64,000 nucleotides of DNA from Lachnospiraceae bacterium. Its GTDB lineage: Bacteria; Bacillota; Clostridia; Lachnospirales; Lachnospiraceae. Position 1 is the first letter of the stretch; each line of letters opens with the position of its first letter. The translations under genes were made by a program, and so were the position numbers. The stretch lies in assembly GCA_017396555.1 (NCBI GenBank), contig JAFQLS010000045.1, positions 1 through 64,000 on the forward strand, given 5' to 3'. The notes beneath the pieces are model-generated. The model was given only the letters and a program-made list of their open reading frames with translations. It had not been told where the DNA came from and made no database searches. Shown here in pieces: positions 1-64,000 of the stretch.

Positions 1-299
1 ACCATATTCTTAATAACCATTGCATAGTGGATATCCGTCTGATTCTCTATGCCTATAAGCATATATGTAACACCATTTGCCGACTTCACAACACAATTCT
101 TAAGAATATCTCTAAACCTCTGTGCTGTTATCACCTTACTGTCCTTATCCTTAATAACCGCCAGCTCAGTAATATCCTTCTCTTCTAATTCATCAGCTTT
201 AACTACTGACTTACCATCAAACAGATAATAATTGCATACATCGGCAAATCTGTCATTCTGCCTCATATACTTCTTAGTAATGCTATCATTTTTACCCAA
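1..299 (-). CDS. Rpn-type PD-(D/E)XK nuclease/transposase-like protein, C-terminal part missing
   Basis: This is the first ~99 codons of a protein that continues past the left edge. It begins at a TTG (297-299); the nearby ATG at 304-306 runs into a stop within five codons, and AAGGAG lies 9 bases before the TTG. The reading frame contains MRQNDRFADVCNYYLFDG and, later, TYMLIGIENQTDIHYAMVIK. From memory this matches the Rpn (recombination-promoting nuclease) family that is abundant in Lachnospiraceae; the IENQ segment is the usual catalytic E-x-Q/K part of the PD-(D/E)XK fold. The family is linked to RecA-independent recombination and, in some cases, to phage defence. The role here is not evident. 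Confidence 0.75.
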   Translation of the reverse strand, partial: MGKNDSITKKYMRQNDRFADVCNYYLFDGKSVVKADELEEKDITELAVIKDKDSKVITAQRFRDILKNCVVKSANGVTYMLIGIENQTDIHYAMVIKNM

Positions 300-429
300 T
301 AAACATCGCTCCTTCTCATATTATAGTACTCTTTTAAATAAATATCAATAAAATAATCAGTTTATTTTTAGTATTATAATACAAGTTGGAAATTTTGTCT
401 ACTATTAAAATACATTAAATTTACACGCT

Positions 430-476
430 AAAAGCCGACAATAGCCAGATTCATCATCTGCTGTTATCGGCTTATT
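430..476 (-). terminator. Hairpin terminator, first copy of a two-copy element
   Basis: AAGCCGACAATAGCCAGAT pairs with ATCTGCTGTTATCGGCTT around a five-base loop. On the minus strand the stem is followed by TTTT. It sits directly after the stop of the gene at 478-1095. A near-identical element lies at 26205-26250. Confidence 0.65.
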
Positions 477-477
477 A

Positions 478-1095
478 TTACTTATAACTAATTACTAATT
501 CATCATCTTCAATTGTTAATTTAACCAGCTTTTCTAACTCAAGTATTATGCTTTCATCCTCAAATTCCATATTTGTAAAGCCTTGATAGTATTCTTTTAG
601 TTCGTCCATATCGCATTTAATTTTCATTCGGGTAGTATATGCTCCCTCAATATCTAAATATTTTTTAGAAAATGGAATAAATACAAATTCGCCTTCGACA
701 ATATCAACACTTATAAATTCTGATTCCAGTGTGTATACATTTCTGTTTTGCCACAGAAATCTATCCTCAGATACCTTTTCCAACCTAATAACTATATTAT
801 TGTGTACTATTTTAATTTCGTTATTGTTCATTTCTAGAATATCGTCAGGATAGGTTTCCTTAATCAACACTTCTAATTCATCTAATGATGAACTTGTTGA
901 AAATTCCGTATACCAATATTCATATCCTAGCCTACGATTTTTTTCCTTCAAAATAAACTGAGCCGGATTATCACTCACTGAAACTTTTATTTCAATCTCG
1001 TTTGAATTAAAATAGAAAAGTGTGTTAAGCAATAGTATTCCGAAGAAAATGCTGCCTATTGTTAGAATCATTATTATTGTAACTATTTTATTCAT
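478..1095 (-). CDS. Hypothetical membrane-anchored protein
   Basis: A 205-residue protein of unknown function. Residues ~5-28 form one hydrophobic segment with no lipobox, so it is probably a signal anchor with the rest outside the membrane. The remainder is acidic and beta-rich in appearance (alternating hydrophobic and charged residues) with no motif I recognise. The start ATG has only a weak upstream purine stretch. It is followed at its stop by a terminator hairpin, so it ends a transcription unit. It may be a surface or sensor protein, but nothing in the sequence proves that. Confidence 0.5.
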   Translation of the reverse strand: MNKIVTIIMILTIGSIFFGILLLNTLFYFNSNEIEIKVSVSDNPAQFILKEKNRRLGYEYWYTEFSTSSSLDELEVLIKETYPDDILEMNNNEIKIVHNNIVIRLEKVSEDRFLWQNRNVYTLESEFISVDIVEGEFVFIPFSKKYLDIEGAYTTRMKIKCDMDELKEYYQGFTNMEFEDESIILELEKLVKLTIEDDELVISYK

Positions 1096-1228
1096 ATTTT
1101 ACCTATTCCCCGTACCTTATATTAGGTTTCTAACTTTAAGTCCTAATGTTTCACTTGAGTTTAATATATTAATTGTTCAATATTATACCACCTATTTTTT
1201 TAAAAATCCGTTTGTTTTTAAACACCAT

Positions 1229-1612
1229 TTATCTGGCATTCAATCCGTAGAACAACGCTATATAACAGGCAAAATCACCTATTGTTTTTCTAGATTCTCC
1301 CAGTTCGTCACGCCATAAAGCCTTTTTACCTTCTTTTCTAAAATAGCGAGCCAACATATTGAACTTAACTATTGCCGAATCATGTTTCAAGGTTCTACTC
1401 TTATCAGTATCCATCTTCTGCTCTTTTGATAGAAGTAACCATTTACTTCTGGTATTAGCATACTCAATACAAGCTTCTACAAGTTCTCTGTATATATCCT
1501 TGGCAATCTCATCACGAACATCTAATTCTTCCTGTATCATTTGCATAAGCTCGCATGCCTTTTCGAAAGTTAAAGTGTCATTTCCTTTCATTAAATAATT
1601 GTTGTAATTCAT
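1229..1612 (-). CDS. Hypothetical cytoplasmic protein, 127 aa
   Basis: A small, soluble, probably all-helical protein with no membrane segment. The C-terminus carries a compact Trp/Arg/Gly-containing stretch (LWRDELGESRKTIGDFACY) that looks like the conserved core of a family I cannot name. AAAGGA lies about 10 bases before the ATG. The gene is 22 bases downstream of the tandem-repeat membrane protein at 1635-2183 and on the same strand, so the two are probably co-transcribed. No catalytic residues can be picked out. Confidence 0.5.
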   Translation of the reverse strand: MNYNNYLMKGNDTLTFEKACELMQMIQEELDVRDEIAKDIYRELVEACIEYANTRSKWLLLSKEQKMDTDKSRTLKHDSAIVKFNMLARYFRKEGKKALWRDELGESRKTIGDFACYIALFYGLNAR

Positions 1613-1634
1613 AAATTACACGTCCTTTCCGTCA

Positions 1635-2183
1635 TTACTTCTTTTTATAATTCTTGTTGTCAAACAACAAGTCATATTCTGCTTCTGCCACCTTATTATG
1701 GGCATTATCATAATAATTAATAGTGTCACTGAATAATAAGTCCTGCTCCGTTTTAAATACTCTATTATAGTTGTTATCGTAATACTCCCAGTCTCCAAAC
1801 ACATTTTGTCTTCCCTTGAACACTACATTATGGTCATTATCGTAAATAATCTTATCTCCAAATATATCTGTATCACAATAACCCACTTTATTATAGTCCT
1901 TATCATAATATACTTCATCATGAAAAATACCTGCTTCTCCCCTAACTGTATCATTTAACGACGGCTTGTTCTTTTTGCTTGAACTATACCCTCCAGCATA
2001 CGAACCACAATCACCTACAAAGTCATGAATGAACACTATAGCTCCCCATATCAAAAATATCGTTGTTAATATGCCAGTTATTGGATTAGAATACAATATA
2101 CTAAATATACACCTTATAAACTCTACTGTCAAAACAACAAAAAATTCAATTATATAAAATATCATTTTTAAAATAAAATCCAT
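1635..2183 (-). CDS. Membrane protein with four YYDxxxNxV tandem repeats
   Basis: The N-terminal ~65 residues hold two hydrophobic segments separated by a short loop. The C-terminal half is four imperfect repeats of about 21-24 residues, each opening with a YYDxxYN/YDNxHN core followed by a polar linker and an LF/FGD element. The repeats resemble short beta-hairpin repeats such as MORN-type or toxin YD-type repeats, but I cannot assign them to a family. The start used is the ATG at 2183; a GTG four codons earlier is possible. A binding or scaffold role is an inference from the repeat form only. Confidence 0.5.
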   Translation of the reverse strand: MDFILKMIFYIIEFFVVLTVEFIRCIFSILYSNPITGILTTIFLIWGAIVFIHDFVGDCGSYAGGYSSSKKNKPSLNDTVRGEAGIFHDEVYYDKDYNKVGYCDTDIFGDKIIYDNDHNVVFKGRQNVFGDWEYYDNNYNRVFKTEQDLLFSDTINYYDNAHNKVAEAEYDLLFDNKNYKKK

Positions 2184-2244
2184 ATCATCGCCCACTTTCT
2201 ATGTTTTTATGAAAAGTTACTTGTGACTTATTATAATAATTCTT

Positions 2245-2910
2245 TTATACCATTACAAACTCCAATAAGTCTATTCCTGCAAACAAACTACCAAACGAAA
2301 ATCCACACTCAGCGTCATCATTCACGATAGCTCGCTTATAATAAGGATTCAGAACTAATTCCTCTTCTCTTTCCATCTTTGCAAAAAGAAGTGCTGTATT
2401 ATAAGCATCTACCAAACCATCATGAGCACCGTCTTCATATATTATATCTGCTGCAATCAACGCCTCTGATAGCTTATAACATTTTGAGTTATTCATTTTT
2501 TCAGAAAATGTCTTTTGGCAGTCAATCCATTCTCTCAAAATCTCATTTAATTCATCAATTATAATGCCCTTTGCACTTATTTCATGTTTAATCTGAGCCG
2601 CGTCATTGTTACTCCATGATACCACTTTCGTATCAACCGGCAACCATTCGACAAAAGCCTTAAGTGCATCTTGCATTACCGGAGCATTAGCCACATCGCG
2701 TCTGCTAATACCTGTAAGACTATTAATAAACGAATCAATATATCCATACTGTGGTGCTACATATGTAACAAATTTATCGACAACCTCTAAGGATTCATTC
2801 AATAATACTGCTCCTATTTGGATTGTCTCATTTCCCAAACGTACTCCTTCGCTCCTTATTTTACGTGGAACTCTACACATTTCTAAATCAACCACTGCGT
2901 ACTTACACAT
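2245..2910 (-). CDS. DnaQ-like 3'-5' exonuclease (DEDDh, KapD-like)
   Basis: A 221-residue exonuclease-fold protein. VVDLEM near residue 8 supplies the Asp/Glu of motif I, LTGI near residue 68 fits motif II, and HDGLVDAYNTALLF near residue 163 supplies the His and Asp of the DEDDh motif III, so the metal-binding acids appear intact. Length and lack of other domains match stand-alone exonucleases such as KapD-like proteins rather than polymerase III epsilon. The start at 2910 is chosen because AAAGGAG precedes it by 8 bases and the fold begins at once; the reading frame extends 16 codons further upstream without a good ribosome site. The substrate is unknown. Confidence 0.75.
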   Translation of the reverse strand: MCKYAVVDLEMCRVPRKIRSEGVRLGNETIQIGAVLLNESLEVVDKFVTYVAPQYGYIDSFINSLTGISRRDVANAPVMQDALKAFVEWLPVDTKVVSWSNNDAAQIKHEISAKGIIIDELNEILREWIDCQKTFSEKMNNSKCYKLSEALIAADIIYEDGAHDGLVDAYNTALLFAKMEREEELVLNPYYKRAIVNDDAECGFSFGSLFAGIDLLEFVMV

Positions 2911-3113
2911 TTCAACCACTCCTTTGTAAATGTTACTTAATCTTAAGTTCATATACAAAGTATAGTTCTAAATAAAAAATCTTCAGCCTTGGTATAACCT
3001 TAGCAGGAAATGTTATATATTAAGACTCATTTTATCACTTCTTTAAATAGTCACTTAATTTATATCCCCCCGTAACTTTGTTTGATGTATTAATTAACTA
3101 ACTTCACGATTTG

Positions 3114-3620
3114 TTAGAGATAAAATTCACTTAAGTACCCATTTTGATTAATCCTACACACTGAAATGTCATTTACATTTCGAACACTTTGGCGTCTATT
3201 GAGGTCAAGAACATCCGTAGCCAATTTTTTATCCTGGGTTATCAGCAATACCTTTTGCTTCATCACCATTCTAGTAAAATTAGCCAAAAAAAGATTATCA
3301 ACAAAGTTATCATCTGACTTGTCACCTACTATTCTCAGTAACCCATCCGACTTTATTGTATCAAGGAATGTAAGTGCATCAATTACTCTTTCTCTTCTAT
3401 CTTCCAACCTAAGATTTTTATATAACTCTTCTAACACCTTCAACGGAACATTAATCTTAGAGTCAAACTTAAATAGATACTTTCTTATTCGGAAATAAAA
3501 ATCCTTAATATCCGAATGCATAAGACTGCAGGTGTCTACAAATATTTTGTAATCTTTACAAAACTTAACAAAAATATCCTTGTCATTAGATATAACATAC
3601 TTAGCAATAGCTTCTTGCAT
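3114..3620 (-). CDS. PIN-domain protein (putative ribonuclease)
   Basis: A 168-residue protein with the PIN arrangement of acidic residues: FVDT (D29), VLEEL (E64/E65), NFVDNLF (D108) and ITQDKKLA (D130). PIN domains are Mg-dependent endoribonucleases, often the toxin of VapBC pairs. No small antitoxin gene is adjacent: the next gene upstream is the exonuclease, in the same direction about 330 bases away. It could therefore be an orphan toxin or an RNA-processing enzyme. AAAGGA lies 9 bases before the ATG. The assignment rests on motif spacing read by eye. Confidence 0.6.
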   Translation of the reverse strand: MQEAIAKYVISNDKDIFVKFCKDYKIFVDTCSLMHSDIKDFYFRIRKYLFKFDSKINVPLKVLEELYKNLRLEDRRERVIDALTFLDTIKSDGLLRIVGDKSDDNFVDNLFLANFTRMVMKQKVLLITQDKKLATDVLDLNRRQSVRNVNDISVCRINQNGYLSEFYL

Positions 3621-3706
3621 AATCCATCATCCTTTCTTCGACAATATAACATTCACATTTGTAATTAAGTTCCTATATATACATTGTAGAACCTTCAAAA
3701 AAATCT

Positions 3707-4531
3707 TCAGTCTTTTTCCAATAACTCTATAAACCTGTCTAACTCACATTTTGCATATCCTCTTGCATCCCTTTCAATACTTTGATTTGAATATCCTTCA
3801 TATCCGTTAGCATTCACCGTCTTGTAGTTACTGTTTTCATATCTCCATACCAATATTTGCTTATTCATTCTCAATGAATAATCTGTAGCTTGCATTTTCT
3901 CATATATATCAACACAATATAACTGATATGCATGATAACACTCATGAAAAATCACAGCCAACACAGTCTCTACATCTTCTTCTAGTAAAGATTTATCTAT
4001 GTATATTTCTCTTGATATGTATTTATAAGAACCACTCCAGCCCTCTTCATTACGCTCAGTCAAAATCAAATTCACTTCATAATCTACTCCCAGATACGAC
4101 ATTTCATAATTCACTATATCCTGCATTAACTTCAATTTATCTTGTTCGTCTATATTTGCAAATGAATAAATCCTAGGCGAAATTTTACCCTCTAATTCTT
4201 GCCAGTCTCCCGCATCCTCTTGAAGTAATAGCAATGCACTAGGACTCTCTAATTTATTATTCGAGGGCATTAATAGAATAAACACAATTAGAATAAACGC
4301 TATAATTACAAATCTTTTTAAAGCATAAAACACATCTGTACATACCCTTTTAAAAACACATTTAAAACGGAACTGCTTTTTGTTCCTTTTTTTATATATC
4401 CATGTAATGAATACTTGGAACACTTTAAACAAACCATATAGCAATATTATTCCTGAAATATATCTACACAATTTTAGCTGTAAACTTAACATACAAATCA
4501 TTTCAAGAATAAGACATAGGAAAATGTACAT
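3707..4531 (-). CDS. Membrane zinc metallopeptidase (HExxH)
   Basis: A 274-residue protein with two hydrophobic segments (about residues 1-45 and 70-90) and a C-terminal soluble domain. HECYH at 196-200 is a zincin HExxH motif, and ERDARGYA about 50 residues later can give the third (Glu) ligand. The gene begins 19 bases after the stop of the VirD4/TraG-like ATPase and is probably co-transcribed with it. Topology puts the peptidase domain after an even number of membrane passes. The target is unknown; processing of a membrane or cell-envelope partner is plausible. Confidence 0.65.
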   Translation of the reverse strand: MYIFLCLILEMICMLSLQLKLCRYISGIILLYGLFKVFQVFITWIYKKRNKKQFRFKCVFKRVCTDVFYALKRFVIIAFILIVFILLMPSNNKLESPSALLLLQEDAGDWQELEGKISPRIYSFANIDEQDKLKLMQDIVNYEMSYLGVDYEVNLILTERNEEGWSGSYKYISREIYIDKSLLEEDVETVLAVIFHECYHAYQLYCVDIYEKMQATDYSLRMNKQILVWRYENSNYKTVNANGYEGYSNQSIERDARGYAKCELDRFIELLEKD

Positions 4532-4550
4532 TTTCGTCCAACCTCCTTTG

Positions 4551-6056
4551 CTAAAACAAATTCGACAATTGTTCCGGAGTAAATCTTGATAAAATTTTAT
4601 CGCAATCTAAAATAGGGGCTTTTCTATCAATTATTCTTCTTTGAACAAACCCTTTATACCTTGGAAATTTGTACTCATCTATATCTTTTAACCTGGTAAC
4701 AAATGGATTGTTTCTTCCAATCAACATCAAAGCCTCACCATCTTCCTTCGAAAAATGCTGGAGCTGTGTTGTGGATATTAGTGGTTCAACACTTTCCTTC
4801 TCGCCATAATAGGTAACCTCTCCACACAACCTTTCTATGTGTTCTAATAACTTATATTCCTTAGAATGAAGATACACCAAATTATTACAGTTACCTATGA
4901 TAGTATCTGCATCTGTATCATACTTGCTCATCAACTGATTTAAGCTTTGAGCAAAGAGGAAAAACCTTATCTCCCGAGAACGACTTGCTGATATCATCGA
5001 GTTGAATTCTGTTATAGCAGGGAGATTTGCAAACTCATCCAATACGAAATTGCAACGTATTTGTTTTTCCCCATTTCGTTGCATAATCTGTGATTCATTA
5101 ATCAGCATCACATATGCTTCCTTTAAGAAAATGGACACTAATTTATTATATGTACTTTTTTCATCCGGAAAGATAATAAATACAGCCGATTTTTTATATT
5201 TTAGTTTTCTCACATCAATTTCATTTGGTTGTGATAAATAATTAGTAAGACTAGAATTCAACATAAATATAGATAAAATAGCATACAAACTGGCTTGTAT
5301 TGAAAATCTGGTTCTTTCAGCAACATTAAACAAACCAGAGTATTGCATATACGCCAAACTTTCCCTATTGATATTCTGCGCAATCTCATATAAGCGATTC
5401 TTACGAAGACTATCTCCTTCGCCATATTCATTTGTAAGTCTTGTTAAAGATTTTATATTTATCTCTTCTTTTAAACCCGTTTCAAATAAAAGTTGCAAAT
5501 TCGCAAGAATTAATTGACCTGACATAGAGTCCCAAAAATTATCGTATGCAACAGTAGTTTTCTTGTCATTTCCATTATCTATAAGTAATGATACGAAGTC
5601 ACTTGCCATTTCCATACCTTTGTCTTTATTAGTCTTGTATAAGTTGTACATATTGGTTAGAGGATTCCAAACCTGACCTAGCCCAATATCTCTAAGGTTA
5701 ATACAACTAATATCATAACCGTTTTTATTAAGATATGGGCTTGTCCTTTCATACAACTCACCTTTTGGATCAGCGATAATAAGACTCTCATCTCCTTGGG
5801 CTAATATATGTATCAGAGGCATAGCCAGAAGACGGCTTTTCTTTGCCCCGGTGTTACCAAATATAATAGTGTGAGAATCCGTATTATCAACATATATATT
5901 TTCCCCATCAAACAACAATGGAATACCTGCTGCAGTTTTCATATCTTTATCGCCAAATTTAATTCTTTCACTTGCATTTTTAATCTCATTAACTGTTGCC
6001 CACCTATTGCAATTATTAAGACCATATTTGTTATTAATATCATTAATCTTTATCAT
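4551..6056 (-). CDS. VirD4/TraG-like ATPase (conjugative coupling protein family)
   Basis: A 501-residue hexameric-motor-type ATPase. IIADPKGELYE near residue 95 and NFVLDEFANLPAITEF near residue 350 are the hallmark segments of the VirD4/TraG coupling-protein family (RecA-like core, Walker B, then a TraM-recognition-like C-terminal part). Two things are unusual: there is no N-terminal transmembrane hairpin, and the P-loop reads GNTGAKKS (67-74), with Lys in place of the last conserved Gly. Neighbours on the same strand (two unknowns, an XRE regulator, a membrane peptidase) suggest a conjugative or mobilisable element, but no relaxase or VirB4 is visible in the window. A good GGAGG precedes the ATG. 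Confidence 0.8.
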   Translation of the reverse strand: MIKINDINNKYGLNNCNRWATVNEIKNASERIKFGDKDMKTAAGIPLLFDGENIYVDNTDSHTIIFGNTGAKKSRLLAMPLIHILAQGDESLIIADPKGELYERTSPYLNKNGYDISCINLRDIGLGQVWNPLTNMYNLYKTNKDKGMEMASDFVSLLIDNGNDKKTTVAYDNFWDSMSGQLILANLQLLFETGLKEEINIKSLTRLTNEYGEGDSLRKNRLYEIAQNINRESLAYMQYSGLFNVAERTRFSIQASLYAILSIFMLNSSLTNYLSQPNEIDVRKLKYKKSAVFIIFPDEKSTYNKLVSIFLKEAYVMLINESQIMQRNGEKQIRCNFVLDEFANLPAITEFNSMISASRSREIRFFLFAQSLNQLMSKYDTDADTIIGNCNNLVYLHSKEYKLLEHIERLCGEVTYYGEKESVEPLISTTQLQHFSKEDGEALMLIGRNNPFVTRLKDIDEYKFPRYKGFVQRRIIDRKAPILDCDKILSRFTPEQLSNLF

Positions 6057-6067
6057 AATTTGCCTCC

Positions 6068-6847
6068 TTATCTGGATATATCACAACCGCTAAAACCCAT
6101 CTTCACCTTATCATCATTATTAAGCGCATCCAGCCTAAATCCTTTCATCAGTTCAGCAATATCGTTAATCTTTAATGATTTATTTTCATTCTCAATTGCA
6201 TTCAACACCATATTGTATGCCATCTGATGAATATAGATATGTTCATACTTAATATCCGAATCGTTTGTTCGCAACGATGAAAGATATTCATAAATCTTTT
6301 TTTCTTTGTCCTTACTAAGACAAATATTATATTGCTCCTTAAAAATTTCAGATAAAGCATCCCGCTCCATGTCCTCAAAATTTAACTTGTATACATCTAC
6401 AAATATAGATTGAGCTAATGCCTTATATATTTTCTCTACATCTTTTGACGAAGAAATTATTGTATACCAGCTCTGCTCCTCAAGAAACTCAAATATCAAA
6501 CTATACTCCTCAATATTTAAAATATCATCCGGCACTTCCACCACTACAATGCCTGTATACTCTGATTGATTTTGAGACCTGTATGATAATTCTCTGATAA
6601 GTGTGCCTACCTGAGCTCTTGGCGAAGAATCTGTAAGTCTGTATATATGTATATCCTGTTTACCCGTAAGTTCCTTGGAAATATCTTTGTAAATCTGATA
6701 CCTGACAATATCACTGTCAGGTACCAGAGAAGTATCCACAAGAAGCAAAGCCAGCAAATTATTTCTACAATGAAGCTTCTCCGAAAACTTCTTAACTGCT
6801 GCCATATTCTTAAGCTTATTAGTAAACTCAGAGCTTGCTTTTAGCAT
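6068..6847 (-). CDS. Hypothetical protein in the VirD4/TraG-like block
   Basis: A 259-residue soluble protein. It shows an alternating beta/alpha pattern (LLALLLVDTSLV, TGIVVVEVPDD, WYTIISSSKD) that resembles a P-loop or receiver-like fold, but I see no Walker A motif. It lies 11 bases upstream of the VirD4/TraG-like gene and has its own GGAGG ribosome site, so the two products are likely made together. It may be a degenerate ATPase partner, but that is inference. No family is recognised. Confidence 0.5.
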   Translation of the reverse strand: MLKASSEFTNKLKNMAAVKKFSEKLHCRNNLLALLLVDTSLVPDSDIVRYQIYKDISKELTGKQDIHIYRLTDSSPRAQVGTLIRELSYRSQNQSEYTGIVVVEVPDDILNIEEYSLIFEFLEEQSWYTIISSSKDVEKIYKALAQSIFVDVYKLNFEDMERDALSEIFKEQYNICLSKDKEKKIYEYLSSLRTNDSDIKYEHIYIHQMAYNMVLNAIENENKSLKINDIAELMKGFRLDALNNDDKVKMGFSGCDISR

Positions 6848-6877
6848 AAAATCCCTCCTCCAATAGATTTAACCTCT

Positions 6878-7708
6878 TTATAGTTTGTAAAGCCTATGGT
6901 CATGCTTCTCAACAATCAACTCATCATGCGTAAACCATAGTTGTATATCCTCTTTACAGTTATCATTGATAGCTCTAAGCAACGCTAACATTTGTTCCTC
7001 ATTTTCGGCTATATACAACACTTCCACATTATGTAACTCACTTGAATCACTATTAGCTAATGTATTACTTATTCTCTTTAATTTTGTTACAGCTTTATCC
7101 GCATAATTATTTTCACCTCGTATAACTTCTATTATTAGTGGATTCTCTTTTCTGTTTACCAGACAATGAGCTCTAAATGCAAAATTAGATATTTCCTCCG
7201 TATCGTAAATCATCTTACACATATTACACTCGTAATCTTTATATAGTTCCAGTTCAAGAAGAAGTTTATTTGTGGCAAGTATCTTCTTAAAAGATAAAAC
7301 ATTTTTTTGAGCCAAAAAGCCTGTCATATATGGTCTCTTTGATTGAGTATTAAGCCATCCCTTTCCCCTAAAACCTACTGCATATAACTTGTCCTTGCTA
7401 TGATTACCATTCTCATCAACAAAGTCATATTTATTAAGGTACAAATCCTTAGATAAGACCTCTACCTCCCACGCTATCGATTCTATGTCAACATAACTTT
7501 GTGTCATATTTATATACTTACTAATCATCTCCGCTGTGGCTAAAATCATAGTGTTAAGAGTAAGGATTATCTCCTCCTGTAATTGACTTAATTTAAAAGC
7601 CTTGCCAACCTGTGTTACATACTCAAATACTTCTTCACCCTTTTGGTATGCTAATGGTGAGCTTACCATAGTTTTCTCTACATTTTTATTATCATCAAAA
7701 TACAACAT
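6878..7708 (-). CDS. Replication-relaxation-like protein, tentative
   Basis: A 276-residue soluble protein. The first third has a helical pattern compatible with a winged helix, and a central stretch (FAFRAHCLVNRKENPL, then IEVIRGEN) looks like the hydrophobic-strand plus E-x-K-type core of a nuclease-like domain. This layout recalls the replication-relaxation family, which is often encoded next to VirD4/TraG-type ATPases in Gram-positive mobile elements. A paired CNMC near residue 168 could bind metal. The family call is from layout and neighbourhood, not from a clear signature. Confidence 0.35.
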   Translation of the reverse strand: MLYFDDNKNVEKTMVSSPLAYQKGEEVFEYVTQVGKAFKLSQLQEEIILTLNTMILATAEMISKYINMTQSYVDIESIAWEVEVLSKDLYLNKYDFVDENGNHSKDKLYAVGFRGKGWLNTQSKRPYMTGFLAQKNVLSFKKILATNKLLLELELYKDYECNMCKMIYDTEEISNFAFRAHCLVNRKENPLIIEVIRGENNYADKAVTKLKRISNTLANSDSSELHNVEVLYIAENEEQMLALLRAINDNCKEDIQLWFTHDELIVEKHDHRLYKL

Positions 7709-7726
7709 ACTAAATCCCTCCCAACA

Positions 7727-8212
7727 CTAAACTTCTTTCCAATCAACAGCGCTTGCCTTAAGCCTATCGAATAAATCTATGTAGTTATTATTGGCTTTCT
7801 GAACACTTCTATCCGGCAACACTACTTCGTTATCATTATGAGCATTCAAATCACTAACACACTCAACTTGACGACTATTGTTATCTTCACAAAATGTTGA
7901 AATCCACTTAGTGACTAGATTACCCGACTTAATCTGAACCCAATTGACATTATCCATATTAATAGCAATAATTGCATGAACTGTACGCTCCATAACAGCA
8001 TCTTTAGTTACAAAATTGTCAATTATAGCGCATAAGCTAATGTATTCACAGGTAGTTAATAATCTTTTACCAGCTTTAATATCGGTTATTCCGCTCTCGC
8101 CGATACCTGTTAATTCCCCGAGTTCTTCTGATGTTACCCCCATTACTCTGCTAAGCATTTCTAGTGACTTTGAAACTCCCTCAATCATACTTTTTCTTAA
8201 TGTGATGTTCAT
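7727..8212 (-). CDS. XRE/Cro-type HTH regulator
   Basis: A 161-residue protein with an N-terminal helix-turn-helix of the Cro/CI type (VTSEELGELTGIGESGITDI around residues 27-46) and a C-terminal region without recognised features. It is first in the block with the two unknowns and the VirD4/TraG-like ATPase (gaps of 18, 30 and 11 bases), which is the usual place for the regulator of a mobile-element module. AAAGGAG precedes the ATG. A TATAAT lies about 45 bases upstream of the start, so the promoter of the block is probably just beyond this gene. Confidence 0.7.
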   Translation of the reverse strand: MNITLRKSMIEGVSKSLEMLSRVMGVTSEELGELTGIGESGITDIKAGKRLLTTCEYISLCAIIDNFVTKDAVMERTVHAIIAINMDNVNWVQIKSGNLVTKWISTFCEDNNSRQVECVSDLNAHNDNEVVLPDRSVQKANNNYIDLFDRLKASAVDWKEV

Positions 8213-8400
8213 AAAAAAGACTCCTTTCGTGATTTATTTTATAGTATTATTATAGGACTATTAAAAATGACTTCAGGGTTTGCAATAGCACCTATATACA
8301 GCCTCCTTAAATCGTTTCTTTCCATAACGCAAATACGTTAATTTCATTCCATAAAGGCTTACATACAAATTATATTCTAAACAAATATTTCTTCACCGTA

Positions 8401-8446
8401 AAAAGGTAGGGCTACCCGCTATTTAAAGCTAGTAGTCCTACCTTTT
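8401..8446. terminator. Strong bidirectional terminator
   Basis: AAAAGGTAGGGCTAC and GTAGTCCTACCTTTT form a 15-base-pair stem with one non-Watson-Crick position; T-rich sequence follows on both strands. It most likely ends the long minus-strand transcript that carries the sigma factor and the 734-residue protein. Confidence 0.8.
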
Positions 8447-8523
8447 ATCTTTTATAATATATACAATTCCACCCATAAAGTGTATTTCATTTTCTTTTTT
8501 GGCTGATATTTACCCCTTTTTTT

Positions 8524-8563
8524 AATGAGTTCAACTTTTCAGCTTCAAAAAGTCAAACTCATT
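8524..8563. repeat. Long hairpin without a T-tract
   Basis: AATGAGTTCAACTTTT pairs with AAAAGTCAAACTCATT (14 of 16 positions) around an 8-base loop. On the minus strand it is followed by A residues, not T, so it is not a classical terminator; it may protect the 3' end of the upstream transcript or be an operator. Confidence 0.5.
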
Positions 8564-8740
8564 TCTGATTAACCAAATGGACCTATAAACATATATATCT
8601 AAAACTAGAGTTATTGCAATACAGAAATCTTAAACGACTCTCACAAATATTCATCAGCCTATGGATTAATTATAAAACATAATAACATAATTTTGAGTTC
8701 CTTATTAAGGTGCTCATAATGTTTTATCCCGGCAACAATA

Positions 8741-10945
8741 TTATTCACTTTCTTTATCTGCTATTTCTTTGAATCTTTCTAAACGTCCTTTCTTGGCTTC
8801 ACCACTTGTGCTATCTCCATATCCCTCAATAGAACTTTTATATTCTTTCCAATTATTTTTCAGAACATTTATCAGCCTCTTAAACAAATTTGACTCCTTT
8901 ATTTCTTCTTGCATATATATATCATTATCGTATATATAAAAGATCAGCGTATATGCATTTGTCTTTTGTCTCCAAAATTTTAAACATTCTTCAATTTCTT
9001 TTTTCTTAAATATGTACTTCTCTTTATTTTCTTTCTTATATATGGCTATTTTTTCTTTTTCACTATATATATCACTATATATATCACACATCATACCACA
9101 TATAACTTTTAGTTCTTCTATTTTTTTAATCACCTCTTTGTCATATTCTGCAAATTTTTCTTTTGCTTTATCATCTAAATTATTACTAACTAATCCATTC
9201 AATTCAGCATTTTTTTCTTTAATTATCTTGTCGCCCAACATATATGCTAAAATAGTTTCGATATGATTAATTGGCCTTTCTTTATCTCTCTCTGTTTTAT
9301 TGAACAGAACCATTACATACTCTTTTATTTTGCTTTCTTTTTTTAGTAAATTACGAATCCTATCATCTATTTGAGGCTCCACCTTTTTATATACCTCATA
9401 TTTGTATATTGCCCAGCCTTTCATAAAATAATCAAACGGACTCATCTTTTTTTGTAAAAAACAAATGGTAATAAATAATTCATACGGATCATGTACATAC
9501 CATTCTGACATATTTAAGGATTTAAGCATTTTATTTACTTCATCCTCAAAAAAAACAAAATCAACTACTCCTCGTTCAGCTTTTCCAAATTTCGACATAT
9601 GTTCAAAATATCTATCATCATACCCATTGGCAAAAGTCAAAAACTTTAATAATATCAATTCTTTTCTGTTACTAGCATTAGGTTCTTTTACTTCTCTATA
9701 AAATACAGTTCCATCTTCCCCTTCTTTTTTACCTTTGAGAAGGCATATTGTTCTATACATATTAATACTGTTAGAATTAACAGATTTCAATTTAACTAAT
9801 ATCGCTTCACATTCTTCTGGCTTTCTATATCTATAGTTTACCTCACTAACAGTTTCTTTATTGTCAAGTTTTTTACTAATTTCTTCTCTTGCGTATTTTT
9901 CAAATTCCACAGCATTATCTTTTTTATACTCAAACTTTATAATATCATCCCCCTGATATTCTGTTCTTTGGATATATTTCGAATTTGTAATATCAATTCC
10001 CTTAAAAATCTCCTCCCACTGGTTATTATTCAAATTAACAACTTTTGTTTCATCATTGTACAATACTTTTAAATACCTATTAATATTTATTTCCAATAAA
10101 TCTACACTTAGATTTTTAATGGTTCCATCTTTTTGCTTTTTCACTTTATTTAAATCAAGACTTTTCCCATCTGACAAATAATTGAAATTTATACTACAAA
10201 GATTATTCATCAATTCAAGATATTTTTGTTGAATTAGAGAACTTTTATCTTCACACAATTTTTCTGCTTTTAAACCAGACAGATACTTTTTTAGCTCCTC
10301 CTCTTTCATATCCAATAACCTATCTAAATCGCTTTTCTGAGGACAAACCAATGTTTTACCAGACTCCAAGTCACATGAATCTTCATTATCTATACAAAAA
10401 TCCTCACTTTCATATAAATTAATTAGTGCATCTGCTTTTTCCTTTATTACTCTTCTTTTATTTCTGTAATTAAAATTACACCATCTATAAATAATTTCCT
10501 TATAACTTCTAGGATTAAAACCTCTTTGATGTAAAACTTTTTGCATTAGCATAGATAAGTATTCATCAGAAATATCAAGACCTATTGCATATAAACATAA
10601 GTCTTCTCTTTTTAAGCTATCTGTTGAATAAGTCAGCTTTTTTAATAATTCATTTTTTTCCTTAATTGAAAAACCTACCTGTTCAAATCCTTGTTTGATT
10701 GTATCATCAATTTGAGCACTATCTAATTCTTTGCCCAACATTTTTTTAATATATTGCTCGATATAATATCTCAAAGAAACCTTTTCATTTAGTATTTTTA
10801 CTAATACCTTTATTAATTCCTCTACATTCTCATTTTGCACGCTTTCATTTGTTTTCTCATTGGCTTTTTTATGCGCATCTATATCTTGCATTATTAAATT
10901 AGTTATATCTCTGGCTTCTTTTGCATCTTCAAAACTATTTATCAT
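8741..10945 (-). CDS. Large unknown protein, last gene of the kinase-NB-ARC cluster
   Basis: A 734-residue soluble, lysine- and glutamate-rich, mostly helical protein. I recognise no domain. It has no signal peptide, membrane segment, P-loop or obvious nuclease motif. A fairly conserved-looking core lies around residues 120-185 (YAIGLDISDEYLSMLM, then RGFNPRSYKEIIYRWCNFNY). The start at 10945 follows GGAGG by 7 bases and leaves a 17-base gap from the sigma factor stop; the frame extends six codons further up without a better site. Its tight linkage to the sigma factor and kinase-NB-ARC gene suggests it is the effector or structural product of that system, but this is inference. Confidence 0.55.
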   Translation of the reverse strand: MINSFEDAKEARDITNLIMQDIDAHKKANEKTNESVQNENVEELIKVLVKILNEKVSLRYYIEQYIKKMLGKELDSAQIDDTIKQGFEQVGFSIKEKNELLKKLTYSTDSLKREDLCLYAIGLDISDEYLSMLMQKVLHQRGFNPRSYKEIIYRWCNFNYRNKRRVIKEKADALINLYESEDFCIDNEDSCDLESGKTLVCPQKSDLDRLLDMKEEELKKYLSGLKAEKLCEDKSSLIQQKYLELMNNLCSINFNYLSDGKSLDLNKVKKQKDGTIKNLSVDLLEININRYLKVLYNDETKVVNLNNNQWEEIFKGIDITNSKYIQRTEYQGDDIIKFEYKKDNAVEFEKYAREEISKKLDNKETVSEVNYRYRKPEECEAILVKLKSVNSNSINMYRTICLLKGKKEGEDGTVFYREVKEPNASNRKELILLKFLTFANGYDDRYFEHMSKFGKAERGVVDFVFFEDEVNKMLKSLNMSEWYVHDPYELFITICFLQKKMSPFDYFMKGWAIYKYEVYKKVEPQIDDRIRNLLKKESKIKEYVMVLFNKTERDKERPINHIETILAYMLGDKIIKEKNAELNGLVSNNLDDKAKEKFAEYDKEVIKKIEELKVICGMMCDIYSDIYSEKEKIAIYKKENKEKYIFKKKEIEECLKFWRQKTNAYTLIFYIYDNDIYMQEEIKESNLFKRLINVLKNNWKEYKSSIEGYGDSTSGEAKKGRLERFKEIADKESE

Positions 10946-10962
10946 AATTAATCCTCCGTACA

Positions 10963-11961
10963 TTAAAATATTTCAAATTTACACAATTTATTGCCTTCTA
11001 ATTTTTTTATTACTCTTTCTTTTAACTCCCACACATACACTTCTGGAAGATTTAATTTCTTACTAACCTCTTCCTCAGTCATCTTCTTGTCATATAGTAA
11101 AAGCATTACTTCCTTTTCCCGCTCATTAAGATATTGGTCAAATATATCATGAATATCTTCATCATTTAATTGCGTGCTCATTTTATCTATTACAGTTTCT
11201 TCAACGGACATATTTTCATCTTTATCACCAATTAGCGTCCCCAGCGATACCGGCTCCTGTGAAATCTCCATCAAAAATTTCACTCTTTCTTCCGAGCAAT
11301 TCATTTCTTTTGCGATTTCCCCTACTGATGGTTCTCTTCCTAGTTTCTGTACAAGCAATTTTTTTATTTTATTCATTCTGTTAATTAATTCGAGATTATG
11401 TTTAGGAATTCGTATAGTTCTTGCCTGATCTGCCATAGCTCTTGTAATAGCAGCCCTTATCCACCATGTTGCATAAGTACTAAACTTAAATCCTTTCTTA
11501 TAATCAAACTTTTCTACAGCTTTAATAAGTCCAAGATTTCCTTCCTGAATCAAATCAAGGTACAACATACCCATTCCAACATACTTTTTCGCTATACTTA
11601 CAACCAGACGAAGATTGGCTTCTGCCAATCTTTTTCCAGCCTCCTCATCTCCCTCTGTCTTTTTTATAGAAAGTTCTACTACCTCCTCTGCCGATAAAAG
11701 CGGAACCTTTCCAATTTCTTTTAAATACATTCTGACAGAATCATCTAGTCCAACTCCTTCTAAGAAATCGTCAGCTTCAAATCTTATGTTTTCCTCTTCC
11801 ATTTCCGACTCATCGCTTAATAACTCTTCCTCTATTATTGCCTGTAGTTCTTTATCTGTAGGCTCTTTAATAACGAACCCCTCCGTGTCTTGATCTAATA
11901 TCAAATACCTATTTTTCCCTCTTTTTGTTGTTTTAGATTGTTTGTTTTCCTTTTTACTCAT
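10963..11961 (-). CDS. RpoD-like sigma-70 factor with altered region 4
   Basis: A 332-residue sigma-70 family protein. Region 1.2 ([17 protein letters not shown], residue 75 on), region 2 ([20 protein letters not shown], then [15 protein letters not shown]) and region 3 are close to housekeeping RpoD, so promoter melting and -10 recognition should be standard. Region 4.2 is different: the usual TRERIRQIEAKALRKL is replaced by [17 protein letters not shown], removing the residues that normally read the -35 box. There is no long region 1.1. The ATG overlaps the stop of the kinase-NB-ARC gene (ATGA), so the two are translationally coupled. It is probably a dedicated sigma factor for this cluster or for an accessory regulon. 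Confidence 0.9.
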
Positions 11962-14900
11962 GTACTTTTCCTCACTTTCTGTTTTAAAAATTGCAAAATA
12001 TCGTTGTCACCATTTGAACTCCCCCACCACTTCTCTGATACAACATGCAATATCATACTATATTCATTCTCTTTGTCTTTATCTCCTATTTTTTGATATA
12101 AATCAACAGCTCTAGAATACCAATCCATAATTGATTTCCCACATTCTGGATAAATATCTTTTGCAATTCCTATTCCTATTTTAAAATATTTTAATGCATT
12201 TTCATAATCTCCTACATATTTGTATTCTTCTACTAAAGATGCACAAATTCTTGCAATAAAACTCTTATCTATATCATCTTTAATTTTAATTGAATCCAAT
12301 AATTCAAATGCCTCTTGCATATACCTAATCCCGTTTTGTATGTCTTCATCTTTTTTATTATCTATATACAAATAACAATATGCAATTCCTAATTCATAAT
12401 ATATATTTCCTCTTTCTTTACTACTTACTTTTTTATCTTTTTGCATTAATGCTATAAGTTCTTCATACATCCCAATGCTTTTATATGTTTGCGAGCTCAT
12501 TATATATGCTATATTTAAACTTGTATAATAACGAATATAGTCTGTACTTTCCATACTAAACTTTTTTATTATATCAATAGCTCTTTTAATATTGCTTATT
12601 CCATTTTCATAATGACCACACATCACATTTATATCACCTAGAACTTTGTAATATTCAGCTACATCTAAGCTCTCCTTTATATTATTATCTTCATATATTT
12701 TTAGGGCTTTTTTAAGTAAACAAAGAGCCTTATCTATATTATCAAATGCACATATTTGGGCACCAAAAACTACATAATACTCAGCTAACTTCACAGGTTT
12801 TTTCACATATAATTTTTCAAATTTCTCAAGAGCAACCCACAAATATTTTTTACCAGTTTCTATATCGTTAATATTTTCAGGTACACATAGTAATATCTGT
12901 CCATATATATAAATAAAATTTGTATATTCTTCTGTTAACGATTCTGATAAACGCTTTATTACACATCTATATATTTCTTTTAATAACTTGTATTCTTTAC
13001 CATTTAAGTAAAAATGCACACATTTATATATATACTTTTTTGCATTATCGACTGTACTCTCCATCCCCTCCTGTCTATATAACACTTCCGACGATACCAT
13101 AGGCAAGCAATATACTCCCTTGCTCTTCGCTTTACTGTCAGCCAACAGATCCTTCCTATTCGACTCATATTCCAGCCATCCTTTATTGTGCAATTTCTGA
13201 AGAAGTATCGCTCCATTTCTACCCATACCACTCCATTCTGCAAATCTGGACATACTGATTCCTGTTTCTGATGGTACAAGTGTCATTATTCTTAATGCTT
13301 CTTTTTCATTATCCTCTAATATTTCTAATGTTCTCACTGCACCAAATATACATTCCAAATGATGATATGCATCTCCGTACTCCATAGCTTCATCATCTTT
13401 TCTATTCTGAACTTCTTCATCAATATGACGGACAATTCCTTGTTCTTCTAATTCCACTAACATATCTGATGGTTCCATTTCCATTCCATTCAAATATGAC
13501 ATCTGTTTTGCAAGCACCTTTATGCATAACGGATGATAACCTACTAGTTCTATAAGCTTTTTAATTGTTTCTTCTTCAGTACTAACAATTGCTTCTAATC
13601 TTTTAATCCATTCGCTGTTTCCTTCTTTAACTGCTGTCTCCTTATAGTAATATTCAAAGATACTCTTTGCAGCAGCATAATCCTTTGATAAATCTGATGA
13701 TTTAAGAGTTACGACTTCCACACCGCTTTTCGACCAGTCGTTCCAACTTGTTAAAATAATATCACAACCAAGCTCGTCCCACACACCAAATGTATCTTCC
13801 TTAGAGACATTATAATCGTGTATTATATATAATACCTTATTCTTCTTTTTACCATTATCGCTTTTATTAATTATATCCTTAAGTAATTTCTTCTTTTGAA
13901 CATAATATTGCTCTGTAAATTCCTTAGCTTCTATAATATTACCATTCTCGTCTTCAATAACTATATTCTCATTTACTATTTCTGTACTTATTATAGCTTG
14001 TCTTGCACTTGTTGCATGTATCTCCACAATACTTGTATATTCATTTTGGTGTTTCTCAGCATAAAGCCTTGCAAGACTAGATTTGCCTATTCCGCCTATA
14101 CCTGAAATACACACTATTCTACTCTTACCTTTTGCTTCTTGTTTTTTAAACTTTTCTTCAATCTCTCTTAACTTCCTATCTCGACCAAATATAATATCAT
14201 TATTTGGCGAGAAATTATCTTTTATAACTAGCTCGTCCTCATTTACATACTTTGTTATTTTTTCAATTGCTTCTATGACTTCATCCATATTATCATATCT
14301 TCGAGGTATACTATCTGTTATTGTATTTCTAAGGAAATCTTTAATTAGATCTATAGCATATCTTGAGCACTTATCATATTTCGTTCCAATTTTGTCTACA
14401 AGCTCTTTTTCATATTCAAAATCACGCAATAATTCTAAATTTATTTCTCCAGCAACATTAAAACTCTCTAAACTTTTGTCCATAAGAAATCTATATGTAA
14501 TTGCACCAATAGAAAATACATCCGCCCTTTCTCCATATTTCTTTAATATTGCTGTTTTCCCCTGTCTTACTTCTGGTGCTGTGTAACCATCCGAATATGA
14601 AAGCGTACAACCATCCACATCTGCTTTCTTTATAACTCCATCTATGTCCATAAGCATGACATACGCGTGTTCAGAACAATGCAGAAGATTTTGCGGTACT
14701 ATATCTAAATGTATATACCCCAGTGTATGCAATCTCTTAACAGCCTCTGCTGCTTTTGCTAACACCACAAAAAATTCATGGATTGATGGCTTAGATAGAA
14801 TAAATTCATCCATCCCCTCTGCTTTAATATAATCCATAATTATATATACCGTGCCATTTGCTTCAACAACCTCTCCCAACGACTTTACTATGAAATTATT

Positions 14901-15287
14901 AGTAGTCTCTTCACTACCAAAGTCTCTAAATAATTTTTCTGAATTTTTAAATCTTTCAAGTTTCTTTTTAAATTCTTCCGACTTATTATATGCCACTTCA
15001 GGAATTATAACCTCGCCTTTTGAATTTCTAACAATATTTATTGCCTCTTTGTCTTGTAAAACTGGAAAAAATTCTTTAAGAATTACTCTTCGACCTCCAT
15101 CTCCAGATTTATGTTTTTCTGGTGCATCCTTTTTGTTATAAATATAGGCCTGATATACGAGGCACGTTCCACCCCTGCCTACCCAACATTTCTCTCCTTC
15201 TTCATCATATTTCAGAACTGCTACTTTGTCCTCTGCAAGTTCTATTTTCTTTACTCCAACATCATACAAACTTTTTCGTCTATCCAT
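11958..15287 (-). CDS. Ser/Thr kinase - NB-ARC (STAND) ATPase - TPR protein
   Basis: An 1109-residue signal-transduction ATPase. The kinase domain (~1-345) has a glycine loop [10 protein letters not shown]71 in VILKEFFP, the catalytic loop HLDIVPQN (193-200), DID at 214-216 where DFG is expected, and TAPE. The NB-ARC domain follows a FGRDRKL linker at 367: Walker A GIGGIGKS (396-403), a Walker B-like strand VLYIIHDYN (485-493), ILTS near 511 and [10 protein letters not shown] near 590. From ~780 to the end are TPR-like helical repeats. The architecture is that of NLR-like sensors and conflict proteins. The catalytic-loop Lys is Val, so kinase activity may be reduced. It is followed by the overlapping sigma factor gene and lies downstream of a PP2C phosphatase gene. 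Confidence 0.9.
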
Positions 15288-15341
15288 TTATTTCACCTTC
15301 CCAATATATTTTAACCTTCTCTTTGTTCCGTTGTTCTTTTA

Positions 15342-16154
15342 CTACCCTTGTTGAGTAGTTGATATAGTTTTTAAGAATTCTTCATAATAATACGTACTAG
15401 GTGCTTGGTTTAGCTTGCATATCTCTAATTCATCCCACTCATTTCCAAGATAAAATGTCATATTATATAATTCATCAATGTAAACAGGCATCATATTCCA
15501 TAAATGAAATACCTCTGATATTTCACCAAACTCCATATTCAAATTTCTAATTGCCCTAGATGAACCCACATATCTACTAATATAATATCTTATATTCCGG
15601 ATATTCTCTTTGTTATTCATTAATCCTACAACCGCATCAGCAGATCTTCTTCCAAGCATTCCAGAAAGAATATAAAACACCGTATTGTCAGATATCTCTT
15701 TATTCTCATTTAATAATTGATAGAATTCATATCTTGTATCCGCCATAGAAGCTCTATATTCAGACCAATCCAAATAAAATTTATTACCAAGCTCATATTC
15801 CTCAAATCTCAAGTCTCTAACAGCATTTTGATAATCAAGGCAATGCCTTAACTCATGCACATAAGTTCGAACCATATCATTTAAATCATGGCACCTCTCA
15901 GTACTTATAATTACTTTGTATGTATCATTTACCGACTGTTTCTCTAACCATTTCCCTCTTGCAGAATTCACCATTTTTTTGAATCTAATATCTTGAAATT
16001 TATATGCATCTTCCGGTCTGCCTTTAAGCCAGGCAGCAGATAATGTATTTCCAATGTATACCTCTATATCCTCCCATCCGGCATAAGAGAAAGCCGTCTC
16101 CCATAACAGATACTTTCTAAAATGTTCAATTATTTCATTCTTAATTTTCTCCAT
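15342..16154 (-). CDS. Zinc metallopeptidase (HExxH)
   Basis: A 270-residue soluble protein. HELRH at 100-104 is a zincin motif, and DWSEYRAS (E132) about 28 residues later fits the third ligand, with a helix register typical of gluzincin-like peptidases. No signal peptide. Start chosen at 16154 because GAGG lies 7 bases before it; the frame is open a further 15 codons, but that part is encoded by the palindromic element at 16157-16296. The gene lies between an unknown protein and the kinase-NB-ARC gene on the same strand. It may be an effector or a maturation protease. Confidence 0.65.
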   Translation of the reverse strand: MEKIKNEIIEHFRKYLLWETAFSYAGWEDIEVYIGNTLSAAWLKGRPEDAYKFQDIRFKKMVNSARGKWLEKQSVNDTYKVIISTERCHDLNDMVRTYVHELRHCLDYQNAVRDLRFEEYELGNKFYLDWSEYRASMADTRYEFYQLLNENKEISDNTVFYILSGMLGRRSADAVVGLMNNKENIRNIRYYISRYVGSSRAIRNLNMEFGEISEVFHLWNMMPVYIDELYNMTFYLGNEWDELEICKLNQAPSTYYYEEFLKTISTTQQG

Positions 16155-16156
16155 AC

Positions 16157-16296
16157 CAATCCTCATTTCTGAGCGATTTATTGCGAAGAGGCGACGCAAA
16201 TTTTAGATTTGCGTCTGCCATAGAAGCTATTTGCTTTCGCTCAGAAACAAATAGCCGTGTGAAAAATCAGCGCATCGGCGTGATTTTTCACACTAT
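16157..16296. repeat. Composite palindromic element with three hairpins
   Basis: Three consecutive perfect inverted repeats: GACGCAAAT/ATTTGCGTC (16193-16215), GCTATTTG/CAAATAGC (16226-16255) and GTGTGAAAAATCA/TGATTTTTCACAC (16257-16293). In addition CGCTCAGAAA in the loop of the middle hairpin is complementary to TTTCTGAGCG at 16166-16175, next to the ribosome site of the metallopeptidase gene. It has the look of an interspersed repeat family or a structured RNA element and lies between the stop at 16305 and the start at 16154. Confidence 0.7.
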
Positions 16297-16304
16297 CATC
16301 CTCC

Positions 16305-16982
16305 TCATTTCCACACCATACTACTAATCAAATATTCTTTTTGTTCCTCACTAAAATCAATTTTCCCCGAGTCCCACATCTTAGCAAAGTCTTCTTTTGA
16401 TAAACCGTCTTCGCTTTTTCCTATGTACTTCTCAACAAGCTTCTGTACTACATTATCAAAAAGCTCATCATTATCCATCAACTCTTTAATACACTCTTTA
16501 ACTGCGCTTTCATCAAAACAACTTATTATATATAACTCACGCTCATATGAATCAATCCAAGCTGATAATTTGTCTACAACATCAACTATCCCTCTACATT
16601 CAGCTTGATTTACAATTTTGTGTCTAAATTTGAACTCCGTATCAGATATATCTTTCATACTAACTTCAAAATTAATAAGACTACCTATATATGTTGCTAT
16701 TTCGTTCAACTGTACGAGAAATATAGGATTCTCTTTACACATCGAACCCTTACATATTCTAAAGACCTGTTCTTTAAGCTCATGCAATTGAGAGACAAAC
16801 TCTTCTTTAGCTTTATTGAGTAGTTCCTCAAAGGATACATTGTCAATACTTACATCCCTATTCCACAAATATCTGGAAATGAGATAGGTGTAATTCTTAA
16901 CCAATATATCCCTCTCACATACTAATCCATAATTAGCTTCTACTACTGCATTATTTGCTCTTTCTTTTAAATACTTAACCAT
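16305..16982 (-). CDS. Unknown protein, paralogue of the one at 22190-22594
   Basis: A 225-residue soluble, mostly helical protein. Its C-terminal half aligns with the protein at 22190-22594 in the same cluster: NFEVSMKDISDTEFKFR here against NFEVAKKDISNTDFNIR there, then a shared VDKL...SYE stretch and a matching C-terminal segment (FSEEQKEY versus LTAEQKMY). The ATG at 16982 is 9 bases after AAAGGAG; an in-frame TTG two codons earlier is too close. It lies between the PP2C and metallopeptidase genes. The family is unknown to me; two copies in one cluster suggest an adaptor or chaperone for two partners. Confidence 0.6.
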   Translation of the reverse strand: MVKYLKERANNAVVEANYGLVCERDILVKNYTYLISRYLWNRDVSIDNVSFEELLNKAKEEFVSQLHELKEQVFRICKGSMCKENPIFLVQLNEIATYIGSLINFEVSMKDISDTEFKFRHKIVNQAECRGIVDVVDKLSAWIDSYERELYIISCFDESAVKECIKELMDNDELFDNVVQKLVEKYIGKSEDGLSKEDFAKMWDSGKIDFSEEQKEYLISSMVWK

Positions 16983-17074
16983 ACACAATCACTCCTTTTA
17001 TTATATACTTAATTCGACAATTTATAAATATAATTGTCACGAAATGCTCATTTTATGTCACAAACGGTAACCAA

Positions 17075-17749
17075 CTAAATCATTATTCCATTAAACCCTA
17101 TATCATCTGATATATTTTTTGATAACAAGTCATTCTCAAGGCCTTTCCAGTCCATACCTTTAACATAATCCAAATAACTTTGGTTATCCTCTATCTCATT
17201 TGATATACCATCTGTCATCAAGAATATAAAACCTCTTTCGTCATGTCTTTTGACACGAAGTCTTTTCATAAAATTTCCAGATACAGTTGTGTATGTATAC
17301 TGTCTCGTTATACCATTTTCCGGATTAGATAAAATTCTCACTTCATAATTATTATCTACTAATCCTATAACACCGTCACCTATATGGACAGTCCAATAGA
17401 AATCCTTGCCTTCCGGTAAAATTGCAAGCATAAGAGTGGATGCAAAGCTTTCCTCTTCACAGTCATATTTTTTTGATAACTCAAAAATTGTTTCGTTAAT
17501 AACGCATCCAATTTTAAACTTTAAATCAATCTCGTTAATTTCTGAAAAATCTTCAATTTCATCCAACATATCTGATATAGACTTTTGCACTTCATATGCG
17601 CCTATATCTGAGAATTTTTGTGTCGAGACTCCGTCACACAGACCTATTACTCGTACATATTTACTCTTTTTATAGAAATACACATCTTTACATTTATCTC
17701 TATTTGCTCCCTTATGAACAAAACAGATATTCTCTTTATTATCATACAT
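17075..17749 (-). CDS. PP2C-type protein phosphatase
   Basis: A 224-residue Ser/Thr phosphatase of the metal-dependent PPM family. Metal-binding motifs can be read in order: LCDGVSTQKFSDIGA near residue 37, ASTLMLAI near 103, HIGDGVIGL near 122, FLMTDGIS near 176 and a C-terminal DDIGFNGIM, close to the family's GDN-type motif. No membrane segment. It is 13 bases downstream of the SIMPL gene and upstream of the kinase-NB-ARC gene on the same strand, so the natural inference is that it opposes that kinase. A GGAGG-type site precedes the ATG. Confidence 0.85.
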   Translation of the reverse strand: MYDNKENICFVHKGANRDKCKDVYFYKKSKYVRVIGLCDGVSTQKFSDIGAYEVQKSISDMLDEIEDFSEINEIDLKFKIGCVINETIFELSKKYDCEEESFASTLMLAILPEGKDFYWTVHIGDGVIGLVDNNYEVRILSNPENGITRQYTYTTVSGNFMKRLRVKRHDERGFIFLMTDGISNEIEDNQSYLDYVKGMDWKGLENDLLSKNISDDIGFNGIMI

Positions 17750-17762
17750 AACTATCCCCTCC

Positions 17763-18416
17763 TTATATCAATTCCCACTCTATCTCTATTTCTTCCTGCG
17801 CCGATAACTCATCCGGAATAAAATCATAGCCAAACAAGTAACCTGCTGTAATCGGTATAAAGGTACTGTCAAAGTAATCATTTGATATATAACCTTCGTA
17901 ATCAAACTCTTTTATTTTATATTGCATATTGACCACATTACCAAGCTTTGCACCTGCTGCCTCAGCCATAACCTTTGCCTTTTCTTCAGACTCCTTAATT
18001 ATAGTTTGCAAAAGTTTCTTTCTTAATCCTTCTACATCCGATACAGCCTGTACAATCCATATCTCAGGTTCTATACCACAATCCATTACTTTATGTATTA
18101 CCTGCTCTAATCGCGGTATATCAAACGGCATACACACCTTAAATTCTTGTGTAACCTTAATTCCTTTACTATAGCTTTCATTATCAACTAAATTGAAATC
18201 TGATATTCTATCTGTGGTAAACATAACAGAAACCACATCCTCTTTGCCAAATCCCAATTCTTCAAGACAATCTATAAGCTTAGCTATCTTTTCACAATGA
18301 TATTCCATTGCCTTCCTGTATGATGTATCTGCTGATTTGAGCGTAATCTGCAGTTTCAAAAGATCTGTAGTAAAACACATAGACCCTTTACCCAATATTT
18401 TAATAGTCCTATTCAT
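17763..18416 (-). CDS. SIMPL (DUF541) family protein
   Basis: A 217-residue protein of the SIMPL/DUF541 family. Typical features are the RTIKILGKGS opening, the alternating strands to residue 105, and the helix AKVMAEAAGAKLGNVVNMQY that is characteristic of the family. Many members are secreted; this one has no signal peptide. SIMPL stands for signalling molecule that associates with pelle-like kinase, and the gene lies beside a PP2C and near a kinase, so a link to the phospho-switch is tempting but unproven. GGAAAGG precedes the ATG. Confidence 0.75.
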   Translation of the reverse strand: MNRTIKILGKGSMCFTTDLLKLQITLKSADTSYRKAMEYHCEKIAKLIDCLEELGFGKEDVVSVMFTTDRISDFNLVDNESYSKGIKVTQEFKVCMPFDIPRLEQVIHKVMDCGIEPEIWIVQAVSDVEGLRKKLLQTIIKESEEKAKVMAEAAGAKLGNVVNMQYKIKEFDYEGYISNDYFDSTFIPITAGYLFGYDFIPDELSAQEEIEIEWELI

Positions 18417-18433
18417 AATAACCTTTCCTTTCC

Positions 18434-18454
18434 GGGCAGGCGTTTCGCCTGCCC
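18434..18454. other. GC-rich intergenic hairpin
   Basis: GGGCAGGCG and CGCCTGCCC form a perfect 9-base-pair stem with a TTT loop between the subtilase stop and SIMPL start. There is no T-tract, so an mRNA-stability or ribosome-spacing element within the operon is more likely than termination. Confidence 0.55.
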
Positions 18455-18462
18455 ATTAAATA

Positions 18463-20661
18463 TTACCACTCACGCCAAGCTGTAGAGAAATCATCTCCTA
18501 TGGATATAAATTCTTTCTTACCATTTAGAATAACCTCGTAATAGCACAATAGCTGTACCTTATAACTTGTCTTTTCCTGTATCTTGGTAAATGTATAATT
18601 ATCCTTTGTAACCTTAACATCCTCTATCATATCCCAACCGCAGTCTTCTTTTCTATAACGGTATAATATGGCCATATAATATTCGAACGGAGCTTCTTTT
18701 TCCCATATATACTTTCCTCTAAATGTATTGAACTCTAAGTTCTTTTGAAATTCATTGAAATCAATCAACTTTATTTCATATACTTCTGAAAATTCTCCGT
18801 AGCATCCCTGCTCGTCATATGCTCTTATCTTAATTAATACATCCATTCCAAAGTATAAATCCTCATCATAATAATAATTCCATCTTATTGTATCCTTTTT
18901 GTACCAATTAAGATTTTCAAGATTATCTTCTCCATTATAATCTGAATACCATATTTCATATCCTGATGCTTTGTCAACTTCATCAAACGTTATTTTATTA
19001 GCAGGTACTTTTCCTTCTCCTGCATTATAAAGATGTAAATGTCCATCTACCTTATAATCGCTATATTCGGAATATCCTTCATACTCAATATTTACAACTT
19101 TATCCAATGTTGGAACCGTAGTTGTTGGCTCTTCAACATCCGGTCCTTCGGTTGTAGGCTTTTCTGTTGTCGGTTCTTCTGGTCTTGTAGTTATTGGTTC
19201 AGGTTTCTTCGTAGTAGGCTCCTCGGTAGTTGGTTCCTCTGGTCTTGTAGTTATTGGCTCAGGCTTTTCCGTTGTTGGCTCTTCTGTTGTTGGATTCTCT
19301 TTTCTTGGTGTTGTTGGCTCCGGCTTTTCTGTTGTCGGCTGCTCAGTCGTCGGTACTGGCTTCTTTGTTGTTGACTCCTCCGTTGTTGGCTCTTCCTCAT
19401 TAACTACAAATATAGGTAATCCGTAACCATAGTACTTATCCCAACCTTTACTACCCAAATCTTCGGAAATCGCTCTCATTTTTTTCATTGCTTCGCTTTT
19501 AGTATCTATAGACTCATCTTCAAGCATAGCAAGAGTTACAATACCTGAAATTATTGGACTTGAGAAGCTTGTCCCACTGGCAACACATTGTGTATAGTCA
19601 ACGCTATCACAGACTATGTTTTCACCAGGGGCGCAAATTTCTATTTCACCGAAATTCGAAAAATCACTTATCTCCTTAGCTTTATTTATAGATGACACTC
19701 CTATTACCTGTTCAAATGCAGCAGGATATCCTACAGCACCTCCTTCATTACCCGCAGAAGCGATTAATATACAACCTTTTTTAGTCGCATAGTTAACAGC
19801 AAATTCCTCAAGTTCACTAGCACCTTCTCCGCCCAGTGACATATTTATAATATCGCATCCTCTATCAGCTAGTCCACATATCGCTAGGTATAGCGAATAG
19901 CTACTACCTACTCCATCTTCAAGACATTTACCATTGATTATTCTTACATTATTAGTAGCTATATCTTCTCCTAATACATCTAACATACTAGAAATAACGC
20001 AGGTTGCATGATCATCACGCTTATCATATACGTTATTGTCATCATTAACAAAATCGTAAGAATTCTTGATATCTACATACTTGGCAATAACACTATTTTC
20101 TGAATATAATCCGGTATCAGCAATGCCTATTGTAATTGTTCTGTTAATTCCCTTCTTCGCTAGCTTTTTAGCTTGAGCTCTGGAGTTTACCATTGTTGGA
20201 GCATATGATAGTGTCCCTGAATAGTTTTGGGTACTAACATCTTCAAGCACTATGTCATCAAGTTCGATTTCCTCTGCGAATAGTGTATTAGAATCCTCTA
20301 ACAGCATATTATACTGTTCTTGAAACTTGTCCTGTTCTCGATAGCAAAGAATAATTGTGTCATAAGCATCAACTATTACTTTGCTAGGACTTAAGTATTT
20401 CGGAAAAACGCTACTATTATTCTTCATCCTATACGCAAGAGCATTAGTATACTTATCTAGTATCTCTGCTGCCGTTATCTGAGTTGTTTCATCAAGTACT
20501 TCCACCTCAACATCCTCACTAATTGATTCAACTACTTCATCAATCTTATAAGTACCATTTTCTGATTTGTCCTTGTATAAAATCTGACACCATATCAGCA
20601 TCCCTATTACACCCATTGTACTTAATGCAAGCCAGATTTTACCTAATAATTTTCTTGTCAT
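18463..20661 (-). CDS. Membrane-anchored subtilisin-like serine protease with Thr/Pro stalk
   Basis: A 732-residue S8 family protease. One N-terminal hydrophobic segment (~8-28) anchors it, without a lipobox. The catalytic triad is visible: ADTG (D182), DDHATCV (H218), SAGNEGG (oxyanion N305) and SGTSFSSP (S365). Residues ~422-518 form a Thr/Pro/Glu-rich linker, and the last ~200 residues look like one or two fibronectin-III-like beta domains. There is no C-terminal LPxTG motif. It lies next to the thioester adhesin gene (27-base gap). It probably cleaves surface or secreted partners, perhaps the neighbouring adhesin or peptidase. Confidence 0.88.
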   Translation of the reverse strand: MTRKLLGKIWLALSTMGVIGMLIWCQILYKDKSENGTYKIDEVVESISEDVEVEVLDETTQITAAEILDKYTNALAYRMKNNSSVFPKYLSPSKVIVDAYDTIILCYREQDKFQEQYNMLLEDSNTLFAEEIELDDIVLEDVSTQNYSGTLSYAPTMVNSRAQAKKLAKKGINRTITIGIADTGLYSENSVIAKYVDIKNSYDFVNDDNNVYDKRDDHATCVISSMLDVLGEDIATNNVRIINGKCLEDGVGSSYSLYLAICGLADRGCDIINMSLGGEGASELEEFAVNYATKKGCILIASAGNEGGAVGYPAAFEQVIGVSSINKAKEISDFSNFGEIEICAPGENIVCDSVDYTQCVASGTSFSSPIISGIVTLAMLEDESIDTKSEAMKKMRAISEDLGSKGWDKYYGYGLPIFVVNEEEPTTEESTTKKPVPTTEQPTTEKPEPTTPRKENPTTEEPTTEKPEPITTRPEEPTTEEPTTKKPEPITTRPEEPTTEKPTTEGPDVEEPTTTVPTLDKVVNIEYEGYSEYSDYKVDGHLHLYNAGEGKVPANKITFDEVDKASGYEIWYSDYNGEDNLENLNWYKKDTIRWNYYYDEDLYFGMDVLIKIRAYDEQGCYGEFSEVYEIKLIDFNEFQKNLEFNTFRGKYIWEKEAPFEYYMAILYRYRKEDCGWDMIEDVKVTKDNYTFTKIQEKTSYKVQLLCYYEVILNGKKEFISIGDDFSTAWREW
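19108..19398 (-). repeat. Thr/Pro-rich repeat coding region in the subtilase
   Basis: Encodes residues ~422-518, tandem units such as EEPTTEKPEPITTRP of about 20 residues (60 bases), with near-identical DNA copies at the 3' end. Such stretches act as extended wall-spanning stalks and can change length by recombination. Confidence 0.8.
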
Positions 20662-20688
20662 AATTATTCCTCCTAACCTTAAATATTA

Positions 20689-22149
20689 CTAGTTTCTAGT
20701 ATAATAATGCTTCATTGTATATGTCTCTGTGACATTGGAGCCTTCTATCTCAAACGGATGCTCCTCATCGTCTATATATACAGTTGAAGGACCTTTTACC
20801 TCTCTAAAATAGTAATTGCCTTCTCTTAAATATTTAGATAGTATTATTCCATTTTCATCTGATATTAGCTTTTGTATAACATTTTTATCTCTATCGAGAA
20901 TCTCATATATTATTCCTTTTATTGGAGTGATACCATCTTCCCCCACACTCTTAACCTTTAGCTTTCCTTCCTTTAGGGCATTTTTTATAACTAAAGATGC
21001 AGTATCACCATACTCTACCGTTATCTTTTCCAGTTCATCATACATAAGATATCCGCTAAGCTTATCTATTTGATCAATGTAATAATCACCTATTGGCAAA
21101 TTCTCGAATACTACTATTCCATCTGAATCTGTCTTTTCTACCTTCATTTCATTTTTATCAGCATCACTTAAGCGAATGTGAATGTTCTCCATAGGTTCTT
21201 CATAATTATCAATTATGGTTATTTTCATATCACCTTTTAAAAACGGAATCACTATCGGTTGAATACAAGTTAAGTCGTCCTCATAATTCTCCATTACACA
21301 AAAGCTTTGACTGCTTTTTGAATTTCCATATTCTAATACCCCATAATGAACCCCCTTTGCATTTACCATTAGTGAAATTCTTGTTTCCTCTTTACTTGCC
21401 GGTAATTTTATGTAGATATTTTCACCATTCTCAAACTTATTCTTGTTGTTCCCATCTTGGTCACAAAGAATAACATCATCAACTTTTTCTTCTAAGCCAA
21501 CATTGAGCTCTGTTATATCATAACCAACAGCATCTATCTTATATGGTCCTACTATAAGTTTATCGCTTTCTTTTATTACTATTTTAGATTCATCACTCAC
21601 TATGTCTAATTGAGGGTTTGCATAGTATGGATTCTCTTTAGCTTTATCGATTATTCCTCGTGCTGCTTTTTTTATCCTCTCCAAACTATCTTCATACCCT
21701 TCACATGGCTTTAGATTCTTCATATCGAATATGTACTTGTTTTCTTCTGCACATGCCTCTGCTATCCTCCAAACAGCAAACTGTGTTGCCATTCTCGCTT
21801 CCATTTCATCTTCAACTCCTAACTCTTCAAAGGAGACATTAGGGTAACCATAAAGCATTGTTGCCACTAAGACTCCTTCTGCATGCTCCTGATATTCAAG
21901 CCTGCTTCCGTCTCCTCCCGGCAAATCAGTACAATAATCCATACTATATGCTATCTCGCCATCTAAGCTGGCTTCGATAACTTTTAATTCTTTTTCATAA
22001 TACTCGTTAGTTGCTATCAAATCAGTTTCCTTGTAATTAAATAACTTTTTATCTACTGTATTCAATTTGCAATAAACGAAAACTCCACCAATACTTAGAA
22101 TAACAAGCATCAAAGCTATTATTACAACTACCTTTTTTCTTCCCATCAT
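20689..22149 (-). CDS. N-terminally anchored thioester adhesin with Cna-B domains
   Basis: A 486-residue surface protein. Residues ~6-27 are a membrane anchor. The next ~120 residues carry the signature of a thioester (Cys-Gln) domain: DYCTDLPGG (C73) and ATQFAVWRIA (Q123), the residues that form the internal thioester used for covalent attachment to host or other amines. Two Cna-B/SpaA-like beta domains follow (~300-390 and ~393-480). There is no C-terminal sorting signal or second membrane segment, so it is held by the N-terminus, which is the reverse of usual Gram-positive adhesins. GGAGG precedes tandem ATGs; the first is used. Confidence 0.8.
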   Translation of the reverse strand: MMGRKKVVVIIALMLVILSIGGVFVYCKLNTVDKKLFNYKETDLIATNEYYEKELKVIEASLDGEIAYSMDYCTDLPGGDGSRLEYQEHAEGVLVATMLYGYPNVSFEELGVEDEMEARMATQFAVWRIAEACAEENKYIFDMKNLKPCEGYEDSLERIKKAARGIIDKAKENPYYANPQLDIVSDESKIVIKESDKLIVGPYKIDAVGYDITELNVGLEEKVDDVILCDQDGNNKNKFENGENIYIKLPASKEETRISLMVNAKGVHYGVLEYGNSKSSQSFCVMENYEDDLTCIQPIVIPFLKGDMKITIIDNYEEPMENIHIRLSDADKNEMKVEKTDSDGIVVFENLPIGDYYIDQIDKLSGYLMYDELEKITVEYGDTASLVIKNALKEGKLKVKSVGEDGITPIKGIIYEILDRDKNVIQKLISDENGIILSKYLREGNYYFREVKGPSTVYIDDEEHPFEIEGSNVTETYTMKHYYTRN

Positions 22150-22189
22150 GGTATGCCTCCTTTATTCCTCTGAGTGACTACATAGTAAC

Positions 22190-22594
22190 TTAAAGCAACA
22201 CGCCTTCATCAATATACATTTTCTGTTCTGCTGTCAAATCATTTGGAACATATTGAGAAATGCATATTTCTAAGATATTATCTCTAATATCTAACTCTTC
22301 GAGATCCTTCTCTTTTAGATAGCTATTAACACACGACAACATCTTTTCTTTTCCTATTTTCTTAAGTATGGAATTTTCCATCTCATAAGACTTTATCAAC
22401 AGTGTTAACTTGTCCACGATGTCCTTAACATCTGATATGCAATCCTTAAAAGGTGTATATCTGATATTAAAGTCTGTATTCGATATATCCTTTTTCGCCA
22501 CTTCGAAGTTGCCATATCTTTGTATCAGCATATAAACATCTAATGATTGAATTAAAAGATTCTTACTTGCTCTGTTAATAATCATTTCATTCAT
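22190..22594 (-). CDS. Unknown protein, paralogue of the one at 16305-16982
   Basis: A 134-residue soluble protein corresponding to the C-terminal half of the 225-residue protein further down the cluster (shared NFEV..KDIS.T.F..R motif and VDKL...SYE stretch). AGGAGG lies just upstream of the ATG. It sits between the secreted cysteine peptidase and thioester adhesin genes, with gaps of 12 and 40 bases, so it is part of the operon. Its role is unknown; a cytoplasmic partner for the membrane proteins of the cluster is one possibility. Confidence 0.6.
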   Translation of the reverse strand: MNEMIINRASKNLLIQSLDVYMLIQRYGNFEVAKKDISNTDFNIRYTPFKDCISDVKDIVDKLTLLIKSYEMENSILKKIGKEKMLSCVNSYLKEKDLEELDIRDNILEICISQYVPNDLTAEQKMYIDEGVLL

Positions 22595-22606
22595 ATGTTC
22601 ATCCTC

Positions 22607-24046
22607 CTAATGTGCTTTGATTTCGTGTTCCTCTACTATAATAGAGAATTTTTTTAAAATTTCACCGTTATAGAAAGTTCCCTTACCCTTTACAATTATT
22701 TCTCCATTTCCCTTACGAGAGTTATTTCTGTAGGATACTTCAAAATGAACTCCTTCGCATAACCATTTTTCACCATCATATATCTCTATTTTAGGACATA
22801 AAGGAATTCCAACAAACTCCACCTTATCTTCATATTTGATTGAACATTTACCTATATCCTTCTTAGTTATCGTGTATGATATTTCCAACTCACCATCATA
22901 TATGTCACAAGTATCACTTGGTGTTATTCGTATTTTATATTTTCCGGGCTCTATAGGGTAAACAGGATAACTGACATCATATTCATTAGTCTTCAATTCT
23001 CTACCATACTGATCAACTATTTTTACTTTTGGCTCAATTACCTTTCCATTGTACTCATACTGAGATTTAAAATTTACAGTCTTGCACTTTGCCAAGTCTT
23101 CTCTAATAATTTTGTATTCCTTTAATACTTCACCTTCAAATTTCCCTTGACCACAAATCATTATGTATCCGCCGTCATTTCCTTTAGATGCAAAGTAATA
23201 ATCATAATCCGTATCGCAAGTAAGTGTTTTCCCCTCGTGCTTTACAGTAACCTTTGGTTCTGTCTCACCTTTATATCTATTGACATTTGATACCTCGATT
23301 GCACATTCAGATATGTCGTAGTTAATTGTTCTCTTCGAATAAGATAATATAAATCCAGTTTCACTATATTGCCCTGGAAAGTCATATGTGCTATTTAATC
23401 TGCCACTTATCAGATTGGCTAATTCAGATTTTGATATTTGCAAATTCCACCTAATTCCACATCGAAGGTCATTGTTACAATCACTATAATATACGGTATT
23501 TCCATTTATACCTGTTACAAAAATAGAATGATCATAGCTTGAGCCGGGAATTCTATATCTTACCACATCTCCCACCTGCAAGTCTGATATATTATGAGAT
23601 ATGCCATATTTATACGTTGACACATTAGCTCCATGATACAGATAACTTAGGAACAAGGCATAGCCGTGGCACTGTGCTCCGCCTTCAAACACATTGCAAC
23701 AACTGGTATCATAATATGTAGAATGGCACGGACTGGAAGTAACACTGTATGGATCAGTATTAGAAGGGCTTCCTTCATGATTCCAATATCTTCCTGCCGG
23801 AAACATACTCTTTAATTCACTTATACTCTTCCCTTGTACTTGAATAACATTGCTCGTAACAATATCTGCTTTTATTTGCTTACCTGATACATATAGCTGT
23901 TCTGAAATATTTACACCACCAGAACTTGCTATTAGATATTTCTCATTGTTACTTTCATTTCTATACAACATACTAACTACAACACCTATAACAACACATA
24001 TTATAATTGTTAAGCATGTTATTACTTTTAATATACGTTTTTTCAT
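22607..24046 (-). CDS. Secreted or membrane-anchored CHAP/NlpC-like cysteine peptidase with repeat domains
   Basis: A 479-residue protein. The start at 24046 follows AAAGGAGG by 6 bases; 22 further codons upstream are open but not needed. Residues ~5-27 are a hydrophobic anchor. A papain-fold amidase-like domain follows: GGAQCHGYA (C126), SYDHSIFVTG (H173) and YSDCNND (near 190) give a Cys-His-Asp/Asn triad. Two or three beta repeats with GxG and YDGE segments fill residues ~260-470. It could cut peptidoglycan cross-links or proteins at the surface. It is the first large gene after the 21-residue peptide. Confidence 0.65.
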   Translation of the reverse strand: MKKRILKVITCLTIIICVVIGVVVSMLYRNESNNEKYLIASSGGVNISEQLYVSGKQIKADIVTSNVIQVQGKSISELKSMFPAGRYWNHEGSPSNTDPYSVTSSPCHSTYYDTSCCNVFEGGAQCHGYALFLSYLYHGANVSTYKYGISHNISDLQVGDVVRYRIPGSSYDHSIFVTGINGNTVYYSDCNNDLRCGIRWNLQISKSELANLISGRLNSTYDFPGQYSETGFILSYSKRTINYDISECAIEVSNVNRYKGETEPKVTVKHEGKTLTCDTDYDYYFASKGNDGGYIMICGQGKFEGEVLKEYKIIREDLAKCKTVNFKSQYEYNGKVIEPKVKIVDQYGRELKTNEYDVSYPVYPIEPGKYKIRITPSDTCDIYDGELEISYTITKKDIGKCSIKYEDKVEFVGIPLCPKIEIYDGEKWLCEGVHFEVSYRNNSRKGNGEIIVKGKGTFYNGEILKKFSIIVEEHEIKAH

Positions 24047-24144
24047 ACGCAACCTCCTTTTGAGTAATAAAGTTTTTTGAATTGGTAAATAACTTATCAC
24101 CCCCTTTCTCATTAATTTGAATTCTTACCAGCTTCTCATTATTA

Positions 24145-24210
24145 CTAGCCGAATATAAAAGACCAAATGCCAGAGAACCACTTCGTTGCGTCCGTAAACC
24201 ATGACCACAT
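24145..24210 (-). CDS. Predicted 21-residue Trp-rich amphipathic peptide
   Basis: A complete small reading frame (66 bases with stop) opening MWSWFTDATKWF and ending in IFG. It contains four Trp and four Phe and only one Lys and one Asp. AAGGAGGTGA lies about 6 bases before the ATG, one of the best ribosome sites in the window. It lies 55 bases downstream of the coiled-coil gene and about 100 bases upstream of the cysteine peptidase gene, in the same direction. The composition is that of a membrane-active or membrane-inserted microprotein; a leader-peptide role is less likely. Function unknown. Confidence 0.55.
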   Translation of the reverse strand: MWSWFTDATKWFSGIWSFIFG

Positions 24211-24264
24211 AAAAATCACCTCCTTATATACATAAATATAGTCCTTTCATTTTTTTCTTCGCCC

Positions 24265-24867
24265 TTATCTGTTCTTAATTAGCCTATCATTTTGCTCTAT
24301 CTGACTTTTTATAGCCTTAAGTCTCTCAAACAAATTATTTCTCTCTTCCTTCAAAACAAAAATATAAGCTAAATATTGATTTCTCTTCTCATAACATTCA
24401 TTTACCTTATTCTGTCGCTCCTTATTAGCATTAATCATTCTACTTATGTAATCCGCCTGTCGCTTTTTATCGCGTTTCAAAGACTCAATCCTATCAACTG
24501 TATTTCTTTTTCTCGCCTTTACATTTTCTATTTGACTCTTAATTCTGCTAACTCGGTCATAATTCTTACAATCATAGGCAGAAGATTTTTCTCTATACAA
24601 ACCTTCTAATTTACCATTTAACTCACTTAAATAGTTATATTCCTCGGAAATTTTATTTTTAATATTGTTCAAACTCTGTGTTTCTGACCTAATCCATGCT
24701 TTATCCTGAGCAATATCCTTTGAATAATATTTAATTTCACTCTCCAAACCGACTGCTAATATATATACCGGCTCCATTTTTTGCTTTATATCATTTATCT
24801 GCTGATATATTTTCTGTTTTTCCTCTCTTAGTATTTTGTTTTGGCTAATTAATTCATGTCTTGTCAT
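24265..24867 (-). CDS. Coiled-coil protein
   Basis: A 200-residue protein that is almost entirely heptad-patterned, rich in Lys, Glu, Asn and Arg, without membrane segment or signal peptide. It is the first gene of the minus-strand cluster, with AAGGAGG before the ATG. Possible roles are a structural rod, an adaptor or a secreted helical hairpin protein; I see no WXG motif that would make it a type VII secretion substrate. It is divergent from the membrane-protein gene at 25136. Confidence 0.6.
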   Translation of the reverse strand: MTRHELISQNKILREEKQKIYQQINDIKQKMEPVYILAVGLESEIKYYSKDIAQDKAWIRSETQSLNNIKNKISEEYNYLSELNGKLEGLYREKSSAYDCKNYDRVSRIKSQIENVKARKRNTVDRIESLKRDKKRQADYISRMINANKERQNKVNECYEKRNQYLAYIFVLKEERNNLFERLKAIKSQIEQNDRLIKNR

Positions 24868-25063
24868 AACCTAATCCTCCTTAAATTGTTTCCTTACATA
24901 TATCCTAGCATTACCTACATAAGGCTCGCCCCTGACAATGAATTTTTAATAAGTAATTCTACTTTTATATTAGTAATTTCATTTTTATCTTCACGGTAGG
25001 TGGAGAAATAAAGATTAACTATTTTTTATTTATTATAAAAAAAATATTTTCTATACCTATGTG

Positions 25064-25092
25064 TTGACATTCGTTTTTTTTAATGTTACACT
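25064..25092 (+). promoter_or_regulatory. Sigma-A-type promoter
   Basis: TTGACA (25064-25069), a 17-base spacer and TACACT (25087-25092), 44 bases before the TTG start of the membrane-protein gene. The rest of the 268-base divergent gap (24868-25135) is AT-rich; I see nothing else firm in it. Confidence 0.7.
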
Positions 25093-25135
25093 ATTCATAG
25101 TATAAAAAATATCTTATAAAAAGGAGGTTGCTTAT

Positions 25136-25570
25136 TTGACATATATATCTTGGATAAACGCGAATATATTTAATTTTAGAAAAGGAGACAGTATTGCTTA
25201 TTTATCTCTATATATTGTAATACCTGTCATAATAACTTGGATAAGCTTACAAGTCCTCCCTATGGATAACATTTCAATAATATATTGTTATTTAACAATT
25301 TTAATCAGTTCATTAAATAGCATTTATGACAGTGCTAACAGATGGAACTCAGCTACTAGATCAGTTTATAACCTTAAGCTTTTTATTATTATGTTATCTA
25401 ATTTGATTATTACTATCTATTGCTTTTATGTTGTAATGTATATATTAATAAGCCAATCAACTAACTGTAGATGTGATTGGATATTATTTTCTTATATATT
25501 TGCCATAATAATATCTCTTGTAGATGCAATAAACTGCTTTACAAATGATATTATAATTCACGAACCTTAG
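25136..25570 (+). CDS. Four-helix membrane protein, partner of an ImmA/IrrE peptidase
   Basis: A 144-residue protein with about four transmembrane helices (approximate centres at residues 35, 55, 90 and 130) and a short CRCD loop near residue 115. It starts at TTG, 8 bases after AAGGAGG; there is no in-frame ATG near. The stop is 15 bases before the start of the membrane-anchored ImmA/IrrE gene, so the two are an operon. The family is not recognised. A sensor or substrate of the peptidase is a reasonable guess. Confidence 0.55.
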   Translation: MTYISWINANIFNFRKGDSIAYLSLYIVIPVIITWISLQVLPMDNISIIYCYLTILISSLNSIYDSANRWNSATRSVYNLKLFIIMLSNLIITIYCFYVVMYILISQSTNCRCDWILFSYIFAIIISLVDAINCFTNDIIIHEP

Positions 25571-25584
25571 AAGGAGGATTATCT

Positions 25585-26223
25585 ATGACAGCAGAAATTT
25601 ACATAACAACCTTTATAGTTGTTTCTATTTCAACAATAATTATCTCTGGCTTTTTTTCATACAAGACAATGTCTAATGAAATCAGACAACAAATAAAATT
25701 AGATGTGAACATAGAGCAAATGAAAAAATCAGAACAAATTATTAAAGAGTTTTTTAAAGAAAATAATTTAGATTCTAATGTACCAATCGAAATCATCGCA
25801 GGAATCCTTAATATTACAAAAGGTGGCATAGACTACAATTTACACGAGCAAGCTGTCTTGAAAGAAATAGGTACCACTAATGCTAAAATAGTTTTGTTCA
25901 AACCAGGATTATCTGATATAGAAGAACGATTTATTTTTGCACACGAGATCGCACATGTATTAAATGGCGATTTAATTCCTGTCACTCGTCCGGAAGGTTA
26001 TAACAAGTCACAATCCGAACAACTAGCTGATTATACTGCAGCTGCACTATTAATGCCTCTTGACAAGGTCTATCAATTTTTAACAGAAAATAACTTTAAA
26101 TCTGCAAAAAAAAGAAAGCGTATTTCTATTATTAGAAAGTTATGTAAGATATATAGAGTGTCCAAGATAATCGCACTTCGCAGAACAAAAGAAATATACA
26201 CACTAAAAGCCGACAACAGCTAG
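25585..26223 (+). CDS. Membrane-anchored ImmA/IrrE family metallopeptidase
   Basis: A 212-residue protein. Residues ~5-25 are a membrane helix; the rest is a cytoplasmic-type ImmA/IrrE domain with HEIAH (H120, E121, H124) and EQLADYTAAALLMP (E145), the complete zinc site. ImmA/IrrE peptidases cut or release XRE-type repressors in mobile elements and stress responses; here no repressor gene is adjacent. A membrane tether is unusual and suggests that the trigger is sensed at the membrane, perhaps by the partner at 25136. The last six codons are encoded within the terminator hairpin at 26205-26250. Confidence 0.82.
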   Translation: MTAEIYITTFIVVSISTIIISGFFSYKTMSNEIRQQIKLDVNIEQMKKSEQIIKEFFKENNLDSNVPIEIIAGILNITKGGIDYNLHEQAVLKEIGTTNAKIVLFKPGLSDIEERFIFAHEIAHVLNGDLIPVTRPEGYNKSQSEQLADYTAAALLMPLDKVYQFLTENNFKSAKKRKRISIIRKLCKIYRVSKIIALRRTKEIYTLKADNS

Positions 26224-26250
26224 ATTTATAATCTACTGTTATCGGCTTTT
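26205..26250. terminator. Bidirectional terminator, second copy of the two-copy element
   Basis: AAAAGCCGACAACAG...TAGAT pairs with ATCTA..TGTTATCGGCTTTT. It overlaps the stop of the ImmA/IrrE gene and lies 13 bases from the stop of the convergent DUF4143 gene. Relative to the copy at 430-476, a C-G stem pair has become T-A, which keeps the stem. Confidence 0.8.
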
Positions 26251-26263
26251 AACTACTTATTTC

Positions 26264-27598
26264 TTACTTCTCCTTCAAAAACCTTTTCAAAAGAAAGGTC
26301 ATAAAATACGGAAATGTATAAAACTTCCCATTAAATCCAATATTCTTATTTGCCAATTTAATACCGTATTTAATATCCTGATAAGTATCTCTTTCTATCA
26401 ACGCATTAAGCGACGGTGTTGATGCATCATTTACCTTGACCTCCACAGGAATCAACGAATTCTTATCCCTTACAAAGAAATCCATTTCTATGGTTCCTTT
26501 TTGATTCTTATAGAAATACAACTCATAACCCTGTTTTGTCAGCATATCACCCACCATATTTTCATATATGGCGCCCTTATATATATTAAAATTCTTGTTA
26601 TTTCGAAGGTCTTCCTGAGCTTCTTCATCAATTGATGCGATTAATAGCCCTGTATCTCTAAAATATATCTTGAAATTATCAGGATTATAATTGCCCTTAA
26701 GAGGTAACTCAGGCATAGTCATGCAGTGACATACGTTGATTATTCCCGCGTTATTAAGCCAGTCTACAACTCCTATATAATTTCGATTTCTTGCACCGTC
26801 TTTGATTTTTGATATTTGAAACTTTTTATTGTCCTTACCAAGAAATACAGGAATTTTTCTATACACATCAAGAATCTTACCCTTATCAAGTCCACCTGCA
26901 TATTTAGTAATGTCTTCTTCATAGTCCAAGAGTAATTGCTTCTGTAATTTCAAGGTACCACTGTAATTTTTATTAGTTACAAAAGAAAATACCACAGCCG
27001 GCATTCCTCCAAGAACCATATATTCTCTAAAATTATCAAGCATTACATCATACTCTACTTGTGATAGGGGTGTAATAGATAACATTTTTTGAAACAAATC
27101 TTCTATTTGCTCTGCTTTGTAGCCCTTTGCCCAAAGATACTCCTCAAAATCTAACGAATACATCTCGTAATCTTCCTTGTACCCTACACTGTTAGATTCT
27201 ATTTCATTGTAATTAATTCCCATAAGCGAACCCGAACAAATAACGTCATATCTTCCATCAAGTTTAAAAGATTTAAGACTTGTAGCACAATTTATACAAT
27301 CCTGAATTTCATCAAAAAATATAAGTGTCTCTCCGGGAATAAACTCTATGTTAGGATTCTTTAAGGAAATATTCTTCACTATGGTATCTACTTCAAAACC
27401 TTCATCAAATATATCCTTATATTGCTTTTGCAAAACAAAATTTATCTCTATTACGGATTGATAGTTTTTATCCGCAAATGTCTTAATCGCCTCAGTTTTT
27501 CCAATCTGACGCGCTCCTTTAACAATGAGCGGAAGCTTCTCACCATTGCACTTCCAATCCAGCAAAAAACTATCTATTTTTCTACTAAGACGTTCCAT
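26264..27598 (-). CDS. AAA ATPase with DUF4143 domain
   Basis: A 444-residue protein of the large family with an N-terminal AAA_14 ATPase and a C-terminal DUF4143 domain. Walker A is GARQIGKT near residue 29 and Walker B LIFFDEIQD near 95; CSGSL near 121 is the sensor strand. The C-terminal part ends in a PD-(D/E)XK-like strand set (EMDFFVRD...LIPVEVKVN), typical of the family. The function is unknown, though these genes move often between genomes. Start chosen at 27598, with GGGAGG 8 bases before. It is transcribed towards the ImmA/IrrE gene. Confidence 0.85.
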   Translation of the reverse strand: MERLSRKIDSFLLDWKCNGEKLPLIVKGARQIGKTEAIKTFADKNYQSVIEINFVLQKQYKDIFDEGFEVDTIVKNISLKNPNIEFIPGETLIFFDEIQDCINCATSLKSFKLDGRYDVICSGSLMGINYNEIESNSVGYKEDYEMYSLDFEEYLWAKGYKAEQIEDLFQKMLSITPLSQVEYDVMLDNFREYMVLGGMPAVVFSFVTNKNYSGTLKLQKQLLLDYEEDITKYAGGLDKGKILDVYRKIPVFLGKDNKKFQISKIKDGARNRNYIGVVDWLNNAGIINVCHCMTMPELPLKGNYNPDNFKIYFRDTGLLIASIDEEAQEDLRNNKNFNIYKGAIYENMVGDMLTKQGYELYFYKNQKGTIEMDFFVRDKNSLIPVEVKVNDASTPSLNALIERDTYQDIKYGIKLANKNIGFNGKFYTFPYFMTFLLKRFLKEK

Positions 27599-27674
27599 TA
27601 CTAAACCTCCCAAAACCTTGAATCTATACTGTACAAACATAGTATATCACAAAATTCCACCAATTATAACCCTT

Positions 27675-27725
27675 GTTTTGCACATTTTTCCATTTGTTTT
27701 AAGGGGTGTTTTGCACATTTTTCCA
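27675..27725. repeat. Two 18-base direct repeats upstream of the DUF4143 gene
   Basis: GTTTTGCACATTTTTCCA occurs at 27675-27692 and 27708-27725, start-to-start 33 bases, or about three turns of the helix. It lies 77-127 bases before the start of the DUF4143 gene. The spacing fits binding sites for one protein on one face of the DNA. Confidence 0.6.
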
Positions 27726-27728
27726 GAA

Positions 27729-28844
27729 CTAAACCAAATTCTCCGGATTAAGACACTCCAGTTCAGGTATCACGAACCTTCCATCCTTTCTAATTAGCAC
27801 ATCATCAAAATAAATTTCGCCGCCACCATATTCCGGTGTCTGTATCTGAACTAAATCCCAATGAACTGCTGAATCATTTCCATTTGGTGCATCCTCATAA
27901 CAGCTGCCGGGAGTAAAATGAATCGAACCCATTATCTTTTCATCAAATAATATATCCTTCATTGGCTTAACCACATAAGGGTTCACACCAATGGCAAATT
28001 CTCCCACGTATCTTGCTCCCTCGTCTGTATCAAATATTTCATTGAGTTTCTCAGTGTTATTAGCCGTAGCCTTAACTATTTTACCGTTTTCAAAGGTAAG
28101 GGACACATTTTCAAAGGTAAACCCACGATAAACACTAGGAGTATTATAGGTAATAACACCATTTACGGAATCCTTGACAGGTGCAGAATATACCTCGCCA
28201 TCCGGAATGTTAAATTCTCCTGCGCAAGGCACAGCACCTATGCCCTTAATTGAAAATGATATATCTGTGTCCTTTGCAACTATTCTTACCTTATCAGTTT
28301 TTTTCATAAGCTCCACAAGTGGCTTCATCGCTTCTGCCATCTTGGAATAATCAAGATTACATACCTTGTAATAGAAGTCCTCAAAGCTCTCAAGACTTGT
28401 TCCCATAAGCTGTGCCATAGCATTATTAGGATATCCTGCAATGACCCACTTAGTTTTATTCACTCTGATATCGCTATGCACCGGCTTTGAATAAAGACGT
28501 GAATACAAATCAATCTTCTTACCATCCACATCTGACAACTCATTCATATTATCGCTACCGCTTATACCAATATAGCAATCCATATTATTCATCTCAAGGC
28601 AATCAACCTCTGCCATCAGTTTAAGCTGTTCCTCTGTACAGTTCTTAATAAGCTCCCTCTGCAAGCTCATTTCCTTAATATGAAGAAAAGGCATACCACC
28701 AGCCTCATATACAGCCTTAACGATTTCTCTTCCAAGCTCCATAGTACTGTTGCCTGTAAGCTGAACATACACCTTTTCACCCTTCTGAACTCTAACCGAA
28801 TAATTCACAAGATTGTGCGCAAGCACTCTGTTTCTTTCATCCAT
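27729..28844 (-). CDS. M29 family aminopeptidase
   Basis: A 371-residue metallo-aminopeptidase of the AmpS/PepS (M29) family. Residues expected for the two-metal site are visible: CAGEFNIPDGEVY (about 230), VGEFAIGVNP (about 290), GSIHFTPG (about 320) and SAVHWDLVQI near 340. The length is slightly below the usual ~410. Cytoplasmic; it trims N-terminal residues from peptides. Transcribed in the same direction as and 20 bases after the membrane protein at 28865, it may share that gene's transcript. Confidence 0.9.
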   Translation of the reverse strand: MDERNRVLAHNLVNYSVRVQKGEKVYVQLTGNSTMELGREIVKAVYEAGGMPFLHIKEMSLQRELIKNCTEEQLKLMAEVDCLEMNNMDCYIGISGSDNMNELSDVDGKKIDLYSRLYSKPVHSDIRVNKTKWVIAGYPNNAMAQLMGTSLESFEDFYYKVCNLDYSKMAEAMKPLVELMKKTDKVRIVAKDTDISFSIKGIGAVPCAGEFNIPDGEVYSAPVKDSVNGVITYNTPSVYRGFTFENVSLTFENGKIVKATANNTEKLNEIFDTDEGARYVGEFAIGVNPYVVKPMKDILFDEKIMGSIHFTPGSCYEDAPNGNDSAVHWDLVQIQTPEYGGGEIYFDDVLIRKDGRFVIPELECLNPENLV

Positions 28845-28864
28845 TTCACACTATCTCCATTTCG

Positions 28865-31393
28865 TTAACTAATCTCAATTCCTATAAATCTATTACCTGC
28901 TTCCTCGAACATCTCTGCAGTTTCCTCTATACCATACTTGTAGGTTTCTCCTGTCAAAGGATTTATCATAACGGCGTTATAGAAATCATATCCAACAATG
29001 AGTACACATTCTGTTTCATTAATCATACCTAGCACCGGCTGACCATTGCACACATAATAAAGCACTTGTTCAAGCGTACAACCTGACAAATCCAAACCTC
29101 GATTATCAAGACTTTCATCAATAATTTCTACAGAAGATTTACCTTTACCCATAAGCTTATTTACATTTTTGTTGACACCATTGTATGCAAGCATTCCCTT
29201 AACACATGCTGCAATATGTCTTTCCGGATTATCTGTAGGTGCCACACTCACTCCTGATATCATATGCTCTGTAGGCCTTGAAATCCTCTTCCATAAATAT
29301 CCGCCCTCATCATCCATTACAAGACCGGACTGATTATATGCCGCTTTTATAGCTTCTGCTTCCTCCGTATAAATACCCGTAACCTTACCATATGAATATA
29401 CATAATACACTTCTCCAGCAGAAGCCAGTTCTCTGATACTCATTGCATTAGTTTCATCAAATAATACCTCTTCGGTATACTTAACCTTTAATTTATTAGA
29501 AGTGGTTACCTTGTATACAAAATTAATTACATATTCTGTCTTTTTACGCTCTGTAACTATTGTAGCCAGACTTATTTCATCTTCATTATCTTCAATATTT
29601 CCAAATATCTGATAATCATTTGCAGATACATACCCGCCATCTTCACCTCTTACCACCTGCTTAAGATTAATCATATTTTCAGATATCTCTGCATCAGTAA
29701 AAAATGTTCCTTTTTTTGAATGTTCTTTAAGTAACTGACCCTTATCATCTAAGACCCTTAACTTATTCATAGGGAAAAATATATATCCATTATTATCAAC
29801 GTAGATATCCGACTCATTTGCAATACCATAAATAAAATCATCGTTTATAAAGCCAAGTGCACGCACCCTCTTTTTCGCATCCATTCTTATATCGTACTCA
29901 TTCCCATCTCTGAGACTAAGCACACGGATTCTATTAGCTCCTTCACTTCCGCCATCCGTCTGCCACGCAAGAATGTCACCTGCTTCATTAATACAATAAT
30001 TTTCATCATTCAAACCTGACACAATCTGAACATATTCGTTACCATTTAAGTCAATAGAATACACACAATCATTAATCATTATATACATAACATCGTCTCT
30101 GACATAAGACAATTTACCAATAGATTCCTTAAGAATCTGATATGAACGTGTAAAAGGAATAAACAAAAGCTCTCTACATACATTTTCCTCCGTGCTATAG
30201 CTATATAAAGCAACGCCCACACTTCCTTCATGCTTTCCTCTGTTCATATATCCATATACGATAAACTTAAGATTACCGCTGTCATCAATACTGACTATTT
30301 CCAAATCATGACTGTCATTTATATCACGTAAATCGTCGTCATTTTCATCCTTAAATGAAAACACCTTAGTAATATCATTTTCCTTTGTATCCATCAGCCA
30401 GAGTGTCCTCTCTTTTACAAAAGATATATATGTTCTGCTTTCGGCTGACAAAATTTCCGGTTCTTCCTCACTATTAATTCCGAGATTAATTCTGCTACCT
30501 GATATATTCTGGTTATTTGCTCCAAATTCCTGATTTGTGGTTCTTCCAAAATCAAGTAAATACATATCATTAGAAGTCCATCTAACACGGTAATTTTCCA
30601 CTACATTATAATACTGAAATTCATCATAATCATTCTTAGCCTTTATCATATATTTAAGCTCATAAAAGCCAACATCACCTATAATATCCTTACAAGACAA
30701 TACCGGCTCAGTCACTGTTTCAGGTTCAAGACCTCCCCATGTTATATGGCTGAAGCTTGAATGGATATTTGCATTTCCAAAATCCGAATTATCCTGTGTA
30801 GACTTTGGCTCCAAATAACTGATTATTGCTTCCGGTTCATCACTATACACAGCATTATAAAAATCAAGTACAAAATCTGCCTGCTCTTTAAAATGAGCAT
30901 TTTCATTTTCCATAATTCTTGTGTAATAATTTATTTCTCCGTAATCCTCTGTAGACAACTTTATAATCAATAAATATTCTTCGCCAGCTTCTATCATATT
31001 ATTAATAGTTAATACTGCATTTATCTTATCTCCGTCTACAGACCATGTTTCAACTGTCGTATCCTCAATCAGTCTGTTTGTATCCATGGAGCGTACCTCA
31101 AATGCCACAGACATAATTCCTGAATTATAACGATAAATATTAAGATTAAGCTTGTGATCCTCAGGAATTAATGTTAATGAATCTCTTAAATACATCGCTT
31201 CCATTTCCTGAGTGTATCCATACAATAAATTACTCTCTTTATTATATACGGTGGCCGAAATTACGGGTAACTTAGCCTCTCCCATAATGGAATTGCTCTC
31301 TTCTTCTCTTTCCACATTAAAATAGAGATATAATCCCACCGTTCCCACAAATACTAATATAATTATAAAAAATTTCAATAATAAATGTCTCAT
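28865..31393 (-). CDS. Large membrane-anchored protein with C39-like C-terminal domain
   Basis: An 842-residue protein. Residues ~7-26 are a single anchor helix and most of the rest should be extracellular. The middle (~330-640) has repeated beta segments reminiscent of a propeller. The last ~120 residues follow the plan of peptidase C39-like domains: a Cys in AACVKGMLAY, GQPVLGMIN, and IVGYDFYNAVMINPLTG. The His that normally precedes VVGYD is missing, so the domain is probably not a working peptidase. The ATG overlaps the stop of the methyltransferase gene by four bases (ATGA). Confidence 0.6.
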   Translation of the reverse strand: MRHLLLKFFIIILVFVGTVGLYLYFNVEREEESNSIMGEAKLPVISATVYNKESNLLYGYTQEMEAMYLRDSLTLIPEDHKLNLNIYRYNSGIMSVAFEVRSMDTNRLIEDTTVETWSVDGDKINAVLTINNMIEAGEEYLLIIKLSTEDYGEINYYTRIMENENAHFKEQADFVLDFYNAVYSDEPEAIISYLEPKSTQDNSDFGNANIHSSFSHITWGGLEPETVTEPVLSCKDIIGDVGFYELKYMIKAKNDYDEFQYYNVVENYRVRWTSNDMYLLDFGRTTNQEFGANNQNISGSRINLGINSEEEPEILSAESRTYISFVKERTLWLMDTKENDITKVFSFKDENDDDLRDINDSHDLEIVSIDDSGNLKFIVYGYMNRGKHEGSVGVALYSYSTEENVCRELLFIPFTRSYQILKESIGKLSYVRDDVMYIMINDCVYSIDLNGNEYVQIVSGLNDENYCINEAGDILAWQTDGGSEGANRIRVLSLRDGNEYDIRMDAKKRVRALGFINDDFIYGIANESDIYVDNNGYIFFPMNKLRVLDDKGQLLKEHSKKGTFFTDAEISENMINLKQVVRGEDGGYVSANDYQIFGNIEDNEDEISLATIVTERKKTEYVINFVYKVTTSNKLKVKYTEEVLFDETNAMSIRELASAGEVYYVYSYGKVTGIYTEEAEAIKAAYNQSGLVMDDEGGYLWKRISRPTEHMISGVSVAPTDNPERHIAACVKGMLAYNGVNKNVNKLMGKGKSSVEIIDESLDNRGLDLSGCTLEQVLYYVCNGQPVLGMINETECVLIVGYDFYNAVMINPLTGETYKYGIEETAEMFEEAGNRFIGIEIS

Positions 31394-32547
31394 AATTCCT
31401 CTTTCAATAATTTGTCCAATGTCTGATTTACATTAATTTCATTTAATAACGCATGGACATTATTTTCTTCCGTTAAATGCTTCTTACATGTTTTCACACC
31501 TCTTATAAGCAAATTTTTAGGTGTGTGCTCCATATCAATAAATTCAAGAATATCTGTCCTATATCCATTTTCTTCGAGAAGTTCAGCCCTAATTCCATCT
31601 GTTAAAAGTGCTGATATTCTCTCCTTAAGAATTCCGTATTTAAGAACAGGTTTAAGGATATTATTACTAATTTGAGCATTAAGCTCATGCTGGCAGCATG
31701 GAACCGACAAAATAACTGATGCATTCCATTTTATAGCCTTAAATAGTGCATAATCAGTTGCAGTATCACAGGCATGAAGAGTAATAACCATATCTACCTG
31801 TGACACACCCTCATAATCTGCAATATCGCCCTTAAGAAATGTTAGTTTATCATAATCATATTTCTGCGCATATCTGTTACATTTATCGATAACATCTTCC
31901 TTAAGATCTAGTCCAATTATTTTTACATCATAATCATTCAAAACTCTGAGATAATAATATACTGCAAAAGTAAGATAACTCTTACCACAACCAAAGTCAA
32001 GAATTGTTATTTCCCTGTCACCTGGAAGTGCGGGTAAAATGTCCTGAATAAATTCAAGAAATCTATTAATCTGTCTGAACTTATCATACTTCGCCTTAAT
32101 TACCTTACCATCTGTTGTCATAACACCCAGATCAACAAGAAATGGCACTGCCTCACCTTCCGGAAGTAAATACTTCTTTGCCTTATTATGTTCCAGATTA
32201 ATTTCTTTTTCAAATTTCAATTTTTCAGGAGTTTTCTTTGAAGAAATATTAACCTTTCCTTTCTTGCTTACAAGAATTGTTGTAGTTTTTCCTGAATTAA
32301 TAATCTGACACTGCTTGAAATTATTTACTATTCTATCCTCAAGGTAGGATATTGCTTCCTCTAAATCATAATTATTATGAATGACCTTAGTTCCAATATA
32401 CTCTGTTGCCTGAAATTTAATTTCACTCTTGATTCTTACAGGACGAACCTTTATCTTACTTACAACTGCATTTCCTTTTGGACCGCTTACAACTAACGAG
32501 GCAAGATTCTCGTTTAAATTTTCAACCAAACATTCATGAATATTCAT
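31390..32547 (-). CDS. Class I SAM-dependent methyltransferase (Methyltransf_32-like)
   Basis: A 385-residue protein. The SAM site is ILDFGCGKSYLTFA (motif I, near residue 183) with an acidic IIGLDLKED strand following. VITLHACDTATDYAL and SVPCCQHELN are hallmark segments of the Methyltransf_32 group, to which eukaryotic GSTCD belongs. The N-terminal ~150 residues are a separate domain of unknown role. The substrate is not known; RNA is often suspected for the group. Its start overlaps the stop of the debranching-enzyme gene by one base (TAATG). Confidence 0.8.
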   Translation of the reverse strand: MNIHECLVENLNENLASLVVSGPKGNAVVSKIKVRPVRIKSEIKFQATEYIGTKVIHNNYDLEEAISYLEDRIVNNFKQCQIINSGKTTTILVSKKGKVNISSKKTPEKLKFEKEINLEHNKAKKYLLPEGEAVPFLVDLGVMTTDGKVIKAKYDKFRQINRFLEFIQDILPALPGDREITILDFGCGKSYLTFAVYYYLRVLNDYDVKIIGLDLKEDVIDKCNRYAQKYDYDKLTFLKGDIADYEGVSQVDMVITLHACDTATDYALFKAIKWNASVILSVPCCQHELNAQISNNILKPVLKYGILKERISALLTDGIRAELLEENGYRTDILEFIDMEHTPKNLLIRGVKTCKKHLTEENNVHALLNEINVNQTLDKLLKEEL

Positions 32548-34508
32548 TACATTACATCCTCTACATATGCTCTGAGAATTTCACCAACACTCCACGCCTG
32601 TGCATAACAGCCTCTTGAAATAATTGGTTCATTTCCGTCAAATATTTCAGCAATCGAACCAATACAACCATCTCTCAAATGATCTTCTACCGGCTCAATC
32701 ATCATTCTTGCACGCTTCTTAGCTTCCTCAGTTCTTCCATTAACCTTTACATATGCAGTAATAAATCCACCAAGCGGGAATGCCCATGTAGTTCCCTGAT
32801 GATATGCAGCATCCCTGTCGTGAAGCTTGCCCTTGTACTGCCCTATATATTCTGCATCCTCCGGCGACAAAGAACGTAATCCATAACTTGCATATAAATG
32901 CTCCATAACCGTATTAACAATTTTCTTTGACTTTTCATCATCAAGCATTGTGTATGGAAGTGATACTGCATAAATCTGGTTAGGTCTGATTTTAGGATCA
33001 TTTTCTGTATCGTCCACAACATCATACAGACAGCCCTTCTCTTCATTCCAGAACTTCTCATTAAATGATTTCTTAACCTTCTCTGCAAGCTCGCCGTATT
33101 CCTTATCATTTTTTCCAAATTTCTTAGCAAGCTTTTCCATTACTCTAAGTGCATTATACCAAAGAGCACTAATTTCTACAGGCTTACCATGTCTTGGTGT
33201 AACGACCCATTCACCAACTCTTACATCCATCCATGTAACCTGGTCAAATCCACCACCTGCATGAATAAGATAATCCTTATCCATATAAATTGAAAATTCT
33301 GTTCCGTTCTTGTAACCTTCAATGATTTCCTCAAGCTTTGGATAAATTTCCTCTTCAATAAACTTATAATCATCTGTGTATTCGAGATACTTGTCCACAG
33401 AATAGAAATACCACATAGCTGCATCTACTGTATTGTAAATAGGGTCAACGCCCTCATCCGGAAACATATTTGGAACAAGTCCATTTTTAATATATTTTGC
33501 AAATGTTCTTAATATTCCCTTTGCATCTTCATATCTCTTAGTAACAAGAGTAAGTCCCTGAAGAGCAATCATTGTATCTCTGCCCCAGTCAGTAAACCAA
33601 GGATAACCTGCCATTACTGTCTTATAGCCAGTTGACCTTCTCTGCACTATAAACTGGTCTGCTGCCTTAACAAGCGTATCTGCAAATTCATCCTTAAGGT
33701 CTGCAGTCTTAACAAGTCCACGAATTCTCTCTCTTGAAGCATTTATAATCTTAAATGCATCCTTTTCATAGTCCTCTTCTATTGAGCAAATAAATGAAAT
33801 TTTCCTTGTTTCATAAGGTGCAACGTCTATTTCTACTGTGTATGGTGTAAATGCATTGTCGATACAGTTACCTCCTGTTGCAATTTCTGTCTGATACTCA
33901 AGGTCTCTAACAAACATTTCCTCGCTGTTAACAATATTTCCTGCATCCACATAAGCCTTTATAAGGAGTTCCTTATTCTCTTCCGGAATAAGATACATTG
34001 TATCTTTGCTCTTTTTATATTCGAATTTAAGCGCTGCTCTTTCTTTGTTATTATCATGTTCTCTATAAGTAAATAAAGGTGTAAGCGATAATTTTGTCTG
34101 TTTACTTCCATTTGTAATCTCATAAGCTACAGCTATTGTATTTTTCTCCCATTCAAATGCTATTTCCTTAGTTAAAAATACTTCTTCTGCCTGATACACA
34201 AACTTAGGATTTTCTTCGTATATAAATCTTTGTAAATATTTCTGTCCTTCTTCATTCCATCCGCCCGGATGCTGATTAGTATATAATGAATATTCCTTTT
34301 CCCCTATATCAATTTTCTCATTTATTTTAGTAAGAATGGCATATCTTGATACAGGCGCTCTGAGGCTTGCCACTAAAAGCCCCTGATGGTTTCTAGTATT
34401 TGCTCCGATTATTGAACTTCCCGCATAACCACCGATTCCATTAGTAGTTACCCATTCTCTCTCTAAGCCTGCTTCAAATGTCTTCCAATAACCTTTTCCA
34501 AATCTCAT
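32547..34508 (-). CDS. Glycogen debranching enzyme-like amylo-alpha-1,6-glucosidase
   Basis: A 653-residue protein with a GDE_N-type N-terminal beta domain (to ~270) and an (alpha/alpha)6 GH133-like C-terminal domain. Markers are GYPWFTDWGRDTMIALQGLT near 305, LVPNMFPDEG near 350, NTVDAAMWYFY near 365 and HDRDAAYHQGTTWAFPLGG near 570. It should remove alpha-1,6-linked glucose stubs from glycogen or starch. The ATG at 34508 is used, with AAGAGG 9 bases upstream; a TTG three codons earlier is too close to that site. It is first in a coupled set with the methyltransferase and the C39-like protein. Confidence 0.88.
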   Translation of the reverse strand: MRFGKGYWKTFEAGLEREWVTTNGIGGYAGSSIIGANTRNHQGLLVASLRAPVSRYAILTKINEKIDIGEKEYSLYTNQHPGGWNEEGQKYLQRFIYEENPKFVYQAEEVFLTKEIAFEWEKNTIAVAYEITNGSKQTKLSLTPLFTYREHDNNKERAALKFEYKKSKDTMYLIPEENKELLIKAYVDAGNIVNSEEMFVRDLEYQTEIATGGNCIDNAFTPYTVEIDVAPYETRKISFICSIEEDYEKDAFKIINASRERIRGLVKTADLKDEFADTLVKAADQFIVQRRSTGYKTVMAGYPWFTDWGRDTMIALQGLTLVTKRYEDAKGILRTFAKYIKNGLVPNMFPDEGVDPIYNTVDAAMWYFYSVDKYLEYTDDYKFIEEEIYPKLEEIIEGYKNGTEFSIYMDKDYLIHAGGGFDQVTWMDVRVGEWVVTPRHGKPVEISALWYNALRVMEKLAKKFGKNDKEYGELAEKVKKSFNEKFWNEEKGCLYDVVDDTENDPKIRPNQIYAVSLPYTMLDDEKSKKIVNTVMEHLYASYGLRSLSPEDAEYIGQYKGKLHDRDAAYHQGTTWAFPLGGFITAYVKVNGRTEEAKKRARMMIEPVEDHLRDGCIGSIAEIFDGNEPIISRGCYAQAWSVGEILRAYVEDVM

Positions 34509-34648
34509 ATATTTCAACCTCTTTTCTACTATAATCTTTACCCTTCATCTTATCATAAATACACATAAATTTAAAGAAGAAGTGCAGCTTCCAAATACAT
34601 TAGTTACTCGATTTTTCCTGCTTCTAAGCTACCTAGCATACCATTTTC

Positions 34649-34668
34649 AAAAAGCTCTATAGCTTTTT
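34649..34668. terminator. Probable terminator hairpin
   Basis: AAAAAGCT and AGCTTTTT form an 8-base-pair stem with a CTAT loop, 31 bases after the stop of the gene at 34699-35160. T residues follow on both strands. Confidence 0.5.
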
Positions 34669-34698
34669 CTTACTAATACATTCTTTCTCCCAAACAGA

Positions 34699-35160
34699 TT
34701 ATATAATATTCGAAATAAGAATTATAACCAGCATAACACTAATCATGTAAGTAAAACAACCTGTAGGCTTTTGTGATACATTTTGTTGTTGATGTCTTGT
34801 AGGTGTTGTTACTTGCTGTGAAATTTGTTTAGGCTTTGTAACTCCTTGTGAATTTCTTGCTTTACTATATAATGCTAACGGATCCTTTACCAACATTATG
34901 CGCGAATAGAAATTATCAATCCATCTCACATCTTCAGCCACACACATATTTTCTTCCGAACATCCCGGTTCATGTGCAATTTGATTTCTAACCCAACGAT
35001 AATGTTTTAATTTTTTTAAATCTTCATTCCAACCCTCAACATAATCAGCACCATTGGGAGTGCTGAGCATTTCATCAATGTACGCTGACACGCCGTGACT
35101 GTCTCTATACATTTCGCTACATATCTTCTCAAGCTTTTTGTACGAATCAATAAAACTCAT
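34699..35160 (-). CDS. HEPN-like membrane-tailed protein (DUF6548-like)
   Basis: A 153-residue protein. The N-terminal ~95 residues look like a small helical domain with RWVRNQIAHE near residue 60, which fits the R-x4-6-H motif of HEPN RNases. A Gln/Thr-rich linker and a single C-terminal hydrophobic helix (~136-152) follow, so the domain is probably tethered to the membrane from inside. I associate this layout with a Lachnospiraceae family annotated DUF6548, from memory. HEPN domains are often toxins or defence effectors; no partner gene is adjacent. Confidence 0.6.
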   Translation of the reverse strand: MSFIDSYKKLEKICSEMYRDSHGVSAYIDEMLSTPNGADYVEGWNEDLKKLKHYRWVRNQIAHEPGCSEENMCVAEDVRWIDNFYSRIMLVKDPLALYSKARNSQGVTKPKQISQQVTTPTRHQQQNVSQKPTGCFTYMISVMLVIILISNII

Positions 35161-35272
35161 ATTTGCTCATCTACTTTCCTGCTCCGTTTTTATAAATACA
35201 ACATTATTACTAAGTAGTGATATTTTCACCTATCCACGATTCATTATCCTCTAAAACTATTTTATGCGAAGT

Positions 35273-35380
35273 TTATTCTTCATCCAAGCCAAAATAATAA
35301 TTATTCACTAAAAGTCCTATTTCTTTTTCATTTAGAGTCTTATCTAACAATCTAATATTATCACAAAAAGATAATTCCAC
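35273..35380 (-). pseudogene. Short remnant downstream of the RHS fragment
   Basis: A 35-codon open frame (GTG at 35380, stop at 35273) with protein-like composition, ending LVNNYYFGLDEE. No ribosome site and no family match. It follows the RHS remnant in the same direction, where an immunity gene would be expected in an RHS cassette, so it may be a decayed piece of one. The remaining ~150 bases of the gap (35161-35424) show nothing firm. Confidence 0.25.
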
Positions 35381-35424
35381 ATTTACTTAACTAAGTTTAA
35401 AATAATGAATATTATATATTACAA

Positions 35425-36465
35425 CTAATCAAAACAACGTAATGTTATTTTTATTTCTCCGAGAATCTCCTCTAGTCGTTTTCCGTTAGCATCAGTTATA
35501 CAAGAGGTACTTCCCTTGATGTCCTTGCCATAGAAATAAACTGACTCACCATCATCATATCTTACTCCGGCTATTACATTAGATTCTGTTCCTGTTATAT
35601 TAAGGCTTGTCCTGCTGTCTGCTTCATCCGTTGTATATAGCAGCATTTCCCCTTCATAATAATAGTAAGTTGTTACTCCATTTTCGGTCTTGGAGATTCT
35701 CTTGCCTTCTCCGTCATACACATTTGTCTGCTCTGATATTATAACGGCTTCTTTTACTTCCCTTGTTCTTGTAAGACAATTACTTATATCATACTCATTA
35801 AGGATGTATCTATCCGTTATGGAATCATACTCTGATACCTGATTACCACGTCCGTCATACTGATAAGTCTTATATCCTGTTACACTTCCACTTATATCTG
35901 CCCTTATTACCTGATTAAGTTCATTGTAGATGTATAAGGTTGTTTTATCAGCCTCTACTACTTTAGTTCTATTTCCGACCTTGTCATATTCATAGAATGT
36001 TTCAGATACATTTCCTGTAGCATTATCTGTCTCTACTGTGGATGTCAGTCTGTTTAAGCTGTCGTATGTATGGACTCTGGTTCTGTCAAGAGCAGCATCT
36101 GACATATAGTCTGTCTCTGAGATTATGTTGCTGTTCTTATCATATGTGTATGCATGTCTTTCGTATACCGTATCAAGACTGCTACTGTCAGTATAATACA
36201 TAAGTGTCACTCTGTCCAATGCATCATACTCATAGCTTCTTAGGATGTAGCTTTCTTCTTCCACAAGGAAATTCTTATAATCTCGTATCTCTTTTATCTT
36301 GCCATCGTTATGGAATTCATAGGTTCTTACCTTTCTTATAACCTCAGTCCCGTTTTCATCTATGACAGCATTTACACCTGTTACCCAGTTATGATTATTA
36401 TAAGATATGGTAATGCCCTTTACACTGCTTCCTTTCCTGTAAATTTTTAAATTTACTTTCAGCAT
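35425..36465 (-). pseudogene. RHS/YD-repeat fragment
   Basis: A 346-codon frame made of YD repeats (YDALDRVTLMYY, YDSLNRLTSTVE, YDKVGNRTKV, YDGRGNQVSEYD) that runs up to GSTSCITDANGK, close to the end of an RHS core, then deviates and stops. Full RHS proteins are well over 1000 residues, with signals at the N-terminus; here there is no N-terminal domain and no ribosome site before the first ATG. The toxin tip is also missing. It is best read as a silent or decayed RHS cassette rather than a working gene. Confidence 0.7.
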
Positions 36466-36531
36466 AACATATTTACAATGTAGGTTTTTGTAGGTTCTAG
36501 CAATGTACTGTTTTTAGTACAATATAAAAAA

Positions 36532-36576
36532 GCACCTCCCAATATTAGAATTAATTTTGTCTAACATTGGGGGCGC
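36532..36576 (-). terminator. Terminator of the gene at 36601-36957
   Basis: On the minus strand GCGCCCCCAATGTTAGA pairs with TCTAATATTGGGAGGTGC, followed by TTTTTTAT. It lies just beyond the stop at 36601. Confidence 0.8.
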
Positions 36577-36600
36577 ACTTCATGCAAACTCTTCTTTACA

Positions 36601-36957
36601 TTAATAATATCTCTTTCTTCTCCTGCATCTTCTTCGATACATTTCATTATATAACATAACAGCTACTGTATATTCCATCCATTTCTCATCCTTGCACGGA
36701 CACATTCCACCATTACAGTCTTTAACTCTGTCACATATTTTTAGGCATTTCCGTCTAAGCATAAGCTTATCAGGATACTCATCAAACATTATACTACCAT
36801 TGTATTCCATCTTATCACATTCATCTTCAATAATTCTCTGAATCCTTCTGGTTGTATCTGGATATAAATTCTTAAGATACACCCTATCCATTTCATCAGC
36901 ATAATTCCTATCAAAAATATCATACATATGTGGATATTCAAAAATTTCCGAATACAT
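36601..36957 (-). CDS. Hypothetical protein, 118 aa, Lachnospiraceae type
   Basis: A small protein rich in Tyr, Met, Arg and Cys with an Arg-rich C-terminus (RRRCRRRKRYY) and a CNGGMCPC cluster. I recall similar small Tyr/Met-rich proteins in Lachnospiraceae genomes without an assigned function; a spore-coat type role is possible from the composition only. ATG at 36957 is used because GGAG lies 6 bases before it; a TTG four codons earlier is open. Followed by a clear terminator. Confidence 0.55.
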   Translation of the reverse strand: MYSEIFEYPHMYDIFDRNYADEMDRVYLKNLYPDTTRRIQRIIEDECDKMEYNGSIMFDEYPDKLMLRRKCLKICDRVKDCNGGMCPCKDEKWMEYTVAVMLYNEMYRRRCRRRKRYY

Positions 36958-37017
36958 CAAATACTCCAAATAATTTCTTTGATATAATATATGTTATTAT
37001 TCGGCAAAGGTGCGAGG

Positions 37018-37200
37018 CTACATCTGTTTCCTTACTATCTTATACTCATCATCATACTGAAAATATGGGCAGTTGGCATAAGTTCCTGTAAGAAACCTCA
37101 CCATTTCATCCTCATCCAGACTCATATCACACACATAACATTCGCTATCTTCATCATATACAAAATTGCTGCAGTAATCGCAGTTAGCTACATCACTCAT
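37018..37200 (-). CDS. DUF6472-like Cys-rich small protein
   Basis: A 60-residue protein with CDYC, CYVC and CPYF pairs near residues 7, 20 and 44, fitting a zinc-ribbon-like fold, and a conserved-looking end DEYKIVRKQM. The layout matches the family I know as DUF6472 in Clostridia. The start at 37200 follows GAGAGGA by about 5 bases; the open frame upstream of it is not needed. Function unknown. Confidence 0.7.
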   Translation of the reverse strand: MSDVANCDYCSNFVYDEDSECYVCDMSLDEDEMVRFLTGTYANCPYFQYDDEYKIVRKQM

Positions 37201-37323
37201 AATTATCCTCTCATTCTTATAATAATATGAGTTAAATATAACACAAAAAATAAAAATTAACAAATACACCTTCCTGTTTGAATACTATGTCACATTACTT
37301 TGTTGAGTATAGGAGCAAAAAAT

Positions 37324-38082
37324 TTAGTAGTCTCCATTATAAATCGGACTTGCCACATATACTGTAGTTATGTCTCTGATTTCATCGTAGGTAAAGGCTA
37401 CATTTACATTCACTTTTTTTCCGGCTATACTTTTACAGGTGTCAATACTTTCGGAATAACCATACATTGTGTTGTCCTGATTCCAGTTATCCTGCACAAT
37501 TTTTGCATCTAACTGCGAAAATATTTCCTTCCCTATTTTTTTCATTGATACCGGTGACATTTTACCTTGCATTTCGCCCTGCATACTAATGGTTACTTCC
37601 GGCTGAATATACAAATTAGGAAGTTCTTTTAGGATATCTTCAAGCTCATTTTTATAGTACCATGCAGTTTGTATCGCATTTTCAAATTCCATTTTTACAG
37701 AAATAAAATGATTAAGACTATATACATTATTATTGATTTTATTTTCCTGTGTTGATAACTCAAGTTCAAGATTTCCGCCCTTAAATGTATAATTAATTCT
37801 GGAAATCCTGCTTTCTTTCTCCAAAATTTCCTCGTACTTATATTGATTATTAATACCTAAATCTTTTACAATATTATCTAATATTTCTTTTCTTTCTTCT
37901 TCCTTAAGATATACATCTCCGTAATAAAAAAAACTTTCTACTGTAGCTGTATTAGTTAAGTAATTACCATTTTCAAATGCTGTTACAACTTTTATTTTGT
38001 CATTTGAATTTGGCTTTATAATAATATTAATTAAAATAATAACCAACGCAATCATGCATGTATATAATAAATATCTTTTCAA
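37324..38082 (-). CDS. ywmB: YwmB-like TATA-box-binding-fold protein
   Basis: A 252-residue protein with an N-terminal membrane helix or signal (~4-21) followed by two alpha/beta repeats that match the YwmB (DUF1779) family plan. In Bacillus the gene lies beside the ATP synthase operon and murA/spoIID; here it is 5 kb from atpC. The role of YwmB is not known. It starts at TTG with GGAGGG 7 bases before. The assignment rests on overall layout and locale, so it is moderate. Confidence 0.6.
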   Translation of the reverse strand: MKRYLLYTCMIALVIILINIIIKPNSNDKIKVVTAFENGNYLTNTATVESFFYYGDVYLKEEERKEILDNIVKDLGINNQYKYEEILEKESRISRINYTFKGGNLELELSTQENKINNNVYSLNHFISVKMEFENAIQTAWYYKNELEDILKELPNLYIQPEVTISMQGEMQGKMSPVSMKKIGKEIFSQLDAKIVQDNWNQDNTMYGYSESIDTCKSIAGKKVNVNVAFTYDEIRDITTVYVASPIYNGDY

Positions 38083-38143
38083 ATCATATCCCTCCGTTCT
38101 ATTATGTTTATTTCCACTTTTGTGATTTTTTAAACATATTAGG

Positions 38144-38172
38144 TTGTAAATTAAATTTTAAAGGTATATAAT
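38144..38172 (+). promoter_or_regulatory. Sigma-A-type promoter of the papain-like protease gene
   Basis: TTGTAA (38144-38149), a 17-base spacer and TATAAT (38167-38172), about 55 bases before the ATG. Confidence 0.65.
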
Positions 38173-38227
38173 TTCATAAGATATTTAGATAAAATATTGA
38201 ATAAAATCATGCAAAAAGGAGGATATA

Positions 38228-40456
38228 ATGAAAAAATTTAAACATTTTCTGTTACTATCAGTAACAACAATAGCTATTACTTCGTTTTTGAATATATCAA
38301 CAGTCTTGGCAACAGAAGAGACTCCTGACTATATTCTTGGACGTCCTATGACAGAAGAAGAGATAGAGAAACAAAAATCATATGAACCAAAGACTTTTAC
38401 AAAGTTGCATTTATCAGAAGTTCCTGAATCATATAAAACATACGGAAAACATGGTGCTTATTATCCTGCAACTTATGATAGCAGGGATTATAACCTTATT
38501 ACTCCTGTTAAATATCAGGCAAACTCAAACTGGTGTTGGGCTTATTCCGGTGCATCAGTGCTTGAAACAGCAATGATTAAAGCTGGGATTTCTAATGTAA
38601 ACAATACTGATTTATCAGAGGCTTCTTTGGCATACTATATGTACCATCGTAATGATAACGGGCTTAGAGACCCTCTCGGACTCATGGTTGGCGACTATAA
38701 TACACATGGCGATGCTACATATTATGATGGTGATTTTACACAATACAGTGGCAATACTCAGCTTCTTGCCAGATTTTTAGCAACAAATATGGGTGTTAAA
38801 AACGAAAGCTACTATACAAGAGAACAGGCAGAAAATGGTTCACTTCCAGATTTAACCAAGGCTTATACCGAACAGTCCTGTGTACTTAAAAATGCCATAT
38901 TCCCTGCTAATGATAAGGACTCAATCAAGTCTGCCATTCAGACATATGGTTCTGTATGCGTGGCAATTAACTGGGACGATAGCTGGGATTTTGATAGCTA
39001 TGATTATTCTTACTATAACTATGATACAGCTGCTTATTGTTATCCAAACTCTGATAACGGAACAAATCACGAAGTCACACTTATTGGATGGGACGATAAT
39101 TACAGTTCAATCAACTTCGCATCCGGTTCAGAAGTAACTACAAACGGTGCATGGATTGCTAAAAATAGTTGGGATACAGATTGGGGTAACGAAGGATACT
39201 TCTACATTTCATATGAGGATGCTTCATTACTTCCAAATGTTACATTTTCAGTATTACCAGCTGATTCATATGATAATAACTATACATACACAGGCTCTTC
39301 AAGCGGATATTACAGATACTACTACAACTGTACAAGTGCATATTTTGCAAATGTTTATGTTGCAAAGGGACGTGAACAATTAACTGAAGTTTCTTTTGAG
39401 GCACAGAGTCCACAGATGAAATACTCTATTCAGATATACAAAGATGTAACAAATCAAGGCAACCCTCAAAGTGGTACACCCGCACTTAAGACACCTGTTA
39501 CCGGCACATGTACAACTGAAGGAATATATACAGTGCCTGTTACAGAAGCAGTTTATTTAGATCCAAACGAACGTTATTCAATAGTAGTAGAACTATTTTG
39601 TCCACCTAATGGTGATATGGCAATGGGAGCAGAATATAGTGATGATTATACATGGTACCAGTCAACAGCTGTGACCGCACCTTATCAGTCATTCTCACGT
39701 GGTAGCGATGATAGTATGTGGACAGATGCAAATACTTATTCTTGCTGCTATAGAATCAATGCCCATACAAAGAACTCTAATGCAAAGAAAGTAACATTTA
39801 AGAATTCTTCCGGCAAAATAATAAATACACAGTATTTACAGCCAGGTGGAAGCGCAAATGTTGATTTCTCAAAGAAGACCGGTTATGCAACTTCGTTTAG
39901 CTCTTCCTACACAAACATAACTGCAGATAAAAAAATAACTGTTAAATGGACAGCTAATACTTACAAGGTATCATTTAATGCTAATAAAGGTAAAACTTCT
40001 AAAAAATATATAAATGTTAAATACGATTCAAAATTTGGAACATTGCCAACTGCTACAAGACGTTATTACAAATTTGCCGGCTGGTACACAAGTGCAGGAA
40101 GAAAAATCACTGCATCAACCAAAAATACATATGCTCAGGCAATTACCTTAAAGGCTAAATGGACAAAGGTTAGTGTTGCAAAGGGTGGTATTAAAAAGCT
40201 TACTACACCTAAGAAACAAACTATTAAATTAAACATCAAGAAAATCTCAGGTGTAAACGGATATGCAATACAGTATAGCACAAAGAAAAATATGAAGGGT
40301 GCAAAACTTATTAACACCACCAAAACTACTAAGACAATTGGTAAATTAAAGAGTGGTAAGAAGTACTATATAAGAGTTCGGGCCTTCAAAAAGGATTCTA
40401 CCGGCAAGAGAGTATATGGTAATTACAGCCCTGTTAAATCAATAAAAGTTAAATAA
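38228..40456 (+). CDS. Secreted C1A papain-like cysteine protease with lectin-like, InlB-type and Fn3-like domains
   Basis: A 742-residue secreted protein. The signal peptide covers residues 1-28 with a VLATE-type cleavage site. The papain domain has QANSNWCWAYSG (C103), GTNHEVTLIGW (H281) and AKNSWDTDWG (N313), a full catalytic triad. A lectin-like beta domain follows (~340-520), then a Listeria-Bacteroides repeat (~570-645, ending in LKAKWTK), and an Fn3-like C-terminal domain (~650-742). No sortase motif. It probably degrades proteins in the gut or at the cell surface. GGAGG lies 5 bases before the ATG. Codon use is like its neighbours. Confidence 0.9.
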   Translation: MKKFKHFLLLSVTTIAITSFLNISTVLATEETPDYILGRPMTEEEIEKQKSYEPKTFTKLHLSEVPESYKTYGKHGAYYPATYDSRDYNLITPVKYQANSNWCWAYSGASVLETAMIKAGISNVNNTDLSEASLAYYMYHRNDNGLRDPLGLMVGDYNTHGDATYYDGDFTQYSGNTQLLARFLATNMGVKNESYYTREQAENGSLPDLTKAYTEQSCVLKNAIFPANDKDSIKSAIQTYGSVCVAINWDDSWDFDSYDYSYYNYDTAAYCYPNSDNGTNHEVTLIGWDDNYSSINFASGSEVTTNGAWIAKNSWDTDWGNEGYFYISYEDASLLPNVTFSVLPADSYDNNYTYTGSSSGYYRYYYNCTSAYFANVYVAKGREQLTEVSFEAQSPQMKYSIQIYKDVTNQGNPQSGTPALKTPVTGTCTTEGIYTVPVTEAVYLDPNERYSIVVELFCPPNGDMAMGAEYSDDYTWYQSTAVTAPYQSFSRGSDDSMWTDANTYSCCYRINAHTKNSNAKKVTFKNSSGKIINTQYLQPGGSANVDFSKKTGYATSFSSSYTNITADKKITVKWTANTYKVSFNANKGKTSKKYINVKYDSKFGTLPTATRRYYKFAGWYTSAGRKITASTKNTYAQAITLKAKWTKVSVAKGGIKKLTTPKKQTIKLNIKKISGVNGYAIQYSTKKNMKGAKLINTTKTTKTIGKLKSGKKYYIRVRAFKKDSTGKRVYGNYSPVKSIKVK

Positions 40457-40474
40457 ATAACAGACATATTTTAT

Positions 40475-40518
40475 AACAAAGAAGGATGTGATTTACATAA
40501 GTCACATCCTTCTCTGTT
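40475..40518. terminator. Bidirectional terminator
   Basis: AACAAAGAAGGATGTGA pairs with TCACATCCTTCTCTGTT between the convergent protease and histidine kinase genes. Confidence 0.85.
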
Positions 40519-40533
40519 ACAGGAAGAAATTTT

Positions 40534-42387
40534 CTATTTATTGACTTCCCCCTTATTTATATATATATGAGAGGTAAACAAATCTCCATTTATGTTAATC
40601 TCTAACTTTCCGTTTTGTAATTTCATCAAGCTATGAGAAATCGACAAGCCCAAACCATTTCCACTTGCTGAACGGGATGCGTCTCCTCTGACAAAACGTT
40701 GCATTAATTCATCCGATGGGATATTAAGCTGATATTTGGAAATATTCTTAATCACAACATTAATATTATTATCCGACTCAGTTACATCAATATAAACTCT
40801 TGTATTCTCCATAGAATACTTATACACATTTGAAAATATATTATCAATTACTCTCCATAATAAATTTCCATCTGCCTGCACAACATTATTTTTTTCTAAA
40901 GGAGTATATATAGCAGTTAAATTATTTTCGTTAAACTTGCTTTCATACTCTCCTAGCGCTTGAGAAAGCATTTCATCTATATTAACCTTTCCCACATTTA
41001 CTTCCATATTGCCTGTAGCTGCCTTCGATGCTTCAATAACATTTTCTGTAAGAGTTTTAAGGCGCTTTGAATGTTTGTCTAATATTTCCAAATATTCAAC
41101 CGCTTTTTCATTATCTAAATTTTCTTTTTTCATCAAATCCACATAATTTATTATTGATGTAAGCGGTGTTTTAAGGTCATGCGAAACATTTGTAATAAGC
41201 TCTGTCTTAAGCTGTTCGCTCTTGATTTGTTCTTCAACAGCCTTGCTAAAGCCGGTATACAGGTTATTAATATAATCAGCATTTTCACGTACCACACCAT
41301 ACATATATTTCGTATCAATCTTAATATCTGAAATCCCTGATTGCATCTTCTCAGTATATGCATTTAACTTGCAGATATTTGAAAAATAATGCAATAACAA
41401 TGCTGCCTCAATAATTTTTATACAACTCCATAACAACCAACAGGCATCCCTGTCGTAATATATACATAGAACACTAAAAGTTTCCAAAGCAATTGAAAAA
41501 AGTAAAATTATAGGTGCGCGTAATTTGTGATTAAGATTTCCACAAATATATTTTATAAATTTTACCAATTTAACAGCTATCTGAATTATCAGGAAGCTCT
41601 TTGTAAAAGTTTTATTTGCACCTCTTGCAAATGTTGTATAAGAAAGCACATATATCGAAATAAGAAGCAATAATATTTTAATAAATATTCCAAAATAATT
41701 AGTAAACGAAAACTGTATAAAGTTATTACGACTGTTAACTTCTATAAGTATCAGCATAAATGCAACCGGGAATTCATAATAAATATTATTAATTTTACTT
41801 AATATCGAATTAGCTGTATTTCTCCTGCTAATCAGCAAATAAACCACATTAATAATCAATAAACATATTAGAATCACAAAAGTGGCTGCTATGTAAGCAA
41901 AATTGGAATCAATAGTTTTAAACTTATCATAAGCTTTATAAATTTTACCGTGAGAACTATGCTTTGTACTTATATAGCTTTCAACATAAATGGTTACATA
42001 ATCTTCATTAAACGAGTCGTAAACGATATACATTTCAGTACCGCTACATAAGTAATCATATTTCTCCAAAATATTATCCGACGTACTCTGATAAGTATTT
42101 TTACTGGTGCGAATAATAAACTGATAATTGGAATCCAAGAAATTTGTATTTCCAAATATCTCTTCAAAACTTCTATATTTTATGCCACGAATATTGTTTT
42201 TAATACAAAACTCATATATCATATCTGTTTGCTCTGTTACAATATCTTTTACTATTGTAGTATTTTCAAATTCTTCTTCATTGTGAAATGTATGTATCAT
42301 AGCAAGAATCATAATAATACAACTAAGTAACAATAATGTAGTACTGAAGATAATTATTCTTATTTTTTTATTGAAAATTAATGACAT
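40534..42387 (-). CDS. Sensor histidine kinase
   Basis: A 617-residue membrane kinase. An N-terminal helix (~9-31) and an extracellular loop (~35-165) precede about six further helices (~165-340). The dimerisation H-box VSHDLKTPLT has H403; the ATP-binding domain has an N-box (VIDNIFSNVYKYS near 517) and a G-box (GNGLGLSISH near 585). It is 22 bases after the response regulator and on the same strand, so they are a pair. The multi-helix sensor region is typical of kinases that sense membrane or cell-wall stress. The signal is unknown. Confidence 0.92.
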   Translation of the reverse strand: MSLIFNKKIRIIIFSTTLLLLSCIIMILAMIHTFHNEEEFENTTIVKDIVTEQTDMIYEFCIKNNIRGIKYRSFEEIFGNTNFLDSNYQFIIRTSKNTYQSTSDNILEKYDYLCSGTEMYIVYDSFNEDYVTIYVESYISTKHSSHGKIYKAYDKFKTIDSNFAYIAATFVILICLLIINVVYLLISRRNTANSILSKINNIYYEFPVAFMLILIEVNSRNNFIQFSFTNYFGIFIKILLLLISIYVLSYTTFARGANKTFTKSFLIIQIAVKLVKFIKYICGNLNHKLRAPIILLFSIALETFSVLCIYYDRDACWLLWSCIKIIEAALLLHYFSNICKLNAYTEKMQSGISDIKIDTKYMYGVVRENADYINNLYTGFSKAVEEQIKSEQLKTELITNVSHDLKTPLTSIINYVDLMKKENLDNEKAVEYLEILDKHSKRLKTLTENVIEASKAATGNMEVNVGKVNIDEMLSQALGEYESKFNENNLTAIYTPLEKNNVVQADGNLLWRVIDNIFSNVYKYSMENTRVYIDVTESDNNINVVIKNISKYQLNIPSDELMQRFVRGDASRSASGNGLGLSISHSLMKLQNGKLEININGDLFTSHIYINKGEVNK

Positions 42388-42409
42388 TATTTTATTCTCC
42401 TCTCCATTT

Positions 42410-43102
42410 TTATTCGCATTTGTAGCCCTGCCCCCAAATGACCTTAATATGCTTTGGTTCAGCAGGATTTATTTCGATTTTTTCTCTAAGATGTCTAATG
42501 TGTACCGCAACCGTTTTATCCGTTCCATCCAGATTATATATGGAATTCTTCCAGACGTTCAGGTATATCTCCTTTGAAGAAAATACCTTTCCCGGGCTCG
42601 CTATAAGAAGTTTAAGAATTTCATACTCTATAGGAGTAAGCTTTATTTCTTCACCATATACAAAGACCTGTTTAAGCTCATCATCCAGTTCTATTCCATT
42701 TAATTTATATGCAGATTCTTTTTTGACAGCACTGCCAAGCATTGTGTATCTGCGTAGATTTGATTTGACTCTTGCAACAACCTCTACCGGATTAAAGGGC
42801 TTAACTATGTAATCATCTGCGCCAACATTAAGTCCAAGAATTTTGTCCGTATCCTCACTTTTAGCCGTTAGAAATATGACCGGTATATTAGAAATTTTTC
42901 TGATTTCATTTATAGCACTAATTCCGTCCATAACCGGCATCATTATATCTAACAAAGCTAAATGAATTTCATTTTTTTGTATTACATCTATAGCTTCTCT
43001 ACCATTGTATGCTTTAAAAATTTTAATATCTTCCGAAGATAAATATATCTCAAGAGCATTTACAATATCCTTTTCGTCATCACAAATCAGAACATTATTC
43101 AT
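42410..43102 (-). CDS. OmpR/PhoB family response regulator
   Basis: A 230-residue regulator. The receiver has ICDDEKD (acidic pocket), LLDIMMPVMDG (phospho-acceptor D52), FLTAK and DDYIVKPF (conserved Lys). The C-terminal winged helix (~130-230) carries LTPIEYEILKLL and a closing VWGQGYKCE, typical of VanR/PhoB-type regulators. It leads the operon with its histidine kinase. Two direct repeats and an inverted repeat lie just upstream and suggest autoregulation. Confidence 0.95.
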   Translation of the reverse strand: MNNVLICDDEKDIVNALEIYLSSEDIKIFKAYNGREAIDVIQKNEIHLALLDIMMPVMDGISAINEIRKISNIPVIFLTAKSEDTDKILGLNVGADDYIVKPFNPVEVVARVKSNLRRYTMLGSAVKKESAYKLNGIELDDELKQVFVYGEEIKLTPIEYEILKLLIASPGKVFSSKEIYLNVWKNSIYNLDGTDKTVAVHIRHLREKIEINPAEPKHIKVIWGQGYKCE

Positions 43103-43143
43103 AGCATATTACCATCCCTATTTAAAATATTTTAAATTACAAT

Positions 43144-43205
43144 ATTATAATAACAATTTAATTATTTAGATACAACTATCTAAATGTTTAAGATTTGTTT
43201 AAGAT
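43144..43205 (-). promoter_or_regulatory. Promoter and probable operator of the two-component operon
   Basis: On the minus strand TATAAT lies at 43144-43149 with only a poor -35 17 bases before. Upstream is a perfect inverted repeat ATTTAGATA/TATCTAAAT (43164-43185) and a direct repeat, ATCTTAAAC twice with an 11-base pitch (43186-43205), the spacing bound by OmpR-type regulators. Confidence 0.6.
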
Positions 43206-43216
43206 ATTTTCAAATT

Positions 43217-43251
43217 AAAAACACCAGGAATTATCGCTTCCTAGTGTTTTT
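43217..43251 (-). terminator. Terminator of the ATP synthase operon
   Basis: AAAAACACTAGGAA pairs with TTCCTGGTGTTTTT (one mismatch) on the minus strand, 7 bases beyond the atpC stop, with a T-run in the 3' arm. Confidence 0.85.
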
Positions 43252-43257
43252 ATAATT

Positions 43258-43668
43258 CTATTTAATTTTTTTAGCTTCAAGTCTTGCAAGAGACCTTCTG
43301 AGTGCTAACTCTGCCCTATGCATATTAACACCCTCATCACTACCGTTAATCCTTCTCTCTGCTCTTACTCTGGCTTCTTCAGCTCTGTGTTCATCGATTT
43401 CTTCCGGCCACTCGGCTATTTCTGCCATAACGGTTATTCTGTCCTTAAGTATCTCTACGAAGCCACCGTGAATGGCAGCTTTTTTTGTACCCTTTTCCTC
43501 GTAAATTTTAATTACACCGGGAACCAGGATATAAGTAGTAGGAACATGATTTTTGTATACACCAATTTCACCTTCACTGGTTTTCATTTCAACGAATCCT
43601 GCTTCGCCTTTATAAAATTCTCTGTCCGGTGAAATTATTTCTAATTCAAACATATCCATTTCTGCCAT
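43258..43668 (-). CDS. atpC: ATP synthase epsilon subunit
   Basis: A 136-residue F1 epsilon subunit: an N-terminal beta-sandwich (FELEIISPDREFYKGEAGFV, and MKTSEGEIGVYKNH) and a C-terminal helical hairpin (EARVRAERRI). It couples the central stalk to the c-ring and can inhibit ATP hydrolysis. GGAGG precedes the ATG at 43668 by 5 bases; the frame is open four codons further to a GTG inside the ribosome site. Last gene of the operon, 18 bases after atpD. Confidence 0.97.
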   Translation of the reverse strand: MAEMDMFELEIISPDREFYKGEAGFVEMKTSEGEIGVYKNHVPTTYILVPGVIKIYEEKGTKKAAIHGGFVEILKDRITVMAEIAEWPEEIDEHRAEEARVRAERRINGSDEGVNMHRAELALRRSLARLEAKKIK

Positions 43669-43686
43669 ATCTACCTCCACATAGTA

Positions 43687-45994
<2,308 letters not shown>

Positions 45995-46012
45995 AATTAA
46001 TCACCTTTTACC

Positions 46013-47515
46013 TTAAAAGCTTTCTTTGAATTCCTTAATTGCCTTTACAAGCTGTTCCTCTGTCTCTGGCAACAATTCCTTAGTTTCTTTAATGCTAACA
46101 GGAATATCCGGGTATTTTGTATTAATAAACTCAAATAATCCTTCCTCAAACTTAAGAATATCCGATACAGGAACATCTAATAAATACTTCTTAGTTGCTG
46201 CATAAATGATGATAACCTGATATTCAACAGGCATTGGCTCATACTGTGCCTGCTTAAGCATTTCCTTAAGTCTTTCACCCTGATCAAGCTTCTCCTTAGT
46301 ATCCGCATCAAGCTCTGAACCAAACTGTGCAAATGCTGCAAGTTCTCTATACTGTGCAAGCTCAACTCGAATAGGTGCTGCAAATTTCTTAATAGCCTTA
46401 ATCTGAGCCGCACCACCAACTCTGGATACTGATAATCCGGCGTTGATAGCTGGTCTGAATCCGGCATTAAACATTTCTGTTTCAAGATAAATCTGACCAT
46501 CTGTAATAGAGATAACATTAGTTGGAATATACGCCGAAACGTCTCCCGCCTGTGTCTCTATGATAGGAAGAGCTGTTAATGAACCTCCACCCAATTCGTC
46601 GGATAATCTTGCTGCTCTTTCAAGAAGTCTTGAGTGCAAATAGAATACATCACCCGGATAAGCCTCACGTCCCGGCGGACGACGAAGTAATAGTGAAAGT
46701 GTTCTATATGCTGTAGCATGTTTACTTAAATCATCATAAATTACAAGTACATCTTTACCTTCTTCCATCCACTCTTCACCAATAGCACAGCCTGAATAAG
46801 GTGCTATATACTGGAGTGGTGCAAGCTCACTTGCTGTAGATGCTACTACTGTTGTATAATCCATTGCTCCGTATTCTTCTAATGTCTTAACAATTGAAGC
46901 TACTGTAGATGCCTTCTGACCAATTGCAACATATATACACAATACGTTCTGGCCCTTCTGATTAATAATTGTATCAATAGCGATGGCTGTCTTACCTGTC
47001 TGACGGTCACCGATGATAAGTTCTCTCTGTCCTCTTCCGATAGGAACCATTGCGTCAATTGCCTTGATACCTGTCTGAAGTGGCGTATCTACTGATTTTC
47101 TTGAAATAACACCTGAGGCAACTCTTTCTATCTGTCTATATTTAGTTGTCTCAATTGGTCCTTTTCCATCAATAGGTTGTCCAAGAGCATTTACTACACG
47201 TCCTATCATCGCATCTCCAACCGGAACTTCTACAACTCGTCCTGTTGATTTTACGGTATCACCTTCGTTGATATTTTTGGAATCACCCAGTAATACTGCA
47301 CCAACATTATCTTCTTCAAGGTTCATTACCATACCGTACACATCACCTGGAAATTCAAGAAGTTCTCCCTGCATAGCCTTTTCAAGTCCGTGAACACGAG
47401 CTATTCCGTCTGCTACCTGGATTACTGTACCTACATTTGATACATCAAGCGCAGTCGAATATTGTTTAATCTGCTCTTTAATAACTGAGCTGATTTCTTC
47501 TGGTCTTAAATTCAT
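46013..47515 (-). CDS. atpA: ATP synthase alpha subunit
   Basis: A 500-residue non-catalytic nucleotide-binding F1 subunit. P-loop GDRQTGKTA near residue 170, [12 protein letters not shown] and [17 protein letters not shown] are the family signatures. Length is normal. AAGGTGGG lies before the ATG. It follows atpH by 20 bases. Confidence 0.98.
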
Positions 47516-47535
47516 GGAGCTAACCCACCTTCTTT

Positions 47536-48090
47536 CTATTTCTGAGATAATTGAATATTATTCAACGATTTTGATAATTCATTTATCTTTGATTTTATTG
47601 TGCTGTCAATAACTCTGTCACCAACTCGTATTATCATACCACCAATAAGCGAACTATCCACCGAATAATTCATTTCAAATGACTGATAATTTGTAGTGCT
47701 TATAAGCTTATCTTCAACAGCTTTTTTCTGAGAATCCGACATATCTACCGCTGTGGTAATATGCGCAATTCCTATTTTTTTATATTCCTTAACTTTACTA
47801 ACAAAATAGTTAAGAATATCTAACATATCATTATTTCTGTCCTTTTTAACAATCAAAGTCAAAAATCCAACCATATCATCAGATACGTTATTTTTAAATA
47901 TATCCTCCATCACTTGGACTTTTTCATCTTTCGTGATTTTCGGATGGTTAAGAAGCTTAAGAAGCTCCTCATTTTCATCAAACACTGTAATTAACCCTGT
48001 TGCTTCCGAGAGTAAAACATCTATTTTATTTTCTGATACAGCAAGCTCAAATAATGCTTCACCATATGTTTTTGCTACTAGCTTAGCCAT
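47536..48090 (-). CDS. atpH: ATP synthase delta subunit
   Basis: A 184-residue peripheral-stalk subunit with the N-terminal helical domain (YGEALFELA near residue 9) and the C-terminal signature [21 protein letters not shown]. It joins F1 to the b subunit. It overlaps the end of atpF by 13 bases, so the two are translationally coupled. AGGTGATG precedes the ATG. Confidence 0.95.
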
Positions 48091-48635
48091 GTATCATCAC
48101 CTATCTCTCTCAATGTCTCCTCGATAAGGGCATCCTGTGTCTGTGCATCAATGGATGCTGCTACTACCTTGTTTGCCATAGCTGTTGCAACCTGAATGAT
48201 TTCCTTCTTGATATCATCAGCTGCTTTTTTCTTTTCAAGCTCTATTTCTGCATTTGCACGAGCAATGATTCTTGATGCTTCTTCTTTGGCTTCAGCAATA
48301 ATTCTATCTTGATTTTTCATAGCTGCCTTACGAGCATCTGCCATAATAATCTCTGCTTCTTTTTCGATATTTCTTATCTTTGCATCATATTCCTTCTTAA
48401 GTTCTGCTGCATCCTTTTTATCCTTCGCTGCACTCTCTCTATCGTTTGTAATCTTTTCCTGTCTCTTAGCAAGAAGCTCCTTAACCGGATTAATTAACAA
48501 ATACGATAAAATGATAAACAAGATAAATATATTAACAGCCAATAATACTGCATCTATCACAAGTTGTTGGTCAAGACCAAAAAGAAACTGTGTGCTTTCA
48601 GCTTTTTCTGCGAGTAATATCTGTACGCTTTGCAA
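48078..48635 (-). CDS. atpF: ATP synthase b subunit
   Basis: A 185-residue stator subunit with one N-terminal membrane helix (~27-48) and a long charged coiled coil rich in Lys, Glu and Ala. It starts at TTG with AAAGGAGG about 7 bases before; no in-frame ATG is better placed. It lies between atpE and atpH as usual. Confidence 0.95.
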   Translation of the reverse strand: MQSVQILLAEKAESTQFLFGLDQQLVIDAVLLAVNIFILFIILSYLLINPVKELLAKRQEKITNDRESAAKDKKDAAELKKEYDAKIRNIEKEAEIIMADARKAAMKNQDRIIAEAKEEASRIIARANAEIELEKKKAADDIKKEIIQVATAMANKVVAASIDAQTQDALIEETLREIGDDTWLS

Positions 48636-48694
48636 GGTTTCGCCTCCTTTCTAGAAAATGTCAAATTATTTTTTATATCCTTTTGAACCATTCA

Positions 48695-48964
<270 letters not shown>

Positions 48965-48987
48965 TTATTTTTAACGGCAATAAATTT

Positions 48988-49743
48988 TTAATCTCCTGTC
49001 TTATCTGTAATATATACCATCGTAAGCATACAGAATACATATGCCTGAATACATCCCGAAAAGATGTCAAAATAAATATGCAGTACTGATGGTAGACCAA
49101 TCGTTACCAGTGCTGGTAACAAACTATAGATTAATCCCATAAGTACAGTTCCGGACATAACATTACCGAAAAGACGAAGTGAAAGAGATAACGGTACAGC
49201 CAGTTCACCAATCAGATTTATTGGAAATAAAATCGGGCTTGGTTCAAACAAAGCTGTGAAATGCTTAATTTTATTTGCTTTTATACCATTGTACTGAATC
49301 ATACAAAACGTAATAACACCAAGTGGAAGTGTAATACCATAATCGGCTGTCGGTGGTCTTAAACCTAACAACCCGGAAAGGTTACAAAACAGCAAAAATA
49401 AAAACAGCGTTGTAATATAATTAACAAATTTCCTTCCCTTCTTACCCATAGAACCGCTAACCATATTAGATAGCATTTCTATAGCTATTTCAGCAATATT
49501 TAAAAGAAATCCCGGTGTATCCTCCGGCTTCGTATGCCTTACCTTATAATTTACAATCAATGCAAATAATATAAGTAACAGTGACACAATCAACACACTT
49601 ATATGCGTAGATGTCAAATGCCATTCCAGTCCACCAATGTTGATTTCTTCGTATTTGTCAATCATGAAACTCTGTTTCTTTTCTTCGGCTTGTATTATTC
49701 CGCCGGATATTCCTGACAAATTGTTAAACATTCCATTTTTCAC
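48988..49743 (-). CDS. atpB: ATP synthase a subunit
   Basis: A 251-residue membrane subunit with about five or six helices. LSLSLRLFGNVMSG holds the essential Arg that faces the c-ring, and the final helix has FSGCIQAYVFCML. The GTG at 49743 is used; an ATG four codons later is possible. It forms the ion half-channels. It follows the two small atpI/atpZ-type genes. Confidence 0.95.
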   Translation of the reverse strand: MKNGMFNNLSGISGGIIQAEEKKQSFMIDKYEEINIGGLEWHLTSTHISVLIVSLLLILFALIVNYKVRHTKPEDTPGFLLNIAEIAIEMLSNMVSGSMGKKGRKFVNYITTLFLFLLFCNLSGLLGLRPPTADYGITLPLGVITFCMIQYNGIKANKIKHFTALFEPSPILFPINLIGELAVPLSLSLRLFGNVMSGTVLMGLIYSLLPALVTIGLPSVLHIYFDIFSGCIQAYVFCMLTMVYITDKTGD

Positions 49744-49747
49744 ATTC

Positions 49748-50149
49748 TCACCTTCCTTCTCCTGTAGATTTTTTATTTATTATTTTATGTGTAATCGGCT
49801 GAATATAAGCCGAAAACTTCAATGCAAATAACCCTATGACTCCCACAATAATATTTCCAAAATCAAGCCATTTCATAAATGCGAAGGCTACAATTATTCC
49901 CGCAACTCTGATTATATAACTTTTTTTAATCTGTTTTAAAGCTCCAAATTCTCCCATAATCATAGAGCTCTTAAGAGAAGAGTACATATGAACCGTCATC
50001 CCACACGATACAAGCACTCCCCATACAAATCCTAATTCGTTATATAGTCTTCCCTTTGGAAATAAAAGTAACACTAATATTCCAATTATTCCGAATAAAA
50101 TATTACCAATCAGCAATTCTATAAGCGTCTGCTTCTCGCTCTTTTTCAT
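49748..50149 (-). CDS. atpI: ATP synthase subunit I (AtpI-like)
   Basis: A 133-residue protein with about four membrane helices in two hairpins, matching the ATP synthase I family. The start at 50149 has AAAGGA 8 bases before; 26 more upstream codons are open but are basic and overlap the previous gene. AtpI is thought to help c-ring assembly or ion supply. It lies directly before atpB. Confidence 0.7.
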   Translation of the reverse strand: MKKSEKQTLIELLIGNILFGIIGILVLLLFPKGRLYNELGFVWGVLVSCGMTVHMYSSLKSSMIMGEFGALKQIKKSYIIRVAGIIVAFAFMKWLDFGNIIVGVIGLFALKFSAYIQPITHKIINKKSTGEGR

Positions 50150-50150
50150 A

Positions 50151-50420
50151 CTATTTTTCCTTTTTAGAATTCTTATATTCCTGAGATATATAATCCGCCT
50201 TTTTCTTTTTGCCTTTTTTTGTTGCATTCATTGCAAGAACATATGCATTTCTTCCTCCTGCCAGTATTCCGACTATTAGAAAAAATACCGTAACTGATGT
50301 TCCAAAGTATTTATCAACGGCAAGTCCAATTGCAACACACAAAAATATCGGAGTAAGCATATGTATGCTTAACTGAGTTATTAACGCAAAGTTTGTGAAT
50401 ACCTCTCTGTTATCACTCAT
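50151..50420 (-). CDS. AtpZ/AtpI-like small membrane protein
   Basis: An 89-residue protein with two membrane helices (~16-36 and ~42-62) and a Lys-rich tail. FTNFALITQLSIHMLTPIF and IVGILAGGRNAY fit the AtpZ-type family found at the head of ATP synthase operons, where it acts with AtpI. The ATG overlaps the dCMP deaminase stop (ATGA), so translation is coupled. Confidence 0.7.
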   Translation of the reverse strand: MSDNREVFTNFALITQLSIHMLTPIFLCVAIGLAVDKYFGTSVTVFFLIVGILAGGRNAYVLAMNATKKGKKKKADYISQEYKNSKKEK

Positions 50421-50902
50421 AGACTAATTGTTACCTCTCTATCTGTTCTTTCATATCTGTAGAATGTAACTCCCGCAGATTTAAGCATTCTCTTTGAGGC
50501 TATAACACTTGGTGTGTCCGCATATTTATCACAATCGTATACTATAGTCTTAATTCCTGCCTGTATTATTGCTTTGGCACATTCATTGCACGGAAATAAT
50601 GTTACATACATTTTTGCGCCTTCAAGACTCGCACCTCTGTAATTCAAAATAGCATTAAGCTCACTATGTGTCGAATAAAAATATTTGTTTTCTAGCGGCT
50701 CTCCTTCCCTACACCATGGAAATTCATCATCCGAGCAACCTCTTGGAAATCCGTTATAACCCATAGATAATATTTTGTTATCCTGACTTACAATACATGC
50801 CCCAACCTGAGTATTTGGATCCTTTGACCTCATTGCCGACAATGCAGCAACACCCATAAAATACTCATCCCAGCTTATATAGTCCTGTCTTTTATCACTC
50901 AT
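50417..50902 (-). CDS. comEB: dCMP deaminase (ComEB-like)
   Basis: A 161-residue zinc-dependent cytidine/dCMP deaminase. STHSELNAIL gives the zinc His and catalytic Glu, and LFPCNECAKAII the two zinc Cys. It converts dCMP to dUMP for thymidylate supply. GGAGGG precedes the ATG. Its stop overlaps the atpZ-like start, which links it to the ATP synthase operon. Confidence 0.92.
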   Translation of the reverse strand: MSDKRQDYISWDEYFMGVAALSAMRSKDPNTQVGACIVSQDNKILSMGYNGFPRGCSDDEFPWCREGEPLENKYFYSTHSELNAILNYRGASLEGAKMYVTLFPCNECAKAIIQAGIKTIVYDCDKYADTPSVIASKRMLKSAGVTFYRYERTDREVTISL

Positions 50903-50920
50903 GTATACCCTCCTTACAGA

Positions 50921-51349
50921 TTAATTCTCAATCTGGTTTATTCTCTTAATGTGTCTCTCGTCATTTGAAAATTCTGTATCTAAAAATGTATCTACAATTT
51001 TAAGTGCTAATCCTCCTCCAACAACTCTTGCTCCCAGTGCCAACATGTTAGCATCATTATGAAGTCTTGTTGCTTCTGCCGTAAAACAATCAGTACATAA
51101 CGCTGCTCTTATACCTTTAATCTTATTAGCAACTATTGAAATACCTATTCCCGTTCCACAAATAAGTATTCCCTTATCACATTCTCCTGATGCAACCGCA
51201 TTTGCTGCTGCCTTTGAGTATACAGGATAATCACATGAACCTTCGTCATAACAGCCATAATCTTTATATTCAAGTCCTCTTTCTTCCAAATGTTTAATTA
51301 TCTCCATTTTTAATGGATAGCCTGCATGGTCACTTCCTAATGCTATCAT
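50921..51349 (-). CDS. rpiB: Ribose 5-phosphate isomerase B
   Basis: A 142-residue enzyme of the RpiB/LacAB family. MIALGSDHAGYPLK opens it; GTGIGISIVANK and RAALCTDCFTAEATRLHNDANMLA hold the catalytic Cys and substrate-binding residues (the CGTG and HND motifs). It interconverts ribose and ribulose 5-phosphate in the pentose phosphate pathway. The ATG at 51349 follows AGGAG; 19 more upstream codons are open but overlap the previous gene. Confidence 0.95.
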   Translation of the reverse strand: MIALGSDHAGYPLKMEIIKHLEERGLEYKDYGCYDEGSCDYPVYSKAAANAVASGECDKGILICGTGIGISIVANKIKGIRAALCTDCFTAEATRLHNDANMLALGARVVGGGLALKIVDTFLDTEFSNDERHIKRINQIEN

Positions 51350-51371
51350 TTTCTTCTCTCCTAACTTTATT

Positions 51372-51857
51372 TTAATTGTCTGTATCAGCAGACTCTGCCT
51401 GCTCATCTAATTTATCAAGCACCTTATTAATAAGTCTCTCTATATCTCTGAATAACTCACCATATTCAGATAATTCACCGCCATAGGCCGTATCGAGGTC
51501 GCCATCTTCTCCCACAAATTCCTTTATGTTAAATACATTAACAGCTTCTTTATAATCATCATATAATTTCTTCTTAATTGATTCAGACATAGTCAAAATA
51601 AGTACATCCATTCCAAAATCCGATTCTTCAATCTTCCTAGACATATGATCCTCAATATGAAGATTTTTACTGGTTGCAATTGCGACTGCCTTCGGATTCA
51701 TTGGTTCTGGAAACAACACGACCACACCTCTTGACTTAACTTTAATATCTTTCGCTTTTAAGAAATTCTCACCTATAGCCTTCATAACTGCTACTGCAAA
51801 CTGACCTCTACAGGTATCAGAATTACTAACAAAAATTATAGTGTTATACTTAATCAT
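51372..51857 (-). CDS. Low-molecular-weight phosphotyrosine phosphatase-like protein, nucleophile replaced
   Basis: A 161-residue protein with the LMW-PTP fold (YwlE/Wzb type). The P-loop that is normally V-C-x-G-N-T-C-R-S reads VSNSDTCRG here: S11 stands where the nucleophilic Cys should be, while the second Cys (C16) and Arg (R17) remain. The general-acid DP segment near the end is also changed (DLDTAYGG). It is therefore probably not a Cys-dependent phosphatase. Position between the tsaC/Sua5-type gene and rpiB matches ywlE of Bacillus. ATG at 51857 has GGAG 6 bases before. Confidence 0.8.
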   Translation of the reverse strand: MIKYNTIIFVSNSDTCRGQFAVAVMKAIGENFLKAKDIKVKSRGVVVLFPEPMNPKAVAIATSKNLHIEDHMSRKIEESDFGMDVLILTMSESIKKKLYDDYKEAVNVFNIKEFVGEDGDLDTAYGGELSEYGELFRDIERLINKVLDKLDEQAESADTDN

Positions 51858-51870
51858 AAGCTTCTCCATT

Positions 51871-52932
51871 TCATACCTTGGTTATCTTATATCCCGCTGC
51901 TTTTTTTAAGCGATTCATAATAGCACTTCCAAGCTTTTCATCTTTAAAGCATTCGCTATAAATAACATCTACATTCATTTCATCAAATTGCCTTAAAATA
52001 TAATATAAATTATGTGCAATGGTAGCTTCATCCTCTCTTGTTCCTATGGATAAAACATCCTTACAATCATATTTATCAATTGTTTCATCGCTTGCAATTA
52101 CTCCAACCCTTTTACCCTGCTTCTCACATTCTGCAGTAAGATTATTAATATATTCTATAACGCTCTTAGCTTCACCCTCAAACAATGTCATATCTGCCTT
52201 AGGTGCATAGTGCCTATATTTCATTCCCGGTGCTTTTGGTTTATAATCACTTCCCTGAGGATTCAAAATAGCCTTATCCACAGCCACCTCACCGATTACC
52301 TCTTCAAGCATTTCTTTTGTTATATAGCCTGGACGAAGTATCATAGCCCTGTCATCCGTAACATCAACAATTGTTGATTCCAAACCAATCCCGACCTGAC
52401 CGCCATCTATTATCATAGGAATTCTTTCCTGCATATCCTCATATACATGCTCTGCACAAGTAGGACTAGGTCTTCCTGATAAATTAGCACTTGGCGCTGC
52501 CAGCATCACTCCCGATATTCTTATTAATTCTCTTGCCACATTATGATTGGGCATTCTTACTGCTACTGTATTAAGCCCTCCTGTTGTTCCATGCGGAACA
52601 CATTCTTTTTTATTAAAAACAATTGTAAGTGGTCCCGGCCAAAACCTCTCCATAAGAGCTTTTGCATTATCAGGTATATCCTTTGCAATTTTTTCAACCT
52701 GTTTTATATCAGCCACATGAACTATAAGCGGATTGTCAGATGGTCTTCCTTTAGCCGCATATATCTTCTTAGCAGCATCCTCTCTTAATGCATCTCCCCC
52801 TAAACCATATACCGTTTCCGTTGGAAATGCTACTAATTCACCATTTTGTAACAATGCTGCTGCCGCTTTCAAATCCTCCAAAGCAGCTTCATCTATATTG
52901 TCTTTATCTATTTTTATTACTTTAGTATACAT
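51871..52932 (-). CDS. ywlC: Threonylcarbamoyl-AMP synthase (YrdC/Sua5 type)
   Basis: A 353-residue two-domain enzyme. The YrdC domain holds VAFPTETVYGLGGDA, KGRPSDNPLIVHV and SANLSGRPSPT; the C-terminal ~130 residues are the Sua5 domain (PGMKYRHYAPKADMTL linker). It makes threonylcarbamoyl-AMP from Thr, bicarbonate and ATP for the t6A base at tRNA position 37. The ATG at 52932 is used; the frame is open 21 codons more, without a better site. It heads the set that runs into the ATP synthase genes. Confidence 0.95.
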   Translation of the reverse strand: MYTKVIKIDKDNIDEAALEDLKAAAALLQNGELVAFPTETVYGLGGDALREDAAKKIYAAKGRPSDNPLIVHVADIKQVEKIAKDIPDNAKALMERFWPGPLTIVFNKKECVPHGTTGGLNTVAVRMPNHNVARELIRISGVMLAAPSANLSGRPSPTCAEHVYEDMQERIPMIIDGGQVGIGLESTIVDVTDDRAMILRPGYITKEMLEEVIGEVAVDKAILNPQGSDYKPKAPGMKYRHYAPKADMTLFEGEAKSVIEYINNLTAECEKQGKRVGVIASDETIDKYDCKDVLSIGTREDEATIAHNLYYILRQFDEMNVDVIYSECFKDEKLGSAIMNRLKKAAGYKITKV

Positions 52933-53023
52933 TCTTATCACCATATCGGATTTCACATTAAGCACTTCGTTATATTCTACCATATTTATCTGCAAAATAA
53001 AACTTATTTATGTAAATTATTGG

Positions 53024-53734
53024 CTAATATTTTTTATTTATATATTCCATTATCCCCAAATGTATCGACCATGCAATTTTTCTCTGATATTCATTATTTT
53101 TTAAAAGTGCCGCCTCCTGTACATTTGACAAAAAACCACATTCAACAATAACGGCAGGAGCTGTTACATTTCTTAGCAAATAATAATCCGAATTGACCTT
53201 TGCAACACGCTTATTATTCAGCACCGACACCTTAGATATATCATCCTGTATTGATTCTGCCAATAATTTACCATCTTCCGAGCCTTTAAAATAAAACACC
53301 TGTGCACCACATACACTTTCCTCAATATAGCTGTTTGAATGTATACTCACAATCAAATCTACATTTTTTTCTTTTGACAATTCAACTCGTTTTCTCATAT
53401 CTGAATTTTTTTTATTTGACACGCCCTCTTCATACAACGCACTATCATCTCTTCTAGTCATTACCACCTCTATATCCTGACCTTTTAAGATTTCTTCCAG
53501 CTTCAAAGCAATCTGCAAATTTATATCCTTTTCCAAATCATTATTTATAGATACCTTTCCCGGATCATTCCCACCATGACCTGCATCAACCATTACTACT
53601 ATTTTATCCTTAGTCTGATTATACACACTTATAGTCTCCTGTTTAGTTCTCGTGCTAAACGAGTAAATTACGGCAATCATTAATATCCCCATAGACAATT
53701 CCAAATATCTCTTTACCATATTATTGTTTTTCAT
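53024..53734 (-). CDS. N-acetylmuramoyl-L-alanine amidase (CwlD-like)
   Basis: A 236-residue Amidase_3 enzyme. One N-terminal hydrophobic segment (~7-22) serves as signal or anchor. VDAGHGGNDPG (zinc His), SIHSNS (zinc His) and IVECGFLSN (catalytic Glu) are intact. It cleaves the amide between MurNAc and L-Ala. The short form with a signal anchor resembles CwlD, which makes muramic lactam in the spore cortex. The start is uncertain: the ATG at 53734 has a weak site, and a GTG lies four codons before. Confidence 0.9.
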   Translation of the reverse strand: MKNNNMVKRYLELSMGILMIAVIYSFSTRTKQETISVYNQTKDKIVVMVDAGHGGNDPGKVSINNDLEKDINLQIALKLEEILKGQDIEVVMTRRDDSALYEEGVSNKKNSDMRKRVELSKEKNVDLIVSIHSNSYIEESVCGAQVFYFKGSEDGKLLAESIQDDISKVSVLNNKRVAKVNSDYYLLRNVTAPAVIVECGFLSNVQEAALLKNNEYQRKIAWSIHLGIMEYINKKY

Positions 53735-53838
53735 AAATCCATTCACTAATTAATCTATTTATTTATAATTATGATTTTAGCAAAATAAATAGAAGTGCCA
53801 ACAAAGACACCTCTATCCTTTTATAAAAATATGAACTT

Positions 53839-55575
53839 CTAATTGGTATATTTAATAATAGTATTCCATACATCTGCATCCTCGTATCCAAGTCTCCATG
53901 CCGCAATACCTGCAAGGTTATATTCTCCAATAAGCTTTGCTTTCTCTTCGATAGACCTCGGATCCTCTAACCATGATCTACACAATGTCCCGCCAACTGT
54001 ATACTCGCCATAGTACTGTCCAAGTACGTCTATCCATACAAGCTCCGCTCCATTTGCCTCCATCTCATCCATTGCATCAACCAAACCAAGTGCTCTTGTT
54101 CCTACTAATTTTCCATCTTTTTCTTCCCAAATTCTTGTATAAAACGGAACTGCATTTATAACCTTTTCAGAAGGAACCTCAAGTAATGTGTTCTCTATGC
54201 CTTCTTTTACCCAGCTAAGAGAAGCTACACTTCCCGCTTCTTTACTTCCTTTAGTATGCTCATCATATCCCATTATAATAACATAATCTGCAACCTTTCC
54301 CTGTTCTTCTCTGTTATAGAATTTGTTATATGACGCCGAAACATAATTGTCTATAGATAACACTATTCCATTATTTCTGCATTTCACCGAAAACTCTCTA
54401 ATAAATTGGATATAGTCTTCTGCAATATCCTCTGTTATATATTCAAAATCAACATTTATTCCATCTATTCCATGCTCAATAGCCTCCGATAATAAAGCAT
54501 TCTCAAGATTTTCTCTCTTAGACGTATATGTGAACACCTTATCATCCGAAGAGTCCGGCGACTGGTCATCAACCATTGCCCATACTTCCATACCCATTTG
54601 ATGTGCTCTTTGTACATATGTCGAATCCGCAATTGATGAGATATTTCCATCATTATCACTAATTCTAAACCATGTAGGAGAAATAACATTCATACCTTTT
54701 GTTACTGCCGTAGCATCATATATGGTTGAGTTAGCACCTTCCGTTGTAACCATATGCCATCCCATGCAAATTGTAAAATCCTTTTTAATATTCGTGTATA
54801 CAGGTTCTTCATATCCCGTTTCTATTACTTCTGTCTTAACATCACCAACCTGACTCTTCTTAATATATCCAACATAACCTCCGTTTGTCGATACCTTAAA
54901 CCACTCTTCATCCTGTTCTTCATCATTTGGAAGCAACACTAGTCTGTCATCTGATGTTACATCACGCACCACTGATTTTTTAATATGTGTACCTGTTCTT
55001 ACCTGCCCGGATTTTTTAGCATATACTGCCTCATATTCCTGACCGTTTCCGGATGTTATACATATTCTATCCGGTTCTTCCATTACCTCATACAACATAT
55101 CGCTATAAAGCTTTACATATTCAATTGCGACATACACCTTATCGCCCTTTGTCTTTACAATAGCATAATCGGTGACATTTTTAGATTTATTAACATAATA
55201 TTCTTTAGCTCCTACATCCGATTTAATAATTTCAGTAGGAGTTGTATATATCAATATATTCTCATTATTATCCCAATAAAATCTACTATTGATGTTCTTT
55301 TTTACGAATTCGTATTCAAGATAAATTTTTTCATCAAATACGTAACCTTTGGCGTCATCAATAATATCATTAAAAACTACCACCATATTTTCTCCATCTA
55401 CGCCAAACATCTCTTCAATCTCATTTTCCGAAATGTGTTTTTTTGATGGTGTATTTCTTCTTATATTTTCTTCTATAATAAATGCCACTGTAGCAATTAT
55501 TATTATGCCGATTCCAATTAAAGTGGCTATCACCTTTTGTTTATTAACTGCAACTTTCATCTTATCTGTACTCAT
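53839..55575 (-). CDS. GH18-family glycosidase with copper-amine-oxidase-like and SH3 domains
   Basis: A 578-residue protein. A membrane helix at ~17-36 anchors it. Residues ~55-175 look like a copper-amine-oxidase-N-type domain, ~185-245 an SH3-like module (VSTNGGYVGYIKKSQ), and ~265-578 a GH18 barrel with DGINVDFE giving the catalytic Glu near 378. Similar proteins act on peptidoglycan or spore cortex. ATG at 55575 has GGAGG 8 bases before; the GTG three codons earlier abuts that site. The amidase gene follows in the same direction. Confidence 0.88.
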   Translation of the reverse strand: MSTDKMKVAVNKQKVIATLIGIGIIIIATVAFIIEENIRRNTPSKKHISENEIEEMFGVDGENMVVVFNDIIDDAKGYVFDEKIYLEYEFVKKNINSRFYWDNNENILIYTTPTEIIKSDVGAKEYYVNKSKNVTDYAIVKTKGDKVYVAIEYVKLYSDMLYEVMEEPDRICITSGNGQEYEAVYAKKSGQVRTGTHIKKSVVRDVTSDDRLVLLPNDEEQDEEWFKVSTNGGYVGYIKKSQVGDVKTEVIETGYEEPVYTNIKKDFTICMGWHMVTTEGANSTIYDATAVTKGMNVISPTWFRISDNDGNISSIADSTYVQRAHQMGMEVWAMVDDQSPDSSDDKVFTYTSKRENLENALLSEAIEHGIDGINVDFEYITEDIAEDYIQFIREFSVKCRNNGIVLSIDNYVSASYNKFYNREEQGKVADYVIIMGYDEHTKGSKEAGSVASLSWVKEGIENTLLEVPSEKVINAVPFYTRIWEEKDGKLVGTRALGLVDAMDEMEANGAELVWIDVLGQYYGEYTVGGTLCRSWLEDPRSIEEKAKLIGEYNLAGIAAWRLGYEDADVWNTIIKYTN

Positions 55576-55710
55576 TATTCGCACCTCCTATGAGGTGTAT
55601 TATATCATCTTTCTTCATGTTAGTCACTTAATATTTTCCCTTCCTTTTTTCTTAAATATCTTATGTGCCTGTATTAGGCAGTCTCTTTCCCACCCTAATC
55701 AAATGACTAA

Positions 55711-55926
55711 TTAATAATCCACACGATTGAATCCAATTTCTATAATATTTCCACTATCATCAATAATATAATCTCGCATGTAACAAGCTTCTGTTTCATA
55801 GCAGCTAATTCGGGCAGCTTTCTTTGCCCTAACCGGTTCACCCTCTAAGCTAATTACTACTCCTCTTTTCTCATATCTTTCAAGTTCCTGTTTAACCTTA
55901 AGATATAAAGCATTCCTGTCACACAT
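55711..55926 (-). CDS. Hypothetical protein, 71 aa
   Basis: A small soluble protein opening MCDRNALYLKVKQELERYEK and ending IIEIGFNRVDY. It has two Cys near the middle but no other recognisable motif. A purine-rich AAAGGGGA precedes the ATG at 55926. It lies between the CpaB-like gene and the GH18 gene. I cannot assign a role. Confidence 0.5.
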   Translation of the reverse strand: MCDRNALYLKVKQELERYEKRGVVISLEGEPVRAKKAARISCYETEACYMRDYIIDDSGNIIEIGFNRVDY

Positions 55927-55976
55927 AAGTGTCCATCCCCTTTCAATACATGGCATCAGACGCATTCCGTGATATA

Positions 55977-56603
55977 TTATCCTACTTCCTTTTCAATTTG
56001 AAATTTCACAAGATTTTGTTCAAAATCATATCGCTTTTTTATTTTGTCCTGAGAAAAAATTTTATCCACCAGATTAGGATTCCACTCGCAAAGTGTAAGC
56101 ACATACTCATTTAATAGATAATATGATATAGCAGATTTTTGATTTTTATTAATATATTTCACAGCATATATCCTTGTTCCCTGATACTTATTCATATCTA
56201 TCTTTGCACTCGACATTTTTAGAATTTCCTCTTCATTAACCTTAAGAACAATCCCTTTTTCATCGATATTCTTTATTTCTTTCCTACTAACAACAATATA
56301 ATCTTCGCCATTCGGAAAGTTTATTCTTATATCAATTAAATCTCCTGCATAAATACCCTCAAACATATCCACACAATCAAAATGCTGATATCTCTCATCA
56401 TCTGCAACCATATCGTCTGTAACCTTATGTTCCTGCTCAGTTTCTTTTTCTGTTTCTACAATACCTGATGGCATTTCTAATTCATCCGCCTTCTTTTTCT
56501 TAGAACCTAATACAAACACAGTAATACCACCTGCAACCACCACAGTTGACAATATGGCTCCTATAATAATTTTTCTTTTTTTACTTCTATGTATTATTGC
56601 CAT
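55977..56603 (-). CDS. CpaB/RcpC-like membrane protein (SAF domain)
   Basis: A 208-residue protein with an N-terminal helix (~12-32), an acidic linker and a beta-rich domain, of which GIYAGDLIDIRINFPNGEDY and VVSRKEI are SAF/CpaB-like. CpaB helps assemble Tad/Flp pili. It sits directly downstream of two ParA/TadZ-like genes, which supports the call, but no pilin, CpaF or TadB/C gene is in the window. It could be a stand-alone module. Moderate confidence. Confidence 0.55.
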   Translation of the reverse strand: MAIIHRSKKRKIIIGAILSTVVVAGGITVFVLGSKKKKADELEMPSGIVETEKETEQEHKVTDDMVADDERYQHFDCVDMFEGIYAGDLIDIRINFPNGEDYIVVSRKEIKNIDEKGIVLKVNEEEILKMSSAKIDMNKYQGTRIYAVKYINKNQKSAISYYLLNEYVLTLCEWNPNLVDKIFSQDKIKKRYDFEQNLVKFQIEKEVG

Positions 56604-57218
56604 TTAATCCTCCAAAATACCAATAAAGAACGAAAGAACATTTTTATCCAATTCAAAAGGACTGGCATAACTAGGAACTTGTCTAAATATTTTCTTATTA
56701 TGCGTAACCCCAAAGCAATTAAAACATTTAAAATCTTTATTGGGCAGATTATCATCAAACCACTTTATTGCTTTATTATTGTCTTCGTATTTCCAAGGTG
56801 TATGACATGCAATAAGGCATTTTATATCGCTTAATATTATTTTATCTTTTTGTTTTTGAAAGTTTTCTCCTATATCCAGTATAATATACTCATATGCATC
56901 TCCATAAATCTCAAAAAACCTATCGTGACTAATCCTCTTATAAAAACTTACATTATGTATATCATACATATCTGTTTCACAGCTGTTTTTTTTGATATTA
57001 CTTCTTACATATTCATTTTTAATTCTTTCAAAATCACCACTTCCATTTAACTCGATAATTGCTGTTTTCTTTCCATATATCATACGAATCGATTTAGCTA
57101 AAGCAATTGCAAAATGAGTACAACCTGCTCCTTTTACCGAGCCCATAACTGCAATTATTTTGGGATTCTTATGCAAATTTTGCTTATTACCAGAAAAAAT
57201 CCTTTTCAAATCACACAA
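56604..57218 (-). CDS. ParA/TadZ-like protein with altered P-loop
   Basis: A 204-residue MinD/ParA-fold protein. The P-loop reads MGSVKGAGCTHFAIALA: the deviant-Walker signature Lys is there, but the Lys of GKT is Cys. TAIIELNGSGDF and YIILDIGENF mark the later strands. Atypical P-loops of this sort are known in TadZ/CpaE, which place pilus machinery. One base separates its stop from the CpaB-like start; the kinase-fusion gene lies 6 bases upstream. Confidence 0.65.
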   Translation of the reverse strand: MCDLKRIFSGNKQNLHKNPKIIAVMGSVKGAGCTHFAIALAKSIRMIYGKKTAIIELNGSGDFERIKNEYVRSNIKKNSCETDMYDIHNVSFYKRISHDRFFEIYGDAYEYIILDIGENFQKQKDKIILSDIKCLIACHTPWKYEDNNKAIKWFDDNLPNKDFKCFNCFGVTHNKKIFRQVPSYASPFELDKNVLSFFIGILED

Positions 57219-57224
57219 CTTCTT

Positions 57225-58502
57225 TCATATCTTTATTTTTCTCATTATTTTTTCAAATCTTTTTCTCTCCATATATTTAAGTTTAAAAGGGTCTTCAATG
57301 TATGGTAAAATATTATTTCCACAATAATTGCAAATTTTAATAACATTTCTATTACTTAACATTGCTTCCAACTCACTATATATGATAAAGGTCTGCTCTC
57401 TTTGCCACTCTCTGCTACCGCAAATAAATATGATATCGTTAAAAGCCTGAATCTTATTCAAATCAGCAATCCCCATGTCTATAACCTGAATATTGTTCTC
57501 CGTATCCGCTCGGTTCCCTTCATCATATACAGGCAATATGCGACAATAACTACCTTTAATTCTTGCTATTCCCGTATTTTCAAGTTCAAAATTTCTTTCC
57601 CCTAAAATACCTTCTATACATCCGGAATCGTAATAGTTTACATACACTGCCAAATTCCTTCTTCTATTCAACTCAGTAGTCAGAGCAAGTGCAAAGTGAG
57701 TGGCTCCTACACCACTTTGACTACCAACGACACATATTTTTTTAGAAACATCTAAGCCTTTTACCTTCGTTTCAAAATATTTACATAAATCTGCTGCTCT
57801 GACCTTGCATTTACTGTCATTCATACATTCATCCAACATTGCATTCAATTTATTATCAGTAATATTTTCTAATACAAAATATATAATTTTTGCCAGACTA
57901 TAAATATCCAGTACAATCTTTGATTCAGTGCTTTCATATTGTTCAGCTCTCGTATATCCGACAGTTCCATATATAAATTTTCTCTGCTTCTGATAGTTAA
58001 GAATATTTCCACTACCAAAATCAACCAAATATACTTTACCTGTGGAATAATTAATCAGGATATTCTGCGGTTTAATATCCATATGTATTATCGGGTAAGG
58101 GCTCTGCGTATGTAAACAGTCAACAATATCACATATCTGCTTAAGCAAGCTTATTCTTTTAAAATTGGATAATTTAGGATATTCTTGTAAATACTTATCA
58201 AGAGATACACCCTCTATGTATTCTTCTACAATATAGAAGTATTCTTCATCTTCCTCTATATCATATATAATAGGAACACCCGGATGTCTTAGATTCTTCA
58301 AAATTGACACTTCGTAGAAAAAATTCTCAGAAGACGTGTAACTTTTCTTAATGGATTTAATAGCTCGGAACACTTCCATACCTGTATGCTTTGCCAGATA
58401 AACGGAACCTGTTCCACCCTCACCGATTCTATCTAAAATTAAATACTTTCCGAACAATATATTCTGTTTATGCTCTAACGTATCTTTACCTCCTTTCAAC
58501 AC
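57225..58502 (-). CDS. Ser/Thr kinase fused to a ParA/TadZ-like domain
   Basis: A 425-residue protein. The Hanks-type kinase domain (~15-245) looks active: GEGGTGSVY, K49 in RAIKSI, HMDIKPQN (140-147) and VDFGSG (D161). The C-terminal ~170 residues are a MinD/ParA-like domain whose P-loop reads VVGSQSGVGATHFALAL (259-275), with neither Lys. The fusion with a TadZ-like part is unusual. The start is unclear: the only upstream starts (GTG at 58502, then TTG) lie before the AAAGGAGG, and no start codon follows it at normal spacing. It heads a set with a second ParA/TadZ-like and a CpaB-like gene. Confidence 0.8.
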   Translation of the reverse strand: MLKGGKDTLEHKQNILFGKYLILDRIGEGGTGSVYLAKHTGMEVFRAIKSIKKSYTSSENFFYEVSILKNLRHPGVPIIYDIEEDEEYFYIVEEYIEGVSLDKYLQEYPKLSNFKRISLLKQICDIVDCLHTQSPYPIIHMDIKPQNILINYSTGKVYLVDFGSGNILNYQKQRKFIYGTVGYTRAEQYESTESKIVLDIYSLAKIIYFVLENITDNKLNAMLDECMNDSKCKVRAADLCKYFETKVKGLDVSKKICVVGSQSGVGATHFALALTTELNRRRNLAVYVNYYDSGCIEGILGERNFELENTGIARIKGSYCRILPVYDEGNRADTENNIQVIDMGIADLNKIQAFNDIIFICGSREWQREQTFIIYSELEAMLSNRNVIKICNYCGNNILPYIEDPFKLKYMERKRFEKIMRKIKI

Positions 58503-58586
58503 GGCAAATTTGTTTCGTGTATATATTTTATACTATTTGTATGTATATTGCAAGTCCTTTTTAAAAAATTTTTAACATTAATTTTC

Positions 58587-58616
58587 TTTACATATGAATT
58601 AGCTTTGGTTTATACT
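58587..58616 (+). promoter_or_regulatory. Sigma-A-type promoter of mecA
   Basis: TTTACA (58587-58592), an 18-base spacer and TATACT (58611-58616), about 60 bases before the ATG, in the divergent gap between the kinase fusion gene and mecA. Confidence 0.55.
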
Positions 58617-58675
58617 ATATAATAGTATATATCATAAATTAATTGCCCCAACATAATTGAAAGGAGGAGCAAATT

Positions 58676-59410
58676 ATGAAAATAGAAAAAATTAATGATA
58701 ATCAGATTAAATGCACTTTAAATAAATCAGACTTAGCTTCCAGAGAAATTAAAATAAGTGAGCTTGCATACGGAACCCAAAAAGCCAAAGAGCTTTTTCG
58801 CGATATGATGCAACAGGCCGCTTATGAATTTGGTTTTGAAGCCGAGGACATTCCACTAATGATAGAGGCCATACCTGTATCTCCCGATTGTATTGTTCTA
58901 CTAATTACCAAAGTAGAAGATCCGGAAGAGCTTGATACTCGTTTCTCCAAATTTGCACCGGCACAGGAGGAAGATGAGGATGGCGAGAATTCAGATAATG
59001 ATGTTTTAGAGCTTCTTAATGATATGAATAATTTAATCAACCATGTCAAAGGAATTGCTTCTAACACGGATAATTCTGCCAATACTTCTGCAACATCCGA
59101 AGAACAGAAAAAGGCTAACAAAGAACATTTAGTGAAATGTTTTAAATTTAATTCTCTTAACGAAGCCATCACTGCATGTCATTTGAGTACCGGATTATTT
59201 AAAGGTGAAAGTGCACTCTATAAAGACAACAATGACAAATATTATATATACCTTGATGCCGTTAAGTCTATTGAAAATGCCAAACTGTGTAATATATTTT
59301 CAGAATATTCTTCTATATTAAAGATAACATATTCTGCAAAAAATTATTATGACGAACACTACGAATGTATTATTCCAAATGCTGCCATTGAAAAGCTTAG
59401 CAAAATTTAA
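58676..59410 (+). CDS. mecA: Adaptor protein MecA
   Basis: A 244-residue protein of the MecA family: an N-terminal target-binding domain (MKIEKINDNQIKCTLNKSDL and the helix KAKELFRDMMQQAAYEFGF), an acidic linker (~95-110) and a C-terminal ClpC-binding domain. MecA delivers targets such as ComK and Spx-type factors to the ClpCP protease. GGAGG precedes the ATG. Followed by a good terminator, it is a single-gene unit. Confidence 0.92.
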   Translation: MKIEKINDNQIKCTLNKSDLASREIKISELAYGTQKAKELFRDMMQQAAYEFGFEAEDIPLMIEAIPVSPDCIVLLITKVEDPEELDTRFSKFAPAQEEDEDGENSDNDVLELLNDMNNLINHVKGIASNTDNSANTSATSEEQKKANKEHLVKCFKFNSLNEAITACHLSTGLFKGESALYKDNNDKYYIYLDAVKSIENAKLCNIFSEYSSILKITYSAKNYYDEHYECIIPNAAIEKLSKI

Positions 59411-59416
59411 TACTAT

Positions 59417-59447
59417 GCGGATTTGCTTTTGCAGATCCGCTTTTTTT
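59417..59447 (+). terminator. Terminator of mecA
   Basis: GCGGATTTGC and GCAGATCCGC pair around TTTT, followed by TTTTTTT, seven bases after the stop. Confidence 0.9.
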
Positions 59448-59519
59448 ATTTTAGCAACCAATTCATATTTCATGTGTCATATGTAATGATTAATATGTTT
59501 GGATGTAACAATTTAAAAA

Positions 59520-59549
59520 GAGGTTACAACTCAATCGAGTCATAACCTC
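59520..59549 (-). terminator. Terminator of the DUF1858 gene
   Basis: GAGGTTATGACTC and GAGTTGTAACCTC on the minus strand, then TTTTT. Confidence 0.85.
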
Positions 59550-59566
59550 AAGCTTTTAAAAAATAA

Positions 59567-59776
59567 TTACGCATTCTTCGCTGCAAGAAATGCATTAAGT
59601 GCTTCCTCCAATTTATCAGCATCTATTCCATGAACCATAGCTGCTTCTTCTAAAGTTTCACCCTGTGCTGACGGACAACCTATACAATGCATACCTGCAC
59701 CTAATAATACAGGAATAAGCCCCTCATCTATTCTGATAATATCTGCGATAATCATATCCTTGGTTACTTTTGCCAT
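59567..59776 (-). CDS. DUF1858 domain protein
   Basis: A 69-residue protein matching DUF1858: [36 protein letters not shown] with the CxxC pair, and a C-terminal helix rich in Ala. These small proteins often accompany hybrid-cluster or redox enzymes in anaerobes and may bind a metal. ATG at 59776 has GGAGG 9 bases before; the frame is open a few codons upstream. Monocistronic with its own terminator. Confidence 0.9.
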
Positions 59777-59876
59777 TCTAATATTCCTCCAATTCATCAA
59801 AAATAATTTAGTAAATAACTACCTAACATAGTATATATCAACTTATAAAAATTTACAATATCTATCTCTTTAAATA

Positions 59877-59894
59877 TTGTTAAATTTTTCACAT
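59877..59894 (+). promoter_or_regulatory. Candidate Rex operator
   Basis: TTGTTAA, ATTT, TTCACAT at 59877-59894 resembles the Rex site TTGTTAAnnnnTTAACAA with two differences in the second half. It lies 44 bases before the -35 box of the pflB promoter. Rex answers to NADH/NAD+ and controls fermentation genes in many Firmicutes. Confidence 0.4.
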
Positions 59895-59937
59895 TGTATA
59901 AAATTGTATACAGTATTCAAAATTAAACAACTACATA

Positions 59938-59966
59938 TTGACATATTTTTTTTGCTTCTTTATAAT
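59938..59966 (+). promoter_or_regulatory. Consensus promoter of the pfl genes
   Basis: TTGACA (59938-59943), a 17-base spacer and TATAAT (59961-59966), a perfect sigma-A consensus, leaving a 5' leader of about 45 bases before the pflB ATG. Confidence 0.85.
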
Positions 59967-60017
59967 AAATGCATACAGCAACAATTTAATTATCTAAAAC
60001 AGATAGGAGGAACTGCT

Positions 60018-62114
60018 ATGAACGGTGAAAAAGAATGGAATGGTTTTATTGGCGGAAAGTGGCAAAGAGAAGTCAATGTCCGCAATTTTATACAGAAAAA
60101 TTACACTCTTTATGAAGGTGATGAAAGCTTCCTTGTAGGACCAACAGAAGCTACAAATAAATTATGGGCTCAGGTATTAGATCTTTCAAAACAGGAAAGA
60201 GAAGCCGGTGGCGTTCTTGACATGGATACCAAGGTTGTATCTGGTATTACTTCTCACAGTGCCGGATATCTGAATAAAGATTTAGAACAAATTGTAGGTT
60301 TCCAAACAGACAAACCTTTCAAACGTTCCTTACAGCCATATGGTGGAATTAAAATGGCTATGAATGCTTGTAAGATGAATGGATACGAAGTTGATTCTGA
60401 AATTGTTGACATATTTACCAAATACAGAAAAACCCATAATCAGGGTGTCTTCGATGTTTACACCCCTGAAATGAGAGCAGCAAGGCACGCTGCCATTATT
60501 ACAGGTCTTCCAGATGCATACGGTCGAGGTCGTATAATAGGTGACTATAGAAGAGTAGCTCTTTACGGTATTGATAACTTAATAGAAGATAAGAAACATC
60601 AGTTAGCTACATCACTAGTACGAATGACTTCTAAGAATATTCGTCTTCGCGAAGAGTTAACAGAGCAAATCAGAGCTCTTGGAGAATTAAAAGAGCTTGG
60701 TTCAATATATGGTTATGATATTTCCAAACCTGCAAGTACAGCAAAAGAAGCTATTCAGTGGACTTACTTTGGATACCTCGCTGCTGTTAAGGAACAAAAT
60801 GGTGCAGCGATGTCATTTGGACGTACTTCTACCTTCCTTGACATTTATATAGAAAGAGATTTACAGAATGGTCTTATAACAGAAGTTGAAGCGCAGGAAA
60901 TGATTGACCATTTAATTATGAAGTTAAGACTAGTTAAATTTGCCCGTACACCTGAATATAATTCATTATTCTCAGGTGATCCAACATGGGTAACTGAATC
61001 AATCGGTGGTGTTGGTATTGATGGCAGAGCATTGGTAACAAAGACTTCTTTCAGATATTTAAACACACTTGATAACTTAGGAACTGCTCCTGAACCAAAC
61101 TTAACAGTACTCTGGTCTAAGTATCTTCCTATTAACTTCAAGCGTTACTGTGCTAAGATGTCTATTAAATCATCTTCTATACAGTACGAAAATGATGACC
61201 TTATGAGAGTAACCCATGGCGATGATTACGCAATTGCATGTTGTGTATCTTCAATGCGTGTAGGTAAAGAAATGCAGTTCTTTGGCGCAAGAGCTAATCT
61301 TGCAAAATGTTTATTATACTCAATCAATGGCGGTATTGACGAAAGACTCAAAGAACAGATTGGACCAAAATACCAGAAATGCGAAGTGGATGCTGACGGT
61401 TACCTTATGTACGATGATGTTATGGAAAAATTCGAACAAATGACAGAATGGTTAGCCGGACTATATGTAAATACACTTAATGTAATTCACTATATGCATG
61501 ATAAATATTGCTACGAAAAGATTCAGATGGCACTTCACGACAGAGATGTTAAGAGATATTTTGCAACAGGTATTGCCGGTCTTTCCTGCGTAGCTGACTC
61601 ACTTAGTGCCATCAAATATGCAAAAGTTAAGCCAATTAAGGATGAAAATGGCATAGTTGTTGACTTTGAAGTAAATGGTGATTTCCCTAAATACGGAAAC
61701 AATGACGATAGAGTTGATTCCATTGCAAGAGACCTTGTAGATTCATTTATGGATAAGATTAGAAAACATCACACATATAGAGATGGTGTACCAACAATGT
61801 CTATCCTTACTATTACTTCCAATGTTGTATATGGCAAGAAAACAGGTAATACACCTGACGGAAGAAAAATGGGCGAGCCTTTAGCACCTGGTGCTAATCC
61901 AATGCATGGCAGAGATACAAACGGTGCTTTAGCTTCTCTTTCGTCAGTAGCTAAGCTTAACTTTAGAAATGCTCAGGATGGTATCTCTAATACATTTACC
62001 ATTATTCCTGATGCACTTGGTAAAGATGGAAATATGTTTGTTATGGATCTTGCTGATTGCAGCAACGGTGCATGCCAGATTCCAAACTTAAATGATGTAG
62101 AAGATAATGAGTAA
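60018..62114 (+). CDS. pflB: Pyruvate formate-lyase catalytic protein without glycyl-radical domain
   Basis: A 698-residue PFL (formate C-acetyltransferase). The PFL fold is complete to [14 protein letters not shown]; the tandem catalytic Cys are C408/C409 in [10 protein letters not shown], followed by [15 protein letters not shown]. The usual glycyl-radical domain with RVSGYAV is absent: the protein ends after LNDVEDNE. That domain is encoded by the next gene (62175-62420). Together they add up to a normal PFL (~780 residues). PFL converts pyruvate and CoA to acetyl-CoA and formate. The ATG at 60018, 7 bases after GGAGG, is used rather than the earlier open codons. Confidence 0.95.
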
Positions 62115-62174
62115 CTGTAAATTATATGAGAAGTACGCGTTCCTATACGCAAAAGCTTCGGAATGGAGGTTTTT

Positions 62175-62420
62175 ATGTCAAACGTAAACGAACAACAGAT
62201 TGATAACTTAGTAGCTATGCTTGATGGATATGCCGAAAAAGGCGGACATCACTTAAATGTAAACGTGTTAACAAGAGAGACATTATTGGATGCACAGGCA
62301 CATCCTGAAAATTATCCTCAGTTAACAGTAAGAGTATCTGGTTATGCTGTAAACTTTATTAAATTAACAAAAGAACAGCAGGATGATGTAATTTCTCGTA
62401 CATTCCATTATGGTATGTAA
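62175..62420 (+). CDS. Separate glycyl-radical protein of pyruvate formate-lyase
   Basis: An 81-residue protein with the C-terminal PFL domain: [20 protein letters not shown] and [18 protein letters not shown], with the radical Gly at 56, then [15 protein letters not shown]. It has its own GGAGG 5 bases before the ATG and lies 60 bases after the pflB stop. It looks like a stable split rather than a repair protein, since the PflB next to it lacks this domain; E. coli GrcA (YfiD) is the closest known parallel. It must be radicalised by the activase encoded next. Confidence 0.9.
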
Positions 62421-62426
62421 ATAAAT

Positions 62427-63179
62427 ATGATAGGATATATTCATTCTATAGAAACATTCGGGACCGTTGACGGTCCCGGTGTTCGTTATGTGGTATTTTT
62501 ACAAGGTTGTCCTATGCGTTGCAAATACTGCCACAATCCGGACACATGGTTGCCTGAAAATTATCAAAAGACCTCTACGGTTGACGAAATTTTAAATGAT
62601 TACGAAAGATACATACCGTTTCTTAAAAATGGCGGACTTACAGTTACCGGTGGCGAACCGATGATGCAGCTGGAATTTGTAACGGATTTATTCAAAAAGG
62701 CAAAAGAAAAAAATATACACACCTGCCTTGATACGTCCGGAGTTACATTTAATCCCCATAGTGAAGAAAATGTAACCAAGGTCAATGAATTGTTAAAGTA
62801 TACAGACCTTATAATGCTTGATATTAAGCACATTGACCCTGTAGAACACATAGAATTAACCAAACAAAAAAATGACAATATATTAGTATTTGCAAGACAT
62901 TTGTCTAAAATGAACAAGGATACCTGGATTAGACATGTAGTAGTTCCGGGCATTACCCTTAACGACGAATACTTATATAAGCTTGGCGAATTTATTGGCA
63001 CATTGTCTTCAGTAAAGGCTCTTGATGTTCTTCCTTATCATACAATGGGTGAGGTTAAATACGAAAATCTCGGTATACCTTATCCGCTCAAAGGAATAGA
63101 AGGTGCAACCAAGGAACAGGCAAAACATGCAAGAGAAATTATTATGAAAGGTTTTAGAAATAATAAATCTAATAAATAG
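62427..63179 (+). CDS. pflA: Pyruvate formate-lyase activating enzyme
   Basis: A 250-residue radical-SAM enzyme. GCPMRCKYCHNPDTW holds the CxxxCxxC that binds the 4Fe-4S cluster (C28, C32, C35), and TVTGGEPMMQ is the SAM-binding GGE. It installs the glycyl radical on PFL. The ATG lies 6 bases after the previous stop with little ribosome site, so it is probably translated by coupling. The pflB - radical protein - pflA order supports one functional unit. Confidence 0.97.
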   Translation: MIGYIHSIETFGTVDGPGVRYVVFLQGCPMRCKYCHNPDTWLPENYQKTSTVDEILNDYERYIPFLKNGGLTVTGGEPMMQLEFVTDLFKKAKEKNIHTCLDTSGVTFNPHSEENVTKVNELLKYTDLIMLDIKHIDPVEHIELTKQKNDNILVFARHLSKMNKDTWIRHVVVPGITLNDEYLYKLGEFIGTLSSVKALDVLPYHTMGEVKYENLGIPYPLKGIEGATKEQAKHAREIIMKGFRNNKSNK

Positions 63180-63186
63180 CAAATCA

Positions 63187-63216
63187 GGAGCTTTACAAAA
63201 TATTTTGCAAAGCTCC
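63187..63216. terminator. Bidirectional terminator
   Basis: GGAGCTTTACAAAA and TTTTGCAAAGCTCC pair between the convergent pflA and XRE genes. Confidence 0.8.
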
Positions 63217-63223
63217 TTAATTA

Positions 63224-63538
63224 TTAATATTTATCAATAAACTCTTTTACTTTCTGTAACTGCTCGTAATCCATCTGCGCTATCTTTTCCATAATATATT
63301 GCAGATTAGTATCATCCTCCAGCTTTTCACCAGAACCATTTAAAATCCACTCAATATTATAATGAAATTTAGAATTAATTAACTTGGCAATGGTAAGCGA
63401 AATTACTGTCTTATTTCCACTAAGTAACTTGTATACATAATTACTGCTTATTCCCAGTTTCTCAGCAAAAGCTTTTGGAGTCTGATTCTGTTCACTTAGA
63501 ATCATATGAAGTCTATCCTTTAACAACAAATCACTCAC
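63224..63538 (-). CDS. XRE-type HTH regulator
   Basis: A 104-residue protein with a Cro/CI-type HTH (TPKAFAEKLGISSNYVYKLL) and a short C-terminal helix. The GTG at 63538 is used because GGAGG lies 6 bases before; the ATG six codons earlier is part of that site. The start overlaps the stop of the LuxR-type gene by eight bases, so the two are coupled. Target unknown; it may act on the LuxR-type gene or the pfl region. Confidence 0.75.
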   Translation of the reverse strand: MSDLLLKDRLHMILSEQNQTPKAFAEKLGISSNYVYKLLSGNKTVISLTIAKLINSKFHYNIEWILNGSGEKLEDDTNLQYIMEKIAQMDYEQLQKVKEFIDKY

Positions 63539-64000
63539 ATTTACCCTCCATCTCATTCATCATATTAATGTATACCATAAGCTCTTTTATATTAGATACA
63601 TTAAGTTTCATAAAAATCCTTCTATTATGGGTCTTAACCGTATTAATAGAAATACATAATATCTCTGTTACTTCCTTAGAGGTATGACCTTTACAATATA
63701 AATCAAACACCGACTTTTCAGCTGGAGACAGCTGTTCAATATTACTAATAAAGCTTTTAAATATATCCGTCTTATAAGGTGAAGATTCAGTTGATACCTC
63801 TGAAACACTTTTTATGACATTTTCTGATTTATCTTGTTCACTAAGATATTTAATACTAATAAATATCGCACATATAATACCAGAAATTACTAAAATAATC
63901 AAAGCAAAAATAACATATTTTTTATAGTTACTTCTATAATTACCGACATCTTCTGATGGCATCATTACAGATATAGCATGCATTTGATTGTAATACGGCG
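63531..64000 (-). CDS. LuxR-type HTH protein with membrane helix, N-terminal part cut off
   Basis: The frame is open to the right edge, so the first visible ATG (63983) is probably not the start. The visible part has one hydrophobic segment (about codons 22-43 from that ATG) and a C-terminal LuxR HTH: LSPAEKSVFDLYCKGHTSKE, followed by LCISINTVKTHNRRI. It is likely a one-component membrane regulator whose sensor domain lies beyond the window. It is coupled to the XRE gene. Confidence 0.75.
   Translation of the reverse strand, partial: PYYNQMHAISVMMPSEDVGNYRSNYKKYVIFALIILVISGIICAIFISIKYLSEQDKSENVIKSVSEVSTESSPYKTDIFKSFISNIEQLSPAEKSVFDLYCKGHTSKEVTEILCISINTVKTHNRRIFMKLNVSNIKELMVYINMMNEMEGKCE

Follow-up and report, generated by a model that had tools for sequence, protein, structure and literature searches.

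Do the thirteen genes that follow one another in a single direction at positions 8741-24867 of the window (the whole stretch of 64,000 nucleotides of Lachnospiraceae DNA analyzed here) make up one system, and if so, what does this system control? The preliminary description proposed that a surface cue is passed through proteases, a kinase and a PP2C phosphatase to an NLR-like ATPase and on to a dedicated sigma factor. The common direction was borne out: at the coordinates given below, each of the 12 larger genes has an open frame on the minus strand, and a Trp-rich ORF of 21 codons (24145-24210), preceded by AAGGAGGTGA, makes thirteen. Listed in the order of transcription, and with ATG 16982 (227-aa protein gene) and ATG 16154 (zinc peptidase gene) taken as the more probable starts, the gaps among the 12 larger genes are 152, 12, 40, 27, 46, 13, 92, 150, 54, -4 and -1 bp; 8 of the 11 are shorter than 60 bp, and the 152-bp gap contains the 21-codon ORF.

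Co-direction alone is weak evidence for one unit because co-directional neighbor pairs are common in other stretches of the same genome (120 of 145, in runs of up to 19 genes). The overlaps among the kinase, sigma factor and last genes, together with a terminator-like hairpin downstream of the last gene, are stronger evidence. The segment containing this hairpin (8385..8450, minus strand), with its 3' arm running into a U stretch, has a predicted energy of -24 kcal/mol (z -4.5; none of 200 shuffled sequences was equally stable) and is the probable 3' end of the unit; a pattern scan of the coding strand, which also missed this hairpin, detected no terminator-like sites within the cluster. Two internal features may split the cluster. 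A perfect palindrome, GACAATT-N9-AATTGTC (17016..17038), lies upstream of the 227-aa protein gene and overlaps a promoter-like site on the minus strand (17028-17000), making it a candidate internal operator/promoter; only 0.01 occurrences are expected in the window, and the genome contains 2 such sites compared to 1 for the reversed control pattern, while promoter-like sites in general are no more frequent than in shuffled sequence. The second feature is a 132-nt hairpin repeat (16161..16292, minus strand; -54.1 kcal/mol, with no equally stable sequence among 200 shuffles) between the 227-aa protein and zinc peptidase genes, of which a copy with 99% identity occurs elsewhere in the same genome.

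The largest gene (11958..15287, minus strand) encodes a 1109-aa Ser/Thr kinase-STAND (AAA_16/NB-ARC-like)-TPR protein, assigned from Pfam, a motif table and relatives at loci L024 and L067-L073. In the originally proposed kinase-NB-ARC-TPR architecture, the kinase stands (Pkinase, 55.8 bits against a cut-off of 31.7), whereas NB-ARC is better replaced by a STAND-type P-loop of uncertain clade, given that all P-loop clade scores fall below the Pfam cut-offs (AAA_16, 25.5/32.6 bits, E 2e-5; nSTAND3, 20/27.2; NB-ARC, 14.2/23.5, E 0.026); TPR_12 is likewise below its cut-off (E 2e-5). A search of the same genome for NB-ARC at E 0.001 did not match this gene but produced a match elsewhere (C41). 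The STAND label thus comes from the Walker A region, GIGGIGKS, recognized by eye along with the Walker-B-like Asp in VLYIIHDYN, and from the relatives, one of which is annotated as NB-ARC. The catalytic loop, HLDIVPQN, and the DID motif in place of DFG retain the Asp, the Asn and the metal-binding Asp, but the Lys of DxKxxN is replaced by V; S occupies this position in several of the set's other kinases. As this Lys is missing and the residue following IILTS in the STAND part is W where the L024 protein has R, activity could be weakened.

The last gene (8741..10963, minus strand), left in the preliminary description as a 734-residue unknown, turned out to be the most informative gene of the cluster. 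From the first ATG, it encodes 740 aa, with 734 aa resulting from an alternative ATG at 10945. The protein has no match in Pfam and belongs to an unnamed family, for which we coin the name YWC. In profile searches, YWC was matched in 44 of the 397 genomes of the same family, including the window's own genome, whose match is by construction because the window protein is one row of the profile. A Ser/Thr kinase gene is located within four genes of YWC in 37 of the 41 loci examined, and immediately next to it in 30; in 20 of these 37 loci, the kinase is of the kinase-STAND type. Where YWC itself led to the locus (29 loci: L023, L024, L025, L027 and L146-L170), a kinase occurs no more than four genes away in 25. 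A non-iterated seven-row profile retrieved 39 of the 41 YWC proteins, those of L073 and L103 requiring iteration. No match was obtained among 1034 control ORFs from 82 loci, of which at least 69 had been fetched for a kinase match, although most controls come from other phyla. The kinase-YWC pair is thus common to many related bacteria, even though for some similar kinases (L075, L145 and the second kinase-STAND of L069) there is either no YWC match in the sequence read or none next to the gene. The association of the kinase-STAND, PP2C and last genes likewise recurs elsewhere: in L024, PP2C, YWC and kinase-STAND genes stand in a row, the kinase being 36% identical to that of the window across 819 aligned positions, and Pfam detects PP2C a few genes away also in L023, L147, L149, L150, L103 and L162.

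YWC seems to be a derived regulator, paired with the kinase, because its N-terminal part (a diverged XRE-type helix-turn-helix (HTH) region at about residues 85-182 of the window protein) resembles small XRE/Cro-CI-type HTH proteins adjoining kinases. These small proteins match YWC profile positions ~60-165; 2 of the five scanned are HTH_3 over the Pfam cut-off, and a kinase gene lies next door in 6 of 7 cases. Since it was the YWC profile that retrieved these proteins, only their HTH_3 label is independent. A profile comparison of YWC with HTH_3-type proteins gave a probability of 96.4%. None of 31 YWC members reached an XRE HTH family in Pfam, the sole HTH match being HTH_48 in one member (E 0.008), and palindromes preceding YWC genes are not enriched (mean arm 5.9, n=16, versus 6.8 in 172 controls).

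Between the kinase and YWC genes, overlapping them by 4 and 1 bp, respectively, lies the gene for a 332-aa RpoD-derived sigma factor (10963..11961, minus strand). Its description as RpoD-like was confirmed: sigma-70 regions 1.2, 2, 3 and 4 all score over the Pfam cut-offs, with no Pfam match for region 1.1, and the protein and the RpoD of its own genome share 60% identity across 268 aa. Region 4.2 is rewritten, with TRERIRQIE in the -35-reading helix of RpoD becoming PEVYVWELK, which rules out a standard group 1/2 -35-reading helix, and in region 2.4 a Q of RpoD is replaced by A. An RpoD-like sigma gene occurs in only 1 of the 41 YWC loci, that of the window, and therefore is not a general part of the kinase-YWC core; ECF-type sigma genes are found at two other loci, at one of them two genes from YWC.

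The remaining genes, all on the minus strand, are a mixed set. The labels of the PP2C-type Ser/Thr phosphatase (17075..17749, 224 aa; PP2C_2, 88.7 bits; its L024 homolog stands beside YWC and kinase genes), the SIMPL (DUF541) protein (17763..18416, 217 aa; PF04402, 57.1 bits; no signal peptide evident by eye), the N-anchored subtilase with a Thr/Pro/Glu-rich linker (18463..20661, 732 aa; Peptidase_S8, 98.6 bits; anchor and active-site motifs identified by eye, with a search of the same genome also run) and the N-anchored thioester (TED/TQXA) and SpaA-fold surface protein (20689..22149, 486 aa) are all upheld by scores over Pfam cut-offs. In the thioester protein, these are TED and SpaA, with TQXA below its cut-off, and no C-terminal LPXTG was seen by eye. 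The labels of the two other peptidases come from motifs recognized by eye and lack a Pfam match over the cut-off. The putative cysteine peptidase, secreted or anchored (22607..24112, 501 aa; QCHGYAL...DHS), has a likelier start at a later ATG behind GGAGG and is weakly similar to an Amidase_6 protein of L073 (25/74). The putative zinc peptidase (15342..16199; HELRH) more likely starts at ATG 16154 (270 aa) because the TTG at 16199 falls inside a repeat. The two unknowns, of 227 aa (16305..16988; 225 aa from ATG 16982) and 134 aa (22190..22594), are indeed paralogs (30/106 identical, E 2e-10). The set is completed by the Trp/Phe-rich, 21-aa peptide MWSWFTDATKWFSGIWSFIFG (24145..24210), which has a strong Shine-Dalgarno sequence, and a coiled-coil-like protein (24265..24867, 200 aa) with weak SMC-like matches, all below cut-offs.

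Conservation of the whole set was not observed. Among the genes suggested for a synteny search, the kinase-STAND gene (with YWC) recurs, whereas the RpoD-like sigma gene is present in 1 of 41 core loci and the 225/134-residue genes in 1 of 397 genomes; neither the 227/134-aa pair nor the zinc peptidase has relatives in the other 396 genomes of the family. By the co-occurrence test offered in the preliminary description, membership of the surface half in the system is not supported, the hints in its favor coming from single loci (a dockerin protein in L024, an amidase-like protein in L073 and an LRR protein in L164).

The best reading of the cluster, to which we give an even chance, is that its core acts on transcription as a phosphorylation switch and has gained a sigma factor of its own. 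We prefer it because the core association recurs and both partner genes overlap the sigma gene. The conserved core consists of a Ser/Thr kinase, in many cases joined in one protein to a STAND switch and repeats, and of YWC, a large protein with an N-terminal part seemingly descended from an XRE/Cro-CI-type HTH regulator. The repeats and the STAND part would detect a signal, conceivably a surface cue, and open; the kinase would then phosphorylate or release YWC, a presumed repressor or anti-sigma-like holder, letting the sigma factor act, and PP2C, often encoded near the core, would reset the state. The sigma factor retains the segments for binding core RNA polymerase, together with most of its -10 reader, and its -35 reader is new; it should therefore guide the polymerase to promoters of its own. 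The upstream surface proteins and peptidases are probably co-expressed targets or an input arm. The most extensive version, a previously undescribed kind of Clostridia signaling in which an NLR-like kinase-STAND-TPR protein, an XRE-derived YWC and PP2C in this lineage command their own RpoD-derived sigma factor over a regulon of surface adhesin, peptidases and peptide, is rather unlikely.

A competing explanation, with clearly less than an even chance, would make the locus a mosaic island: a functional link would join only PP2C, kinase, sigma factor and YWC, and the genes for the coiled-coil protein, peptide, peptidase, adhesin and SIMPL protein would be unrelated neighbors in a variable region. 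This can be reconciled with the phosphorylation switch, of which it denies only the surface half. The restriction of the 227/134-aa and zinc peptidase genes to one genome each, the frequency of co-directional pairs, and the internal palindrome/promoter-like site and hairpin repeat all fit it, as does the absence of phmmer matches (E 0.001) at the other loci searched for the subtilase, thioester, SIMPL, cysteine peptidase, 227/134-aa and zinc peptidase proteins. However, the gaps from the 501-aa cysteine peptidase gene through to PP2C are only 12-46 bp, and the 227/134-aa paralogs are placed one in each half; furthermore, a dockerin-bearing secreted protein is encoded 49 bp before PP2C-YWC-kinase in L024, and in L073 the place between YWC and kinase-STAND is taken by the secreted-type Amidase_6 protein with weak similarity to the cysteine peptidase of the window. 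The sigma gene itself might have no special function and be an RpoD copy that arose by accident or is decaying, in keeping with its shortened region 4, its altered recognition helix and the presence of a second RpoD-like paralog in the same genome (L180); with the 332-codon frame open, region 2 nearly intact and both neighbor overlaps retained, we regard this as highly improbable.

An anti-phage or other conflict function, which we consider unlikely, would make the kinase-STAND-TPR protein a sensor and trigger, as in NLR-like defense proteins, YWC its partner or repressor, PP2C a brake, and the peptidases and the Trp-rich peptide effectors. STAND and kinase-phosphatase modules do occur in conflict systems already described (PMC7159879, PMC11341870). 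Relatives are carried by plasmids pCY186 and pRUMAL01, in stretches where caspase-family, BrxL, toxin-antitoxin and integrase genes are likewise present; a TIR-LRR protein is encoded directly before YWC in L027 and a TIR-STAND-CHAP protein some 4.6 kb away in L025; and the cluster's flanks contain genes for a T4SS coupling protein and an ImmA/IrrE-like protein. PADLOC models were matched by the kinase (mad6, PD-T4-6), the subtilase (subtilase, IetS) and the sigma factor (MzaA), but the kinase matches are confined to the kinase region, save VakA (P-loop), and only 1 of 31 YWC members matches one PADLOC model below 1e-3. L024 adjoins a glycogen-phosphorylase-type gene, and neither a sigma factor nor a thioester adhesin would be a usual kind of effector.

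We found no description of a YWC-kinase phospho-signaling module in the literature searched. The pair provides a searchable handle on a module matched in about one in nine of the sampled family genomes (44/397), and the sigma factor makes its output accessible to ordinary promoter mapping. Discussion of NLR-like ATPases in bacteria mostly concerns their role in triggering cell death. If the proposed signaling is real, an NLR-like receptor here would end in a private transcription program instead, and its connection to a dedicated sigma factor would give bacteria a counterpart of signaling from receptor to gene expression.

Among known systems, AfsK-AfsR-AfsS of Streptomyces, where the Ser/Thr kinase AfsK acts on AfsR, is the closest working analogy, although we know of no YWC counterpart in it. 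AfsR is a regulator of the NOD (STAND)-TPR type, and a small sigma-like protein follows downstream of it (PMC10936776, PMC2267785), whereas in the window the kinase and STAND-TPR are a single protein and the sigma factor is of the RpoD type; Pfam detects no SARP domain in the window protein, which is thus not an AfsR. The KKP (kinase-kinase-phosphatase) module of prophages shares a Ser/Thr kinase and a phosphatase encoded together, the balance of which sets the output, but has two kinases to the cluster's one, which excludes membership, and a prophage setting, and its abstract mentions neither STAND nor YWC nor sigma (PMC11341870). CapK-CapS resembles the cluster in pairing a kinase with a DNA-binding partner that controls an adjacent operon, but consists of a GHKL kinase and a STAS-wHTH repressor (PMC13373217); the cluster has neither, its own pair being a Pkinase-family kinase and an XRE-like partner. 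The NTP-dependent conflict systems of multicellular bacteria, which include STAND NTPases, kinases and a kinase-PP2C theme, are centered on vWA-MoxR or GTPase proteins, and the term 'sigma factor' is absent from the searched main text (PMC7159879). Finally, in MZA defense (NCBIfam and PADLOC models), sigma-70 homology likewise resides in a defense gene, MzaA, against which the window's sigma factor scores 216.6 bits versus a curated cut-off of 800, a level that reflects only general sigma similarity.

The cluster's last gene (8741..10963) encodes a 740-aa protein of a family that we named YWC after a conserved stretch around IYxWC. With this protein as the query, weak relatives were detected in five other genomes. 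In L024, a gene neighbourhood of G212, a genome from another genus of the family, the YWC gene is flanked on one side by a PP2C gene and on the other by a kinase-STAND gene, whose product is 36% identical to the kinase-STAND protein of the window over 819 aligned positions. An alignment of seven YWC proteins (A1) produced matches in 44 of the 397 genomes of the family. The neighbourhoods were read in 30 of these 44, including the window's own, with G028, G128, G143, G198, G201, G241, G247, G285, G287, G289, G290, G402, G430 and G431 left out, along with second places in some genomes. G310 (locus L026), one of the five genomes with a weak relative, had no match to the YWC profile.

A scan of genome contigs with a kinase alignment yielded at least 79 loci, of which ten (L067-L073, L075, L103 and L145) were taken as possible module loci and the other 69 were placed among the controls. 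The kinase-STAND relatives in Clostridia are represented by L067-L073: the YWC gene adjoins the kinase gene in L067-L072 and lies one gene away in L073, and the second kinase-STAND gene of L069 has no YWC gene. L075 and L145 had no YWC match and were excluded from the resulting set of 41 loci, which comprises 29 found via YWC and 12 found otherwise, namely L021, L022, L028, L067-L073 and L103 via the kinase, and the window itself. Across this set, a kinase is encoded immediately next to YWC in 30 loci and within four genes in 37 (25 of 29 when only loci found via YWC itself are counted); 20 of these loci have a STAND-type kinase. Strains with the kinase and YWC pair include Butyrivibrio proteoclasticus B316, on plasmid pCY186, and Ruminococcus albus 7, on pRUMAL01. 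The four loci with no kinase within four genes (of at least 100 aa) of YWC are L146, L151, L158 and L160; the YWC gene of L151 starts close to the end of its contig, and in L158 a kinase is encoded further away. The YWC proteins of 39 loci were detected without iteration, those of L073 and L103 only with it. The YWC profiles matched none of 1034 ORFs in 82 control loci, at least 69 of which were fetched for a kinase match and which mostly belong to other phyla.

A PP2C gene was found near YWC by Pfam in L023, L147, L149, L150, L103, L162 and the window, and by sequence similarity in L024; these counts are lower bounds because the PP2C profile missed several proteins later found by Pfam. In L149 (10433-16889) and L150 (9474-15846), genes for PP2C, kinase, a membrane protein and YWC are co-directional, the membrane protein of L149 being an FHA-ABC transporter (Pfam). 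The YWC protein of the window, used alone, had no match in genome contigs, and neither did that of L023 in plasmids (tblastn). No relatives of the kinase alone, of the A3 query, of the zinc peptidase or of the 227-aa protein were detected in viral contigs. The kinase protein matched 53 of 98 relatives, near full length only in the case of the window's own.

The idea that YWC is already represented in Pfam or PADLOC was rejected, as 31 members gave only single, scattered matches; comparison with solved structures gave nothing convincing. A class-wide search with a 31-row profile (A4) gave matches in 40 of 291 genomes; many were weak and came from proteins of roughly 140-190 or 330-380 aa, which align with the N-terminal part of the model alone. 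Among five such small proteins submitted to Pfam (L194-L196, L198 and L199, with L193 and L197 left out), HTH_3 was detected over the cut-off in two and below it in two more. Profile-profile comparison of YWC with the small HTH proteins, themselves YWC-profile finds, gave 96.4% probability over 100 columns. Given the HTH_3 matches in the small relatives and this profile-profile match, YWC probably has a diverged Cro/CI-type HTH as its N-terminal part, although none was recognised in the window's own YWC protein. A kinase gene adjoins the small HTH-type gene in six of seven loci (L193, L194, L196-L199), and the wider theme is probably a Ser/Thr kinase beside an XRE-like partner. Palindromes upstream of YWC genes were considered as a family feature and dismissed as not enriched.

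The genes named in the preliminary description are all present on the minus strand from 8741 to 24867, the thirteenth being a 21-codon, Trp-rich ORF (24145-24210, minus strand) that encodes a 21-aa Trp/Phe-rich peptide and has a strong Shine-Dalgarno sequence; no similar peptide turned up in the loci under narrow criteria (ATG preceded by GGAGG, three or more W). Thioester, SpaA, subtilase, SIMPL, PP2C, Pkinase and sigma-70 proteins score above Pfam cut-offs, the two putative peptidases are labelled from by-eye motifs without Pfam support, and the 134-aa and 227-aa proteins are paralogues. The GC content of the cluster (0.30-0.35) does not clearly differ from that of the remainder of the window. 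A match to a Butyrivibrio plasmid agrees with the placement in Lachnospiraceae given in the preliminary description. The NB-ARC label of the kinase protein (11958..15287) can be retained only in part: its Walker A motif, GIGGIGKS, is intact, but all STAND-type matches of the P-loop fall under curated Pfam cut-offs (AAA_16, E 2e-5; NB-ARC, E 0.026). A distant relative of this protein carries an NB-ARC annotation, and an NB-ARC search of the window's genome found a match in a different contig. The STAND-linked kinases of the set mostly contain H/Y-L-D-I-K-P-x-N, with DFD in place of the usual DFG; the L024 kinase has HYDIKPDN and DMD. The window kinase has HLDIVPQN and DID, that is, the catalytic-loop Lys is lost and the Asp, Asn and metal-binding Asp are kept; in several of the set's non-STAND kinases, this position is occupied by S. 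In the STAND part, the Arg that follows IILTS in L024 is Trp in the window.

Co-direction is little evidence for a single transcription unit because it is too common in this genome, where 120 of 145 neighbouring pairs in other stretches are co-directional and the longest runs reach 19. Better evidence comes from overlaps (kinase/sigma, 4 bp; sigma/YWC, 1 bp), short gaps (8 of 11 in the cluster under 60 bp) and a stable terminator-like hairpin downstream of YWC. A pattern scan, which also missed this hairpin, detected no terminator-like sites within the cluster on the coding strand, and its promoter-like sites were no more frequent than in shuffles. Two features between the PP2C and zinc-peptidase genes count against one unit. 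The first is the perfect palindrome GACAATT-N9-AATTGTC (17016-17038), which lies over a promoter-like site and occurs at only one other place in the genome (C3:70641); the second is a 132-nt hairpin-forming repeat (16161-16292), also present as a 99% identical copy (G000:C42:14878-15009) and as two incomplete copies of about 46 nt. The latter is a small mobile or structural repeat. An GGGGCGAGCC(N10-16)TANNNT element upstream of the cluster was rejected as a sigma-specific promoter, being too weak and having one other site in the genome.

The sigma factor encoded between the kinase and YWC (10963..11961) shares 60% identity across 268 aa with RpoD of this genome, which is encoded after dnaG on contig C51 (Pfam). 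A second RpoD-like paralogue, on C48 (L180:5190-6311), is 49% identical to the cluster sigma across 319 aa and 60% identical to RpoD. Region 1.1 has no match in the cluster sigma. Region 2 differs little from its RpoD counterpart, the exception being Ala in place of the Gln of WWIRQAITR that faces the -10 element; region 4 is shortened, and TRERIRQIE of RpoD is replaced by PEVYVWELK in the helix that reads the -35 element. With region 2 near-intact and the -35 helix changed, the cluster sigma should bind core polymerase and read a different -35. The alternative that the gene is a decaying RpoD duplicate appears very improbable. No RpoD-like sigma gene was detected in the other 40 of the 41 loci by phmmer, even at E 1, a search that misses ECF sigmas. 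ECF-type queries and Pfam located an ECF sigma gene in each of two loci: in L148 it lies two genes away from YWC and on the other strand, and in L156 about 8 kb from YWC. In L148 (9586-12477), the ECF sigma gene and a gene for a 338-aa unknown protein are found beside YWC on the opposite strand.

Conservation of the whole gene set is rejected: of the 397 genomes, only the window's own yielded the zinc peptidase and the 227/134 pair, and of the 41 loci only one yielded the RpoD-like sigma. The subtilase gave only partial matches, elsewhere in its own genome; in the other kinase/YWC loci, phmmer at E 0.001 found no match to it or to the thioester, SIMPL and cysteine-peptidase proteins. Only single loci hint at a surface link of the core: in L024, the gene directly before PP2C-YWC-kinase encodes a secreted protein with a dockerin; in L073 (367-7442), a secreted-type, peptidoglycan-binding Amidase_6 protein with weak similarity to the cysteine peptidase of the window (25/74 identical, E 1e-5 in a single comparison) is encoded between YWC and kinase-STAND; and in L164, an LRR protein adjoins YWC. 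That the cluster is a mosaic, its surface half not part of the functional unit, is possible, if tentative. Hints of conflict biology are as numerous as those of a surface link, with a TIR-LRR gene before YWC in L027, a TIR-STAND-CHAP gene close to the core of L025 and, on pCY186, a caspase gene; a defence system seems unlikely. We favour, with about an even chance, a phosphorylation switch controlling transcription, in which the kinase core would act on transcription by phosphorylation and the sigma factor would be a local addition. The mosaic explanation overlaps with this phosphorylation switch because it denies the surface half only.

Near the contig start, 478-8212 encodes an exonuclease, a T4SS coupling protein (4551-6056) and two further proteins, one weakly SprT-like and one weakly PIN-like; this region may be a fragment of a mobile island. 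Immediately upstream of the cluster lies a divergent gene pair (25136-26223), one gene for a membrane-type protein and the other for an ImmA/IrrE-like M78 peptidase.

In the available part of PMC7159879, no kinase-STAND protein with a YWC-like partner was found. Judging from the accessible portions of their descriptions, KKP (PMC11341870) and CapK-CapS (PMC13373217) have in common with the cluster the logic of a kinase with a partner, and the proteins differ. The cluster falls outside AfsK-AfsR-AfsS because it is missing the SARP domain; that system, in which, according to the portions of the sources at hand, a NOD-TPR regulator is linked with a sigma-like protein (PMC10936776, PMC2267785), is the closest working analogy to the cluster.
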